64,000 nt of DNA from Boothiomyces macroporosus (lineage: Eukaryota; Chytridiomycota; Chytridiomycetes; Rhizophydiales; Terramycetaceae). This document shows positions 1-64,000 of the stretch, piece by piece. The number at the start of each line of letters is the position of its first letter. Within the stretch, counting starts at the first letter, position 1. The stretch lies in NCBI GenBank assembly GCA_027604185.1, contig JADGKB010000044.1, positions 45,398 to 109,397 on the forward strand, read 5' to 3'. The notes beneath the pieces were generated by a model that saw only the letters and a list, made by a program, of their open reading frames with translations, was not told where the DNA came from and ran no database searches. The translations under genes were made by a program, and so were the position numbers.

Positions 1-843
1 ACTTTCAGTGTGTCCGTTTAACGTATACAGAAGCTTTCCGCTGTCTACATTCCACACTTTGACCGTCTGATCTTTAGAGCCTGTTATAATATAGTTTTCA
101 TCAAATTGTAAGCAAGTGATGGTATCCAAATGTTTCACCCTGAATAATATCTTTCCATTAAACAGATCCCACGCAATAGCTGATTTATCTGCAGACCCGG
201 AAACAATAATATTATCATCAAACTGTAAACATGATACACAGTCCGTATGACCTTCAAACATCCTATGACAAATACCAGTGCCAAGCCCATATATGCGTAT
301 TTTCCCATCTTCTGTTCCAACAACTAATTTCTCGCTATCAAACTGAAAGCAAGCAAACTCAATATCCTGTTCGATTAAAGTTGAAACAAAATATTTCTTT
401 TGAAACCAGTTTTGATTAACTTTGCGCAACTCCATCTGCCTCCTCTTGGTATTTTCCAAATCAACATCCTTCTCTGGCTTCATTACATGCTTTTGAAAAA
501 CGATTTCTTTATCGGGTATTTCCAAGAATAAGCTCCATACATTACTGGATCTTAGTATTGGATCGTCTGAATACAGTATTCCTTCCAGATATTTTGTTAG
601 TTCAAGTTTTCGTTCATTAACCAGATCTGGTGAAAAGTTCATCACTGCTTTAGGCGGTAGCGGAAATGGAGGCTGTTCTATATCAGATAATTTCGAGTGA
701 AGTTCTACAAATTCCGAAAATCTTCTTGAAACCTGCCAGGTAGATAGGGGGCCAAATACTGTGATCACATACAAGGTATAGTGAGAAGGATTAGATACCT
801 CTATTGTATCATTAATCTCTACTGCGGAAACAGGCTCTATCAT
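1..843 (-). CDS. PX domain-WD40 repeat protein (3' part outside window)
   Basis: An uninterrupted minus-strand frame runs from an ATG at 843 to the window edge (281 codons, no stop). Residues 1 to about 115 form a PX (phosphoinositide-binding) domain, with TWQVSRRFSEFVELH followed by the proline-rich loop PPFPLPP. A linker with an FBXW-like NWFQKKY leads into at least three WD40 repeats from about residue 150, ending in AWDLFNG and KVWNVDSG. The WD part resembles F-box/WD substrate receptors, but no F-box is visible; the PX domain sits where one would be expected. Its PX domain also resembles that of the VAM7-like gene at 24927, including the start (MIEPVSAVEI against MQEPISSIEI). Likely role is recruitment of a WD40 scaffold to a PI3P membrane (inference). 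The remaining propeller blades lie outside the window. Confidence 0.75.
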   Translation of the reverse strand, partial: MIEPVSAVEINDTIEVSNPSHYTLYVITVFGPLSTWQVSRRFSEFVELHSKLSDIEQPPFPLPPKAVMNFSPDLVNERKLELTKYLEGILYSDDPILRSSNVWSLFLEIPDKEIVFQKHVMKPEKDVDLENTKRRQMELRKVNQNWFQKKYFVSTLIEQDIEFACFQFDSEKLVVGTEDGKIRIYGLGTGICHRMFEGHTDCVSCLQFDDNIIVSGSADKSAIAWDLFNGKILFRVKHLDTITCLQFDENYIITGSKDQTVKVWNVDSGKLLYTLNGHTES

Positions 844-893
844 TGGGCAACTTTGATCGTACACGGTTGCTCATAGCAATTGGGTGATCAAAA

Positions 894-1055
894 GTCAGGT
901 GAAAAGATGAATTGAACTGGAATTTATTGCGAGGTCAGGTGAAAAGATGAATTGAACTGGAATTTATTGCGAGGTCAGGTGAAAAGATGAATTGAAACTG
1001 GAATTTATTGCGAGGTCAGGTGAAAAGATGAATTGAAACTGGAATTTATTGCGAG
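894..1055. repeat. 40/41-bp tandem repeat, four copies
   Basis: Four head-to-tail units, each starting GTCAGGTGAAAAG and ending TTTATTGCGAG. The first two are 40 bp; the last two carry one extra A (GAATTGAAACTGG) and are 41 bp. Otherwise the copies are identical, so the expansion is recent. The array sits between the start of the PX-WD40 gene (843) and the stop of the DUF1295 gene (1057), so it lies in the promoter of the first and the 3' flank of the second. Confidence 0.95.
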
Positions 1056-1056
1056 G

Positions 1057-2075
1057 CTAGTCTTTCTTTAGCTTTGGGAATAGGCGAGGAACAAGTATAG
1101 GAACATTCTTTTTATAGGTCAAGTATTCCTTCACATCTTTGAATTTCTTGTCGGAAGCTTTTTCCAATAGATTTACCCCAGAAACGTTATTGATCAATTG
1201 GTAAACAAACACTGGTGATATCGCGAATGTGACAGCAGTTCTCAAGCCCACCACCCCTAAATGGGAGAACGCTGATGAACAAGTAACCGCATTGCCTGCC
1301 CATAACAGCATTTCTCCAAAGTAGTTTGGATGCCTTGAAATAGACCACAATCCTTCATTAATAAACTTGTGGTGGCGATCATTTCCAAGTCTGTTTTGCC
1401 ATCTGATCTTTTGAATATCTGCAATAGTTTCAAATCCAAATCCAATTAACCACATTGAAAACCCAATATAATCTAGCAAACCAATAGGCGATAATTCTGC
1501 AACTGGCGTCACATTCACAACATAAACTGGGAAAGCAGTAAGGTAAACCCAAACTCCCTGTAAAAACCATGCGACAAAGAAACGTACTGGATTAACCTTG
1601 ATCTTGTCAAATCTTGAATCTTTCCCATGCTTTGAAATTCTGTAGAGCAAATATGATCCTAGTCTGACACACCATAATATAGTGGTAGCCGAGACCAATA
1701 ATTGTCGAGGATGCAAATCTTTTAATAATTCCAGTATAGCTGGAACTGAATGCTCTTTTAATCTGTTGTTGGCGAGGGAAGCGAGGACGCAAATGAGATA
1801 GGTCATTGATCCTGTGAAATCGTAAAATCTATCAGTCTGAATTAGATTTAACATACCTGCAGGGGTGCAGCGATTGCATATGCGGCAAATTGAATTCCAA
1901 AATCAGTGGAAATAACAGGTAAGAGGTTCGAAAAGGTGTTTCCCATTTTTTCAGTTGAGGAAAAACCGTCCTTGAATTTATGTGAATTTGGTTTTTCCGC
2001 ACAGTATCTGTGGGAATAGGCTTGTGAGTATAATTTCTTTGTTTCATCTCTATTATTTTCGACGGTGTTCATCAA
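1057..2075 (-). CDS. DUF1295 / steroid-reductase-like membrane protein
   Basis: A two-exon gene of 332 residues, with exons 1857-2075 and 1057-1836 and a 20-nt intron at 1837-1856. The C-terminal half matches the DUF1295 (3-oxo-5-alpha-steroid 4-dehydrogenase-like) fold: several hydrophobic helices, the motif FETIADIQK, then GLWSISRHPNYFGEMLLW, which resembles the NADPH/substrate-binding end of steroid reductases and isoprenylcysteine methyltransferases. These enzymes sit in the ER or other internal membranes and reduce lipid or sterol double bonds; the actual substrate cannot be told. The first 50 residues are polar and weakly conserved, so the start at 2075 is less sure than the domain. The gene is divergent from DNAI3 across 353 bp. 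Confidence 0.8.
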
Positions 2076-2428
2076 GTTGAATTGTTAAGACTGGATTACG
2101 CTGCATATGTTAGTGATTGAAGCCTTATTTAGAGCTGTTCAAATTTCGCCCTAATGAGAAGGGATACTATTCGCTGTAGCTTGGATGACGACCTGCATGT
2201 ATTGCTTGACGATAAATAGAGACCAAAATATGAATCACCTTCTAAACATGTGTTACTTTGAAAATAGATTAACGTTGGAATGAATTGACTACAGTGTAGT
2301 TATTCAATCTAACTTTAAAGAAATCGCGTTCAAGTGCTATGCGCAAATGCCGGCTGTAAGATTGTTGGATAGTAACACTTTGGAATTTGATTCAAGCTTA
2401 TTTACGCGTCCAAACTTTACAAAATTGA
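2076..2428. other. Intergenic region between divergent genes
   Basis: 353 bp between the starts of the DUF1295 gene and DNAI3, presumably carrying both promoters. I see no ORF of note, RNA gene or repeat in it. Confidence 0.5.
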
Positions 2429-5277
2429 ATGAGCACACCAAAGTTGAAAACCAAATCAAATGCTGGAAGTGCAGTACCAAGCAGAGCCGCAAGTAGGGCA
2501 ACTTCTATTCAAAAATTACATGAATCAAAACCAGATATAAGCAGGGTAAAGGTTGGTTCGAGAGGGAATTCAGCGTCTTTTAGAAAGACATCACCAGGAC
2601 CGCAACCGAATATTGGATCAAAGAACGACATCATAACTGCAATTAAAGATGATCTAGCAGCCGAAAAGACCGTTTCAACAGACTACTACCACAAGAAGCA
2701 ACTGGAAGGAATAATACCCTTATTTCTGACAGCTCAATCTCAGCAAATAGTAAAGTGTACGATTGGAGAAGATGTGACAGAAGAGAAAATGTTTAGAATG
2801 ATCCCAAAATCGGATTTGATGCAGGATATGGCTACTAGATTAGCAATATCAGATTTTACACCAGCAAAGGAAGCCATACTGGTTATTTCTGTCTAAACTA
2901 GGCCTATCCAAGGGAAGAGTTAATGCTGCATTATGATCCAGAATACAAGTACACTCAAAACTTTTTCCTAGTAGTATCTCCGGAAACTTTCGACTTGATC
3001 ATCAATGTAATAGAGTCATAATAGTAGCCGCCGTCAGAAGAAACAAACGAAGCTGAAGCAGAGCAGCAGAAAGCCAAAGAAAGAAAACCGTGGCTATCGC
3101 ATGGAAGTGAAAAGGACGTTGAAATGGAATGGGTAAGAAACATGGGAAATCTCGTAAAAATCAATGTTTCTCGCAAATACGGTGAATTCAAGGCTCCCTG
3201 TAAATTCGCTGATAGAGACGCTCAAGATGGTTTCCTGGAAATAAAATCCTACAAGGATCCAACGTACGATCTAAATAGAATGGAATTAATGGCTGGGTGT
3301 CAGGCTGTTCCAGAATTAGTGTCTACTGAATGTCAGACCGCTTGGTTTAGACCACTAAATTTCTCGTGTCAATATGAACCAATTGAAATGGATTACGCTG
3401 AGCAAGAAGAGATTCAAAATTCAACAGGAATGGAAGATTTCCTACTGAATATCTCTACGCGATTAGAAGAAACCTTACAGCAAAATGAAATGATCAACAT
3501 CTATGAAGACGATTATATCAATCTTGGAGAAGAGGAGGTTGCAATCGAACAAGGATCCCACACAATTTTACAAGTACGCTTTCATTGACTGTAGGAATAT
3601 CAATCATTTACAGATTTAGTCAACAGCAAAGACAAATGCATCTCTTGCATTAATTGGCACCCTGCGCAGAAAGGTGTGCTTGCTGTTTCTTGTACTCAGG
3701 TCTGCGGGTTTGAAGATAAGTTGCTGCTGGGATATGCCTCACGGTCCAAGCTGGCCCAAATTATCATCTGGAGTTTCCATGATCCCATTCATCCCCAGCT
3801 TATTTTGGAGTCACATGAAGATATTACATGTTTCGAAATGAACCCTCAAGATTCTTCAATAATCGTTGCTGGAAGTGTTAGTGGACAAATTCTGCTGTGG
3901 GATATCAGTGAATACCAGGAGATGTTGCGGTCCTCCAGAAAGTCTGAAAGCGATCAGCACGCTACAGAGGATACAGAATCCAAGACTACTCCTTCAGTAA
4001 GGTATGCTGTTATATCTTCTATTGAAGCCAGTCATAGAGCACCAGTAACAGATATTAAATGGTTACCGAAACACTATGAAGTAATCTTAGCGGCTAAACA
4101 TAGGTTGGGCCAAATGGCGAACCAGTTGAAAATGCAGAAAATGGAGATAAGCAAATTGTGACTTGCTCACTTGATGGCACAGTAGCATTTTGGGATCTGA
4201 GATTCAAGAAGGACTGGAAGTCGTTAGATTTGGCTTGGAGGCCATTCATCCGCGTTCCGATGAGCTCTTTAGATAATAGCTACGACTATAGCTTAACTAG
4301 GGTTTCTTTAAAGACAGCTTTTAACGAAGAAATTCAAGGTAAACAAGCAAAGCCTAGCTCAGCGTCAGATTCAGCTTCAAATCAAGAATTAAAAACGGGT
4401 AAATCCATCGTGAAAACTCTATCTACGAAATTCTATTGTGCAACCGAAGAAGGAGATTTGATCTACGCTGATTGGAATGCCGAAAAAGTTTCTGATGAAA
4501 AAGTAACTAGAGTAGAGTTTGCGTATGGCGCACATTATGGTCCAATGAGTGAAATTGCTCGATCACCGTTTTTCCCAGACATCTTCCTTACAGTTGGTGG
4601 ATGGTCATTCCATATCTGGAAAGAAAAGCACCACGTATGTTTTTGCTTATATTAGATGGGTCCATTATTGTCTAGTGCTCAAGCAAGCAGTTGCATTACG
4701 TGTGGAAAGTGGTCTCCAACCAGACCAGGAGTGTTTTATATTGGACGGGCTGATGGTATGCTAGAAGTTTGGGATCTATTGGACAAGTCACATAGCCCAG
4801 CGACTATTCAAAATGTTGCGACTAGTGCAATATCCACCATCGAAATCAAACAATATGCAGGGAAAGGAAGCCCTCAATTTATCGCAATTGGGGATGATGC
4901 TGGAACATTACATATTTTAGAAACCCCAAAAAATCTACAGAAAATGACAAAGAATGAAAAATCTGTAATTTCAGCATACTTTGAAAGGGAAACTAAAAGG
5001 GTGTCAGCCAGTAGCGAAAGAAAGAAGAATCACGTCAAGGATAGAGCGGCATTCGATGCTGCAGTGCTAGAACAAGCTCAAGTAACTATTGCTAATGCTA
5101 GGCTGCTGCCAAGGCTTTGGCTGCCAAACAAGCTGAAGATCAGAAAGCAGAAAATAATGAGGAGGATGCTGAAGAGCTAAAGGAAGAGAAAGCATACCAA
5201 GCAATGGAGATAGCGTATACTTTTGTTAATGTAGATTCCTTGAAGCAGAGAATATGCTGGCACCATCAGCAGAATAA
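2429..5277 (+). CDS. DNAI3: Axonemal inner-arm dynein intermediate chain (WDR63/DNAI3 type)
   Basis: Eight exons joined by seven introns (2882-2901, 3007-3027, 3574-3594, 4081-4103, 4635-4655, 5082-5101, 5215-5234; 20-23 nt) give a 900-residue protein. A low-complexity Ser/Lys-rich N-terminus is followed by the conserved N-terminal region, then a WD40 propeller: CINWHPAQKGVLAVSC, DITCFEMNPQDSSIIVAG, QIVTCSLDGTVAFWDLR and KWSPTRPGVFYIGRADG. The C-terminus is an Ala/Glu/Lys-rich helix. This is the family of the intermediate chain of the two-headed inner arm dynein I1/f. Its presence implies a motile flagellum with inner arms. The stop overlaps an AATAAA. Each intron was placed by frame continuity plus family similarity across the junction. 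Confidence 0.9.
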
Positions 5278-5301
5278 ACGCATTTTGATTTAAATATATT
5301 A

Positions 5302-8128
5302 CTATAATATTCTTGCGTATGCTAAATTATTTTGAGATTTTTGCCGTATTATATACCACTTTCTTAGTTCCTCTATCCAAAATACTATACTGCTTAGTGA
5401 AATAAGGTATAGCCAGTCATATATCGACAGCGGCTCTGTCAGAAAGATGGAATTTAGGAAGGGGAAATGCACTACCAATACCTGACCGAACAGTACCAGC
5501 GATAATGCATAGTTGTACATTTGATTGGTGAAAAAGCCCTTTGAGAATATTGATCGGGCTTCTGACCTGCATGATAAAGAGTTCCATAATGCAAATAAGA
5601 CTATTAATGTGAATGACTGGGGTTAAAAATGCCATACCATGGTTCTAGTTCGATCGTCCAAACCATCTTCCAGTTCTTCTTGAATGAACACAGTCAGCGT
5701 GCCGATTACTATAATGATAGCATTCGTTACCACTCTAACTAACAGCAAATTAGTTAGGATTGGCTCATCCTTTTTTCTAGGTGGTTTAGCACAGATTACG
5801 GGATCCATTGGCTCTACTCCAAGCGATTGAGCGACTGGACCATCGCAAATAATATCTAGAGTTAATACAGCGTACTGATCCATAAAATCTGCATTGCGTT
5901 CAGGGGGTTTGGCAATCCAAAAAGAGAGCACATTGCAACCAAAATCAGTGCAGCAAGCGAAGTGCATAATTGAAAGGTTAAAAAGTTTTTGATGTTGTAA
6001 AAGATATTCTTCCCTTCATCGATTGCATATATAATTGTTCCCAGATTGTCATCAACCAGGATCATATCTGCGGCTTCTTTCGCAACGTCTGTTCCGTTAC
6101 CCATAGAGACCCCAATATCAGCCAAACTCAAAGCTGGAGCGTCATTGACTAGATAAACCCAAAAATACCTCCATCGCCCGTCATCGCAACAATATTCCCT
6201 CCTGCCTGCAGAGCCTCTACGATCTTCAATTTGTGAGAGGGAGTGGTCCGATAGTATAAGCTTGAAACCAATACTGAACCTTTCAACTCTTCAAAACTCA
6301 TCGCATCTAGTTGATTCCCAGAATAACTCGTGTCCTTGACTTTAATGCCAACCTGTTCTGCAATAGCTTTAGCAGTTCCATCTAAATTAATAGCGGATTA
6401 CACGAATCGCCTGTTATCATTATAATATGTATTCCGGCATCATTAAGTTTCTCTATTGTTTTAATTGTTTGCGGTCGAGGAGGGTCATAAACCCCAATGA
6501 ATCCCACGAACGTTAGAGAGTCTAACTCGCTTCCAATAGCAAAAGTAAGAATTCTCAGTCCACTTGACGATATCTGGCTTTCATATTCTATAAATTCTCG
6601 TTTCCTGTCCTCTGTGATTGGTGATTTAACATTATTTCCGTGCAAGTAATATTTACACTTTGACAAAACTGCCTCAATGGCACCTTTTACATAGTACTGA
6701 GTATCAATTTGATTAGAGGATTCTACAGCCATCCATTTTACCTCTGGATTAAATGGTATTTCGGAAATCCGAGTGTGGTACTGTTTGTTAACCAGTATAA
6801 ACCTTTCTTTCATCCTCCAACTTTGCCTTTGAAAAAAAGTCCATAATAGCGACTTCTGTCGGCTGGCCATTCAGAACACCCTCCTCGTCATAGTAAGAGT
6901 TATTGCAGATATTTCCAACGCTAAGCAATCGCCTAATGACAGGATGATTCAGCTGAGGTGAAAATGAATAGTTCTCAATGTCTATCTCTAATTTATCTGC
7001 CGCAGCGACGAGTAGAGTAGCCACCATTTTGTTTGTAGTGATAGTACCAGTCTTGTCAATGCAAACTACATTTACTGAACCGAGAGACTCTACTGAAGGT
7101 AATTTCTTGACAATTGCACTATGTTTTGTCATCCTTAATACCCCCAGAGCCAGAGTAACTGTCACAACCACAGGAAGGCCTTCTGGAATTGCGGCAACGG
7201 CTAAACTAACTGTATATTAGCACAAATTACCAGCAATTTGAAATACCTCCAACCATTGCTTTCCTTGTAAGATTCCAAGAAGACTGATGACGGCAATCAG
7301 TACAAATGAAGCAAACGATAAATGTTTCCCCAATTCATCCATCTTTAGTTGCAATGGAGTCTTTGGCTTGTCAACCTCTGACACCATTCTTAAAACTGAT
7401 CCTAATTCAGTTTTATTTGCAGTTCCAAAAACCAGTGCAGTTCCATGGCCATTTCGAACTAGTGTCCCCATGAATACTAAATTTGTTCTGTCCGCAAAGG
7501 ACAAGTCATTAGAGTATGAATGAATAACTTTGGTATCCTTTCTACTTGGTTCTGTTTCTCCTGTAAGATTCGACTCGTCTACTTCCAAAGATACGCTCTC
7601 CAATAATCTACAATCCGCGGGTATTCTATCTCCTCTACTAAACTTTACTACATCCCCAGGAACTAATTCACTCGCCAGAATTTCAACTGTATGGCCGTTT
7701 CTGATTAACTGTTTAAATTACCTTACGACGTGGCAGTGCGGTGGTGCTAATTTTGTCAAAGCTTCGATACTCTGGCTTGATTTGTACTCTTGAACAAACG
7801 CAACTGTATTAATAAAATGTACCAGTCATTACTATAAATATTGTCTTGGGTTAACCTTATTTACCATGGTGATTGACACTGCATCCGACACTTGTCCAAC
7901 CAATAGAGATAATAAAGCGGAACATAACAGCATCAATATCAACGGATCCTTGAACTGCTCAATAAACCTTTCCAAAATTGATTCCTTTTCTTCCAATTCA
8001 ATTTCATTTGAACCATACTTTACTCTACGCGATGGAATTTGGTCAGATGTTAAACCAGTAAACGTAGTTTCCAGATATTCACAACACTCCTCTGGCGTCT
8101 TGGATGAAAATTTAAATGATTCCCCCAT
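5302..8128 (-). CDS. PMR1: P-type Ca2+/Mn2+ ATPase, PMR1/SPCA-like
   Basis: Ten exons and nine introns of 19-22 nt (7845-7864, 7804-7822, 7701-7721, 7210-7230, 6781-6802, 6382-6401, 6149-6168, 5856-5875, 5617-5637) give 880 residues, close to the usual size of Golgi SPCA pumps and shorter than plasma-membrane PMCAs. Visible motifs in order: an N-terminal cation-ATPase region, [11 protein letters not shown] (actuator loop), [13 protein letters not shown] (ion-binding helix M4), [12 protein letters not shown] (phosphorylated Asp), MITGDS, and MTGDG split by an intron from VNDAPAL. The C-terminal six-helix region is complete and there is no calmodulin-binding tail. The pump likely loads the Golgi with Ca2+ and Mn2+. 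SERCA is the main alternative, but the length favours SPCA. Confidence 0.9.
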
Positions 8129-8194
8129 TGTTGTGGAGATGCGCTTTGCTTATGCTGAAAAAAGTCAACTAAATAATTTGTACAACAATCAGAA

Positions 8195-8792
8195 TTATAT
8201 TTTATTAGCGGTATAATCAACAAAACCAACGCTCATGATTTCGTTAAACGGATCATCCTTGAAGCTTTTCTGTAATATTTTGGTGAGATTCTGTTCAATA
8301 ATAGTACTTTGCTCAATCTTTTTCAGCCTAACTTTTAAATCTTCGCCAAGCGGATGCAATGGTAACTATATCAGCAGGTATTACCTTTGTTTCCATGAAA
8401 GAGTGCTGAGGCGGATAGTTGGGAAAATGTTTTGGAATAGATTCATCGCGAAGGACTGTGCCGAATGTAGAGCTTGGAGCAGGCAGAGTTTGGACAGGTG
8501 GGGCAGGTGTTTCCATTACTTGGTCTTCAATCCTTTCCAACTGCAATTCCTGGATGATATACGCCTGAATTTCCTTTATACTGGAGACTTGCTCTATTGC
8601 TAGCAGTACATCCTTCCAAGTCGGCTTAGTTCGATTGTTGAGCTCTGAAAAACACATTACTTGCTTTGTTATTAAATTAAAATAGTTTTCAAATATATTC
8701 TCAAATTCCTCCAGTACATGCGGTCCGATTGCGCTGCAGTCATGCTGTAGTAGGATCTGTGATAAACAGTGTTGGGTTTGTTTCTTTGGCAT
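8195..8792 (-). CDS. TAF8: TFIID subunit 8 (TAF8-like, histone fold)
   Basis: A two-exon gene of 192 residues with one 19-nt intron at 8366-8384. Residues 1 to about 75 resemble a bromodomain-associated histone fold (CLSQILLQHDCSAIGPHVLE, then FSELNNRTKPTWKDVLLAIE), and the middle carries the TAF8-type proline motif HFPNYPPQHSF. TAF8 pairs with TAF10 and brings it into TFIID in the nucleus. The open frame extends upstream to 8849, but the ATG at 8792 is preferred because the longer version would run into the divergent RhoGAP gene starting at 8838. The protein is shorter than animal TAF8. Confidence 0.75.
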
Positions 8793-8837
8793 TTGGTGAA
8801 CAAATTTTCTCCTCAAGCCACCAGCAAAAGAATCACG

Positions 8838-10672
8838 ATGCCGTCTCAAATAACTGCGGTTGCATTATGGAACTATACAGCTCAGGAAGTATTTCTTTTG
8901 GTAATAGTAGGACAACGAAATCAGTTTTCGCGCTGGAGATATGATCAACATTGTGGAACTGTGTAACCAAGTAATATCTATTAATGAAAGGATTGGTATG
9001 AAGGTACCATCAATGGGCTTACTGGATTGTTCCCTGCGAATCATGTAAAGTTGGTAGATCATAAGACTGAGAATGAAGATAATGAGGGTTCAGAGTCTGG
9101 TGAATCTGAAGGAAACGCTTGGCATGTCGTAACCACCGAAAACGGGACGGTTTATTACTGGAATGAACAGACTGGGGAAACTTCTTGGGAGCCTCCGTCT
9201 AAAGATGGAAAGAAAAGCATTGGTAGCGACGGGGCACCTAAATTGGATTTAGCTAATCTCCCTCACGTTGTATCAGTAAAAAATTGATAACATCAGGATC
9301 ATATTGAGCTTGTCCCTCCAGAGCTCATTCGTAGAGAGGGTCAATTGGCATACAAGGTAAAAAAAGATTATGGCGGAGTGGAGCCAAAAAGACAACACTC
9401 TTGGCACAACTCGTGGGCTGTCGTATGCGTCGGATATCTAATATTTTACAAAGAAGAGCCATCGAAATTAAAAAAGAAGCAAGGTTTGATTGGCTAATAC
9501 CAGGAGACAAACCAGTAATTCCTGTACATGTCCAAATGCTGGACGCGGTTACTTTAAAGAAGGAAGCAAAAGACGCAGGACGTAAAAACTTGATATCTGT
9601 ACAGTCCAGAAGTGGAGCGGTGTTGCTGATACAGCCAAATACTGAAAACGAAGTCAATGAATGGTTTACCACAATATCAGAGTCAACAAAAGAAAATTCC
9701 ACCCAAGCCGAAGTAAAATATCTCTCAATTTAGTATGAAAATGTCATGTCGAGACTATTTGCAAAGGATGATTCCCCAAAAGACATAAAGGAGGATAAAA
9801 AGAAGGGACCAGTACGGGATAATAGCAAAAAAAGTTTGACTGGTTTGGAAGATGATGAAGCCAAAGGAAAAGTCAAATCTAAACTAAACGCATTCTTCAA
9901 GAGAGTCGGAGATATCAAAGAGAATGTCGCAAATCCTGGGAAGAAGGAAAAGGATGCTCCTGTGGCGGTGGAAAGTAAATCCAAATTGATGGTAGATCTC
10001 GTGTTTGGTGGAACATTGGAAATCCTTGCATCTAAAAATTCTTCAAAGAAAATACCATTACTCATTGAAAAGTGCGTTGTTCATGTGGAACAGCATGGAG
10101 GTTTGTGTATTTAATACAGGTCTTGAGAGTCAAGGTATCTACAGATTATCCGGAAACGCTTCAACAGTACAAAAATTTAGAGCTCAGTTGAACCAAGACA
10201 ATTATCAGGATATTTTCGAACCTGCACAAGACGTAAATGTTATAGCTGCACTGCTAAAACGTAAATAATAGCTGATTACAGTTTTCTTTAGAGAAGTCCA
10301 GATTCCAGTCATTCCATTCACAATGTATAACCAATTCATAGACAGCATGAAAATCGATGACTATAACAACAGATTATGTACCATCAAGACTCTAGTTCAG
10401 GCATTACCAAAAGTACACTACGATGTATTGGAATATATGATGCGTCATTTAGTCAAAGTAAGTGCACAGAGTGAAGTCAACAAAATGGAACCTAGCAACT
10501 TGGCGATTGTATTTGGACCTAGTTTGATCAGACCAATGGAGAGTGGAGAAAGCGACATGTATGCAAATATGATGAACATGTCTTTCCAGAATGGATTAAT
10601 CGAAGCAATGATTAACCAAACAGAGGTAGCTCTTTTTAATCGTAGTGGTTATTTGATGGAAACCCAAACTGA
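8838..10672 (+). CDS. SH3-WW-PH-RhoGAP domain protein
   Basis: Nine exons and eight introns (8889-8910, 8971-8990, 9276-9296, 9483-9502, 9713-9733, 10101-10119, 10261-10281, 10626-10645; 19-22 nt) encode 556 residues. The order is SH3 (ALWNYTAQE ... GLFPANHVKLV) at about 5-60, WW (GTVYYWNEQTGETSWEPP) at about 95-120, a PH-like domain (REGQLAYK ... WAVVCVGYLIFY) at about 155-270, and RhoGAP (QGIYRLSGNASTVQKFR, with its arginine finger; SNLAIVFGPSLIRP) at about 370-550. This order matches the ARHGAP9/12/15/27 group. It should stimulate GTP hydrolysis by Rho/Rac/Cdc42 at membranes. Two in-frame TAGs are removed only if the first intron ends at 8910, which supports that boundary. It converges on FAHD1. 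Confidence 0.9.
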
Positions 10673-10715
10673 TTCAATAAATCCTTTTCATGTACAAGTA
10701 TGCAATTCACCAATT

Positions 10716-11375
10716 TTATTTTCTGTCAATTACAGTGAATTTGATTTCCGACAATTCTTTTCCAGTGTCATTATCTTTGAGCAAACCGCAAACAGTTTGG
10801 CCACTAGATACTGGCCCAACACCACTTGGCGTACCAGTCAAAATCAAATCTCCCTTCTCTAGAGTCATAATGCCACTAACATGCCTAATTAGCGTTGGAA
10901 TATCAAAAATCATGTCAGCAGTACTACCGTTTTGTTTTACTTGCTCATCCACTTTGAGAATCAACTGCAGATTCTTTGGGTTCTTTATATTTTCCTTTGG
11001 GATAAAGGATCCGATTGGAGTAAAAGTATCGTATCCTTTCGCAACAGTCCAAGGATGTCCTTTCTTTTTCGCTTGATCTTGCACGTTCCTTGCAGTCATA
11101 TCTAATGCCAAGACATATCCATCCACAAAGCTGTTTGCTTCTTGCAAAGAAATATCCCGTCCAGTTTTCCCGATAATTACGCCCAATTCAAGCTCATGAT
11201 GCACGTCGCAGTTTTTTGGGATTTCAATTTTCCCGCCGTTTTGAAGGAATGACGAAGTCGGTTTAAGGAATAACATTGGTTCGGTTGGTACTGCATTCCC
11301 GAGTTCTTTTGCATGCTCGGCATAGTTTCTTCCGATAGCGACAATCTTTTTGCAGAGTGATGTGAACCTTGACAT
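10716..11375 (-). CDS. FAHD1: Fumarylacetoacetate hydrolase family protein (FAHD1-like)
   Basis: A single exon of 219 residues. The start is taken as the ATG at 11375; the open frame goes two codons further, but only to a TTG. The sequence is a close match to the FAHD1 acylpyruvase / oxaloacetate decarboxylase family: IVAIGRNYAEHAKELGNAVP, PMLFLKPTSS, the metal-binding region HHELELGVIIGK, and the C-terminal LTGTPSGVGPV. FAHD1 enzymes are mostly mitochondrial and cleave acylpyruvates or decarboxylate oxaloacetate with a divalent metal. Only 9 bp separate its start codon from that of the divergent methyltransferase. AATAAA overlaps the stop. Confidence 0.93.
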   Translation of the reverse strand: MSRFTSLCKKIVAIGRNYAEHAKELGNAVPTEPMLFLKPTSSFLQNGGKIEIPKNCDVHHELELGVIIGKTGRDISLQEANSFVDGYVLALDMTARNVQDQAKKKGHPWTVAKGYDTFTPIGSFIPKENIKNPKNLQLILKVDEQVKQNGSTADMIFDIPTLIRHVSGIMTLEKGDLILTGTPSGVGPVSSGQTVCGLLKDNDTGKELSEIKFTVIDRK

Positions 11376-11384
11376 TTTCAAAAA
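11376..11384. promoter_or_regulatory. Nine-bp gap between two divergent start codons
   Basis: The FAHD1 ATG (11375, minus) and the methyltransferase ATG (11385, plus) are only 9 bp apart. Promoter elements and 5' leaders must therefore overlap the opposite gene's coding sequence, or the mRNAs are nearly leaderless. Confidence 0.6.
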
Positions 11385-12050
11385 ATGATCTCTGTACCGT
11401 CTGAAGGGAAACCAGAGAGTGAAATTATTGTGCCGACATTTGAAAATACTTTGCCGTACGAATTCGAGGATATTAAACTACAGTATGATCCAACTGGGAA
11501 TCTGAAAGCAGGAACAGGAGCAACTGTCTGGGATTCTTCATTTGTATTACTGAAATATCTGGAATCGCAGTTCAAAAAGGGGCTGACTAAAGATAATCTT
11601 AGTATTATAGAACTGGGAGCGGGAACTGGTTTAGTTGGACTATCTTTAGGAACAATGTTGCCCAATGCTCAAATCACACTCACAGATCAAGCCTCAGTTG
11701 TACCGCTTCTCAAATTCAATGCCGAAAATGCCAAGTTATCAAATGTAAGAGTAGAGATACTTGATTGGAAGCAACCGCCTTTGCTGGAACAGTACGATAT
11801 GATTATAATGAGCGACTTGATTACTTGGCCTGAACTATACACACCGCTAGTGAATACAATAGATCTTCTCAGCAACGAAGAGACTCTAATAGTGTTTTCT
11901 CATGAATGCAGGAGCTTTGAAAAAGAACAAAAGTTTTACCAGAAACTGAGCAAGAAATTCCGGTTCAAGAATGTAGATGAAAATGAGCAGGATCCTGTTT
12001 ATAGATCGGACGACTTGTATTTGTTTACCGCCAAAAAGAAATGTGAATAA
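11385..12050 (+). CDS. METTL21-type protein-lysine methyltransferase
   Basis: A single exon of 221 residues. Class I SAM-dependent methyltransferase of the METTL21 / family-16 group: an N-terminal GTGATVWDSS segment, SAM-binding motif I IIELGAGTGLVGLSLG, an acidic residue after strand 2 (ITLTDQASVVPLLKFNAE), and the post-II region MIIMSDLITWPELYTPLV. Members methylate lysines on elongation factors, chaperones or other proteins; which target applies here cannot be judged. The family's usual DxxY is replaced by a more divergent SDLITWPELY. The stop codon overlaps AATAAA. Confidence 0.85.
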   Translation: MISVPSEGKPESEIIVPTFENTLPYEFEDIKLQYDPTGNLKAGTGATVWDSSFVLLKYLESQFKKGLTKDNLSIIELGAGTGLVGLSLGTMLPNAQITLTDQASVVPLLKFNAENAKLSNVRVEILDWKQPPLLEQYDMIIMSDLITWPELYTPLVNTIDLLSNEETLIVFSHECRSFEKEQKFYQKLSKKFRFKNVDENEQDPVYRSDDLYLFTAKKKCE

Positions 12051-12190
12051 TAAAGCTGTTTTGATAAAGAGGAGATCTTAACTGCTGATGAATTAGAACT
12101 AAACCATCGAATTTATGGTCACTTGAAGCGTGTTTAATTTCTCTTTGGTGCACGGCCAGCTTTTGCCAGGGCTCACCAAAGACAACTTTC

Positions 12191-13042
12191 ATGTTATCTG
12201 CCGCTTACAACATGTTCTCGTCACTTGTAGGCAAGCTCGAAGAAGAAGTAGTCGACAATGTAATTCAGCCAATCGTTCACTCTACCGTCAGCCAAAAGGT
12301 AGTAGAGTTGAGAGGTTGGGGATTCAAAGAACTTCCTTCAACCATTAAAGGTTGCATAAATGATACTGCTGCTGGGCCAAAAGAGGTCGAAATTGGAGGA
12401 AAGAAGCATACGATTTCAGCCGTCACTCATCACTTTCTGCAAAAGCATTTTGTAGAATCACCAAAAGCACAAGAGAAGCTGGATCGATTTTCAAACAAAT
12501 TCACTACTGAATTGGAGCCAGTTATATTGGACGTAACCAAGAACTCGGATAATGACATTACTGATTACACTGTACTCCAATTAAAAGTGGAACTAGGGCT
12601 GGCTAAAGCACCACCTACGACAGAAACCAAATCTAATGATTGGCCACCAATACCAGCCTTGCCAGAGCAACCCACTACCATTGATACTGTTGCTCATAAA
12701 GTTAGAACAACTGTAAGAGACGCAAACACCCGTATTTTGCCAGATATCGTTAAAGTGATTCCACCAACTCTTGAGTCTGTAATTACAAAGTTCATCAATC
12801 AAGAAATCCAAGAAGGATTTGAAGAGCTAAAACATGGCTGGAAGCTTTTGGATGGATTTGTAGATTGGGCTGAGAGGGGATTGGAACATGCCCAAAAAAC
12901 CATCTGCGAAGAGATTTTCAATATTGTTTGGGGAGGCATGGAACCAAAAATCACTCTGGATTTGAAAGCCAAATTGGTAGAGCTGGAGCAATCTGTTGCC
13001 GACTCTGTCAGAGCATCCATGAAAAAGATTCCAGGATTTTAA
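12191..13042 (+). CDS. Unrecognised 283-residue protein
   Basis: A single open frame from ATG 12191 (a second ATG lies at 12212) to TAA 13042, followed directly by AATAAA, so it looks like a real gene. No family was recognised. The protein is soluble and probably mostly helical, with a Pro-rich linker (about residues 140-165, WPPIPALPEQP) between two helical halves. The second half has amphipathic stretches such as FEELKHGWKLLDGFVDWAER. There is no signal peptide, membrane segment or Cys/His cluster. It lies between the methyltransferase and ARB1, all on the plus strand. Confidence 0.75.
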   Translation: MLSAAYNMFSSLVGKLEEEVVDNVIQPIVHSTVSQKVVELRGWGFKELPSTIKGCINDTAAGPKEVEIGGKKHTISAVTHHFLQKHFVESPKAQEKLDRFSNKFTTELEPVILDVTKNSDNDITDYTVLQLKVELGLAKAPPTTETKSNDWPPIPALPEQPTTIDTVAHKVRTTVRDANTRILPDIVKVIPPTLESVITKFINQEIQEGFEELKHGWKLLDGFVDWAERGLEHAQKTICEEIFNIVWGGMEPKITLDLKAKLVELEQSVADSVRASMKKIPGF

Positions 13043-13190
13043 TAAAAAGACACGCGTCAATTATTCATGTAAGCTTTAATACAATCAAGATCAAGAGATC
13101 TTTAGAGTCAGCCTGTGTTACGAAACGTTTGAGTGATCACGTGATATATATGAGTCTAAAAAAACTGAAGAAAAAATTTAAAAAAAAATC

Positions 13191-14997
13191 ATGGCTGGTG
13201 ATAAGGAAAAAAAAGAAAAGAAACCAAGAAGAGTTGGAAAAAGAAATAAGGAAGCCAGCGTCGAGAATATTACTGAAGCTGCAGCCAAAGTAGCTCTCGA
13301 CAATAACCGCTCTTCTACTGGTGTGTTGACTTCAGAAAAAAATTCCAGAGACGTAAAGGTAATTCCATAATTTAAATTAGATTGAATTGTACTCTTTGAA
13401 TTTCTTTTCACAAAATTTGATCAACGAAAGTACCATAGAATTGAACTATGGAAGACGGTACGGTTTAATTGGACCAAACGGGTCTGGTAAATCCACTTTC
13501 CTTCAATCCTTGGCAGCTAGAGAAGCACCAATTCCAGAACATATAGATATTTATTTATTGAATGCGGAATATGCACCTACAGAAATGTCTGCTTTGGAAG
13601 CAGTTATTAACGACGCTGAACTTGAAATCAAGAGATTGGAAAAACTGATGGAAGATATCTTGTCTGAAGATCCTGAATCACCATTGTTGGATGGTATTTA
13701 TGACCGTATTGAGGATTTGGATCCTGCAACATTTGAATCCAGAGCTGCCATGTTGCTGGATGGTCTTGGCTTCAGTCCTCAAAGAATGAAGATGAAGACA
13801 AAGGATTTGTCTGGTGGTTGGCGTATGAGAGTAGCTTTGGCCAAAGCTCTTTTCATCAAGCCTACCATGTTGATTCTCGATGAACCAACTAACCACTTGG
13901 ATTTAGGTGCTTGTGTGTGGCTTGAAGAATACTTGTCCAAGTATGATAGAATTTTGTTGCTTGTTTCCCACTCTCAAGATTTCCTCAACACTGTCTGTAC
14001 CAACATTATCGAACTTGACCACAAGAAACAATTGAAATATTATACTGGTAATTACGACATGTATATCAAGACCAAGAAGGAAAACGAAGTCAACCAAATG
14101 AAAGCTTACAAGAAGCAGCAAGAAGAAATTGCTGATATCAAGAAATTCATTGCATCTTGTGGTACTTTTGCCAACTTGGTAAAGCAAGCTAAATCCCGTC
14201 AAAAGATTTTGGACAAGATGGAAGCTGATGGTTTGATTGAAAAAGTTCCCGATGAAAAAGTATTTGACTTTACTTTCTGGTCTGCTGGTCCTCTTCCACC
14301 TCCAGTATTGGCATTCAATGACATGTCTTTCTCTTACAGTGGCAAAATGGATGATTTGATCTACAAAAACTTGGAATTTGGTGTTGATACCGAATCAAGA
14401 ATTGCTTTGGTGGGTCCTAACGGTGCTGGTAAATCCACATTGTTGAAATTGATGGCTGGCACACTGCACCCAACTGCTGGTACCATCAGCAGACATTCTC
14501 ACTTGAAAATTGGTGTTTACTCTCAACATTCAGCAGATCAATTGACTTTGGATAAATCCGCAGTTGACTATTTACGTAGTAAATTCCCTGAAATGCCACA
14601 AGATTTGCCATACTGGCGCCAAAATGTTGGCCGTTTCGGGTTGACTGGAAATGCACAATTATGTCCAATTGAACAGTTGTCAGATGGTCAAAGGGCACGT
14701 ATTGTTTTCTGTGAATTGTCCTTACACAGACCTAATCTTTTGCTTTTGGATGAACCTACTAACGCCCTTGATATTGAAACCATCGACTCATTGGCTAGAG
14801 CAATCAACCGATTCGAAGGTGGTGTAGTACTAGTATCCCACGATTTCAGATTGATTCGTCAAGTAGCAGAGGTAATTATAAATTAAATTTAGCAAATCTG
14901 GGTATGTGAAAATGGAAACATGAACTTGTGGGATGGATCCATTGCACAATACAAGGAAAAGTTGCGTAAAGAAGTCACAAAGAGTTTGCCAAAGTAA
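13191..14997 (+). CDS. ARB1: ABCF ATPase, Arb1-like ribosome biogenesis factor
   Basis: Three exons with introns 13359-13380 (22 nt) and 14872-14892 (21 nt) give 587 residues. A Lys-rich N-terminal tail precedes two ABC cassettes with no membrane segments. Cassette 1 has [17 protein letters not shown] and [10 protein letters not shown]; cassette 2 has [18 protein letters not shown] and [10 protein letters not shown]. The linker helix ([20 protein letters not shown]) and the C-terminal [16 protein letters not shown] fit the Arb1/ABCF2 group better than Gcn20 or eEF3. Arb1 acts in 40S and 60S subunit biogenesis and possibly ribosome quality control. The codon choice looks more regular than in neighbouring genes, as expected for high expression. 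Confidence 0.93.
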
Positions 14998-15106
14998 ATC
15001 AGTTAATAAAGCGTTCTGTTCATTAAAGTGTTACTCTCTAAAGTCAAGTTTTACACGAATTAAGCTATTTGAATGATTCCAAACAAACGTTTATTCATAT
15101 CGAGTC

Positions 15107-15820
15107 TCACTTGATATCTTTTCTAATCTTTTCCTTTGTAATCCCACATTCCTTATCATGGGCAGGAAAGATAGTATCAACATCCAGGCCCAGTATCTTT
15201 TCCACACTCTTTTTAGCATCCTGCATACAGCAAGTAGTAAGCCCAAAGATGCTACAAGAGGGGCAAGAAGAAAATGGAGAGTAGTTCATTAACGAATCAC
15301 CAACCATTACACTCTTGCTTTCCTTGTGTAAATACGACATTGATCCAAGTGTGTGTCCATGAGTGGTAACACAAACTAATCCGCCAATTGGTTGGTTATC
15401 TGTAATAGGTACCAGATACCCTTTACCAACTACCACTTTACTCCCATGATGAAACCTTCTAGTTGCATTAAACAAGAGCGTATCACCATTATCAGCATTG
15501 TATTTCTTTTCACCGGTCAAGTAAATAAACTCTTTCTCGTTTGCCATTATCTTTACATTTGGATAGTCTTTAATCAAAAGAGGAATTGCGGCAATATGAT
15601 CCAAGTGCCCGTGAGTTATAAAGATGTAGGAGAGCGTATCACCGTTCAATTGCGTTTTTATATCTTGAAGGAGTTGTGTTGAGTGTGCATCATAGCCGGC
15701 ATCGATTAGCGACCATCCAGAGTCGTGTTTGATTAGGAACGTGCTGACTGGGATTGTTATTGGCCCTTGCGTCCATGGGAGAGTATTTCTGAATAGTCCT
15801 GGCTTCACTTCAGTGTACAT
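15107..15820 (-). CDS. Metallo-beta-lactamase-fold hydrolase
   Basis: A single exon of 237 residues from the ATG at 15820; the frame extends upstream only to a TTG. Zn-ligand motifs of the MBL fold are all present: THGHLDH (HxHxDH), a following His in VTTHGHTLGSMSY, the metal-bridging Asp in VMVGDSLM, and the final His in FPAHDKE. The layout (LIDAGYD near residue 40, short loops) resembles the lactonase-like MBL subgroup. The substrate is unknown and could be a lactone, thioester or glyoxalase-type ester. A four-Cys stretch (CPSC ... TTCC, about residues 190-205) is unusual. It reads as cytosolic. Confidence 0.85.
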   Translation of the reverse strand: MYTEVKPGLFRNTLPWTQGPITIPVSTFLIKHDSGWSLIDAGYDAHSTQLLQDIKTQLNGDTLSYIFITHGHLDHIAAIPLLIKDYPNVKIMANEKEFIYLTGEKKYNADNGDTLLFNATRRFHHGSKVVVGKGYLVPITDNQPIGGLVCVTTHGHTLGSMSYLHKESKSVMVGDSLMNYSPFSSCPSCSIFGLTTCCMQDAKKSVEKILGLDVDTIFPAHDKECGITKEKIRKDIK

Positions 15821-15924
15821 TAATGTATATGAAAGCAAGTGCTTTTTAAACTTTTTTTGCCGAGGACTGACCGCAGCATTGGCACGTGAATATTCTTGAA
15901 ACCAGTCATAAGATAAAAGGTAGT

Positions 15925-16513
15925 TTATTTCAACCTGGATAAACCTTCCTTTACAGACTCGGTAAATGAAGGAGACACATTGGTGAAATACGCTTTAATC
16001 AGCAGTTCACCTAGTCGTCCCTTCATAGATCCAACAAATTGGTCGTTATAAAAAACTACAAGTTCATCCTTGTTCTTGTAAAACAGTAACCGAGACTGTT
16101 TCTTGAAATGCTTGATTGCCAACAAACTCTTGAATTCTTGGATTTCTTGTTCGCTAGGTTTTTCCAGTTGCTTGTTTAGTAATCGAAGGAATCCATTCCT
16201 CATGTGCGCTCCATCCGTATCCCTTTTTAATCACAGAATACCTGTATGGAATGATTTGCAGACAGCATTCATCATAGATGTCATTGAATCGCTTTGGTAG
16301 ATAGAAAGAGATGGTGTAAGCAGTGATATTGAGAAAAGTAACTTTTCTAGCTCCTAAACCTACCAAATGGAATCGCTCAAGAACAGTGTTTGGGATTAGA
16401 GTCTTTGTGTTTGGTTCAATAGTGGTTTGGGTTTGATCGCAATATACCTTTGAGGAAATAATACCTTGATTAGTATATTTAAACCTAGTATTAGTATATT
16501 TAAACCTATTCAT
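15925..16513 (-). CDS. Chalcone-isomerase-like protein (Aim18/Aim46 type)
   Basis: Two exons around a 19-nt intron at 16223-16241 give 189 residues. The motif LVGLGARKVTFLNITAYTIS and, across the splice junction, IIPYRDTDGAHMRNGFLRLL match the chalcone-isomerase fold found in fungal mitochondrial Aim18/Aim46, where the protein is not a flavonoid enzyme. The N-terminus contains a tandem copy of a 20/21-nt intron-like sequence (16465-16505) that, read through, encodes a doubled RFKYTN peptide, so the first 20 residues are uncertain. The gene is divergent from DBF4 over about 100 bp. Confidence 0.8.
16465..16505 (-). repeat. Tandem duplicate of an intron-like sequence
   Basis: On the minus strand, directly after ATGAATAG, two adjacent units both start GTTTAAATATACTAAT and both end in AG (21 nt at 16485-16505, 20 nt at 16465-16484). 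Each has the exact donor, branch and acceptor layout of this genome's introns. Read through, they add a repeated FKYTN peptide to the chalcone-isomerase-like protein. Removing only the 21-nt unit keeps the frame; removing both does not. Confidence 0.7.
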
Positions 16514-16616
16514 TATGATCACACTATACCTGTATCAATAAGACTTACCTATATTAAAATGGCGTACCAAGAGGAAGAGCAAGTTTTCGAATTACATTCA
16601 TTTTCGGACAATCTCA

Positions 16617-19600
16617 ATGCAACAATTGGAAAAGTTCAAAACATTCGTCTTCTATTTCGATGACCTGGATTCAACCAAATACCAAAAGATAACTGAATTT
16701 GGAGCTAAAATTAAAAAGAATCTCTCCTTGGAAATCACTCATTTTATCAGCAACCAAAATGAAATCATAGAATTCGCTAGAGTGATGAATAAATTAGTCT
16801 GGAGTGAAGAGAGTAATTATTGCTAATATAGAACTAGCTACTGTTCTAAATAAACTAGAGATAATCAGAGAACAAAACAAGGAAAATAGAATGAAACTCG
16901 TTCCTCCAATAAAGCGAGATCCAAGAGTAGATCCATTAAAAGAAAGCAGAAAATCAAACAAGCTGCTACAACTGCTATCAATGGAAAAGACTGGGGGAAC
17001 TAGAAAAGAGTTTACCCTTCCGTTTATCCAGATTCTAGAAACTTCAAACCAATACAAGCCAATCTTAGAATATCAAGGAAAACTACAATCTTCAATAATA
17101 TACAGCCGCAAAGACAAGCCTTCTGCCTTTTCACTAGAAAAACAAATCAACCTCAAAGAATCAATTTCATCAAAAACTAATTCTACTGTTAATAGCTGTA
17201 TGACTACATCAACGGCAAAGAGTGTAAAAAGAAAAACTGTTGGTGGCTACTGTGAAAACTGCAATGTAAAGTACTCTTGCTTAAAGAAACACTTGGAATC
17301 ATTCAAGCATCAAAAATTAACTAAATCCAACTTGTTTCAGTCTGTGGATGTGTTTATATCGAAACTGAATCAAAATAGAAAGAGCCTGGAAAAGAAATCT
17401 ATAGAAAATATAGGTTTTAAAGAGATGAATGGTTTAAATAGTTTCAAGGAAAGAGAATTAATGGATATTTTAGAGCAAAAGGAGGTGCAAACTATGGAAG
17501 GAAAAGAGACGGTGGATTTTGTAATGTCAGAGACCCTTGATAATGGTGAAAAGATGGATAGAGTAGATGCGAATGATAAAAACTTGGATATTCCTATGGT
17601 ATCTGAAATAAATGGTGGTCAAGAGAATACAGCGATGGGCAAAATGATAGAGGAAAGCAATACTGAAGCTTGTTTGAATAATAACGAAAAAGTTGAAGAG
17701 TCTAATTTGACAGAGGCAGTAGTGGATAAAGACATGGAAATTGTTTATACTAGTGATATTCAAAAGCATGATTCGGTTGGTGAAACATCTGGTTCAAAGG
17801 ATAATACACACGAGGAACTTTTCAAACCCCAAGACACTCTAGAAAAACAACAAGAAATACAGAGTACAATCTTCAATAAAGATGCAACTGTGGATGAAAA
17901 GAAGGAAGAGATATTACCAATTGAAGTGAAATGTGAAAAATTAAAAGAAAAAGGGTTTGTGATTAAAATTCCCAACATTCACTATGTACCTCGAACTCTT
18001 GAATCAAAAAATACTGAAACCAAAACTCCAGATCAAGATGAATTCAAGGAATGTCAGCAGGAAATAAAAAATGAGGTTGTTGGAAAGCTTGAAGCAGATC
18101 AGGTAGTGAATAAAGAGGTACCAAACAAAGCGGATATAGAACATCCCATTATACCTGGTTTTGAAGAAGGCGAAAAAAGTTCAGCAATAGAGATAATTGT
18201 GGAAAACCTAACAGAAGCACATATGAACGACTGTCAAGTACAATCTACGTGCGATATTGTCGAAAATGATGGGCAAGATCTAAATATCGCATCTTTTAAA
18301 TCTACGCTTGACAATATGACGGATTGTTTAACGAGTTACTTTACTGCTGGTAAAGATGTTGATATGCAATCAACAAAGAGCCAAAGCGAGATGGATATAG
18401 AAATATTACAGCATAGTAGTGTTGAATTGGAAGATGGTGAATTAATTGAAGAATTGGAAGAAGGTGAATTATTTGAAAAGGATTTGAAATGTGAGTCTAT
18501 AGAACAATTGGAGAATGTGGAAAAACAGCTTGATGCTTTTCGTAACAAAGAAATAGTGAAATTAGACCGAAAAGATGCGAATGTAGATATTCAAGAAAAT
18601 ATTGCAAATCCCTCAGTTTTGTACCATGTAATTGATAATGATCAAGCAACTAGTGAAAAGCAAGAATTGTCAAGTCAATCTGCCGACCAATGTAAAAATA
18701 TAGAGTACGTGGAATCATTTGACGATGTAATTTCACATTTCATTGATTTGCAGAAAACATCAGGCAATTAAATTCTAACTATAGAAAACTTGGAATTGCA
18801 ACATTCAAGCAATCAAAATGACCTGCAGGCATTAGTTTATAATCAAAACAATGCAGAGTCACCTTCATATACCAGCACCACCAGCCAATTTCCTCAGTTT
18901 TCTTTCCATATGCCCAACGAAATGTTTATTGACGATACTGCTAAAGCTGCACCTCGCGTGCTATTTCCAGAGAGCACAAATTATTTTGAAACGGAAACTT
19001 TCAAAGCTTCTACAGAATACATACAAGACTTGTCAGATAAAACGATTGATGATATAATAGATTCTGGAATAGAGTTGCTAAAATATGGAAAGAGCATAAC
19101 GAATACCCAAATCACCCAGTATGGTCGATGTGAACTTGTATATAATTCTCCAGCCAAAGACAACATTAGAAATGATTCAAATCAAAAGAAAACCAAAGAT
19201 ACCAACACTTGTGAGTTACTGGGTTTTACAACACCTACAAAGCACTCACTACAAAGCTCTGATTCTGGAGATAGCGATAGTTTAGTAAAGTACACTTCGT
19301 CAAATATACGGAATAATTACAAGAATGACCAAAATGGTGTGCAAATCGTGTCAGATGTCGACCGTAGCTCTGCTTATCCACAAAAGAAATTTGATTCAAC
19401 TGATAGACTATTGCAAGAGCTCGGATTAACAGGAGATTCGTCACTAAGCCAACTTAGTTCTGAAGATATGGATTTCTTTAAAATAGACGATTTACAAAAC
19501 GAACAAGGCGCTGGAAACTTGGCTTCATCGTACGATCTCTCTTCTTCTTTCAAAGACCTAGATGTTTTCCCAGAAAAGCCATCTATTTATGCTTCGACTA

Positions 19601-19965
19601 AATATGATTCACCACAGAGAAAGAATGACAATCCATTGGTTTATTCGACGTTTAGTTCACCGACAAAGTCAGAGAATCCTCTAATTGGTTCTAGTGTGCA
19701 ATCTGGCCCGATCAGACAAGAATTAGTATCCACAGATATTCCTTCACATGAATATGAATCAGCAAGAGAGCAGCAGTACATACCCAATCCATATCATAGA
19801 AGCAACTCCAAGTATTCCACTCATGTCTTTCGAATGGAAAGGAATACACAAAGATATTCACCCTATTTCAACAGATATAATAGTCCAAAAAGTGAGCGAA
19901 GCGTTGATTTAGACATTAACGGCGTACCTCTCGTTCGCCCAGCCAGAAAAACTCGGAATAAATAA
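16617..19965 (+). CDS. DBF4: Dbf4-like regulatory subunit of Cdc7 kinase
   Basis: Three exons with introns 16813-16831 (19 nt) and 18764-18784 (21 nt, GC-AG) give 1102 residues. Residues about 1-65 form the Dbf4 BRCT-like region (FKTFVFYFDDLDSTKY ... EITHFISNQNE). Motif M follows (FIQILETSNQYKPILEYQG), and the Dbf4 zinc finger, motif C, lies near 203-230 (GYCENCNVKYSCLKKHLESF then H). The rest is long, acidic and low-complexity. Dbf4 activates Cdc7 to fire replication origins through MCM phosphorylation. The last 390 residues depend on the GC-AG splice; without it the protein ends at 18771 and the downstream frame has no nearby ATG. A separate downstream gene is possible but less likely. Confidence 0.82.
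18764..18784 (+). other. GC-AG ultrashort intron in DBF4
   Basis: 21 nt with donor GCAATT, branch-like TTCTAAC and acceptor TATAG. It removes an in-frame TAA and joins the 18763 and 18785 frames exactly. It is the only GC donor among the introns placed. Confidence 0.65.
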
Positions 19966-19991
19966 ATGTTATATTAAATAGTTTGGGTAAA

Positions 19992-20558
19992 TTACAGCTG
20001 GTCTTCTAAATACTTGGAAATGTTTGTTTTTATATTTGGCTTTACAAACTTTGACCGAAGTGATATAAAGAAAGGCTTGGTGTCAACTGTAACCATTTTA
20101 TTCCTACGTTAGCATTATTTACTCGTCCACATCAATTGCAGTGCAACTGAAAATGTATTCGCCTTCAACTTTGATGTTCAGGTCATTAAATAAAAAAAAC
20201 ATTTTGTGTGTCTTGTCTAGATCAAGCAGCACTTTTCCAGCTGTTACTATTTCGCCTGCTAGATTATCCATATAACGCGTCTTGAAATAGTATGAATTCT
20301 GCAATATACTGAGATTCTCCGATCTGTCGATTGGATACAATGTTATACTACAAATGATATTATAAGCTTGAAGCTATATTATTCCGTTATTTACTTTGTG
20401 TAGCGGTTGCGGAATATCGAATTCCAGTTCTAGAATCAACGGAGGAAATCTATGTTAGTATTAGAGTACAGCAAGCTCTTTAGGTATGGTGACATTACAC
20501 CTGATTCTCTTCCTTTGAAGGGAGATTGTTTTACAACCAACTTGAAGTCTGTCGTCAT
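19992..20558 (-). CDS. Velvet-domain protein A
   Basis: Four exons and three introns (20450-20469, 20374-20394, 20104-20122; 20, 21 and 19 nt) give 168 residues, essentially only a velvet domain. Order: KLVVKQSPFKGRESG (velvet strand 1 and loop), FPPLILELEF, SYYFKTRYMDNLAGEIV, MFFLFNDLNIKVEGEYIFSC (the family's FxFxDLSIRxEGxYR core) and the C-terminal FISLRSKFVKPNIKTNISKY. Velvet proteins are fungal NF-kappaB-like DNA-binding factors that act as homo- or heterodimers in development and secondary metabolism. It is much smaller than Ascomycete VeA/VelB and has no extra tails. First of four tandem paralogues; convergent with DBF4 (26 bp). Confidence 0.85.
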
Positions 20559-20961
20559 TTGCAGATAAAGAGTGTAAATTTTCGTCTGTGGGTACAATTT
20601 TACGATTTGGGCAAGAAAGAGACATCTCTTCCACGTACACATAGATGCTTGAATCACATTGAAATCTGCAACTGCAATGTATTTGCTTGTTAAATCGGAT
20701 CAGATCTTTGGTAATATATGGTTCATGATATTTGGGAATTCCTTGCAAACGTGCGGTTATATCTACAAACAGAACATTATTCAATAAAAATACATGCAAA
20801 TTTTAAGCCATTTCAATATTTTGATCTTTTGTTTATATTAGTGGATCCATAGTTATTAGTCATTATGAATCACAGTTTGTAACGCGAAATCAACATTAGA
20901 TAAAACTACGATATTTTGAAAATTATACAAAGTAATACACTTGCTTTACAGTAATATAGGG
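20559..20961. other. Spacer between velvet genes A and B
   Basis: 403 bp. A minus-strand open frame at 20461-20799 overlaps gene A in another frame. Its upstream part has a Cys-containing stretch (HCSCRFQCDSS), but no homology or splice partner was recognised. I do not call it a gene. Confidence 0.4.
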
Positions 20962-21554
20962 TTAGATTCCGCCAATTTGTTCCAGTTGAGAATCTAGAGA
21001 TTTTGAAAGAAGTGTCCTAATATTTGCTTTGACAAATTCTGTCCTGAATACCACGGAAAATGGAGGAGTATCTACTGCCTCTGATAATAGGCCGCTAAGT
21101 ATTAATCAGATGTACCTTTGAATATCAATGGCAGTGCAGCTAAACTTGTATTCGCCTATAACTTTGATATTCAAGTCCTCAAAGAGAAAGAATATCTTGT
21201 GCTTGGAATCTTGTTTATCAAACAGTATCACTCCATTCTTTATGAGGTCCCCGCTAAAGTTCTGGGTATATGGAGTTCTAGAGTAGAATGAGTTTTCTAG
21301 TGTCCCGCAACACTCCTCATCCAACGATATCAGATTTAACATGCAAATAAAGTTATATTTCCGTAACTATGGTGAATATCAAGCTACCTGTTCCAATTCT
21401 TGTGGTATATTAAACTTCAATTCCAGAACTAGAGATGGGTATCTAATGTCAAGATTAACTACAGGCAACTTTGTAGAAATGGTTTCTTCAATCCAGACTC
21501 TCTTCCTTTGAACGGCGATTGTCTCACTTGGAGTTGTGGTTTGCCCAGTATCAT
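20962..21554 (-). CDS. Velvet-domain protein B
   Basis: Four exons with introns 21443-21462, 21367-21387 and 21095-21115 (20, 21, 21 nt) encode 176 residues from the ATG at 21554. Blocks in order: LQVRQSPFKGRESGLKKPF, YPSLVLELKF, a Cys pair in LDEECCGTLENSFYSRTPY, IFFLFEDLNIKVIGEYKFSC and VVFRTEFVKANIRTLLS. The introns interrupt the same places as in genes A, C and D. It is closer to gene C (shared ECCG and NSFYSRTPYTQNF) than to A or D, which points to a recent B/C duplication. Probably a nuclear velvet-type transcription factor, inferred from the family. Confidence 0.85.
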
Positions 21555-22534
21555 TGAACCCAGACAAAAATTTTAGTAAGGGAAAATCCTGTTACCGCCC
21601 TTGAAATTTGATATCTTTGGGTTACACGCGATCATTGACAAAAACGAATGATGATTCACAATAATGCAGAAAGGTCCGTTAAGATCATTTGGCTTTGAAA
21701 TTGTACCTGCTATTAAAATTAATCTTTTTTATTTTTCCTCTTAATTTTTCCACTGGACAGCAAAAGCATCGCATTGATGGGAATAGATGAATCTGGCACT
21801 ATATTACGATCGGTTGGTAATATTTTAGAGTTGGATTTATGACTATTATTTAAGAGCAAATCTTGAGGTTTATCCGGTAACCTCCAAAACATCCGGAATC
21901 AAGCATTATCTTGGTAGAGAATAAATCGTAATTGCAAGATCAGTGTAACAGGATCAAATATCAATTTTGCACTGATGCCGAGCTGAATAGTTGTGAATGT
22001 TGGACTTGAAAGCAAACAGAAAACAGTAGCAAACCATGATACAAAGTGAGTATGTAACTTTAATCGCCTTTTCGTTTGTGTATTTTCCACAGTGTGGTGG
22101 AATTGCGTAATGCCAAGAGGTGTTTCTCTAGAAAGAGTAGTTATAGATTCACTAAAAGCATTACTATCTGGTCTCCTGTTCTTGGCATTTACAGAATCGT
22201 CTTTCTAGAAAACTATTTTTGTTAATTAGAAATAGATGGCTTGCAAAAGTTGTTTGCCTTAATAGATACTGTGACGTTTCCAAAGACTTGCTTCTTGCGG
22301 AAAGGGTGAATGATTACTCATTATTTTTAATAATCACAAATACCGTCCTCCAATTGAATGGAAAATAAAAAGTAGATTTGACTCACTATTATTCATTATA
22401 CCTAATAGCAGGAGATGATAATCTTTTTTTCAAGTATCGATTTGTGTAATTCTGAAAATCAACAGTTCATTCAACCTGATCTGTACCAACAAATGTTTTA
22501 ACAGGTTTATTCTGTATTTACTCGACGAACAACA
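21555..22534. other. Long spacer between velvet genes B and C
   Basis: 980 bp, clearly longer than other gaps here. A minus-strand frame at 21899-22090 contains VTLILQLRF, similar to the velvet block PSLILQIDF in the intact copies, and a short frame lies at 21719-21892. These could be remains of a decayed fifth velvet copy, but no other velvet block is visible. Otherwise AT-rich sequence with no feature I can support. Confidence 0.35.
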
Positions 22535-23123
22535 TTATTCTATTCTACCCTTCTCCCAACCCAACTGGCTTTCAAGATATTGTGATAACAATGTTCGAAC
22601 AGTAGATTTGAAGAATTCTGTTCGGAATACTATTTTAAATGGGTTTGTATAAGCTTCAAGGATTAGCTTTCAAAGTTAAATAAGCAGTACCTATCCAGTT
22701 CGAATGCCACACAATGGAAAATGTACTCACCAACCACTTTGATATCCAAATCATCAAATAGAAAAAAGATTTTCATCTTGTTGTCTCCTGGATCTCTCAA
22801 CACTTTTCCTTGTGTTACTATATTGCCGGTAAAATTTTGAGTGTAGGGAGTTCTGGAATAGAAAGAATTTTCAATTATACCGCAGCATTCTTTATCCACA
22901 GTATACAATGACAAGAAACATGTAAAATTGTATTCTTTTAGCTGCATTACCTTCCAGTTACCTCTCGCAGCGTACTTGAATCTGGAAAATCAATTTGCAG
23001 TATTAGGGATGGATAGCTACCTTTAAATCCAAATTACAGAAAACTGTTTAGAAAAGGTTTCTTTAACCCTGCCTCCCTTCCCTTGAATGGAGATTGTCTC
23101 ACAGTTAGCTTCAGGTTGGCCAT
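22535..23123 (-). CDS. Velvet-domain protein C (needs a GT-TG intron)
   Basis: Four exons with introns 23017-23037 (21 nt), 22942-22961 (20 nt) and 22671-22690 (20 nt, GT-TG) give 175 residues. Blocks: LKLTVRQSPFKGREAGLKKP, YPSLILQIDF, KECCGIIENSFYSRTPYTQN, IFFLFDDLDIKVVGEYIFHC and IVFRTEFFKSTVRTLLSQ. With any AG acceptor in reach the frame is lost and the protein ends at 22663, without its C-terminal block. Ending the third intron at TTTG instead restores a residue-by-residue match with gene B (LILEAYTNPFKIVFRTEF against LLSEAVDTPPFSVVFRTEF). The alternative is a recent frameshift, but the intact downstream block argues against long decay. Confidence 0.75.
22671..22690 (-). other. Probable GT-TG intron in velvet gene C
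   Basis: 20 nt beginning GTACTG, with branch-like TTTAAC followed by TTTG. Its position equals the last intron of the three sister genes. The nearest AG (24 nt) leaves a stop codon immediately after the junction. Confidence 0.6.
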
Positions 23124-23904
23124 TCGCGTCTAAAAATTTTTAGAAAAATTTCTGGAGCTTGGACACTGTTACAGCAAAAAGGCTCGATATGGGAAGCGTC
23201 TAAAATTATACAAAACGATCTAGATTATACCTAAATGATTTGGTTTATTCCTAAATGAACACAAGCCTGGAAAAATCAAGAATGGATAAATGCTAATTAC
23301 ACAAATATGATTGGTCAGGAGCGCGCATCATCTTCCGACAATCCCCGTTAGTTAATATCGCCAAACTATTGCTTATATCAACAACATATTTTTGCCACTT
23401 GATATTACCTGGAAGAGAACTTTTTGAATCCATGAAAATACCTTGGAACCGTTAGTTTACTGCTTCAAGTTGAATCAAAGGATATTCCACTTTCTTTAAT
23501 CGTTTTAAACATTCGAAATAGCTGTTTTAATAACGGTAGTGTTAGCAAATGCGTGGCCGCAATTTCCTCCACACACAGACAATTGCTGATCGTCAAAATT
23601 CCAAGAAATCAATCCATCAAACTACTGGCGGTATTTTTTTTCCATTTCCTGCCCACATGAAACGATCAAATTTAACATGCTGTACGTTCATTGGCTGGAT
23701 TTCTCCTTACGCTAAATAAGGAAGGGACCGTAAAAACTTGTAAACTAGAAATAAATGAAATATTGATAAAACCAGATTGTTGAGATCCAAAATCATGGCA
23801 TTAGATCGAGTAGCATTAGCGGAGCTTGTAAGACAGTTTTGGTATCAAAATAAAGCCTATATTAATTATATTTATTAGATAAGTATAGTGATACATTAAC
23901 TGTT
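23124..23904. other. Spacer between velvet genes C and D
   Basis: 781 bp of AT-rich sequence. Short frames occur on both strands but none has homology, a splice pattern or a velvet block. I see nothing else in it. Confidence 0.4.
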
Positions 23905-24488
23905 TTAAAACTCTTCCAGATATTGATCATCAAGGACCTGAGACAGAAGCGTTTTTACCGTGGGTTTAACATACTCTGTTCTAGAAAACACCGTAAACGA
24001 CTTTGAATCTACACTGGAAACCACTGTATTGCTACTTTTAGCCAATATTTTACTATTTGAGGTTTGAAAGTAAGCAACGAAAGACATACTCGCCTTCAGT
24101 TTTAATATCAATATCACTAAACATGAAAAATATCTGTGGTTTCTTGTCTTTAGGATCGATCAGTACTCTTCCTGCGGCTGTGAGCTCTCCACTAACATTT
24201 GCAGTGAACGGAAATTTGCAATAGTAAGAGTTTTGCAAAGTGGAATGGATTTGTTTCTTATCAGCAGATAGTAGCACAAGTGTTAGAGTAAAACTAAACG
24301 TTTCCAACTACTTTAAGATCAACTTACCATATCTTTGGTCTGCGGTTCGTCAAATTCAATTTGAACTACCAAGGGAGGGTATCTAAGTCAGATAAGATTT
24401 ACAAGAAGCTTTTTAAATAAGGCTGCTTTAGACCAGCTTCCCTACCCTTTGAAGGCACTTGTCGAACTATTAGTTTCAACTTTTCCAT
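23905..24488 (-). CDS. Velvet-domain protein D
   Basis: Four exons with introns 24383-24402, 24308-24327 and 24032-24053 (20, 20, 22 nt) encode 173 residues from the ATG at 24488. Blocks: KLKLIVRQVPSKGREAGLKQ, YPPLVVQIEF, STLQNSYYCKFPFTANVSGE, IFFMFSDIDIKTEGEYVFRC and FTVFSRTEYVKPTVKTLLSQ. Of the four copies it is nearest to the general velvet consensus (FSDIDIKTEGEYVFR). It is the most upstream gene in the direction of transcription and may be the founder of the array (inference). Confidence 0.87.
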
Positions 24489-24926
24489 TCAATTTTCTGA
24501 ATGGTTTAAAAAATTGGGAAAGTAGAAACGGAGAAAAGACCAGAGTCCATGGGTCCATTCCCGACTCTTAAAATAAGGACATGGAATACAAACGTGCATC
24601 TTTATTTTTCAACCAATTATATATCCAGCGCTATTGTTGCGCAGTACAATATTCTCTCTGTTGCTTCCACCCTAACCCTTTTGGCACACCAAACTAAAGA
24701 AAAACCTCAAAACACACACGCCCACATGTACCAGTAATCAAATAGCAATTCAGCACTTGAATAGAGACATTCCCCACTGTGATATGATATATTTCTATTC
24801 ACCAAGAATCCTTGCTACCAACATAATATATCCTAACTTTACAAAGTATATTACAGTTACTTTGTGGTTACAATCAGAGTAGTCAGGGTTACTGCATTTA
24901 AACTTTTTTCACCTCATATTTTTCAG
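24489..24926. other. Intergenic region between velvet D and VAM7
   Basis: 438 bp between two divergent starts, so it presumably holds both promoters. A plus-strand open frame at 24549-24737 has a low-complexity composition and no homology, and is not called. Confidence 0.45.
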
Positions 24927-25934
24927 ATGCAAGAGCCAATCTCCAGTATTGAAATCCAAGAAACAAGAGAATTACTGAAACCTAAAAAGCATACCGCGTA
25001 CATAATCAGTATCAGAGGACCGGTAAAGTCATGGACGGTAACTAAGCGGTACTCGGAATTTGATGAGCTTCACAAGAAGCTTCTTGATATTCAAACGCCT
25101 CCTTGTGAACTTCCCAAAAAGACTCTGATGAACTTCACCAACGAAGTCATCAAAGAAAGACAGGAAGGCTTGGCTGTATATCTCCAAACGTTGCTTTATT
25201 CCAAAGATCCTGTTTGGAGACGGAGCAAACCATGGCAAGACTTTATGGGGCTACCGGAAACAACTATAGTTGATCCAATCAACCTGTTAACTGTAAATCA
25301 AATCGATCCGGCAAAATGGCTTCAAGAATATGAATCGTTAGTTTCATTCATCTCGGAAATCAAAACTTTCTTGCTCAACAAAGAACGATTTGTAAAAGGC
25401 GGAGATACATCTGCTGCTCAAGCTAGTAAAATTCAAGCAATGAAAGGATTGAGGCAAGTTGACGAAATTGTCGGAAAGCTGGAAGCTAGTCTAAAGGAGC
25501 CAGCAACAAAAAACTCCCTATCAGCAGGAGAAATCAATCGCAGATTTGATCTGTTGAATAATGTAAAAGCTACGGCAAAGCAAATCCAATCCGATTTCTC
25601 CTCTGCTCCATCTACAACCGTAGAATATTCACAGCCAAGCATACAATCACCAAGAACAACCAGAAAGTTTGGTGTTGCACAAGAAACCGAAAGAACTAGG
25701 AATCTTAATAACCAAGAACTGTTACAGTTACAAACTCAAGAAATGAAGATGCAGGATAATCAACTAGATTCCCTAGTGCAAATAATAAGGAGACAAAAAG
25801 AAATTGGACAAACAATTTCCAATGAACTTGATGCCCAAAACGCAATCCTAGAACAAGTTGATGATGGAGTGTCGAGGGTGGAAACTACCCTAAAAACAGC
25901 AGATAAGAAGCTTAACCGCATCTTGCGTGGATAA
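24927..25934 (+). CDS. VAM7: Vam7-like PX-domain SNARE
   Basis: A single exon of 335 residues. The frame extends upstream to 24864 but only from a GTG; the ATG at 24927 gives MQEPISSIEI, matching the start of the PX-WD40 protein at 843. Residues 1 to about 115 are a PX domain (KSWTVTKRYSEFDELHKKLL, RQEGLAVYLQTLL). The middle is helical, and the last 60 residues form a Qc-SNARE motif, with zero-layer Gln likely in SNELDAQNAILEQVD. There is no transmembrane anchor, as in yeast Vam7, which binds PI3P on the vacuole and drives homotypic fusion. It ends with a stop overlapping AATAAA. Confidence 0.88.
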   Translation: MQEPISSIEIQETRELLKPKKHTAYIISIRGPVKSWTVTKRYSEFDELHKKLLDIQTPPCELPKKTLMNFTNEVIKERQEGLAVYLQTLLYSKDPVWRRSKPWQDFMGLPETTIVDPINLLTVNQIDPAKWLQEYESLVSFISEIKTFLLNKERFVKGGDTSAAQASKIQAMKGLRQVDEIVGKLEASLKEPATKNSLSAGEINRRFDLLNNVKATAKQIQSDFSSAPSTTVEYSQPSIQSPRTTRKFGVAQETERTRNLNNQELLQLQTQEMKMQDNQLDSLVQIIRRQKEIGQTISNELDAQNAILEQVDDGVSRVETTLKTADKKLNRILRG

Positions 25935-26379
25935 TAAATACCTTGTTTATCGAATGTGGATCATCTTTGAATCAGCTTCAATTTAACGCAAGGTGACTAT
26001 TAAATTTGGAATGCTTTTCCGAAGACTGATAGTTTCGGAAATACAAATACACTCCAATTTTAATCTTGGGTATTTGTGTGTCAGATTGAACTTTTAATCG
26101 AATATCTAGGAAGAGTAGATTCACGACTCAGAAATTAGTGTTTATACGATAATGGAGTAAGGTGATAGACCTCAAATTCACTCGCGTGTATCAATTTCAT
26201 TTGATCGTCGCGTATATTAATAGAATTGCTCTTCTGTTTACTTTCGGCATATAACCACAATGCATAAAAATCATGTGACTTTCATTTGTCAGCATTTCTA
26301 AAACTGGGTCCACGTCATTGTTCAAGTACTTTTCATTGTTCTAACCAATATAAAAATAAACAAAAATAGCCTAAATCAA
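25935..26379. other. Intergenic region
   Basis: 445 bp, AT-rich, between two plus-strand genes. No ORF, repeat or RNA gene supported. Confidence 0.45.
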
Positions 26380-26707
26380 ATGACAGCCGGACCAGTAGTC
26401 AATGATATACCAAGACGACCTTCACTAGAGAAAGCTACTTCTCAGTATCAGCTACACCCATTACCTAAAACTGGAATTGCAACACCAAGTAATGGAATGT
26501 TTCCAGGCGCATCTATACTGCGCACTGAGCAGTATATTGGAATGGGGTTCGATACGAAATTGGAAAAGAAACTGGCAAGGTACTTTCAACTAATATAGTC
26601 TGGCAGAACACGTCAGAACGCCATCAGCAAGAAAGCCCAAGGATGCACCTGAACCTACCGTCAGAGAATTGACAATGACGTTATACGAAATCCATAATGT
26701 TTTCTAA
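26380..26707 (+). CDS. Small unrecognised protein (102 residues)
   Basis: Two exons around a 19-nt intron at 26580-26598 with a typical donor and branch (CTAAT then ATAG). The spliced frame goes from ATG 26380 to TAA 26707. The protein has a Pro/Ser-rich N-terminal half (PRRPSLEKA, HPLPKTGIATPSNGMFPGAS) and a short charged helix near the end. No domain recognised, no signal peptide, no membrane segment. The clean frame through a genome-typical intron is the main argument that it is a real gene. Confidence 0.6.
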
Positions 26708-26749
26708 CCAGTTCTATCAGTAAAACTCGTAACTTGAATTCTTTATGAT

Positions 26750-28318
26750 TTATTTGGTTTTCTTGTACTTTGACAATCTCCACAAATCGTCAGAGAGACC
26801 CTCCAATTTTTTGATTTGGGGTTTGATGTATAGCAGTAAACTTAATAATCCAAAGATGAAACACGCGGTGTTGACATAGTAATATCCATCTTGGATGTAA
26901 TTGCATGATCCTCCAAGAGCTTTGCATTGGTCTCTGTGTTTATCATCAGCGCACTTGATTGCGTGACCATCAGCGGAATTGACAGAGCAAGGAGCGACAG
27001 TGAAATAATCTACGGCTAAAAGGATAAAATAGCGAGGCCATGTACCTCCCAAATTACTCAAAGTATTCAAAAATGTCATATATGTACCACCTACATCAGA
27101 CTCTATTTACCTATAGCTGGATCTGAAATCTTTGTAAAAAATGACCCCATTCCGACGAATTGAATCGTATTCATGAATGAAGACAATACAGTAGCAGACA
27201 TTACAACTACAAGATAGGCAGTAGTGACACCTTCCTTTGGATAATTGTACACCACTGCCATACCCACAACTGCAGCCAGCAGTCTTCCGTAGAAACCGTA
27301 CAACCACGGCAAAAGTGGGCGTTTTCCACTGCATTAGAAAAAGCATACCTGCTCCATTTAGCGGCGTAATAACCAAAAATCATCTGTAAGGGAAAATCAA
27401 GCAACACTGACAACGCTAGATACTCCTTGTTAAACCCAAGCTCCAATAATTTTAATCCAGTGACAGCTTCATTTGCTTGAAATCCAATTTTGCAAATCAT
27501 GAGAATCCCGATAAAGGTCTGCATATGCTTCATTTGACAAATATCTATGATTGTCTTGTATACAGACGAAATGGATTCTTCTTCGAAATGATCCGCAGTT
27601 TCAGTAAAGAACAGCAAAAAGAAATCGCAGATTAAAAACATTACTCCCCAAAAGAACAGGTATTGTCCTAGCGTTAATAGACCGGAATCTGATGGTACGC
27701 TTCTAATGTACGCATTGCAGAATTCCGGCGAGTTGAAGGCTAAAAACACTGTAAATGACAAAAAGTATCCCGTATTTAACCCAATTGTTTGAGCTGTTGA
27801 CGCATAGGTCTGGTTAAACCATATCTTACCTTGTTCTCATCCGTCAACAACGACAAAGCCCATCCGTCTACAGCTATATCCTGTGTTGCGCACAAAAATA
27901 CCATTATTGTAAATACAACTGCAATCATAGTCACTGGAATATCTCCTTCCAGCAACTCATCGATGTGATAACCTACAAACACCAAGCATATTCCAAGGAT
28001 AAACTGAATAGGTAAAATCCACGACTTTCTTCTCCCAATTGACTTGAAATACAATGAATCCACTATTGGAGACCATAAAAGCTTGAGTGAATACGGATAT
28101 GATGACAATGAGAATAAAGCCAAGTCGCTGTAGTTCAATTTTGATTTGAGCAAGTATGGGACTGAACCAAAGCTCAGCCCTAAAGGTACTCCTTGTAATA
28201 GATATAGGATTACTAACAAGATAATGTTATTGATATCCTTGGTTTTCATCTTGGTCAGCAGCGGCTTCTTTTCATCGTCCGTCTTGCTGGTTTTCTTTCC
28301 ACTCCTTGTCTGCACCAT
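26750..28318 (-). CDS. SLC33A1: Acetyl-CoA transporter, SLC33A1/AT-1 family
   Basis: Four exons and three 20-nt introns (27810-27829, 27329-27348, 27091-27110) give 502 residues with about 11-12 hydrophobic helices. Family motifs: LYLLQGVPLGLSFGSVPYLL, SLKLLWSPIVDSLY with GRRKSWILP, ATQDIAVDGWALSLL, across the first intron TYASTAQTIGLNTGYFLSFT, and FLNTLSNLGGTWPRYF. AT-1 imports acetyl-CoA into the ER lumen, where it feeds lysine and sugar acetylation. The ATG at 28318 is chosen because upstream sequence belongs to the 3' end of CEP290. AATAAA overlaps the stop. Confidence 0.93.
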
Positions 28319-28403
28319 TACTGATTTGCAATGTGGAAAAAAGCAAAATTCTGGTTGGGCAAAGATAGGTTGTAATACGGTAAAAATTAAATGGAATGAA
28401 TAT

Positions 28404-31400
28404 TTATTTTGTGGCCAACTGCTGTTCATACATGACTACTTGTTTGAGGCTCTCCTTGTAGTTATACCTCAGATCCTCTAGCTCCTCATTCAACCCTTTG
28501 AACTTCTCCAATTGACCTATATTAAGAATTCAATTACTCTTGAGCTGCTGGTTTTCAATTTGCAAGTCTTTAATGTTGAAATTTTTGCTTTCCGACAGCT
28601 TTGCGACTCGTAGATTCAGCACTTCGAGCTGTCTCTTCAAATTTCTGTTCTCTGATGTAAGTTGTGCCATTTCATTGGTGTCTGGATTCATTAATTGCTG
28701 AATCAGTGCCTCCTTTTCCTTGATGATAGCAACCTGAATTAAAGCTTTCTTACATAATCGTCAGAAGGCTCTTTTGCCGTATCTATACCCCCGACTAACT
28801 TCCGCAGCTCTACGATTTCTCTAATCAATTCTTCATTTGAAATATTCACTTGCTTATTTTTGAGCTCCATCGCTTTGGTTTTTTCTGCCTCTTTCCGCAG
28901 CTTCTGCCTTAGTTTAACACTTTCCTGTTCAGTCTTTTTTATTGTTTCTTTGTAGTCTGCCAATTCTTTTCGTAGTTGTTCCATTTCTTGAGTTTCTGAC
29001 TTTAGCTTGTTGAACTGCTTCACCAACTCGGTATATTTCACATGGGATGTAGTTGCTTGCTCTTTGGTCGCCGTTAGTTTCTCAATCTCTTTAGTTAACG
29101 TACCAATGATCAGAATAAGATCACTATGGGATTTTTTCTCCAAAAGTTTTACTTCATTGGGTTTAAGAGTGCCAAATCCAATATCTAACAGCGTTGGTTG
29201 CTGTGTATTGACGGTTTCAACTAGTTTTTCAGGTAGATTTGGCAGTTCGACATGTTCTTTTTGCTGACCTAATTTGCTGATCTTGGACATTAACCTCAAG
29301 CGATCCTTTTCCACCCTACTGTGAGATTCACGCAAAGTAGATACGGTCTTTAAAGCTGCTTCCAATTCCATTGTTTTTGTTTTCAGTTTCCCCCGCAAGT
29401 TATCAATCTTTTTCTGCAAGACTTTTTCAATTTCCCAAGTGTTGAAATTATCTACTGGTTTCGATGGTGTACTAGACAATGGCCGATGTAACTCTGCCTT
29501 GAGATTTCTCAACTCTTCTTCGTTTAGCATATTTGCCTGTCTAAGCTTTTCTTTGCAGGCCTTTAATTGGTTTTGGAGTTTGGATTCTTCAACATTTTTA
29601 TACACTAATTCACCAGATACACGGCCAATATCTTGTTGCAGCACTTGGTTTTCATGTTTCAACTTTTCATTATTCTCTAGTAGCTTTTTAACTTTGGTTT
29701 CAAGCTGCGTTATTTTGTCTGCTAGCGGCTTGGTTCTTTGATGGAGAGCTTCTTCAGAATAACCGACGCTGTGCTGCTCGACAATATTCTTTGTTTCAAG
29801 TTCTTTTGTTAAATTCAATAGTTGTCCTTTTAGCTTGTGTTATGGAAATCTTACCTTTTTGATTGCTTTTGAGAGTGAATTTATTGTCTGCTGTTTAGTT
29901 TCATTCTCTTGTTCCAATCTATGAACTACGTCCGAGAGGTCTTGAATTGGAGGCTTGTTGTTCTGTTCTACTTGTACTTGTAGTTCAGATTCCAACTTTG
30001 CAACTTTTTCTTTGTTCTCTTTTATATTCTGCTCCATCTCCTTAATCTTGCTGATATAATCTTGTTCTTGTTTTTTGCTTTCATCCAGCAAAGTCACCAA
30101 ATTGCTTTCTTTTTCAGCAATCTTTGTATTTAGCTGATCAATCAACAGATCTTTTGTTGCCACTAGTTTTTGCAATTCATTAATCATTTCAATTTCAGGC
30201 AATGAATCCTTTTCACTCTTTTTGACATCAATCAACTCTGGATTTTGGTATCTATTAATCTCCTTCATTGTCAACGAGTGGATCAATTTGTTTTTCTCTT
30301 CAAGTGCAGACACAGAGTATTTCATCATACACTCTTTCCTAATAGTTTGCAGCATGTCTCTATATTTTTCGACAAGTTCTCCTTTCTGAGCCAATTGCTT
30401 TTGCAATGATTGAACTGTTTCTTGTGCAAATTTAAGAGCATTTGCCTCTCTAATCCTCGATTTATCACCAACGTTCTTTTTGACTTCTTCCACATTTGCA
30501 GGAAGTTTTACATTCTGATGCCGCAGCTCATCTCTCTCCACTTCTAATCGCTTTATTTGGACAAGATATTCGTCAACAATATTTTGATTGGTTTTGACTG
30601 TCTTTGCTGCTGCTGAATATTGCTTTTCCAAATCCGAATATCGTGTATTCACCACTTTAATCTGTCTCGTTCGTTCTACCAACAGTCGAAGAGACGCCTC
30701 TAATTGCTCTCCGATTGGAAGGGAGCGATCAGGTAAAGTTTCTTTCATTTCCTCGCTGGTAGTGGATAGGTAAATGCGATCCCTTTCTTCTTCGTATTGG
30801 CCAATTGTTTTTTCAAATTCTCCTTGCTGGCGTTCCCATTCAAGTAATTGAAAGTCGTGCTGGTTATTCATTTGTAAAATAGTGTTTTCCAGCTCTTCAA
30901 TTCGCTTTGATTGGGTGACTGCATCTGTTTCTTTCCTAATTGAATCTTGCTTGAGCGTTTCAAGCTTTCTTTCAACGTCGAGTAACTGCGCTTGTGCATT
31001 TACAGTCTTTTCGTGCCATGCCAGTATCCTTTTGTGTGAGTTGGATTCGTTCTTTAGACTGTCAATTAGCTCAGACGATAATTTATCCTTGATACGCAAC
31101 ACATCATTCTCATCTTAATTAATACAATTTTACTTGAGCGCTTTTCATATTCATGCTGGATATCTGTTATTTTCTGCTTTAATTCTTGACATATTTCTGC
31201 ATTCCTAATCGCAGAATTTGATACTCGCTGGATTAGAATAAATAACCTCGTATTTTTCGTTGGAAACGGATCCCGCCATTTTAATTCGCTGTTCAGATAA
31301 TCTAGTCTGTAATAATTGCAGTCTTTCTTTTGTTTTAATCCGCAACTCAAATATCATCTTGTCTTGATTCGAAATTACAGTTTCCAACTAGTTTTAATTA

Positions 31401-34400
31401 TTCAAATTACGTTCACAATAACACTTTCTAACCGAATACATTTTGTTTTCAATTCTTTTGCCTGATTGAGGGCAGATTCTTCAGATTTTTGCAAGGACAG
31501 TATATGCTCATGCAATTGTCCGATAATTAGTTTCTCATCATCATGCATCTGCAATTCCTTGACAGCAGCCTTGAGGAGGTTTATTTCCTTTTCGTCAGAG
31601 CCCGACTGATTCATCAAGTGTGAAGCTTGCTTGGTAGCTATCTCTGACAGGTTTCTATCTAATTTAGAAATAGTTACATTTATCTACTTCTGCATTTAAG
31701 GATTGGATAGTCTTTTCTAGAGATCTGATGATTTCGAGTTTTTCCTCATAGACATCTTTTGTCGCCCCACCTTCATACTGCTTCAACAACATCAATTTCT
31801 CTTCCTCCAAAGATATTTGCTGCTCTTTACTTTCGAGATATAGCTTGTCAGTTTGGGCAAGTTGCCCTTTCATTTTGCTTTCAGAATGAACAGCTCTTTC
31901 AGCCTTGTCATCCGCCATTGTGATTCTTTTTTCAAGCAGTTGCACTTTTGCTTCCAAATTGGCGTTAGTTTTCCTTAATTCTCCAATATCGAGAGACATT
32001 TTTTCAAAGTTTTCATATTTAGCTATTTTAATATTGGATTCGAGTAATTGCAATTGCGCAATTTCTAAATCAGATTTCAGCTTTTGGTACTGAGTGTTTG
32101 TAATTACTTGTGAATCGCCTGTTTCTACTATATGCTGTTGCTTTTCTGTCAAAATTTGTGCTTTGGAAATGTACATGTTCATGGTATGTTCAAGAACATT
32201 GTACTGAACTGTAGGAACAGAAGTTGACAGCCGTTCTTGCAACTCGTTTACAAGATTCTGCAATTCCTTTTGCTTGTTGCTTAATCTGACGATAGTCTGT
32301 TTTGAAATTGCTTCCATTTCATCAAAATCTGCTTTGCATTGTTTGATTTCTTTTTCTAGCAACTGATTAGTAGTAGACAGAGCTGATACTTTTCTGGTCA
32401 TTGTCTTTTCTTTTACTTCTAATACAACAACCTTTCTTTGAGCTTGGATGGCTTTTCTTGAAAGCGATTGCACCTCGGTATCTCCTGAAATGTTCAAGTC
32501 ATCAAAATTCTTTGCTTTAATAGTCAACTCTTCATTTTCTACTTGAAGTGACTGTATTTGTTTTTTACAAGCTTCTACTTCATTTACATACTGCTTTTTC
32601 AAATGGATGAATTGATTGTACATTTCTTTGGCTTTCCTTTCGATTGGGCCATACTTTTCTTTTAACAGAGAGATTTCCTTGTTTGACTTTTCAACTTCAA
32701 TACCTTTACGTCCCACTTCTTGCTTGCATTCAATTAATTGCTCGACCAAGTCCATAAATCCTAGCGGCTTATCAAGTAACTCTTCGACAGGCACTTTGAC
32801 TTTCTTTTCATTCTGCAAGTGATTGTTAATTTCCACCATTTTATTCAATTTTTCGTGAAGCTTTTCTATTTCCAACAAATGTGACACTTTGATCTCTTCC
32901 ATTAGTTTGAATTTATGATTCAGCTCGGAAATTTCCTTGTTTTTTTGGTCCAATTCCAACTTGAGTGACTTTGTTTTGCTGTTTGCATGAGTATCAATTA
33001 TCTTGAGAGCGGTATTTACTTTGACGTTTTGAGTTTGATGCTTGGAAGTCAGCAACTTGTTCAGTTGATCAATCTTTTCAACAGTAGGTTGAGACAAGCC
33101 TTCATGTTGATCTGTGAGCAGTTTTGTTAGCTCCATGATTGTTGATTCTAACAATTCACATTCACTTTGCATTGCCAACATTTTTTCTTGATTCTTTTCC
33201 AATTTCTCTCGTACTTCTGTTTGCATAATGAAGCTGTTTTCCAATTGAGTCAATAACTTGTCAAACTTTGTCTCTTGAATAATTGGCCTTGATTCGTGAA
33301 GCGATTCCTTTCTAATGTCGCCTTTTCGCAGCTTTTCAGCATATTCTTCTACTGCAATCAAATCGGAAACATCCAGCCCTAGCTCTACCGCTCTTTCACC
33401 TCTCTCCATTGCTTGCAACCTCAATTTTGACTTGAATTGCAACCTTTCTTCTTCTAATTTATCAATTTCTTGCTGCAAAGTCAACACCAAAGCTTTTGTT
33501 TTTTCTAGCTCTACAACTTTAAGCTTCTTGAAGTTGGTAAAGTCGAGTTTGGATTCTCCAAGTCCAAGCTGACTCCGTAACCCGTAATTCTCTTCAATTA
33601 GATCAGAACACTTGATTAGTAATAGTTACCTGAGCCTCAAAGTCACTAATTTTCGCGGTATATCCTATAATTTCCTTTTCCATTATTTGAATTTGGGCCT
33701 TTAAAATTTTAGTTTCTTTGATTGCCTCTGCTAAACCATACTCTCCATTCTCAAACTTTAAAACATACTCTTTCAAATTAACAATTTCTTTTTCTCGTTC
33801 ACTAATTGAATCGATTAGCGAGTCAATTCTATCGTGATCATCTTTTCTTTGTTGTTTTAGAATTGTGATTTTTTCTTTTAGTTTAACTGCACTTGGTAGT
33901 TCAATCTTTTGCTTTTGCACCTGCACCTTGTTATTTGTTTGCAAAATTAATAAATAGTTACCATTCCGGATAAGATTTGATCAACGCGGTTCCAATCATT
34001 TGCTAATAATTCAAAGTCGGTTGCTGCTTCTTGCAATTCTTTCTTTTGTTTTGCGATTGTCTCATCTTTGGCTGCAATTTCTTGTTTCAATTGCTCTACA
34101 TAATCCAAAGAGTCGTTTTCGTGCAGCTTATTTATGATATCTTGTAGTTCTTTGACTTTAGACTCGCTTTGCTGTTTGTTGATGCTGTATTCTGTGAGTT
34201 CGTCCTGCAAAGAAGCCATCTTGATTTGCACTTTTCTTACTTCTTTCTTGTTTTCTTTATCTTTCATTTCTAGCTGGTCTGCCAAGTCTTCAACTTTGAT
34301 TTTCAAAGCATCCCTTTCGTCACTTATTTGGTCAATCTTATCATCAGCTTCTGCCAGCAAAACACGCAAGGACTCTATCTCATTTGTGGTCTGTTCAATT

Positions 34401-35184
34401 TCTCCTACTGCAGTCTCTAATTCTGAAGTGACAGCTTCTAGCTCAGTATTCAATTGTTGGTTTTCTGTACTCAATAGTTTAATTTCTTCAGCGAACTGAT
34501 TCAACTCCAAGTTCTTTTGATCTATAATTGCTTTGCGAGAGTCTTCATCTGTATGTCTTGATTGGAGTTTAGTTCGCTGGGTTGATAGTTGCATCTTTGT
34601 TTCTCTCAAATCTGCTTCTAATCGCTTGTTGGTATCCTGTAGAGCCAATAGTTTTTGCTTGTCCTCTCTAGCTACCTATGTCAAGAGCATCTACCGCTTG
34701 CGAAGCAGCATTTGCTTGTCTCTCTTGTTCCAGTGTCTCTTCAGTTTCTTCCAAGTTCCTCTGCAGTGTTTCATTATTCTTTTCCAACTCTATAAGTTCT
34801 TCTTGTAAGTTCCGTATGTCTTGTTACTATCAATTTACCTGGAGTAAACTTGTCTCCTTTTCCGTATATTCTCAATCGCTTCAGTTCAATTTCTTGTTCG
34901 CGAGCTTTAAGCTTTTCCGCATTTAGCTGGCCCTCAGCTTCTAGTAGGAGATTATTTTTTGCTCTAATATTAAGTCAAGGTACTGCAAGACGAGCTGAGT
35001 AATCCTAAACAAGTGCAGGATGTTGTCCATAGTTGCTTTTTCGTCAGAATTATCAACATTAAACGAAACTATGCTGTGATAAATCCCATCGATATAAGCG
35101 GCTGTATTTGCTCCCTTGGTTACTATAAAGTACTTGAAGAAAGTTTTCTTCTGTCAGTGCCAGTATTTCATCCCATGAGAACAT
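28404..35184 (-). CDS. CEP290: CEP290-like ciliary transition-zone protein
   Basis: Fourteen exons and thirteen introns of 19-23 nt (35115-35133, 34964-34983, 34820-34838, 34676-34694, 33942-33961, 33611-33629, 31659-31677, 31388-31410, 31228-31246, 31114-31133, 29834-29854, 28734-28753, 28517-28537) give about 2173 residues, nearly all coiled coil. The start FSWDEILALTEENF parallels the CEP290 N-terminus, followed by NILHLFRITQ. Further family landmarks are FENGEYGLAEAIKETK, GERAVELGLDVSDL, LIIGQLHEHILSLQKSE, LPIGEQLEASLRLLVERTRQ, TVQSLQKQLAQKGELVEKYR and, near the end, LEDLRYNYKESLKQ. CEP290 forms Y-links that tether the membrane to axoneme microtubules and gate protein entry. Human CEP290 is about 2480 residues. 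The fifth intron may be GT-TG (20 nt) or GT-AG (35 nt). Confidence 0.92.
33942..33961 (-). other. Possible second GT-TG intron (in CEP290)
   Basis: 20 nt beginning GTAACT with branch-like ATTAAT followed by TTTG. The alternative AG acceptor makes a 35-nt intron (33927-33961), far outside the 19-23 nt range; both keep the frame. The TAAT-TTTG end matches the GT-TG intron of velvet gene C. Confidence 0.5.
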
Positions 35185-35594
35185 TGTGTTGTTTGAAACA
35201 AAAACGCGTTCAAAGTTGAGAATAAATAATGGAGCAGTAATATATTTGCATTACACAATATCTCTCAAATATTGCTTGCGTACAATTTTTGGATCCCTCT
35301 CGCATGCTCGGTTCTATATACTTTATGGAAACCAATCCCATTTATAATTCTCAGAGACCAGTAAAGAACCGAAGCAAGGGGAAGTAATTCTCAACTCATT
35401 AAAATGTTTCAAAGCCTACTATCAGAAACTGCTAATTGACAAATGTCTAGACAGTGTCAGCGATACCATGAATTAATATTCCAGATTCCTGAGAGCAACA
35501 GGGAAGCCTATTTGCCCATTCACGAAATTACTGGGTCATCCTGAATTCCAATAAAATATTTGAAAAATTGTATATTATCTGTAATACAATACAA
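35185..35594. other. Intergenic region between eS26 and CEP290
   Basis: 410 bp between two minus-strand genes, holding the CEP290 promoter and the eS26 3' flank. I see no other feature. Confidence 0.45.
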
Positions 35595-35988
35595 TTAAGC
35601 CTTTCCGGCAGCTGCAGCTGGCTTCTTGTCCTATAATTATTAATCAATGTACCTTGTTGAAGCGGAAACGAGCTGGTGGAGCACGATCACGACGTCCTTC
35701 TCTGGATCTTACACGGACAACTTTGGAGTGAATTGCACAAGAAACGCAGTAAATAGTCTTGAGGTAAAGTTTTGGAAGAGCATATTCTTCGAATACAGAT
35801 GCGGCACTGATATCTCCGACAGCTGCTTGTTCAACCATGTTTCTGATGGAAGCTCTCTTGATTGACTTGTCCTTTGGAACACAACGAGAGCAGTTTGAGC
35901 AACGAACTGGTTTAACATGTCCACGGCCGTGCTTGTTTCTTCCGTTATTACGACGTTTTTGAGTCTATATTAATTGTTACTGTACCAT
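35595..35988 (-). CDS. RPS26: 40S ribosomal protein eS26
   Basis: Three exons with introns 35965-35985 (21 nt) and 35631-35652 (22 nt) give 116 residues. The spliced N-terminus is [20 protein letters not shown], and the zinc-binding cysteines CSNCSRC and CVSC are intact, with the typical [11 protein letters not shown] end and a short Ala/Lys tail. eS26 sits at the mRNA exit channel of the 40S subunit. The first intron separates the ATG from everything else: exon 1 codes for the initiator Met alone. Early introns are common in fungal ribosomal protein genes, but one directly after ATG is extreme. Confidence 0.96.
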
Positions 35989-36537
35989 TCTGAAAAGTGA
36001 AAATTCAACCTTCAAGTTTTTTTTGATGTATTGAAAAAATTCTCTTTTCTATTGGCTGAAAATTAAATCTCCGAAAAATACTGCGGCTGGCTCAGCTTTA
36101 CAAGCCGGCTCTTGCTATATTTCATAAACTATCAATGCAAAATCTCAAGCTGGAAGAGCCTCGCAGTGATTATTATTGTACAGATGAAAGCTCCTTGATT
36201 AATGGCTGTCAAGAAAATCAATTTTTCACTTGGTTATGACTCCAGAAATGCTACTCTATTGTTCCGCTTCAATCAAATACTCTCTTCTATAACTAGTTTA
36301 ATGCGTAGTTCCAGTCGAGGATAGTATCGAAATTACCGAGACTTAAAACGCATGACCCCACTTTGAAATGTTATTAATTTCAAGATTATGAGTATCTTTG
36401 CAAAGTAATTACAACGAGCTTGTAATGGATCACTTTACTGATCGAATTACTTTTTATACAATTATACGCAAACCAGTGCCAAGTATTCAAGCTTTTCCGT
36501 GGCTGTAATTTGTCGCGCGTTTGGTAGGTAAAAACTT
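35989..36537. other. Intergenic region between divergent genes
   Basis: 549 bp between the eS26 and coiled-coil gene starts, so likely both promoters. AT-rich; no ORF, repeat or RNA gene that I can support. Confidence 0.45.
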
Positions 36538-37740
36538 ATGAAAAAAAAGTCAAAGTTGGAACAGCTCGAGATTGACTATGAAAGCTTGATGTGTCAAGTA
36601 AAAGCCAAAGATCTCGAGTTGCGACAGCTCAAGGAGACGATTAAACAAAACAAATCCTTTTATGCTTCAAAGATCACCCAGCTAGATGAACACATTTCTT
36701 ACTTGGAGAAATATCTCGTAGAAGCAAGGCCAAAAGAGATCACGAGCTCTACCGTTAAATCCCAGAATCAAGTTAATCCAGCTAAAGCGGAGGAGAAGCA
36801 GTTGGACATCCACTCTAGTGATATTTTGGAAGGAAACAAACAGCAGAAACGTGCAAATCAATCTCGGGCTCTAGTTTTATCTTCCTTGGCTAATAATCCT
36901 GCTACTTTAGCAGTTCCGAAAGTACAACATCCTCAACCTCATGAAACCAAAAAGGTGAAATATATGGAAGCAAACACATTCTTCAACAAACTTTACGATA
37001 AAAAAGAGGAACCAATAGTCACAAACAAGTATACCCAAACCGAATTTACTGCGACCAAGAATATTAGCAGCCCATCAGAAAGCGAGCCGGCTCCAATCAA
37101 ACATAATAGCGTATTTCAAAATGCTTTGCAGGTATATACAGATAGTCATTCAAAAGAGAAAGGCATTCTTCACTGCTCTAAAGAAAATCCTGAAATCAAA
37201 GAGCGATTAGTTAAAGATAACGCGCTATTCAAAATAGATCCAGATCTAGATTTAGAATTGCTCAATAAATATATCGCACAAGAGTTGAAGATGCACAAAC
37301 AAGCCAAATGCAAAAACCAAGATACCTCGGTAAACACTAAAGATTTTAAAGACAATCAATATTCAGGAATTCATGATCAAGTGGTGCCAATTTCACCAAC
37401 CTACACCACACCAAATACCCCAGTAATTGACAAATTGCTTCCTAGTGACGATTATACCTACATCTCTGCTTCAGAATTACAAGATTTACATGATCAGATT
37501 GAATTGCACCAAATGACCATAGTCACTTTGGAAGGTATAGTTGAAGAACTGTCTGCTAGACTTCCTATTAATGATGGATTGCTATGGGATTCTGAAGGTG
37601 AATCTTCACCAAGCACAGTTTTCAGCCAGGAACAACGTTACAACCAGGCTCCAAAAGTTGTATTCCCAACAATTTATTCGATTTGCACTAGTGTCATTAA
37701 AGGGGAAGTAAACAGATTCAGAAAAAGGTTTAATATCTAA
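36538..37740 (+). CDS. Unrecognised protein with N-terminal coiled coil (400 residues)
   Basis: A single exon starting MKKKSKLEQLEIDYESL. Residues about 1-65 are a strongly predicted coiled coil (KAKDLELRQLKETI, ITQLDEHISYLEKYL). A polar, low-complexity middle follows, then a second short coiled coil near 315-345 (SASELQDLHDQIELHQ). A YTQTEF motif lies near residue 165. No known family recognised. Given the company of flagellar coiled-coil genes, a cytoskeletal or basal-body role is a guess only. Convergent with the first seven-helix gene. Confidence 0.75.
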   Translation: MKKKSKLEQLEIDYESLMCQVKAKDLELRQLKETIKQNKSFYASKITQLDEHISYLEKYLVEARPKEITSSTVKSQNQVNPAKAEEKQLDIHSSDILEGNKQQKRANQSRALVLSSLANNPATLAVPKVQHPQPHETKKVKYMEANTFFNKLYDKKEEPIVTNKYTQTEFTATKNISSPSESEPAPIKHNSVFQNALQVYTDSHSKEKGILHCSKENPEIKERLVKDNALFKIDPDLDLELLNKYIAQELKMHKQAKCKNQDTSVNTKDFKDNQYSGIHDQVVPISPTYTTPNTPVIDKLLPSDDYTYISASELQDLHDQIELHQMTIVTLEGIVEELSARLPINDGLLWDSEGESSPSTVFSQEQRYNQAPKVVFPTIYSICTSVIKGEVNRFRKRFNI

Positions 37741-37794
37741 CAGGATTCAACATGAAGATTATTGTTTTTGAAATAATAAATACCAGTGATTTAT

Positions 37795-39210
37795 TTAGTA
37801 GTGAGTAGCAGAGGGACTAGGGATTTTGCAAGGGCTCTGTTTTCTATTAGAAATCTTTTCTAACAGCGAAACTATTTTTTCATAGACTATGAGCACAATC
37901 AAAGAATTTATGGACTGCATAAAGTAGTTGATGGAAGTAGATGCGAGAACAGTTCGATCATTTCCAAAAAACAGCGTGTAAGTCCCAACCAAATTGAGTA
38001 TTTCATACGCGATTATATTCGCAAGTTGCATCCCAGACAGAGTGAGAACGATATTTAATTCCCCTCTCAGCCTCTGTAATTTCCTTGTGTTGGCTCCAAA
38101 TATCAGCTTGTTTAGGATTAAAACAGACGGTATCATCTCCATTATTACATAGGCGAATTTCCAGTAAACATACGCATTATACTGTAATTCAAGCATAAGG
38201 TAGTAAAAATCGTCTTGTACTCCAGTAATAATCTCGTGTATATCTGCAAGCAGGTAATAGTTCATTGTCCCAAGATAGAATATTGTAAAGAATCCATATG
38301 CAGCTTTTTCATAGATGGTAGAGTGATGTTCCTTGTAAATAGTGAATATAATAAATAGACTGACGTACACTGAAAACAAGGAATAAACTCCAAAAACTTG
38401 CACACCCAAATCAAGCTCATTTAACTGCGTGTTTGTAAGTATGACTGAATAATAAATGCACTGGAGAGTGATATTGAAAAATAAAAATGTCTGAGTTATT
38501 GCAAAAAACAAATCACGCAATTGTCTATGCTTGTAATACCGCGTAAAATAATGTGCAGAGGTAGAAATCACAATTATAAAGGAAGATGCATAGCAAAATG
38601 CAGCGAATTGCTCTATGGGTGCTTTATATTGTGGTACGAGTTCGTTGGACGGCGAATAAGCAATCCAAAAAATTGACACCTTTGCATTTACGATTCTAGT
38701 TAGTCCAATAGAAATGTTGCCAAAGATGAGTGAGGACTGCTGCTGGTTAGTGCTTGTACTAAATGACTCGTGGTATCCATTACAGCCCGTTTCATTAAAG
38801 ACCGTGATTACGTTACTATTTAAATTGCATATCACGTTTTCTTGGCACTGATTATTAGCGAGATAGTATATTTGAGAAATACCCGCTAGGGAATTATCTG
38901 ATAAGGCAGTGATCGTGCAATATGCAAAAGCGTTTGCTGTTACAGGAGGTGTGATATCCCCAACATCTGAAATATAATTTCTTGTTATTGACTGATAATT
39001 AAATGTGAAATTCAAATCCAATGATGATATACAGCATCCGGTAGGAACTGTAAGCGTGGAGCAGCCGCAAACCGGGATCGGAGAATCACCTAGTAGATTG
39101 TTGTAAACTGGTGGTGCATATGTTTCATTGAATATATACATTGTAGAAGGCGGCCCCGAGCAGTCAAATGAATTGAACCATCCAGATTGAAAAACTATAT
39201 TTGAAGACAT
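37795..39210 (-). CDS. Orphan seven-helix receptor-like protein, paralogue 1
   Basis: An intronless gene of 471 residues. The first ~200 residues have no signal peptide but carry a conserved Cys pattern (FDCSGPPSTMYIF, PVCGCSTL, TGCCISSLDL, AYCTITA, NQCQENVIC, TGCNGYHESF) and N-glycosylation sites, so probably lie outside the cell. Seven hydrophobic segments follow from about residue 208 to 450, then a short tail (IYEKIVSLLEKISNRK). The topology, N-terminus out with 7 TM, resembles a G-protein-coupled receptor, but no known GPCR class was recognised. One of six paralogues in the window, all minus strand and intronless. With paralogues 2 and 6 it shares the VIYEK ending of helix 7. Confidence 0.8.
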   Translation of the reverse strand: MSSNIVFQSGWFNSFDCSGPPSTMYIFNETYAPPVYNNLLGDSPIPVCGCSTLTVPTGCCISSLDLNFTFNYQSITRNYISDVGDITPPVTANAFAYCTITALSDNSLAGISQIYYLANNQCQENVICNLNSNVITVFNETGCNGYHESFSTSTNQQQSSLIFGNISIGLTRIVNAKVSIFWIAYSPSNELVPQYKAPIEQFAAFCYASSFIIVISTSAHYFTRYYKHRQLRDLFFAITQTFLFFNITLQCIYYSVILTNTQLNELDLGVQVFGVYSLFSVYVSLFIIFTIYKEHHSTIYEKAAYGFFTIFYLGTMNYYLLADIHEIITGVQDDFYYLMLELQYNAYVYWKFAYVIMEMIPSVLILNKLIFGANTRKLQRLRGELNIVLTLSGMQLANIIAYEILNLVGTYTLFFGNDRTVLASTSINYFMQSINSLIVLIVYEKIVSLLEKISNRKQSPCKIPSPSATHY

Positions 39211-39402
39211 GACTTTTCGAAATATATTGAGAATTTTAGTTTCGTCATCATTGTCTCAAACAAATTTACTTTTGCAGAAATACTTTAATTTGGTTGTTCT
39301 TGAAGCTCCGCATGGACTGCTGTGTCCCAAGATGGGGTAGAATGTGGGAGCAAAATAAAGTGGTATTATCAAATAGACAGCCTTACTTTTACACGAGATT
39401 TA

Positions 39403-40854
39403 TTAGTCAATATTAATCTCTGGAAGTTTCTTTTGGGATAATACTTCGGTCAGCGAGCCCGAAGTCGCTTTTCGAACTATTTGAACTTTGCGGTTGGCAA
39501 TTTTCTCCATCAGATCAACCAGCTTTTCATACACTATTAAAACAATCAATGAATTCAGAGTTTGAATCAAGTAACTGGTCGATGAACTTGCCAGCAAATT
39601 TCTATCGTTCTTGTAAAACATGGTGTAGGTTCTTATGAGAATTACCATTTCGTAGACCAATACCAGAATGATTTGAAAGATTGCTAGACCTATTATAACA
39701 TTAATCTTTGATTTTTGAGTCTGTATCTTTTTGTTTGTTGCACGAAATATCAGCTTGTACAGAATCGCAATTGAAGGCAGTATTTCAATCACGATATAGG
39801 TAATCTTCCAGTATCCTTGAGCATTGTACTGCATCCGTACCAAGAAAAAGTAGACGTCGTTGAATTCGCCAGTGGTTAGATTGTAAATATCCGACAGAGC
39901 GTAAAAGTACATTGTGCAGACATTCAACACTGTAAAGAAAAAATACACTGCCTTGTGAATAACGGTATACTGGTAGTCTACAAATATCAGAAAGAGTAGG
40001 TGCAGACTAACATAAACCGAAAACAGAGAGTACACCCCCGAAAATTGCACTCCTATGTCCAACATGCTGAGTTGGGTCGCAGACATAATTGTGGTATAAT
40101 ATACACATTGAAGCGTGATATTGACAGCGAGCAGGAATTGTGACACGCCAAATAACAAGTCGCGTCTGTTCCTATGAAAGTAAAACTTGCGCAGATAAAA
40201 CCCGCTGGTAGCTACTCCGATTAGTATGGACATTCCGTAACAAAAAGCAGCGAATCTCTCTGTTGGTATTTTGAATTGTGGCACCAGCTCGTATTGCGGT
40301 GTATATGCAGTCCAGACTACATCCACTTTCCCTTCTTTAATAATTGTCAATCCGACAGTAACGTTCCCTAAAATCAAAGAGCTTTGGGGTTGAGAATTCA
40401 GCACGCTAAATGTTTCAGAGAACCCTTGACAGCCAGTGTCATTATACACGGTTAAAGTGTTTGTTCCGGAATCACAAATGACATTATCGTAACATTGGTT
40501 CTTTGCCAAGTAAAATCCCTGATTCAACCCCAAGAATGAGGAATAGTCTGCTGTTGAGATGGTACAATACGTGTTCAAATTAGCTGACGTGGGTGGTATA
40601 TATGCTGACCAGTCATTGATATAATTACGCATGACAGACTGATAGTTGTCGGTAAATAGCAAGTCCAACGACGAAACGCAACAACCTATTGGTACATCGA
40701 TTGCAGAACACCCACATATAGGCAGTGGGATGTCAGTTGCAATATTCGCGTATACCGATGGCGCCGTGTCTTCAGCGAATACATACATGGTTGATGGCGG
40801 TCCACCACAATCTAGTGAATTGAACCAACCAGACTGAAACACTATCGCTGTCAT
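39403..40854 (-). CDS. Orphan seven-helix receptor-like protein, paralogue 2
   Basis: Intronless, 483 residues, head-to-tail with paralogue 1 (192 bp apart). It has the family opening FQSGWFNSLDCGGPPSTMYV, the six-part Cys pattern of the N-terminal ~200 residues, and seven hydrophobic helices between about 210 and 455. Conserved helix signatures include ERFAAFCYG (start of helix 1), GVYSLFSVYVSLHLLF (helix 3), and an NSLIVLIVYEKLVDLMEKI end. The cytoplasmic tail is longer than in paralogue 1 and Ser/Lys-rich. The stop overlaps AATAAA. Function unknown; the shape suggests ligand sensing. Confidence 0.8.
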   Translation of the reverse strand: MTAIVFQSGWFNSLDCGGPPSTMYVFAEDTAPSVYANIATDIPLPICGCSAIDVPIGCCVSSLDLLFTDNYQSVMRNYINDWSAYIPPTSANLNTYCTISTADYSSFLGLNQGFYLAKNQCYDNVICDSGTNTLTVYNDTGCQGFSETFSVLNSQPQSSLILGNVTVGLTIIKEGKVDVVWTAYTPQYELVPQFKIPTERFAAFCYGMSILIGVATSGFYLRKFYFHRNRRDLLFGVSQFLLAVNITLQCVYYTTIMSATQLSMLDIGVQFSGVYSLFSVYVSLHLLFLIFVDYQYTVIHKAVYFFFTVLNVCTMYFYALSDIYNLTTGEFNDVYFFLVRMQYNAQGYWKITYIVIEILPSIAILYKLIFRATNKKIQTQKSKINVIIGLAIFQIILVLVYEMVILIRTYTMFYKNDRNLLASSSTSYLIQTLNSLIVLIVYEKLVDLMEKIANRKVQIVRKATSGSLTEVLSQKKLPEINID

Positions 40855-41004
40855 TCTGGGCTGGTATAAAATTATAAAAGTGTTTCGTCATCCCATTACA
40901 TTTAAAAGTGAGATCAAAAGTTACAATTATTTCTATTTTGAGAGCTTAAATTCGGAGGACTCGAGCTTGTTGAAATGACCACAAAACTTTTTTTGAAACA
41001 TTGA

Positions 41005-42180
41005 ATGAAATTAGGTTGGTTTACGATGGCTGGAATTGTATCCTCCAAGCTCGCTGCTCGTTGCGATACCAGTCTTGACTGTATAGGAACAGCTACCCCA
41101 AGAGGCGCTTGTGTCCAAAATCAGTGTGTCTTTGAATCAGCTTGCGTTGGGATTGAAAATGCATGTCCAACAGACCAGTTCTGCAATATCAATTTGAATC
41201 GATGCGAAACGAAAAGCAATAGTTGCAAGGGTATTCCTTGTCCAGTGGGGACTATTTGTAATACCAACAATCTCACTTGCGACTTGACTGATGATTATTG
41301 CTCGAGCAATTCTGATTGTTTCAGGAACCAATATTGTAAAGATAATACTTGTAGGAATTTAAAAGTTAAAGCTTCTGTAAATCAAGCGAACGTAACCACT
41401 ACTACTCAACCTACACCAACTAGTGTATTCGCTCCTTCCCCTTCTGGTATTTCCTCTGATGGTACTGGAAATACAACTGCGATTATTGTTATTCTAGTGG
41501 CAGTGTTTCTTGTGATGCTTGGGATATTCTTACATCATGTTCTCAAAGCGGACGTTGTTCAGCAAAAAGATCCAAAAGAAAGACCCAGTCCTAAATATAT
41601 TGGTCAACCACCTACTGTAGGTCAGAATACAAACTATTCATCACCATTTGCTCAAAATCACGGAAACCAGATGAATTTGGCATCAGCGAATCCATTACAG
41701 AATACCATTCCCCAACCACCTATTCAGAATAATGTACCAAATAGGAATAGTAGTCAGCCAATGAATAGTAGCCAGCCAACGAATACTGTCCCAATGAATA
41801 CTTTTCCGCAAGCCTATCATAATAACAATATGAATACAGGTTTGCATTATACTGCTGGTGCCGCGCAAACGACATCTACAACCCAGTTGCCATTTGCTGG
41901 CTCGAATTCTCAGCAATATCCGACAACAGCTTCCTCCCCTTTGGTTCAACAGCCACTGCAAGAACTTGATTTATCTGCAAAAGATATTCAGGAAATGACA
42001 AACTTTCTTTCCGCTGCAAATGTAATTAACGTGCAAGATCAACCATCCAACCAAATGTCTGAAAGTGAATTGCCTGAGTTGATACTGCAACTGTCAAATC
42101 AAACGAGGGCTAATCGCCAGTCGAATTCAACGCCATTATATATCCCAGTTGTTTTTTCTAAACCAAATACAAATAATTGA
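41005..42180 (+). CDS. Type I membrane protein, Cys-rich ectodomain and Q/N-rich tail
   Basis: A single exon of 391 residues. Residues about 20-120 hold some 18 cysteines in short disulfide-type modules (CVGIENACPTDQFC, CKGIPCPVGTIC, CSSNSDCFRNQYC), followed by a Thr/Pro/Ser linker that may be O-glycosylated. One membrane helix lies near 157-180 (IIVILVAVFLVMLGIFL), and a ~200-residue cytoplasmic tail is rich in Gln, Asn and Pro. The N-terminus (MKLGWFTMAGIVSSKLAA) is a weak signal peptide. It could be a surface sensor or adhesion protein; no family recognised. It shares a 150-bp promoter region with paralogue 2. Confidence 0.75.
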   Translation: MKLGWFTMAGIVSSKLAARCDTSLDCIGTATPRGACVQNQCVFESACVGIENACPTDQFCNINLNRCETKSNSCKGIPCPVGTICNTNNLTCDLTDDYCSSNSDCFRNQYCKDNTCRNLKVKASVNQANVTTTTQPTPTSVFAPSPSGISSDGTGNTTAIIVILVAVFLVMLGIFLHHVLKADVVQQKDPKERPSPKYIGQPPTVGQNTNYSSPFAQNHGNQMNLASANPLQNTIPQPPIQNNVPNRNSSQPMNSSQPTNTVPMNTFPQAYHNNNMNTGLHYTAGAAQTTSTTQLPFAGSNSQQYPTTASSPLVQQPLQELDLSAKDIQEMTNFLSAANVINVQDQPSNQMSESELPELILQLSNQTRANRQSNSTPLYIPVVFSKPNTNN

Positions 42181-42242
42181 TCGTTGTACTAATTCGGAAT
42201 TGTGTTTCAAGTAAGAGTACAAAAAATTCTTTCACAATAGAA

Positions 42243-42767
42243 ATGAATTTGATTTTGTTATTGGCTGGATTGGTACTGGCTCAATCGAGCGACTCCAACA
42301 GCTCGTCAAACAATTACTTGATTGATATTGTCTTGGCTGTGGTTGCTTTGTGTGGTTTGGGATTATACTTTTACAAGAAAAGAAAGGAAAGTTTGAGTAG
42401 AAAACAACAAATGGTAATGGCTCTCGCTCCCCCTCAGCAGCAGCTTGGAAATTTGCCAGTTCTTCCACCTGTTCTGATTCCATCGTATGCAGTCCCATAC
42501 CAACCTACTTTTGCAGATAGTGCTTACCAACAGCAGCCTAATATTCCACAACCAACTTATCAGAACCCAGTTAATGTTGGAACTAATCAACCATCATTCG
42601 TGCCAATGAATTCAACAGATTATCCAAGAGCAGACATCCAACCTGTTGAATCTTTACAGCCAAGAGTAATGAATGAGCAAGGGCAACTAACCGCAGTTCC
42701 TTCAACTTATCAACAAGTATCACAAGCAAATAGCAGAGATATCCCAGTGACAATAATACCACAATAG
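42243..42767 (+). CDS. Small type I membrane protein with Pro/Gln-rich tail
   Basis: 174 residues from the ATG at 42243. The open frame extends upstream to 42177, but that start would bury a clean signal peptide (MNLILLLAGLVLAQ). After it come a short Ser/Asn-rich outer segment (about residues 16-30), one membrane helix (IDIVLAVVALCGLGLYF) with a basic stop-transfer (KKRKE), and a Pro/Gln/Tyr-rich cytoplasmic tail. The layout mirrors the gene just upstream (41005), with a much shorter ectodomain, and loosely recalls fungal wall-stress sensors. No family match is claimed. Confidence 0.72.
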   Translation: MNLILLLAGLVLAQSSDSNSSSNNYLIDIVLAVVALCGLGLYFYKKRKESLSRKQQMVMALAPPQQQLGNLPVLPPVLIPSYAVPYQPTFADSAYQQQPNIPQPTYQNPVNVGTNQPSFVPMNSTDYPRADIQPVESLQPRVMNEQGQLTAVPSTYQQVSQANSRDIPVTIIPQ

Positions 42768-43413
42768 TTTAAAGTTGAGATCGCTTCTAAATTTAGAAAT
42801 AAAAATATAATGTTGACGTTTATCTACTGTTTTTTATAATACTGCTCATATTGCTGTCAATTAGATGTACTCGATTTACTACGTTGAGAAGACGGCATAT
42901 CCCTGCCAAGTAAATTCTTTATTGCTAATGCACATCAAGTTGTCTTTTTGAATTGACAGGAACGAAAAGTATGTCTCATCTTCATACTAGTAGTTAGACA
43001 TGTGGATTTGGATGCTAATTTCTCTTTCCCATCTGCGCGTCCAAGAAACTGATGAGCAAAAAAGTACCTTCTGCAAACTCCATTAAACTGCTAATTCAGA
43101 TTAGCATATACTTTTTCGCCAGTGTGTTTGACGGTTTCTGGCTCAGGACTGTACGACTATTCCTAAATAGTCAACAAAAGCATGATGCGCTTTGCAAGCA
43201 GTAGAGCAATCCCATAAAAAGTTACAACAGGATATCTCTCAGCTATGAATATCCCAGAACTAGAGTATTTCCTATCGCTAATCCAAAGGTACTTTCACTG
43301 CCACCATCTGTGCTCTTAAAATTTCTTATCGAGCCCCGTTTGGGAATTGAGGCGCCAGTCAGTGCCCTCGAGGAACCTTTAAATGCCAAAAAATTCAAAG
43401 TTGATCCAACGAA
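42768..43413. other. Intergenic region before the permease
   Basis: 646 bp, the longest gap in this part. A plus-strand frame at 43310-43558 overlaps the permease start and has no homology. A sequence around 43246-43291 looks intron-like, but no coherent gene results. I see nothing else. Confidence 0.4.
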
Positions 43414-45000
43414 ATGGATAACGACGAAATTTTCCTGGAAAAGCTGGGATACAAGCAAGAACTCAAAAGAGAGCTTACTTCCTTTTCCAACTTTGCTGTT
43501 TCATTTACGATTATTTCCATCCTCACTGGAATCAATAGTTTGTTTACTTTTGGTTTGACTAACGGTGGTCCAGTAGGTTTGGTCTGGGGATGGACACTGG
43601 TTGCTCTCTTTTCAGGGCTAGTTTCTTTATCAATGGCTGAAATTTGCTCTGCATATCCCACGTCAGGAGGATTGTATTTCTGGAGTGCCCAACTGGCTGG
43701 AAAGCAACATGCTCCTGTATATTCATGGATTACTGGATGGTTCAATTTGATTGGACAAGTTGCGACCACTGCAGGTATCGATTTTGGACTGGCTACTTTT
43801 ATATTGAATGTAATTGCTTCAAACAACTCAGATTTCGTCCCGGTTGCTTGGCACAATTTACTCTTGTATTTGGCTATCCTAGTAATCCATGGTCTATTAA
43901 ATACTTTTGCCAACAAGATTGTAAAGTTTTTGTGTGATGTGTCGGTATGGTGGCATATATTTGGAACGTTAATCATTGTAATTACCGTGTTGGCTGGTGC
44001 TCCTTCAAGAGAAAGCGCCGGGTTTGTATTCACCACGTTCAACAAGGATCCAACTGCCGGATTACCAAGCGATGCGTACATCTTTTTCATTGGGCTACTC
44101 ACTGCTCAGTACACATTTACTGGGTTTGACGCTAGCGCACACATGACTGAAGAAACAAAGAATGCGGCTGTTGCTGGCCCAGTTGGTATTGTATTATCAG
44201 TCGTAATTTCATTTGTTGCTGGGCTATTCTATATCGTCGGGCTACTGTTTGCTATGCCTGATATTACATCTACAATCCAAGGTGGGTTGCCTGCTATCTT
44301 TGCAAATAGTGTAGGACAAGTTGGATCAAACTTGTTGTCTGTTATCGTTATGGGAGCCATGTTCTTTGCTGGAATGTCTTCGCTGACTGCAAACTCCAGA
44401 ATGATGTTTGCATTCGCTAGAGATGGGGCACTACCGTTTTCAAATGTGTGGCATACTATCAATCCTGATACCAAAACTCCAGTCGCTTCGGTTTGGTTGG
44501 GAGTCTTGTTGTGCTTTGTATTAGGATTACCGGTACTGTCCGATCCAGTCAGGGCTCTATCTAGCGGTGTGCCAGTTGCATTCACTGCAATTACCTCTAT
44601 CGCTGTCATTGGGCTGTATATTTCATATGTCATTCCTGTATTTCTACGTTTGACAATCTCTAGAGACAGATTTGTTCCAGGGCCATTCCATCTCGGCAAA
44701 TTCTCTCCAGTTGTGGGATGGATAAGCGTACTATGGGTTGCCTTCATTACTGTACTGTTTGTTCTCCCAACTTCATTGCCTAATGATCTAAATTCAGCTA
44801 CTTTTACGTGGGAAAACAATTTGAATTATACTGGGCCAATGGTTGTGTTCTTCACTTTACTATTCATGGCTTGGTGGGCTGTAGATGCTCGCAGATGGTT
44901 CAAAGGACCAAAAGTTATAGAGCGATCTGTTTCTGACATGGAATTCCCAAAAGTAGTAGAGCAACAACCTTCACAGGCAACTGTTACCAGCGCAATATAA
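43414..45000 (+). CDS. Amino-acid/GABA/choline-type permease (APC superfamily)
   Basis: A single exon of 528 residues with 12 predicted membrane helices. The opening SFSNFAVSFTIISILTGINS, TNGGPVGLVWGW, SAYPTSGGLYFWSAQLAG and FTGFDASAHMTEETKNAA are the hallmarks of the fungal amino-acid/choline transporter branch that includes GABA and choline permeases. A long second half with SSLTANSRMMFAFARDGALP confirms it. It imports amino acids, GABA or choline with protons at the plasma membrane or vacuole; substrate not predictable. Intronless, unlike most conserved genes here. The stop codon overlaps AATAAA. Confidence 0.93.
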   Translation: MDNDEIFLEKLGYKQELKRELTSFSNFAVSFTIISILTGINSLFTFGLTNGGPVGLVWGWTLVALFSGLVSLSMAEICSAYPTSGGLYFWSAQLAGKQHAPVYSWITGWFNLIGQVATTAGIDFGLATFILNVIASNNSDFVPVAWHNLLLYLAILVIHGLLNTFANKIVKFLCDVSVWWHIFGTLIIVITVLAGAPSRESAGFVFTTFNKDPTAGLPSDAYIFFIGLLTAQYTFTGFDASAHMTEETKNAAVAGPVGIVLSVVISFVAGLFYIVGLLFAMPDITSTIQGGLPAIFANSVGQVGSNLLSVIVMGAMFFAGMSSLTANSRMMFAFARDGALPFSNVWHTINPDTKTPVASVWLGVLLCFVLGLPVLSDPVRALSSGVPVAFTAITSIAVIGLYISYVIPVFLRLTISRDRFVPGPFHLGKFSPVVGWISVLWVAFITVLFVLPTSLPNDLNSATFTWENNLNYTGPMVVFFTLLFMAWWAVDARRWFKGPKVIERSVSDMEFPKVVEQQPSQATVTSAI

Positions 45001-45174
45001 TAAATTAGAATTTCACTGTGGCTATTCTTTATTCAAAAAAGTTTATTCTAGTGCCCCTTCATTTTCAATTCTTCATCAATGTCCATTGGACCGTTATGGT
45101 CTTCATGGCGGTAATCTCTCTCGACAGGTTCTTGTGGACTTCTGATATTGCCCGACAATCTACATTAAAGATAG

Positions 45175-46390
<1,216 letters not shown>

Positions 46391-46691
46391 ATGGATAGAA
46401 ATTTAAATTTTGTTTTTGAGGGCGACTATGAATGTGGCGTGCTCGTTGATTGTTACAATAGGAATCAATGGGAAATGATTTTAGTAATCACGATATTCTA
46501 ATGGGGCGACATCTGCTCTTCGGGAGTGCTTGCGAGAGGGTCTTTTAAATCTCAAGCCCGATTGAATAAAACGATAATTGACTTCCGTTCCGCTCTTGCA
46601 AATAACATGCGAGGATATCCAATGCCATAGAATTGGTTTCCAGCTGGCGGGTCGGCCTCCATAGTTTTTCTCCAAAAAAGAAATCGCGAAA
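46391..46691. promoter_or_regulatory. Shared region between two divergent MAP kinases
   Basis: 301 bp between the two start codons. It must hold both promoters. Overlapping short minus-strand frames have no homology. No motif can be assigned by eye. Confidence 0.5.
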
Positions 46692-47977
<1,286 letters not shown>

Positions 47978-48252
47978 TAAAGACTTGTGCATTAGGGTAT
48001 TTCCAAGTAGTTGTTTAGTGAGTACATTATGCGATTTCAACTGGTGTCTACCAGATTTGTGTCTACTTGGGTTGATTCAAAGTAATATTCTTATACTAGG
48101 CTTATTATCTGACTTTTAAGTTGATTGCTTGATAGTATTCTTTATTGGTCAATCTATTATAGCACGGTATCTGAAACTTGGAAATCGCGATTAGGAATGT
48201 CTAACTATATAGAATCGCTGGGTTAATCGTATATTTATTATTACATAAGAGA

Positions 48253-50106
48253 TTAAAGCTCTTCTAAATTACTTTCTTTGAGCTTGTTGCACATTTCCAG
48301 GATATTTTCCGGCAACTCGGTAAGCCCACTTAGGATTTCACTAACGTCCACCGATTCATTCGAATGGCACTTGAGCTTGTACAGCCCTTCAACTGCCAAC
48401 TTTGCCAGCTTCCAGTTGGCTTCACAAGTAGCATATTCAAACACATCAATAAACTTTTCAGTTCCTGCAAAGTTGTAAACTAATTCCGTGTACTTTGTTG
48501 ACAACAAATTCACAAGGACTCCGCAAGAGTAATAGAGAACGTGTACGTCTGTATGGTCAAGCAACAACACCAATATCTGTACCAAGTGATTCATAATTGA
48601 ATTTGGAATCGTAACATTGAACCTAAACACATTGGCTATAATCTTACAAGTCTCGACAATGAATTCTAGGTTCTCGTTCATCAAGAAGGACAACAGCTTT
48701 CCAAAGGTTTCAATCGTATGAGAAAACAGCCTGCAGTTGGGTTTAAAGTAAAAGCTGATATTGGAAATAAACCCGATATAGTTTAACAATAGTTCTTCTT
48801 TTTGGAAAAATATTGGGTTATCAATGTTATCCATAAAGAATTCCAGCTCGCTCATTGAAACCATAATTTCCCCTGCTTTTGGATCCAGCGACACATTTGA
48901 CAACAATCTAGTCATTTTTAGTACCAGATCAGAGTCTGTTTCATCAAACAAACTCGCTTCTGTTATAGAACCGAATAATGCCACGAGATCTTCCAGCACT
49001 CTCAGAATTTGTTGGTGAATTCCCCCAACGTTTGAAGTCAAGTTTGATAAAAAGTAACATACTCTGGTCTGAATTTCCTTATTTTCCTATTATTAATTAT
49101 ATTTACTGAAGAGTAAACGAGCTGATTCAACAGTTCCTCTACTATCTTTGGCTGCGATAAAACATCCCGAAGGTTTTCATTTTCAGACAAGTTACAGAAT
49201 ATTTTTAAAATCAAGATTTGAATCTTTTCGCTTTCCTGAAACGTTTTCTGTATTATCGTATCGCATAGCAAATCTAGTACTTGCGGATCGCAATCCCCGT
49301 TACTCGTTGCTTCCCTGAAACACCCAATAACTTGAGCCAATAGTCTAATTATTTGACTCTTTTCGTCTGCTGCCGTATCCTCTTTATATTTCTATATCAG
49401 TGCTGATTACTTTGAGAAATTCTTTTAATAGTTCCGTCATTTGGCATTTATCAAACTCTCCCACTGTTCTTACGACGCTGATGGCATTAATCAGCAGTTC
49501 ACATCTTGTTCCCATTATAGTTGTATAGTTCTTTAAATTCAGCCCAATAAAACTATTGATACTTTTACAAGCATGTTCATTTACCTGATCCAAATTATCG
49601 GAAAACCACAGGAAGCATTTTGATAGTATTTGAGACTCTCTAGTGAGATAAAGCAGAAGCGTGTAGGGAATGGCGTCCAAGATCCCTGCGTCTGCGAATA
49701 TAAGCAGCTGTTTCACAATCGATTTGCGATAAATTTTATCCTTTTCATTTCTTCTTAGCCAATTGAGCTTCCCTAAACACATCAAGAAGGAGCGTATTTC
49801 TCGTGTTTCTGGCAGCTTGTTTATACAATTCAAGAGTTCAATGTAGTCATTATCGAGTGGTAGTTGCATTTGTGATTCAAGTGGTTTAGGATGAACAATT
49901 TCCGTTATCTTGTCACCAACTGGTTGAATCGGGTTTGGGACTTTTTGAAATTTACTTTGTTTAAAGTGGGGTGTGAATGGGCGCGTTGGTGCAAGAAGAG
50001 AGGCCTTTCGTAAAGACTGCTTTGCTTCTGATATTACTTGTGCTGCTGTTGGTCTAGATAAATCCAAGGCATAGAATGGCTTTGTCTTTGATTTAGTTTC
50101 CATCAT
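48253..50106 (-). CDS. ARMC2: ARMC2-like armadillo-repeat flagellar protein
   Basis: Three exons with introns 49392-49410 (19 nt) and 49087-49106 (20 nt) give 604 residues. The N-terminal motif AQVISEAKQSLRKA followed by TRPFTPH is the hallmark of ARMC2, and the rest is a run of armadillo/HEAT-type helices (LLIFADAGILDAIPYTLLLY, HVLYYSCGVLVNLL). ARMC2 is needed for axoneme assembly in animals and algae, with links to radial spoke transport. The protein is shorter than the human one (about 870 residues), mainly in the low-complexity N-terminal part. An AATAAA lies shortly after the stop. Confidence 0.75.
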
Positions 50107-50410
50107 TGAAAGCGCGTCAAAATTTTAGCGAGAATTGCCCGCTAATAGTATCTGGAAATAGCTTGAATAAATGTAATTAGAATTCAGTAATTGTGAGTGA
50201 TACCGGTCATTGACTTCCACCCAGAATATTTTGAAAGGAATTGTCTCATTATAACCTCATAAACCGCTTTACCCATGTATTTACGGCAGTATATGTCAAG
50301 ATGGGGCAGCATCTCCCTATCCTTGTTGGAAGTTTCTCTGGTTTTCGCCTTCGAGAAAATTCTACAGGAATTTTTCTCAAGGTCACAGCTGATCAAAACT
50401 TTGACAAAAT
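50107..50410. other. Gap with a possible small minus-strand ORF
   Basis: 304 bp between the ARMC2-like and STI1 starts. A minus-strand frame ending at 50184 reads sensibly over its last ~45 residues (DIYCRKYMGKAVYEVIMRQF ...). It has an ATG before DIYC, but no homology, and the longer version runs into STI1. It could be a short gene or chance. Confidence 0.35.
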
Positions 50411-52190
50411 ATGACTGTAAGATGAATTCTAAACATAGGCTGAAGAATACAAAGCACAAGGAAACCAAGCATTCTCTTCTGGCGATTATGAATCTGCAAT
50501 TTCATTCTTTTCAAAGGCAATCGAGTTGGATCCAAGCAACCATGTGCTGTACTCTAATCGGTAATCATAATGTAATGCTAGTTCTGCCGCATATGCCTCC
50601 TTAAAAGACTATGAAAATGCTGTTCAAGATGCTGAAAAGACTGTATCTCTCAAGCCAGACTGGGCAAAGGTAATTTACCGTCTGATCTTAGGGATACTCT
50701 CGCAAAGGTGCTGCATTGCATGGGTTAGGAAAATTAACAGAAGCCGCCGAAGTATATAACGCTGGTTTAAAAGTCGAGCCAGGAAATGCGCAACTTCAAA
50801 GGGCGTTAGCAGATGTTGAGCGTGCCATTGAGTCTGAAGCGTTGGGAGGAATCGGAAATATTTTCAGTGCAGATATGTGGCAAAAGATGGCTACCAATCC
50901 AAGACTATCCCCATACTTGGCCCAACCAGATATCGTTGCAAAGTTACAAGAATGTCAAAAGGATCCAAAGGCAATGTCCAAATACATGGGAGATCAAAGA
51001 ATGATGCAAATCATGCTCGGATTAATGGGTCTTGATGGTGCCATGGCTACCAATGACGATGAATTGGAAAAGGCAAAAGCAGAAGCCCAAGAGAATTTGG
51101 ATCGCAGAGCTGAAGAAAAGAAAGCTCCAGAACCAGTCCCAGAACCAGAACCAGTTGATGAAGAACCAAAGGAAAAAAGCGCTCGTGAATTGAGTGACGA
51201 AGAAAAAACTCTCGGAAATACATTCTACAAGAAGCGCCAATTTGATGAAGCCCTTCAACACTACGATGCAGCTTGGGAACTGGACAAAACTAATGTTGCA
51301 GTTCTTACCAACAAGGCCGCAGTATTGTTTGAAATGGAAAAATACCAAGAATGTATTGAAGTATGTCAAAATGCTGTAGAAACCGGACGTGAACATCGCA
51401 CTGATTTCAAATTGATTGGAAGAGCACTTGGTCGTATCGGAACTTCCTACCTGAAATTGGACGATCTTGATAATGCAATCAAATACTTTGAAAAGTCATT
51501 AGCTGAACATCGCACTGCAGATATTTTGAACAAACTTCGTGAAACCGAAACACTAAAGAGAAATAAGGAAAAGCAAGCGTACATCAACCCTGAATTAGCT
51601 GACGAAGAGCGTGAAAAGGGAAATGTATTCTTCAAGAACAACCAATATCCAGAAGCAGTAAAGTGCTATTCAGAAGCCATTAAGCGTAACCCAGATGACC
51701 CTCGTAACTACTCCAACAGAGCAGCTTGTTACACCAAATTAATGGCTCTTCCTGAAGCTGAAAGAGATTGTGATGAAGCCATCAAGTTGGATGAAGGATT
51801 CATCAAAGCCTATATCCGCAAAGCTGCCGTACAGTTTGCAAAGAAGGAATATTCAAAGTGCATTTCAACTTCGCAATTGGCTCTATCAAAGGATTCTGAA
51901 GGAAAATACGCAGGAGAGATTAACGGCCAGGTAATTTCATTTTAATGTAGATTCAAAAAGCGTACTATGCTCAAAATGGCGGCAATGAAACTGATGAGGA
52001 AAAGCGCCGCAGAGCAATGAGCGATCCAGAGGTTCAAAAGATTCTTGGTGACCCTGTCATGCAATCCATTTTGCAACAGATGCAACAAGACCCTAAAGCC
52101 GCCCAAGATCACTTGAAGAACCCAATCATTTCTCAAAAGATTCAAACCCTTGTTAATGCCGGAATTATTTCCTTTGGTCGTCAATATTAA
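50411..52190 (+). CDS. STI1: Sti1/Hop co-chaperone
   Basis: Five exons and four introns (50417-50438, 50561-50581, 50670-50691, 51931-51950; 20-22 nt) give 564 residues, similar to yeast Sti1. Order: TPR1 (KAQGNQAFSSGDYESAISFF ... HVLYSNRSAAYASLKDY), the DP1/STI1 motif (MWQKMATNPRLSPYLAQPDI), a Glu/Pro linker, TPR2A (EEKTLGNTFYKKRQFDEALQ), TPR2B (EREKGNVFFKNNQYPEAVKC) and DP2 (MSDPEVQKILGDPVMQSIL). It bridges Hsp70 and Hsp90; in flagellates Hsp90 co-chaperones also help assemble dynein arms. The first exon codes for only two residues (Met-Thr). The stop overlaps AATAAA. Confidence 0.95.
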
Positions 52191-52247
52191 TAAACATTTT
52201 TTAACGTCAAGTCAAGTTGGAGATCACCTGATTTTTTCTTTACAAAA

Positions 52248-54799
52248 ATGCTTGAACGAGAGATTAATATTATTTCAGAGCCATCATCAGATAGAAACTC
52301 CAAGAGAGTCGCCTTGAACGCAATACTAAATTCCAAGGCGGTCAACTCTCAAATAATCAAAGCGGTAACAAAGACACTCGTAGATCCAGTTGAAAAATGC
52401 AGGGAAATCTCGATTAATATCGTGAATCAAATAACTGACAAGGAGCTACTAAGTAACTATCGCTAACCTAGTCGAAATAATTCCAGTATTCGTCTCGCAA
52501 ATAGAAAAGGAACCCTCGGAAGAAATCCGATTACAAATAATGAAAACTCTTACTCGATATACAGGCGTATTTACAAGGGATATCTTTCCGTTCGTAGGTG
52601 ATTACTTGGAAATTTTGTATGTCAGCCTGGTGGATGCGTTTCCGGAAATCAGAAAGGAGAGTTTAAATTTATCAAAAAAGCTATGTTTGACTTGCCCGCA
52701 ACACGTTTCCCTTTGTGGAGATAAATTAGTGAAGCAGATCTTGCCTAGTTTGACCCATCGACACTCTAGCGTACGTGTTATTGGAGTAAAAGCCCTCTTG
52801 GAAGCAGTTGTAATTGATTACTCTGCTTTGGATGACTGTGTAAATGTGTTGCTGGACCTTGTCAGAGATAAAGTAAGCGCTTTTAATCTAGGCATCACAA
52901 GTTAGGCAGGAAGTTTACCTTTTGGCAAAAGAATGGCTAACAAGATTAATTGATCGTCACATTTACAGACACAAGATGCTCCCACTACTTTATGCTGGGT
53001 ACACTGATGAAATGCCAAAGTTGGTAGAGTATGCAAAAGAGATGATGGAACAAGTCGGTATTCATTACGAAAAGGAAAATGAAAAGGAAATCAAGGATGA
53101 GCTGGATTATAGTGATGGAATAGTGCGACCAAGTACTTTGTGTTAATGTAGATCGTCCAAGGGTTGGTTGTAGAAGAGCGGCAAGGGATAATATTCAAAA
53201 AATTACAAAGAAACTTGTGGAAATGTTGGGTGACTGGAATGTAGAAACTAGATATAAAGGAGCGCAAATCCTCTATGTGTATATTGACTTTTGCGAAGCT
53301 GAAATTACTGGATACACAGCTACAATCGTTCAGCCATTGTACAAGATTTTAGCTGAAGATGAAGTACATTTGATGAATTTGTGTGTACAAGTAATGAATA
53401 GAATAGGATATTTTGTATCTCCGGACACTACCCTATCGCTTATACTTCCAGCATTGCTGGGAGGAAATGTTGGCTCGTTTAGGTTGGGATGTCTGCGTGC
53501 TTTACAAGGTGTATTAGCAGGTAGGTGGTTTTAACCAAAGGTTCTAGAAAAGAGTTGTTGGAACCCCAAATGAACTACATTATTGAATCCCTTGGGGACA
53601 AGGATCTGGTTCAAAACGAAAACTTTATCGTATTGTTGGAACTGTCTAAATGTCTTGTACAGCTGGTTGAAAAGATTCCCCTGGACCAAGAAATCACATT
53701 TAAATTCTTTTACCTGTTGGTACAAATTCAAAGTATTCCTGGAAACCATAAACTGGTAGGGTTTACAGATGTAAAAACTACAGTAATTTATTCTAATTTA
53801 GACTGAATCTGTAATGAGTGCTTTTGCCTCAAGAAAGTCATTAACCCTATCAGAGTTATACAGTACTTATTTGGTTAATATTCTTTCTACATTTGAATTC
53901 ACCAAATGGAATCAGTATTCCATGGAACCAAATATCTTTGAAACAGTACTTTTCAAAAGCGTACCAAACTATGCGGATCATCTTGATGTAATTGTTCCAA
54001 TTTTCGTTAGTTGCTGCGAACTAGACAAGGATATCGAATTACGAGATAAATGTATATCAATTCTGCATCACTTGTTTAAACTTCCTTTTGCATACAGCCA
54101 AATGGAACCATATCTGGCAGAGCTATTGGAAAAAGTGATATTAAAGAATTGCGTTTGGAAGGGGGGAAAGAAACACGAAGCCCTTCGTACACTTTCAACA
54201 AAAGTGTGGAAATTAGTAACTGAAATGTCGTTTGATCATGAAGTTTGGCTCCAAACTACAACCAAATTGTTTGAAGCACATATTCTTCCAATACTCTTGT
54301 CTAATCTGGATGACGATATAATTGAAACTCGTATGAACGTAGTTGCTATTTTGGAGTGTTACCTGCAGCTCCCAATATGGACGAGTAATCATTCTTAACT
54401 CTAGTTGAAAATATCAAAAAGATGTATCAAGAAGCACTAAAAAGACTTGATGATGCTAAAGATGAAATTAGAATCCAAAGTGCAGCATTATTTATTTCAA
54501 TTTATAAAGCCATCAGTGATTGCAAAGCTAGAAATGCACATTTACGACAAGACGACAAATTAACTGCTATTGTTAATGAGGAGGTTATTGAAATTGATTT
54601 GGACCAAGTTCATTACGAGACTATACTCGACTGTATGTTGATTCATTTGGATGATACCAATAGCCATATACAGGAAGCTGTGTACAAGTCTTTACTCTGC
54701 CTTAAACCATTTGTGGAAACCAAGACCTGGAATGATAAATTGATTGATGCCAAAGATAAACACAAGTCGACTTTCTACCTTGAAAAGTTACTGGAATAA
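52248..54799 (+). CDS. DNAAF5: Dynein axonemal assembly factor 5 (HEATR2-like)
   Basis: Seven exons and six introns (52453-52471, 52873-52891, 53133-53151, 53521-53540, 53783-53801, 54385-54404; 19-20 nt) give 811 residues of HEAT repeats. Segments such as VDAFPEIRKESLNLSKKL and ILPSLTHRHSSVRVIGVKAL match DNAAF5/HEATR2 (conserved SHQHxxVR-like turn). DNAAF5 acts in the cytoplasm to preassemble outer and inner dynein arms before transport into the flagellum. Other HEAT proteins are possible, but the match plus the flagellar neighbours favour this. Its stop is 2 bp from the stop of the convergent seven-helix paralogue 3, and AATAAA overlaps it. Confidence 0.8.
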
Positions 54800-54801
54800 A
54801 T

Positions 54802-56208
54802 CTAATTCTTTTGAATTCTTGTAGCATTTACATTTGCGTTTGGCTTCTTTCCTGTTATACTGAGCATCATTTTCACAAGCATGCTGTAAATCACAACCAC
54901 GAATAAAGAGTTGAGCGATTGAAGGCAATAAAAGATTCCGTTCATTGCGGAATTAGCCCTGTCGCCTCCAATCAATATTGTATAGTTGACAATTATATTC
55001 AAGACTTCAAAAGTGAACACCGTGAGTATCTGAATAACCAGCAACAGACCCATCAGATAGATCTGGCTCTTTTGCGATTGCACTTTTTTCTGATTCATGT
55101 TTGTAAATACCTTGAATAGAATCACGATGGACGGTGACATTTCTACAACAATGTAAATTGTCCTCCAAACGAAAACAGTCTTTGACTGAATCTTTTGCAG
55201 CTGGAAAAACATTTTATCTTGACTTGCAAAAAGCCCATAGATATCTGCCAATAAATTCCAGTACATTGTTGCCAAGTGCAGCACCGTCATTGTGGCATAC
55301 ACTCCTTTTTCCAGAAGAGTTGTCTGATACTGTCCATAGATGGTAAACAGGATATACAGACTAATGTACACTGTTAATAGCGAATATACGTTTGTCAGCT
55401 GGTTCACAATGTCAAACAAGTACATGGATATATCGCTTGTGAAAGCAGTCATAGTATATGTAACTTGAGCTACTATATTGGCTAACAGCATGAACTGTGC
55501 AATTGAAAAGAATAAATCGTTTTGTTTGCGAACCCTGTAGTATCGGTGCGCGTAAAACCCACTCGTCGCTGCCGGTGTGAGTAGTGCAAGTCCATAGCAG
55601 AATGCAGATAACCGTTCAATTGCAATGTGGAATAATGGCACAGCTTCTGCATGTGGTGAAACCGCCTCCCATACAAAACCCACCGAGCCTTGTACTATTT
55701 GCGAGCCTATCATAACACTACCTAGAATATGCGATGATTGAACTTGATTATTAACATTGAATGTCTCGCTGTACCCGGTACATCCCGACTGGTTGTATAC
55801 AGACACGGTATTGTTGGTGTTGCATACAATAAATCCATCTATACATTGGCCATTTTCGAGATAAAACGCTTTTATATATCCATTTAATGATTGGCTGTCA
55901 TTTGCTGTCAGTGTACAATAAGACTTTTGGTTTGCACCTGCAGGCGCGTTGTAATCACTAGAATCAGGGATGTACTGTCTGGTTATTGATTGATAATTGT
56001 AAGTAAATATCAAGTCTACTGATGATATACAGCATCCAATTGGTATAGGGTGGATTGCACTTCCACATATGGGTATTGGAAAATCTAATTGTAGATTAGA
56101 AAAAACAGCTGTGGGGTTGGTTTCATTAAATATAATCATTGAGGTTGGCGGTCCCGAGCAGTCAAATGAAGACAGCCAGCCTGACTGAAATACTATGCCT
56201 GTGGACAT
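54802..56208 (-). CDS. Orphan seven-helix receptor-like protein, paralogue 3
   Basis: Intronless, 468 residues, starting MSTGIVFQSGWLSSFDCSGP. The N-terminal ~200 residues contain the family's Cys pattern (PICGSAIH, IGCCISSVDLIFTYNYQSIT, SYCTLTA, SGCTGYSETF), and seven helices follow (first at ERLSAFCYGLALLTPAATSG, third at VYSLLTVYISLYILFTIYGQ, last at YCLQSLNSLFVVVIYSMLV). The LGSVMIGSQIVQGSVGFVWE strand just before helix 1 is shared by all members. Together with 4 and 5 it forms a subgroup with the IVNYTILIGGDRA loop and IY-ML ending of helix 7. Stop codons of this gene and DNAAF5 are 2 bp apart. Confidence 0.8.
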   Translation of the reverse strand: MSTGIVFQSGWLSSFDCSGPPTSMIIFNETNPTAVFSNLQLDFPIPICGSAIHPIPIGCCISSVDLIFTYNYQSITRQYIPDSSDYNAPAGANQKSYCTLTANDSQSLNGYIKAFYLENGQCIDGFIVCNTNNTVSVYNQSGCTGYSETFNVNNQVQSSHILGSVMIGSQIVQGSVGFVWEAVSPHAEAVPLFHIAIERLSAFCYGLALLTPAATSGFYAHRYYRVRKQNDLFFSIAQFMLLANIVAQVTYTMTAFTSDISMYLFDIVNQLTNVYSLLTVYISLYILFTIYGQYQTTLLEKGVYATMTVLHLATMYWNLLADIYGLFASQDKMFFQLQKIQSKTVFVWRTIYIVVEMSPSIVILFKVFTNMNQKKVQSQKSQIYLMGLLLVIQILTVFTFEVLNIIVNYTILIGGDRANSAMNGIFYCLQSLNSLFVVVIYSMLVKMMLSITGKKPNANVNATRIQKN

Positions 56209-56390
56209 GCAATTTGGGTGACGTACTGGAAAAGATTAAATGACATTGTCCGTTGTTGAAAAGACTGTTAAATTAGAACGAGTATAAACATCAGGTGAGT
56301 CCTTCAGAGGATTTTTATCGATACCCAGCACCAAGGAGTTATTCTAATTCATAATTGTGGGTATTTTAAGCTCAAATTATAAATCCAGCT

Positions 56391-57836
56391 TTATTTATTG
56401 AGAATTTTTTTAAATATATTTGATGCTGCCTTTGCGGCATTCTTTGTTGTATTGGAGCCAGCATGAACCTTCTTTTTGCCTGTGATATGCTCAAGCATGC
56501 TTGTCATCATGTTGTAAATGATCAGTACGAGCAGAGAATTTAGAGCTTGTAAGCAATAAAATATCCCGAATGTTGACATGTACGCTCTGTCGCTGTATAG
56601 CAAAAGAGTGTAATTCACCACAATGTTCAATCCTTCGTATGCGATAACCAAAAGTATTTGGATGAATAAAACAAATGCCATAAAGTGAATGCTTTGCTTC
56701 ATTTTTTGCAGTTTTCTCTGATTAATAGCGCAGAATATCTTTAGCAGAATGACGATTGAAGGAATTATTTCAAATATAATGTATGTGGTTCTCCATATCA
56801 TATAGGTTTTTGTCTGTGTATTATTCAGCATTAGATAATTGGCATCCTGACCGACTATTAGACCATACAGGTCTGCGATGCCATACCAGTACATTGTTCC
56901 TAAATGAAGAATAGTCGCAGCAATATAAACCAATTTTTGGTAAATTGTTCCTTGAAATTGAGGATAAATTGTACTTAATGTGTTAAGACTAATGAATACG
57001 GTTAGTAATGAACAGCAGTTTGTCAATTGTGAAAAAAAGTCGTAGATGAAGAGGGTCTGGTCAGAAGCAAATACTGTTTCTTCAAAAATAAACTCCATTA
57101 CAAAATTAAGAGTAAGTGTAAATTGAGCGATTGCAAAAAACAGGTCTTTTGGTGCTCTAGTCTTGAGGTATTTGTAAGTATAGAATGCCGTAGTTATAGT
57201 CGGCACTATGAGTGCAACCACGTAACACGCAGCCCCAAATATTTCAATTGGGAGCTGATACAACGGCACCCCTTCTGAATAAGGCTGCTCTTGCTCCCAA
57301 ATAAACTTTACTATACCATTCATTCTTTGGCTAGAAATTGAAATATTCCCAAAGATGACAGATTGATGAGTTGCATTAGATAAAGGAAAGCTCTCCTGAT
57401 ATCCGCTACACCCTGTATTGTTGTAAATTGTGATTGTATTGCTTGACAAGTCGCACTTTATGTTCTCAATACATTGATTGTTCCCCAAGTAGAATGTCTT
57501 GTTGTATCCATCGAGTGACTTGTCATCATTAGCAATGATACTGCAGTATTGGATATTGTTGGCTGTAACTGGTGGGGTATAGTCTGTGATATTACTAACA
57601 TAATTCACTGATAGGGAGTGGTAATTTAAACCGAATGCATAATCGATAAATGAAGTGCAGCATCCGATGGGAACTGGAAGTATGGCTGTTCCGCAGTAAG
57701 GTATTTCAGAGACGGATAGTAGATTTGTATACACTGGTGTAGGATTCGATTCTGTAAAGATATACATTGATGCTGGCGGTCCGGTGCAATCCGAGGAATT
57801 AAACCAACCTGATTGAAACACTATTCCTGTTGACAT
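56391..57836 (-). CDS. Orphan seven-helix receptor-like protein, paralogue 4
   Basis: Intronless, 481 residues. The open frame begins at 57872, but the ATG at 57836 aligns with all sister genes (MSTGIVFQSGWFNSSDCTGP). It has the Cys-rich outer region with several NxT/NxS sites, then seven helices beginning at IEIFGAACYVVALIVPTITT; helix 7 is YCLQALNSLLVLIIYNMMTS. It differs from the others by a longer basic Ala/Lys-rich tail (about 30 residues). AATAAA overlaps the stop. Function unknown; surface receptor or transporter by shape. Confidence 0.8.
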   Translation of the reverse strand: MSTGIVFQSGWFNSSDCTGPPASMYIFTESNPTPVYTNLLSVSEIPYCGTAILPVPIGCCTSFIDYAFGLNYHSLSVNYVSNITDYTPPVTANNIQYCSIIANDDKSLDGYNKTFYLGNNQCIENIKCDLSSNTITIYNNTGCSGYQESFPLSNATHQSVIFGNISISSQRMNGIVKFIWEQEQPYSEGVPLYQLPIEIFGAACYVVALIVPTITTAFYTYKYLKTRAPKDLFFAIAQFTLTLNFVMEFIFEETVFASDQTLFIYDFFSQLTNCCSLLTVFISLNTLSTIYPQFQGTIYQKLVYIAATILHLGTMYWYGIADLYGLIVGQDANYLMLNNTQTKTYMIWRTTYIIFEIIPSIVILLKIFCAINQRKLQKMKQSIHFMAFVLFIQILLVIAYEGLNIVVNYTLLLYSDRAYMSTFGIFYCLQALNSLLVLIIYNMMTSMLEHITGKKKVHAGSNTTKNAAKAASNIFKKILNK

Positions 57837-58453
57837 GGGAAATGTTAATTTTAGGAAATGACGTACACCCAAAAATACGTGTCTTTACTTCTAAATCTAC
57901 TTGGGTTGGTATACTTTTATTATCATAAAAGCCTTTGATAGATGCTTTATTGAAATATTAAGAGATGGCGGAATGTCGTAACTGCAAATATAATATTTAC
58001 CGAATCTTTCACTGTCATATGTTGAATGAGACAGACTTATAGAAACCGCTTCAGCAGAGTAGTTTGATTTCGCATTTTGAATTTTCCATCAATTATGATT
58101 TTTGGAAGACCAGGTCGCGCGAAAATAGGATATATCTTATAGAGTATATCTTATAGGATATATATTATAGGGTATATCTTATAGGATATATCTTATTCAA
58201 ATTTACATTAACGGTAACTCAAGCTGAATACATGATTGTAAAGTGCGTTGATTGCTAGCACGTAATAGAATTGGTTAGGACCTCATGGCATGGTGAGCAA
58301 ATAGTTCGACTAGAGTTTCTTCAAGTATTTCAGCGACCAGTATTTAATTCCAGCCCGAAACATGCACTATCAATTGAAGAAAGTCCGCAGTTATTCCAGG
58401 TTCAGAGAACACACAGTTATAAGAGTGACAATGCCATTTTATTCAAGTAAATG
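57837..58453. other. Intergenic region with a short tandem repeat
   Basis: 617 bp upstream of paralogue 4 and downstream of paralogue 5. It holds the 14-bp repeat at 58127-58196. A plus-strand frame at 58362-58616 overlaps paralogue 5 and looks like its shadow. Nothing else seen. Confidence 0.45.
58127..58196. repeat. 14-bp tandem repeat, five units
   Basis: Five consecutive 14-bp units of the form AGGATATATCTTAT, with single changes in units 2, 3 and 4. Very AT-rich. Lies between two seven-helix paralogues. Confidence 0.9.
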
Positions 58454-59896
58454 TCAGTTGATATTAAAGACTTTTAAAAAAACATTTTTCGTAGTATTTC
58501 TGGCAGTGCCTGAAGGTGGTGTCACTATCTTCTTTCCTTTGATGTTTACCATCATATTAATTAGCATACCATATATAACTAGAACAAAGAATGAATTCAG
58601 GGCTTGCAGACAATAGTAAATTCCAAACATGGCAGAATACGCCCTGTCGCCTCCAATCAACAGTGTGTAATTTACAATGATATTCAATATCTCGTATACA
58701 AGCACTGTGCAAATTTGCAAAATTAGTAGCAGCCCCATTAAATATATCTGTCTCTTTTGTGTGTATACTTTTTTCTGCTCAATGTTGGAAAATACCTTGT
58801 AGAGTATGATGAGCGAGGGAAGCATTTCCACCAGAATATAAACCGTTCTCCATATAAAGAATGTTTTCCCTTGGATACTAAACAATAAGTAGAAAGTCTC
58901 GTCTTCTCCTTTAATCAACCCATAGAGATCCCCAAACGCATACCAGTACATGGTAGAGAAATGCAACAGCGTCAGTGATATGTAAGCCAACTTTTCCAAT
59001 AGAGTACCTTGGAATTGCGTGTAAATGGTAAACAAAATATTCAAACTTATATATACAGTGAAAAGTGAGCTGACATTGGATAACTGTGTAAATACATCAA
59101 ATATAAACGTGGTGGTATCATCAGGAAATACAGTAATATTGTAAATAAACTGCAGAACAATGTTGATTAGGAGTGTTAGCTGAGCGATTGAAAACAACAA
59201 GTCTTTTCGAGTTTTATATTTCCTGTAACGATAAAAGTAAAACACCGCTGTAACCGTTGGAATTAGGAATGCTAGAGCATAGCAAAAGACTGAAAATATC
59301 TCTATCGGCATTTTGTACAAAGGAACTACTTCTGTAAACGGGGTGGTGGCTTCCCAAATGAAATTCACACTACCAACAATAATGGAAGTCCCGATAGAAA
59401 CATTCCCAAGCAGCAATGAATTGTATGATTGCAGAATACTGACTGGATATGTTTCACTAAATCCAATACAGTTTGTGTTGTTGTATATCGTGACAGTATT
59501 AGACAGGAGGTCGCATTTAATATTTCCAACACAGTTGCCTCCCCCAAGTATAAATGTCTTGTTGTATCCATAGTTTGAGTTATTCCCTTTTGCTTCTATT
59601 GAGCAATATTTGATGTTATTCGCAGATAACGGTGCTGTATAATCTGTTATTTGGTCTATATAATTTCGTGTGATAGAATGATACCCATTTGTGAATTGCA
59701 AATCTACAGAAGAGATGCAGCACCCTACTGGAATAGGCAGGTTTGCATTTCCACACAGTGGTAGCGGGGTATCTGTTTGTAAATTGGTAAACTCTATTGT
59801 TGGGTTGTTTTCAGTAAAAATGTACATTGATGAAGGAGGTCCGCTGCAATCTGCTGCTGTCGTCCATCCAGACTGGAAGACTAACTTTGCTGTCAT
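58454..59896 (-). CDS. Orphan seven-helix receptor-like protein, paralogue 5
   Basis: Intronless, 480 residues, opening MTAKLVFQSGWTTAADCSGP. Outer region: PLCGNANLPIPVGCCISSVD, YCSIEAKG, NTNCIGFSETYP, with several glycosylation sites. Seven helices run from about residue 207 (IEIFSVFCYALAFLIPTVTA) to 455 (YCLQALNSFFVLVIYGMLIN). Helix 4 carries LHFSTMYWYAFGDLYGL, where TMYWY and D-Y-L are shared with paralogues 3 and 4. Basic tail of about 25 residues. The closest relative in the window appears to be paralogue 4 or 3 by eye. Confidence 0.8.
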   Translation of the reverse strand: MTAKLVFQSGWTTAADCSGPPSSMYIFTENNPTIEFTNLQTDTPLPLCGNANLPIPVGCCISSVDLQFTNGYHSITRNYIDQITDYTAPLSANNIKYCSIEAKGNNSNYGYNKTFILGGGNCVGNIKCDLLSNTVTIYNNTNCIGFSETYPVSILQSYNSLLLGNVSIGTSIIVGSVNFIWEATTPFTEVVPLYKMPIEIFSVFCYALAFLIPTVTAVFYFYRYRKYKTRKDLLFSIAQLTLLINIVLQFIYNITVFPDDTTTFIFDVFTQLSNVSSLFTVYISLNILFTIYTQFQGTLLEKLAYISLTLLHFSTMYWYAFGDLYGLIKGEDETFYLLFSIQGKTFFIWRTVYILVEMLPSLIILYKVFSNIEQKKVYTQKRQIYLMGLLLILQICTVLVYEILNIIVNYTLLIGGDRAYSAMFGIYYCLQALNSFFVLVIYGMLINMMVNIKGKKIVTPPSGTARNTTKNVFLKVFNIN

Positions 59897-60105
59897 TGAT
59901 GAAAAGTAGGTAACGTCATTCTTTTGGCAAATCTATGAAATCACTAGATACCATTTTAAAAGATTGAACAAGATATTGGTTCTATTTATTCAGTGACTAA
60001 GGCTGTTTCTATAGAGTTACTGGGCGATTAAAGTTCATGAGTCGATCGAATACTTTAAGCCATCAAAGTTGGTGAAAATATAAACAAGAAACAGGTCTTT
60101 TTTAA

Positions 60106-61506
60106 TCATGTGGGATTGTGGTATGTATTCTTTGTAATCAGCTTCATTACGAGTCGAAGTTTTTCATAAATGACTAGTGTAAGAAAAGAATTGTTCATTT
60201 GTAGCAGAAATAGTACAGCATCCATAGAAAGCAAAGTTCGATCATCTTTCAACACTAGCGTCTGATTGCAAAGTATACCAAATACTTCGTACACGATGAT
60301 ATTGCATATTTGAATTACTGAGATGGGCATGATAAAGCCCATCTGCTTTCTTAATTTCTCTTTGATTTTCTTTGATTTTGATGCTATAATCATTTTATAT
60401 AGAATGACAAACGATGGGGCTACTTCCATCACCAAATAGATTGGATACCAAATGGAATTTCCTTTTGCTTGAGCGTTGGTTAAAGTAAGATCCAAGCTAT
60501 TGGATTCGATATTTGCAAACAGTAGAATATCGTCAATGAAATTATAGTACAGGCATGAAAAGTGGATAACGGTGAATAAACCATAAACCAACTTTTCCCA
60601 AATTGTGTTTTGAAATTCAACAAATATGGTAAACAGAATAAACAAACTAATGTACACGCTGAATAGGGAATAAATGTGGAATATTTGCATTACAGAGTCG
60701 TACTTTGCTAATGCCAAATTGTCAACAAAAACAGTGTTGTAATATACCACTTGAATAATTACATTTGTAGTAATAAAAATCTCGGATATCATGAACAATA
60801 TATCTCGTAGTTTTTTAAATTTGAAATACATTCTTCCATAGTATACACTGATAATCGTGCCTGTCAAAATTGCAATGCTGTAACAAACAGCAGCAAATAT
60901 TTCTACTCCAACTTTGTATTTTGGAACTAGCTCAGCTTGAGGAGTATAACCGGTCCAAATAAAGTCCAATTTCGCATTTGATATTTCTTGACTGCTGGCT
61001 GTAATGTTACCAAATATTAAAGAATTGAATATCGAATTTGAATGGATATCAAATGTTTCCTTGTATCCGCTGCAATTTGTATTGTTGTATATGGATATGG
61101 CGCCATCTTGAAGGCTACACACCACAGTATCCTCAATACACTGACCATTCCCCAGATAAAAAACTTGAGAATACCCCAATAAAGAATTTTGACCGGCTGC
61201 TGTGAGTGTACAATATGCGTGTCCATTAGATAAAGTAGGAAAGGTAAGTGAATCATTAATGCTGATATAATTACGTGTAAGTGATTGATAGTTGTAGGTG
61301 AATTCTAAATCAACTGAGGATATGCAGCATCCTCGTTCTATGTCCACATGAGCAGCCCCACATAAAGGTATCGGATTATCATACATTTGTGAAATATAAA
61401 CGGGAGTAGGATTACTTTCAGGAAATAAATACATTACTGCTGGAGGACCAGAGCATTCATAAGAGTCAAACCAACCTGAAAGAAACACCGTACTCGCTGT
61501 ATTCAT
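60106..61506 (-). CDS. Orphan seven-helix receptor-like protein, paralogue 6
   Basis: Intronless, 466 residues from the ATG at 61506 (the frame extends six codons upstream). It opens MNTASTVFLSGWFDSYECSG and keeps the whole Cys pattern (PLCGAAHV, RGCCISSVDLEFTYNYQSLT, AYCTLTAAG, TNCSGYKETF) and seven helices. Although next to paralogues 3-5, its helix 7 (NSFLTLVIYEKL) and the VLKDDRTLLSMDA loop resemble paralogues 1 and 2, so the two clusters exchanged members or both predate the split. Short tail with little sequence after helix 7. Confidence 0.8.
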   Translation of the reverse strand: MNTASTVFLSGWFDSYECSGPPAVMYLFPESNPTPVYISQMYDNPIPLCGAAHVDIERGCCISSVDLEFTYNYQSLTRNYISINDSLTFPTLSNGHAYCTLTAAGQNSLLGYSQVFYLGNGQCIEDTVVCSLQDGAISIYNNTNCSGYKETFDIHSNSIFNSLIFGNITASSQEISNAKLDFIWTGYTPQAELVPKYKVGVEIFAAVCYSIAILTGTIISVYYGRMYFKFKKLRDILFMISEIFITTNVIIQVVYYNTVFVDNLALAKYDSVMQIFHIYSLFSVYISLFILFTIFVEFQNTIWEKLVYGLFTVIHFSCLYYNFIDDILLFANIESNSLDLTLTNAQAKGNSIWYPIYLVMEVAPSFVILYKMIIASKSKKIKEKLRKQMGFIMPISVIQICNIIVYEVFGILCNQTLVLKDDRTLLSMDAVLFLLQMNNSFLTLVIYEKLRLVMKLITKNTYHNPT

Positions 61507-61630
61507 GTGAGAGTAATTTTTCAAAAAATGACGTACACTGTTAAAAAGTACATCTCGACCATTTGAAATTTCCGCAACAATTTAACCACCTTAGCACAAA
61601 TAAATCTTGGTTGGGATACTAGGATATCCA

Positions 61631-63902
61631 CTAATCCAAATCCAATAAACGTAATCTGTTGCTATACTTGGAATAAATAAAATCATCCACGCTATTATAA
61701 ATTTCCATAAAAGTATCACTTTTCCACGCAGGTCCTTTTCCATTCTTTTTAATCAACCTATTTCGTATCAGTTGAAGAATTGTAAGGCAGTTTTCCATAT
61801 CGGAACAATCAACAAGATCATGGAGGTAATCAATTACTAATTTCATATCCAGGGTATCTGGAATATCTGTCAACATTTCGCACCATTCAAGTATCCAGCC
61901 CGTAATAGTTTTTACGCATGTTTCGTCTAGAAAGACTGCTATTTTGGATTCCACTCTCTTTTTTATAGGTTTCTTTTTCAATTTGGCCAATTCCTCCTGT
62001 TCTTTTTGTATTTGTTTCGGAAGCAGTTTGAATATTTGTGGATCAATCTGGGAAAATGAAGGAATTAGATAGTCTGGGATGTTTCCAACTTCAACAGCTG
62101 GAAAATCAACCTTTAGTCTTTTGAAATTTGCAACTTTTGTTTTCGGCTTACGTTTTGTGAAATCTAATTTTGGCTGTTTAATGTCCACCTTTCCATTTTC
62201 TTTCAAGTGTAGCCCAATACCACGTAATTCTTGTACAGGTATTTTGAAACTGTTTATGATATTCATAGAGTTTTTGTATATTACATCACCGCTATTTGCT
62301 ATTCTGTCTAGATTTACAGCTTTTGAATAATCTTTGCATTTCCCACATCCAAGAAACTTCCATGGTTCACCTGCATAATCTCTTTCTTTTAGTTTGACAG
62401 TTAAATGATTACAATTCAGTCCAGCTTGTTTCATTCTCTTGAAAACTTCATCTGCAAACTCTTTCATAAATATTTCCAACTGGTCCTGAGTTTTAAACCT
62501 GATTCCCCAATTAACATCACTTCCAATAGTCTGTCTTGCTTTGTTTTGCAATGTTCGAGTATCTATTCCTCTTGCTATATTGTAAAATGCACTGCCATTC
62601 TTTTCGCCAAATATCTGCTTTAGTTTTCCTACTTGTAGTGTTTGGAGATCTTTGATAGTGTGAATGTCTATACTTGCAAACTTTTTCTTTGCTTGGTATC
62701 CCACTCCAGGTAGTTTACCTACTGGTGTATCTAGAACTGATTCGATATCATCTAAAAAGTATTTCGAGTTTGGTTTGGCAAAGTTAACAGCTAATCTAGC
62801 CAATAGTGGATTAGGACCTATACCAACACTAGCATTGCATCCTGTTTTTGCTTTTATTTCTGTGCGCAAGAATTCAGCATATTCTAGACTACTTTCTGGT
62901 GTATGATCTTTTATGACAGTCGAAACATCAATTACTGCTTCGTCACAAGATATTGCTTGCATATAATCAGAGTTTTCATATAATACATTGTACAGTTCGG
63001 TTGTACACTGTTTAATTTCTTCAAAATCATAAGGCAGCACAACCAAGTCTTGGCACAGCTCTTTGGCTCTACCAACAAAAGATCCATTGGTTATACCGTA
63101 CTTTCTCGCTACATAGTTACAAGAGGCTATTTCTGAAGTAGAGTTTTCGTCTCCTTTTTCAGAGTGCGCTACTACTACTGGTTTATCATTGTATTGAGGG
63201 TATTTACGGAGTATAACAGACACAAAGAAGCAGTCCATATCTATATGAAATACAATCCTATTTGTAGTCTTTGGAACTGGTTTTGTCTTTATCTTTTCAG
63301 CAATTTCAAAGACTAAATCTTGCTTCCAGGTGGAAAGAAAGTGTAGCCTGGAATGCTCAAAATAAGTTTTAATGAATCCAGGACAACTTGAATCCATTGG
63401 CTTTTTTCTTTCTAATGGTTGGTTTCCTTTTTGACTTGCTAGTAGTCCTAAATCTATTGATTCATTGTCAGAATCAATATCTTGCAACACATCTATATCC
63501 GATTCACCAGTCAGAGACAAAGATCTACTCTTCACACTGGCAAAACTAATTGGATTTTCAGCTTTTCTCAAACTGTACTTTTTCCAATCCAGCAATTTAT
63601 TGGCATTCAGGCTATCAACCAGCCAGTCTGAATTCACCATTGGTTTATTCACAATCTGTAGTTTCCGCAGTGTCATCTGAATTAATATAAGGTACTTGGT
63701 TGGCTATAATATGAGTGCATTTGGAGAACGAATCCCTAATCGTTCCGCCGTTCATTGTGATTGCTTCTGGTGAAATGTTTGGAATGTAGCCGTCCAGAAA
63801 CAGGTCCAGTCCCGTGAACAGATCGCTAGTTTTTTCTTTTCTTTGTTCCAGTAATTTCCTTCTCTTTGATTGAATGTAGTGGCTGTCGCTGTTGAATGCC
63901 AT
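61631..63902 (-). CDS. REV1: DNA repair deoxycytidyl transferase Rev1
   Basis: Two exons around a 19-nt intron at 63677-63695 give 750 residues. Order: N-terminal BRCT (DGYIPNISPEAITMNGGTIR, SKCTHIIANQ, spliced to the end with SDWLVDS), Y-family polymerase core (FHIDMDCFFVSVILRKYPQY with catalytic Asp, ISCDEAVID with Asp-Glu, ASVGIGPNPLLARLA), little-finger domain, a ubiquitin-binding motif (IPDYLIPSFSQIDPQIFKLL) and a C-terminal protein-binding domain. Rev1 inserts dCMP opposite lesions and scaffolds translesion polymerases. It is shorter than human REV1 (1251) but has every domain. Only one UBM is evident. Confidence 0.95.
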
Positions 63903-63945
63903 TGGAGATTAAAAGTTCTTTTTTCGCAATATCTAAAGAACTAAA

Positions 63946-64000
63946 TTATCCGCTATGATATCTAATATCTAAGAGTTAATTTATCCGCTATGATATCTAA
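63946..64000. repeat. 35-bp period repeat at the window edge
   Basis: TTATCCGCTATGATATCTAA occurs at 63946-63965 and again at 63981-64000, with a 15-bp spacer. It lies upstream of REV1 and may continue outside the window. Confidence 0.7.

Follow-up and report, generated by a model that had tools for sequence, protein, structure and literature searches.

Genes of Boothiomyces macroporosus, a chytrid of the order Rhizophydiales (Chytridiomycota) to which the proteins of the 109,397-base contig studied here match, are interrupted by segments of 19–23 nt that, judged from sequence, are very probably (roughly 0.94) genuine U2-type spliceosomal introns, nearly the whole intron complement having been compressed to this size. 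Independent annotation of the window, the complete 64-kb stretch analysed here, placed 89 introns in 22 genes, comprising 84 short calls of 18–24 nt and five longer ones (35, 49, 111, 123 and 176 nt). The initial annotation had counted 85 introns in 22 genes, a comparison of totals, and had given their span as 1837–63695, which runs between the outermost short introns of the independent annotation (1837–1856 and 63677–63695). The ultrashort class that it described is confirmed, and motif counts, decoys, homology and snRNAs all support its reading of that class as spliceosomal and genome-wide; that the segments are spliced we infer from the same sequence comparisons.

A length class at 19–23 nt

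Base-by-base reading covered a 264-kb sample (the window plus 20 sampled stretches) of the 15.2-Mb genome. In this sample, the pattern GTA...YTAAY-N2/3-AG averaged 53 occurrences for each length at 19–22 nt, against bin averages of 2.0–7.2 elsewhere between 12 and 500 nt, a spike of about eightfold that was absent from a first-order Markov shuffle of the sequence. The GTA-type donor, YTAAY-like branch and nearby AG proposed initially are borne out by this spike. One motif count also had a small bump at 15 nt (17 versus 2 in the shuffle), which was absent from the per-length motif count over 264 kb, where the maximum at 12–18 nt was 10.

Our calls are GT-AG by construction, and GT-AG nonetheless beat 11 decoy pairs when a gene finder was run with a flat length prior of 12–300 nt and terminal dinucleotides as its only requirement. 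Without motifs, this gene finder placed 57 of 129 GT-AG introns at 19–23 nt, compared with 4–12 of 101–121 for the decoy pairs. Because the flat-prior test still peaks at 19–23 nt, the length class is no product of the length setting. With motifs, which had been learned from 18–24-nt calls, the same prior put 253 of 327 introns at 19–24 nt and none at 12–18 nt. Over all 15.2 Mb, one strict motif matched 6,250 times and its reversed pattern 1,101 times, in keeping with the earlier claim of a genome-wide class. A short intron call is carried by 101 of the 124 modelled genes, and by extrapolation the whole genome would hold introns of order 20,000.

Junctions in the window and their homologues

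The homology set comprised 55 junction calls in seven genes, 52 of which were judged by eye; 47 of the 52 were exact, three were real but misplaced and two were false. On the plus strand, the dynein intermediate chain gene has five introns that agree with a solved axonemal chain (2882–2901, 20 nt; 3007–3027, 3574–3594 and 4635–4655, 21 nt each; 4081–4103, 23 nt) and two of 20 nt, beyond the aligned part, from the model only (5082–5101 and 5215–5234). In the SPCA-type Ca-ATPase gene (minus strand), agreement with solved Ca-ATPase type 2C member 1 was found for introns of 19 nt (7804–7822), 20 nt (7845–7864, 6382–6401, 6149–6168 and 5856–5875) and 21 nt (7701–7721, 7210–7230 and 5617–5637), while a 22-nt intron at 6781–6802 supersedes a wrong 49-nt call and regains residues of the solved relative. 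Orthologue alignment underlies all nine plus-strand introns of a RhoGAP protein gene: 8889–8910 (22 nt); 8971–8990, 9484–9503 and 10626–10645 (20 nt); 9276–9296, 9713–9733 and 10261–10281 (21 nt); 9975–9995 (21 nt), through which the database model reads; and 10101–10119 (19 nt), inside which the database model stops. The Sti1 co-chaperone gene (plus strand) has four introns that follow its Terramyces orthologue (50417–50438 and 50670–50691, 22 nt; 50561–50581, 21 nt; 51931–51950, 20 nt), the last of which the database model splices too.

Two MAP kinase paralogues have three introns at identical position and phase, with diverged sequence and lengths of 20–21 nt. In MAP kinase 1 (minus strand) these are 46267–46286 and 45868–45887 (20 nt) and 45645–45665 (21 nt), and in MAP kinase 2 (plus strand) 46784–46804 and 47204–47224 (21 nt) and 47433–47452 (20 nt). 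Homology also backs 45546–45564 (19 nt) and 45273–45292 (20 nt) in the former and 46991–47010 (20 nt) and 47806–47824 (19 nt) in the latter; 45160–45178 (19 nt), at an end of MAP kinase 1 that aligns poorly, is from the model only.

The CEP290-like gene (minus strand) was placed by homologue comparison at 34676–34694, 33611–33629 and 31228–31246 (19 nt), 34964–34983, 31114–31133 and 28734–28753 (20 nt), and 29834–29854 and 28517–28537 (21 nt). A 19-nt intron at 35115–35133, on which relatives and the same-contig database model agree, mends a misplaced 22-nt call. The same-contig database model differs at 34820–34838 (19 nt), where Terramyces agrees with us, and at 31659–31677 (19 nt), where both Terramyces and JEL0866 do; JEL0866 also agrees at 31388–31410 (23 nt). 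Terramyces residues place a 20-nt intron at 33942–33961, superseding a wrong 35-nt call, and its acceptor is TG instead of AG. General use of TG acceptors was tested and rejected: with 21 seen against 18.4 expected, this GT-TG intron is an isolated case.

The homology test took in two of the long window calls, those of 35 and 49 nt, and both of these calls above 25 nt, which are among the misplaced ones, shrank (49 to 22 nt and 35 to 20 nt). Two calls were rejected as coding: 10325–10345, whose residues are kept in all five relatives aligned there, and 34220–34240, whose residues are kept in the same-contig database model and two relatives. Both are 21 nt long and free of in-frame stops, and with two of 52 judged calls coding, further false calls are probably present among the unjudged ones of 21 nt that have no in-frame stop.

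The remaining introns come from the gene model. Some lie in genes with a recognisable product: on the minus strand, 1837–1856 (20 nt; product with DUF1295), the acetyl-CoA transporter introns 27881–27901 (21 nt; family match), 27810–27829, 27329–27348 and 27091–27110 (20 nt) and 26934–26954 (21 nt), and 63677–63695 (19 nt) in a REV1-type polymerase gene whose product has BRCT and IMS domains; on the plus strand, 13359–13380 (22 nt; product with ABC domains) and 14872–14892 (21 nt), both model only, in an ABC-F type ATPase gene, and in a DNAAF5-like gene 52453–52471 (family match), 52873–52891, 53133–53151 and 53783–53801 (19 nt) and 53521–53540 and 54385–54404 (20 nt). Others are model only, namely 8366–8384, 16223–16241 and 49392–49410 (19 nt) and 15935–15954 and 49087–49106 (20 nt) on the minus strand, and 16813–16831 and 41336–41354 (19 nt), 37708–37727 (20 nt), 12248–12268 (21 nt), 19892–19912 (21 nt, with a GTG donor), 41365–41386 (22 nt) and 19776–19799 (24 nt) on the plus strand. 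Four calls are doubtful: 14994–15011 (18 nt, plus strand, model only); 16485–16505 (21 nt, minus strand, model), within a 21-nt tandem duplication; 55090–55110 (21 nt, minus strand, model only), divisible by three; and 59933–59951 (19 nt, minus strand, model only), directly 3′ of a start codon.

The initial expectation that such introns would defeat standard gene predictors held in part. Same-contig database models splice some 19–21-nt introns correctly, but three lack residues or domains because of ultrashort introns: P0002 apparently has a single 275-nt intron in place of three (deduced from the protein), P0122 reads through one intron, ends inside the next and lacks its RhoGAP domain, and P0161 drops 83 residues. 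Outside the window, unspliced U2AF65 matches in two pieces, one of 230.7 bits that four internal stops interrupt and one of 31.1 bits, and after splicing of ultrashort introns it gives one match of 342.8 bits (cut-off 310.3). Likewise, Slu7 goes from pieces of 154.6 and 94.7 bits to one full-length match of 294 bits.

Splice signals, spliceosome components and rival readings

The donor is GTA(A), with little preference at +5, and a YTAAY-type branch site is followed by AG 2–3 bases past the motif, such that the branch A lies about 14–16 nt from the donor with 5–6 nt after it. The TRA branch core was not recognisable in 63 of 415 short calls. At the spacing of the AG acceptor, TA, GA, GT and GG are also above background; the excess of TA, GA and GT probably reflects an AG shifted by one base. 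U2 (two copies), U4 and U6 were found in the genome, and U1 matched at 68.8 bits against an Rfam cut-off of 69.5, at a loose search threshold where three of 14 control genomes also match below the cut-off. The U1 5′ end, the branch-reading segment of U2 and the U6 ACAGAGA are canonical. U5 was not found in the genome by a search that had no positive control. Loss of Slu7, Prp18, SF1 or U2AF65 was rejected as an explanation, all four genes being present. U2AF65, Slu7 and Prp18 are kept although introns this short might need them less, a point on the negative side. In yeast, as an excerpt of PMC11651659 has it, Slu7 and Prp18 are important when the branch lies at least 12 nt from the 3′ site; in Boothiomyces this distance is 5–6 nt, yet both genes are kept.

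The segments might instead be errors of sequencing or assembly, or coding sequence in frame that the gene finder trimmed to keep frames open, and the two coding calls among the 52 judged, together with the lack of an in-frame stop in 51 of the 136 calls whose length is a multiple of three, point that way. Random indels, however, would not bring donor, branch and acceptor to a fixed spacing, decoy dinucleotides fail to reproduce the eightfold spike at 19–22 nt, homologues are exact at 47 of 52 judged junctions and three positions are common to the MAP kinase paralogues, so that we hold this reading to be very improbable. Removal by ciliate-like DNA-level excision, translational bypass or self-splicing seems more improbable still, to the point of being negligible: some DNA-eliminated elements also have a uniform short length, but the segments carry all three spliceosomal signals in a genome with matching snRNAs and U2AF65, SF1, Slu7 and Prp18, and a self-splicing intron would need far more than about 20 nt.

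The best-placed rival, though itself unlikely, overlaps with our own reading and holds that the ultrashort class is real but one of two, with a normal fungal class of 40–150 nt elsewhere. It can draw on the 28 of 443 sample calls of our own gene model that are at least 35 nt, on a base-by-base reading that covers 264 kb of 15.2 Mb, and on the three long window calls (111, 123 and 176 nt) that lie outside the homology test. Over the 264 kb, however, GT-AG calls were not in excess of the 11 decoy pairs at 24–40 nt (8 versus 11–31), 41–100 nt (21 versus 27–45) or 101–300 nt (37 versus 31–48), motif counts at 25–60 nt were no higher than at 301–500 nt, and both testable long calls became ultrashort. 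The initial annotation had needed no intron of normal fungal length; in this sample, the many introns above 40 nt that would speak against its reading were looked for and not seen. A few longer introns besides the ultrashort class are possible.

If the segments are U2-type introns, U1 would pair with GTA(A), and the branch site would then be bound by SF1 and next by U2. A polypyrimidine tract would have no room left, so U2AF65 could not work there as it normally does. The choice of 3′ site would depend on a short, constant spacing from the branch, which would make size itself part of the recognition signal, and the floor of about 19 nt may reflect the minimum loop and tail with which this active site can work.

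Ultrashort introns in other lineages and in Fungi

Similar ultrashort classes are already known from nucleomorphs, ciliates and mikrocytids, and in fungi none was among the literature matches listed; those matches, in which subscription journals are poorly covered, included none that dealt with ultrashort introns of a chytrid, of Boothiomyces or of Terramyces. The Boothiomyces lengths appear close to the shortest introns known. Nucleomorphs and Stentor had been named at the outset as comparable, and excerpts of the literature agree on their sizes. Chlorarachniophyte nucleomorph introns are there described as 18–21 nt, numerous and narrow in range (PMC10245619, PMC5014332). Those of Boothiomyces are likewise numerous, narrow in range and of almost the same lengths, but a nucleomorph is the extremely reduced remnant of an endosymbiont nucleus, whereas the Boothiomyces introns lie in the nuclear genome of a fungus, 15.2 Mb in size and with genes for U2AF65, SF1, Slu7 and Prp18. 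Introns of the heterotrich ciliate Stentor are given in an excerpt as 15–16 nt and present in only 18% of genes (PMC9505925), as against the 101 of 124 modelled genes here. As far as that excerpt goes, the two share canonical U6/U2 recognition segments, a GTA-type donor and about 5 nt past the branch A, which lies at position 10–11 in Stentor and about 14–16 in Boothiomyces.

The parasitic rhizarian mikrocytids, according to part of PMC10245619, have 224 introns of 16–17 nt and a strongly reduced spliceosome; the Boothiomyces set is similarly squeezed to one narrow size but is of order 20,000 by extrapolation. Paramecium and Nyctotherus have ultrashort introns only, as Boothiomyces appears to, and theirs are longer, at about 25 nt in an excerpt of PMC5014332. 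In Paramecium, in-frame stops abound in introns whose length is a multiple of three; in Boothiomyces, with false calls mixed in, stops occur in 85 of 136 calls divisible by three and in 62 of 130 and 95 of 149 of the others. Introns of other fungi carry the same U2-type signals. Their mean lengths are given, in part of PMC8476143, as 63 nt in Cryptococcus and 397 nt in budding yeast, so that those of Boothiomyces are shorter by a factor of about three or more, and they leave hardly any gap between branch and acceptor.

We are evenly divided on a broader proposal, in which a fungus that is presumably not a strongly reduced parasite has collapsed essentially all of its introns, of order 20,000, to 19–23 nt while keeping U2AF65, SF1, Slu7 and Prp18. 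The 3′ site would then be set purely by a fixed spacing of 5–6 nt behind the branch A, neither recognition of a polypyrimidine tract nor 3′ scanning would be needed, the old factors would have other duties or altered contacts, and the state would be common to the family Terramycetaceae. The relatives Terramyces and Globomyces entered the analysis as proteins.

The minimal-intron state now has a fungal example, in a nuclear genome of 15.2 Mb that is no organelle remnant and presumably not that of a strongly reduced parasite. With several standard splicing factors kept, intron shrinkage is separable from spliceosome loss, and Boothiomyces offers a fungal system for asking what the minimum intron length is.

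The 19-23-nt length class

Base-by-base analysis covered 264 kb of the 15.2-Mb assembly (216 contigs), made up of the window (contig 44, 45398-109397) and 20 sampled 10-kb stretches. We used a gene finder with a 3-periodic order-3 coding model that accepts any GT..AG intron and has neither splice motifs nor a length preference, and compared it with 11 decoy dinucleotide pairs, the coding model of this comparison being trained on open frames of at least 250 codons. For GT-AG, 57 of 129 introns were 19-23 nt long, versus 4-12 per 101-121 introns for the decoys. The longer GT-AG bins held 8 (24-40 nt), 21 (41-100 nt) and 37 introns (101-300 nt), and the corresponding decoy bins 11-31, 27-45 and 31-48; because GT-AG counts between 24 and 300 nt did not exceed those of the decoys, the 264 kb give no sign of a longer intron class. 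The ultrashort class proposed for the window by the initial annotation was thus borne out, and the many introns above 40 nt that it had named as counting against such a class did not emerge from the decoy background. Adding motifs learned from 18-24-nt calls, with the length prior still flat, put 253 of 327 introns at 19-24 nt and none at 12-18 nt, the other 74 being spread across 30-300 nt.

A count of GTA ... YTAAY-N2/3-AG across the 264 kb, made independently of gene models, led to the same outcome. It yielded 213 matches at 19-22 nt (53 per length), and means in the other bins between 12 and 500 nt ran from 2.0 (23-24 nt) to 7.2 per length, single lengths outside 19-22 nt reaching up to 17. 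By our own gene models, on which this comparison depends, the 213 matches divide into 173 in the sense orientation of predicted genes, 12 in antisense orientation and 28 in intergenic sequence, and control spacings of 30-69 nt gave 124, 53 and 39, respectively. A looser count gave 17 matches at a spacing of 15 nt, where a shuffle gave 2; the neighbouring spacings of 14 and 16 nt had 7-10. This bump at 15 nt was absent from the stricter count over the 264 kb.

Across the whole genome, GTAAN5-9YTAAYN2-3AG had 6,250 matches versus 1,101 for the backward-read pattern. As this pattern recovers 95 of the 415 short calls (introns predicted by our gene finder) and 9 of 49 verified introns, the genome total would be roughly 22,000-28,000 introns. 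The density of calls, 1,572 per Mb, corresponds to about 24,000, an overestimate as far as calls are false.

Junctions and anatomy of the introns

Junctions were judged by eye against homologue alignments in seven window genes, encoding Sti1, a RhoGAP protein, a CEP290-like protein, a dynein intermediate chain, an SPCA-type Ca-ATPase and two MAP kinases. Three of their 55 called introns lay outside well-aligned parts, leaving 52, of which 47 were exact. Two calls were false (10325-10345 and 34220-34240), both being coding stretches of 21 nt free of in-frame stops. Another three were genuine introns with wrongly placed boundaries: 35115-35133 (19 nt, first called as 22), 6781-6802 (22 nt, first called as 49) and 33942-33961 (-) (20 nt, first called as 35). 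With the latter two corrections, both of the long calls testable by homology, among five in the window, turned out to be ultrashort. At 33942-33961 the donor, the branch and the spacing of the corrected intron are normal, and its end appears to be TG. The TG may stem from an error in base calling or mark a rare 3′ site defined by distance; no overall excess of TG acceptors was seen.

Leaving out the GT-TG intron, the 49 verified introns measured 19 (10), 20 (17), 21 (16), 22 (4) and 23 nt (2), in agreement with the range and the mode of 20 nt first proposed, and 43 carried the expected GTA donor (GTT in 5, GTG in 1). Position +4 was A in 29 and position +5 was G in only 9, and the introns ended in TAG (28), CAG (11), AAG (9) or GAG (1). 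The best-scoring branch A lay at positions 14-16 in 41 of the 49, with 5-6 nt downstream of it in 39; among the 352 short calls with a TRA core, which 63 of the 415 lack, these figures were 300 and 288. One further call, 16485-16505 (-), overlaps a 21-nt tandem duplication (1.9 perfect copies, 16469-16508); the duplication may have created a newborn intron, or the call may be a false in-frame one.

The MAP kinase paralogues (45048-46390 (-) and 46692-47977 (+), divergently oriented; both nearest to Mps1 kinases among solved structures) are identical at 257 of 389 aligned residues. Three introns of 20-21 nt share position and phase and differ in sequence, as would be expected of old introns kept at a fixed size. 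One gene has six calls, three of them unshared, and the other has five, two of them unshared.

The window is gene-dense apart from about 4.6 kb at 19966-24548, where no gene exceeded thresholds. A 40-41-bp tandem repeat (four near-perfect copies) lies between two genes at 894-1056. Two clusters (37795-40788 and 54802-61506 (-)) hold six related proteins, none with more than one intron call. A VFxSGW...CSGPP start is retained in four of their models; by eye the proteins look multi-spanning, and the one scanned had no Pfam match.

Splicing factors and a possible mode of recognition

Outside the window, the unspliced U2AF65 gene matched in pieces of 230.7 bits (with four internal stops) and 31.1 bits, and splicing of ultrashort introns gave a single match of 342.8 bits (cut-off 310.3). 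Likewise, Slu7 pieces of 154.6 and 94.7 bits became one 294-bit match spanning the whole profile. The SF1 gene contains an in-frame 24-nt stretch with a stop codon, which would fit an intron. U1 begins at its 5′ end with AUACUUACCUG, U6 carries ACAGAGA and U2 carries a GUAGUA segment; U2 is represented by two divergent genes, L022 and L023 (142.2 and 135.4 bits). A genome search with the Rfam model, run with no positive control, did not find U5. METTL16 is connected with U6 and with the +4 position. A METTL16-type domain is present in the genome, in a family that also matched 5 of 14 prokaryote controls, and counts here as no more than a lead.

The sequence itself shows the splice signals, how they are spaced, the snRNAs that match them and the factors that are retained. 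U1 would read the GTA(A) donor, SF1 and U2 would read the branch site, and the AG acceptor would be chosen through its short distance from the branch, leaving U2AF65 without a polypyrimidine tract to bind. Intron size itself may be a recognition signal, as has been suggested for nucleomorphs (PMC5014332). Related work reports that yeast Slu7 and Prp18 matter at branch-to-acceptor distances of at least 12 nt (PMC11651659) and that human SPF45 takes the place of U2AF on introns with truncated tracts (PMC8363638).

Public gene models and the lineage

Across 87% of its length, our Sti1 product is 100% identical to a database B. macroporosus protein, and two other database proteins of this species gave 98% identity over 65% of the query and 97% over 58% (best local alignment). 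Database models of this contig include some 19-21-nt introns, so these data are already public. Three of these models are damaged by ultrashort introns: Sti1 (P0002) lacks 70 residues, the RhoGAP model (P0122) stops ahead of its RhoGAP domain and the CEP290-like model (P0161) lacks 83 residues. A gap in the Terramyces RhoGAP protein P0121 coincides nearly exactly with the segment flanked by introns 6 and 7, which would fit a fusion of two ultrashort introns lying at those places; this suggests, without proving it, that Terramyces shares the trait.

Taxonomy look-up places Boothiomyces in the family Terramycetaceae, order Rhizophydiales, phylum Chytridiomycota. Among the matches listed, in a literature search that mostly did not reach subscription journals, no paper described ultrashort introns in a chytrid. 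In a survey of fungi, intron lengths are highly diverse, with a mean of 63 nt in Cryptococcus (PMC8476143). Other papers describe uniform introns of 18-21 nt in chlorarachniophyte nucleomorphs (PMC10245619, PMC5014332), 15-16 nt in Stentor (PMC9505925), 16-17 nt in mikrocytids (PMC10245619) and about 25 nt in Paramecium (PMC5014332), and a shortest intron of 23 nt in Trichomonas (PMC12316389). We therefore rate uniform ultrashort introns as a phenomenon already known elsewhere, found here in a new and informative lineage.
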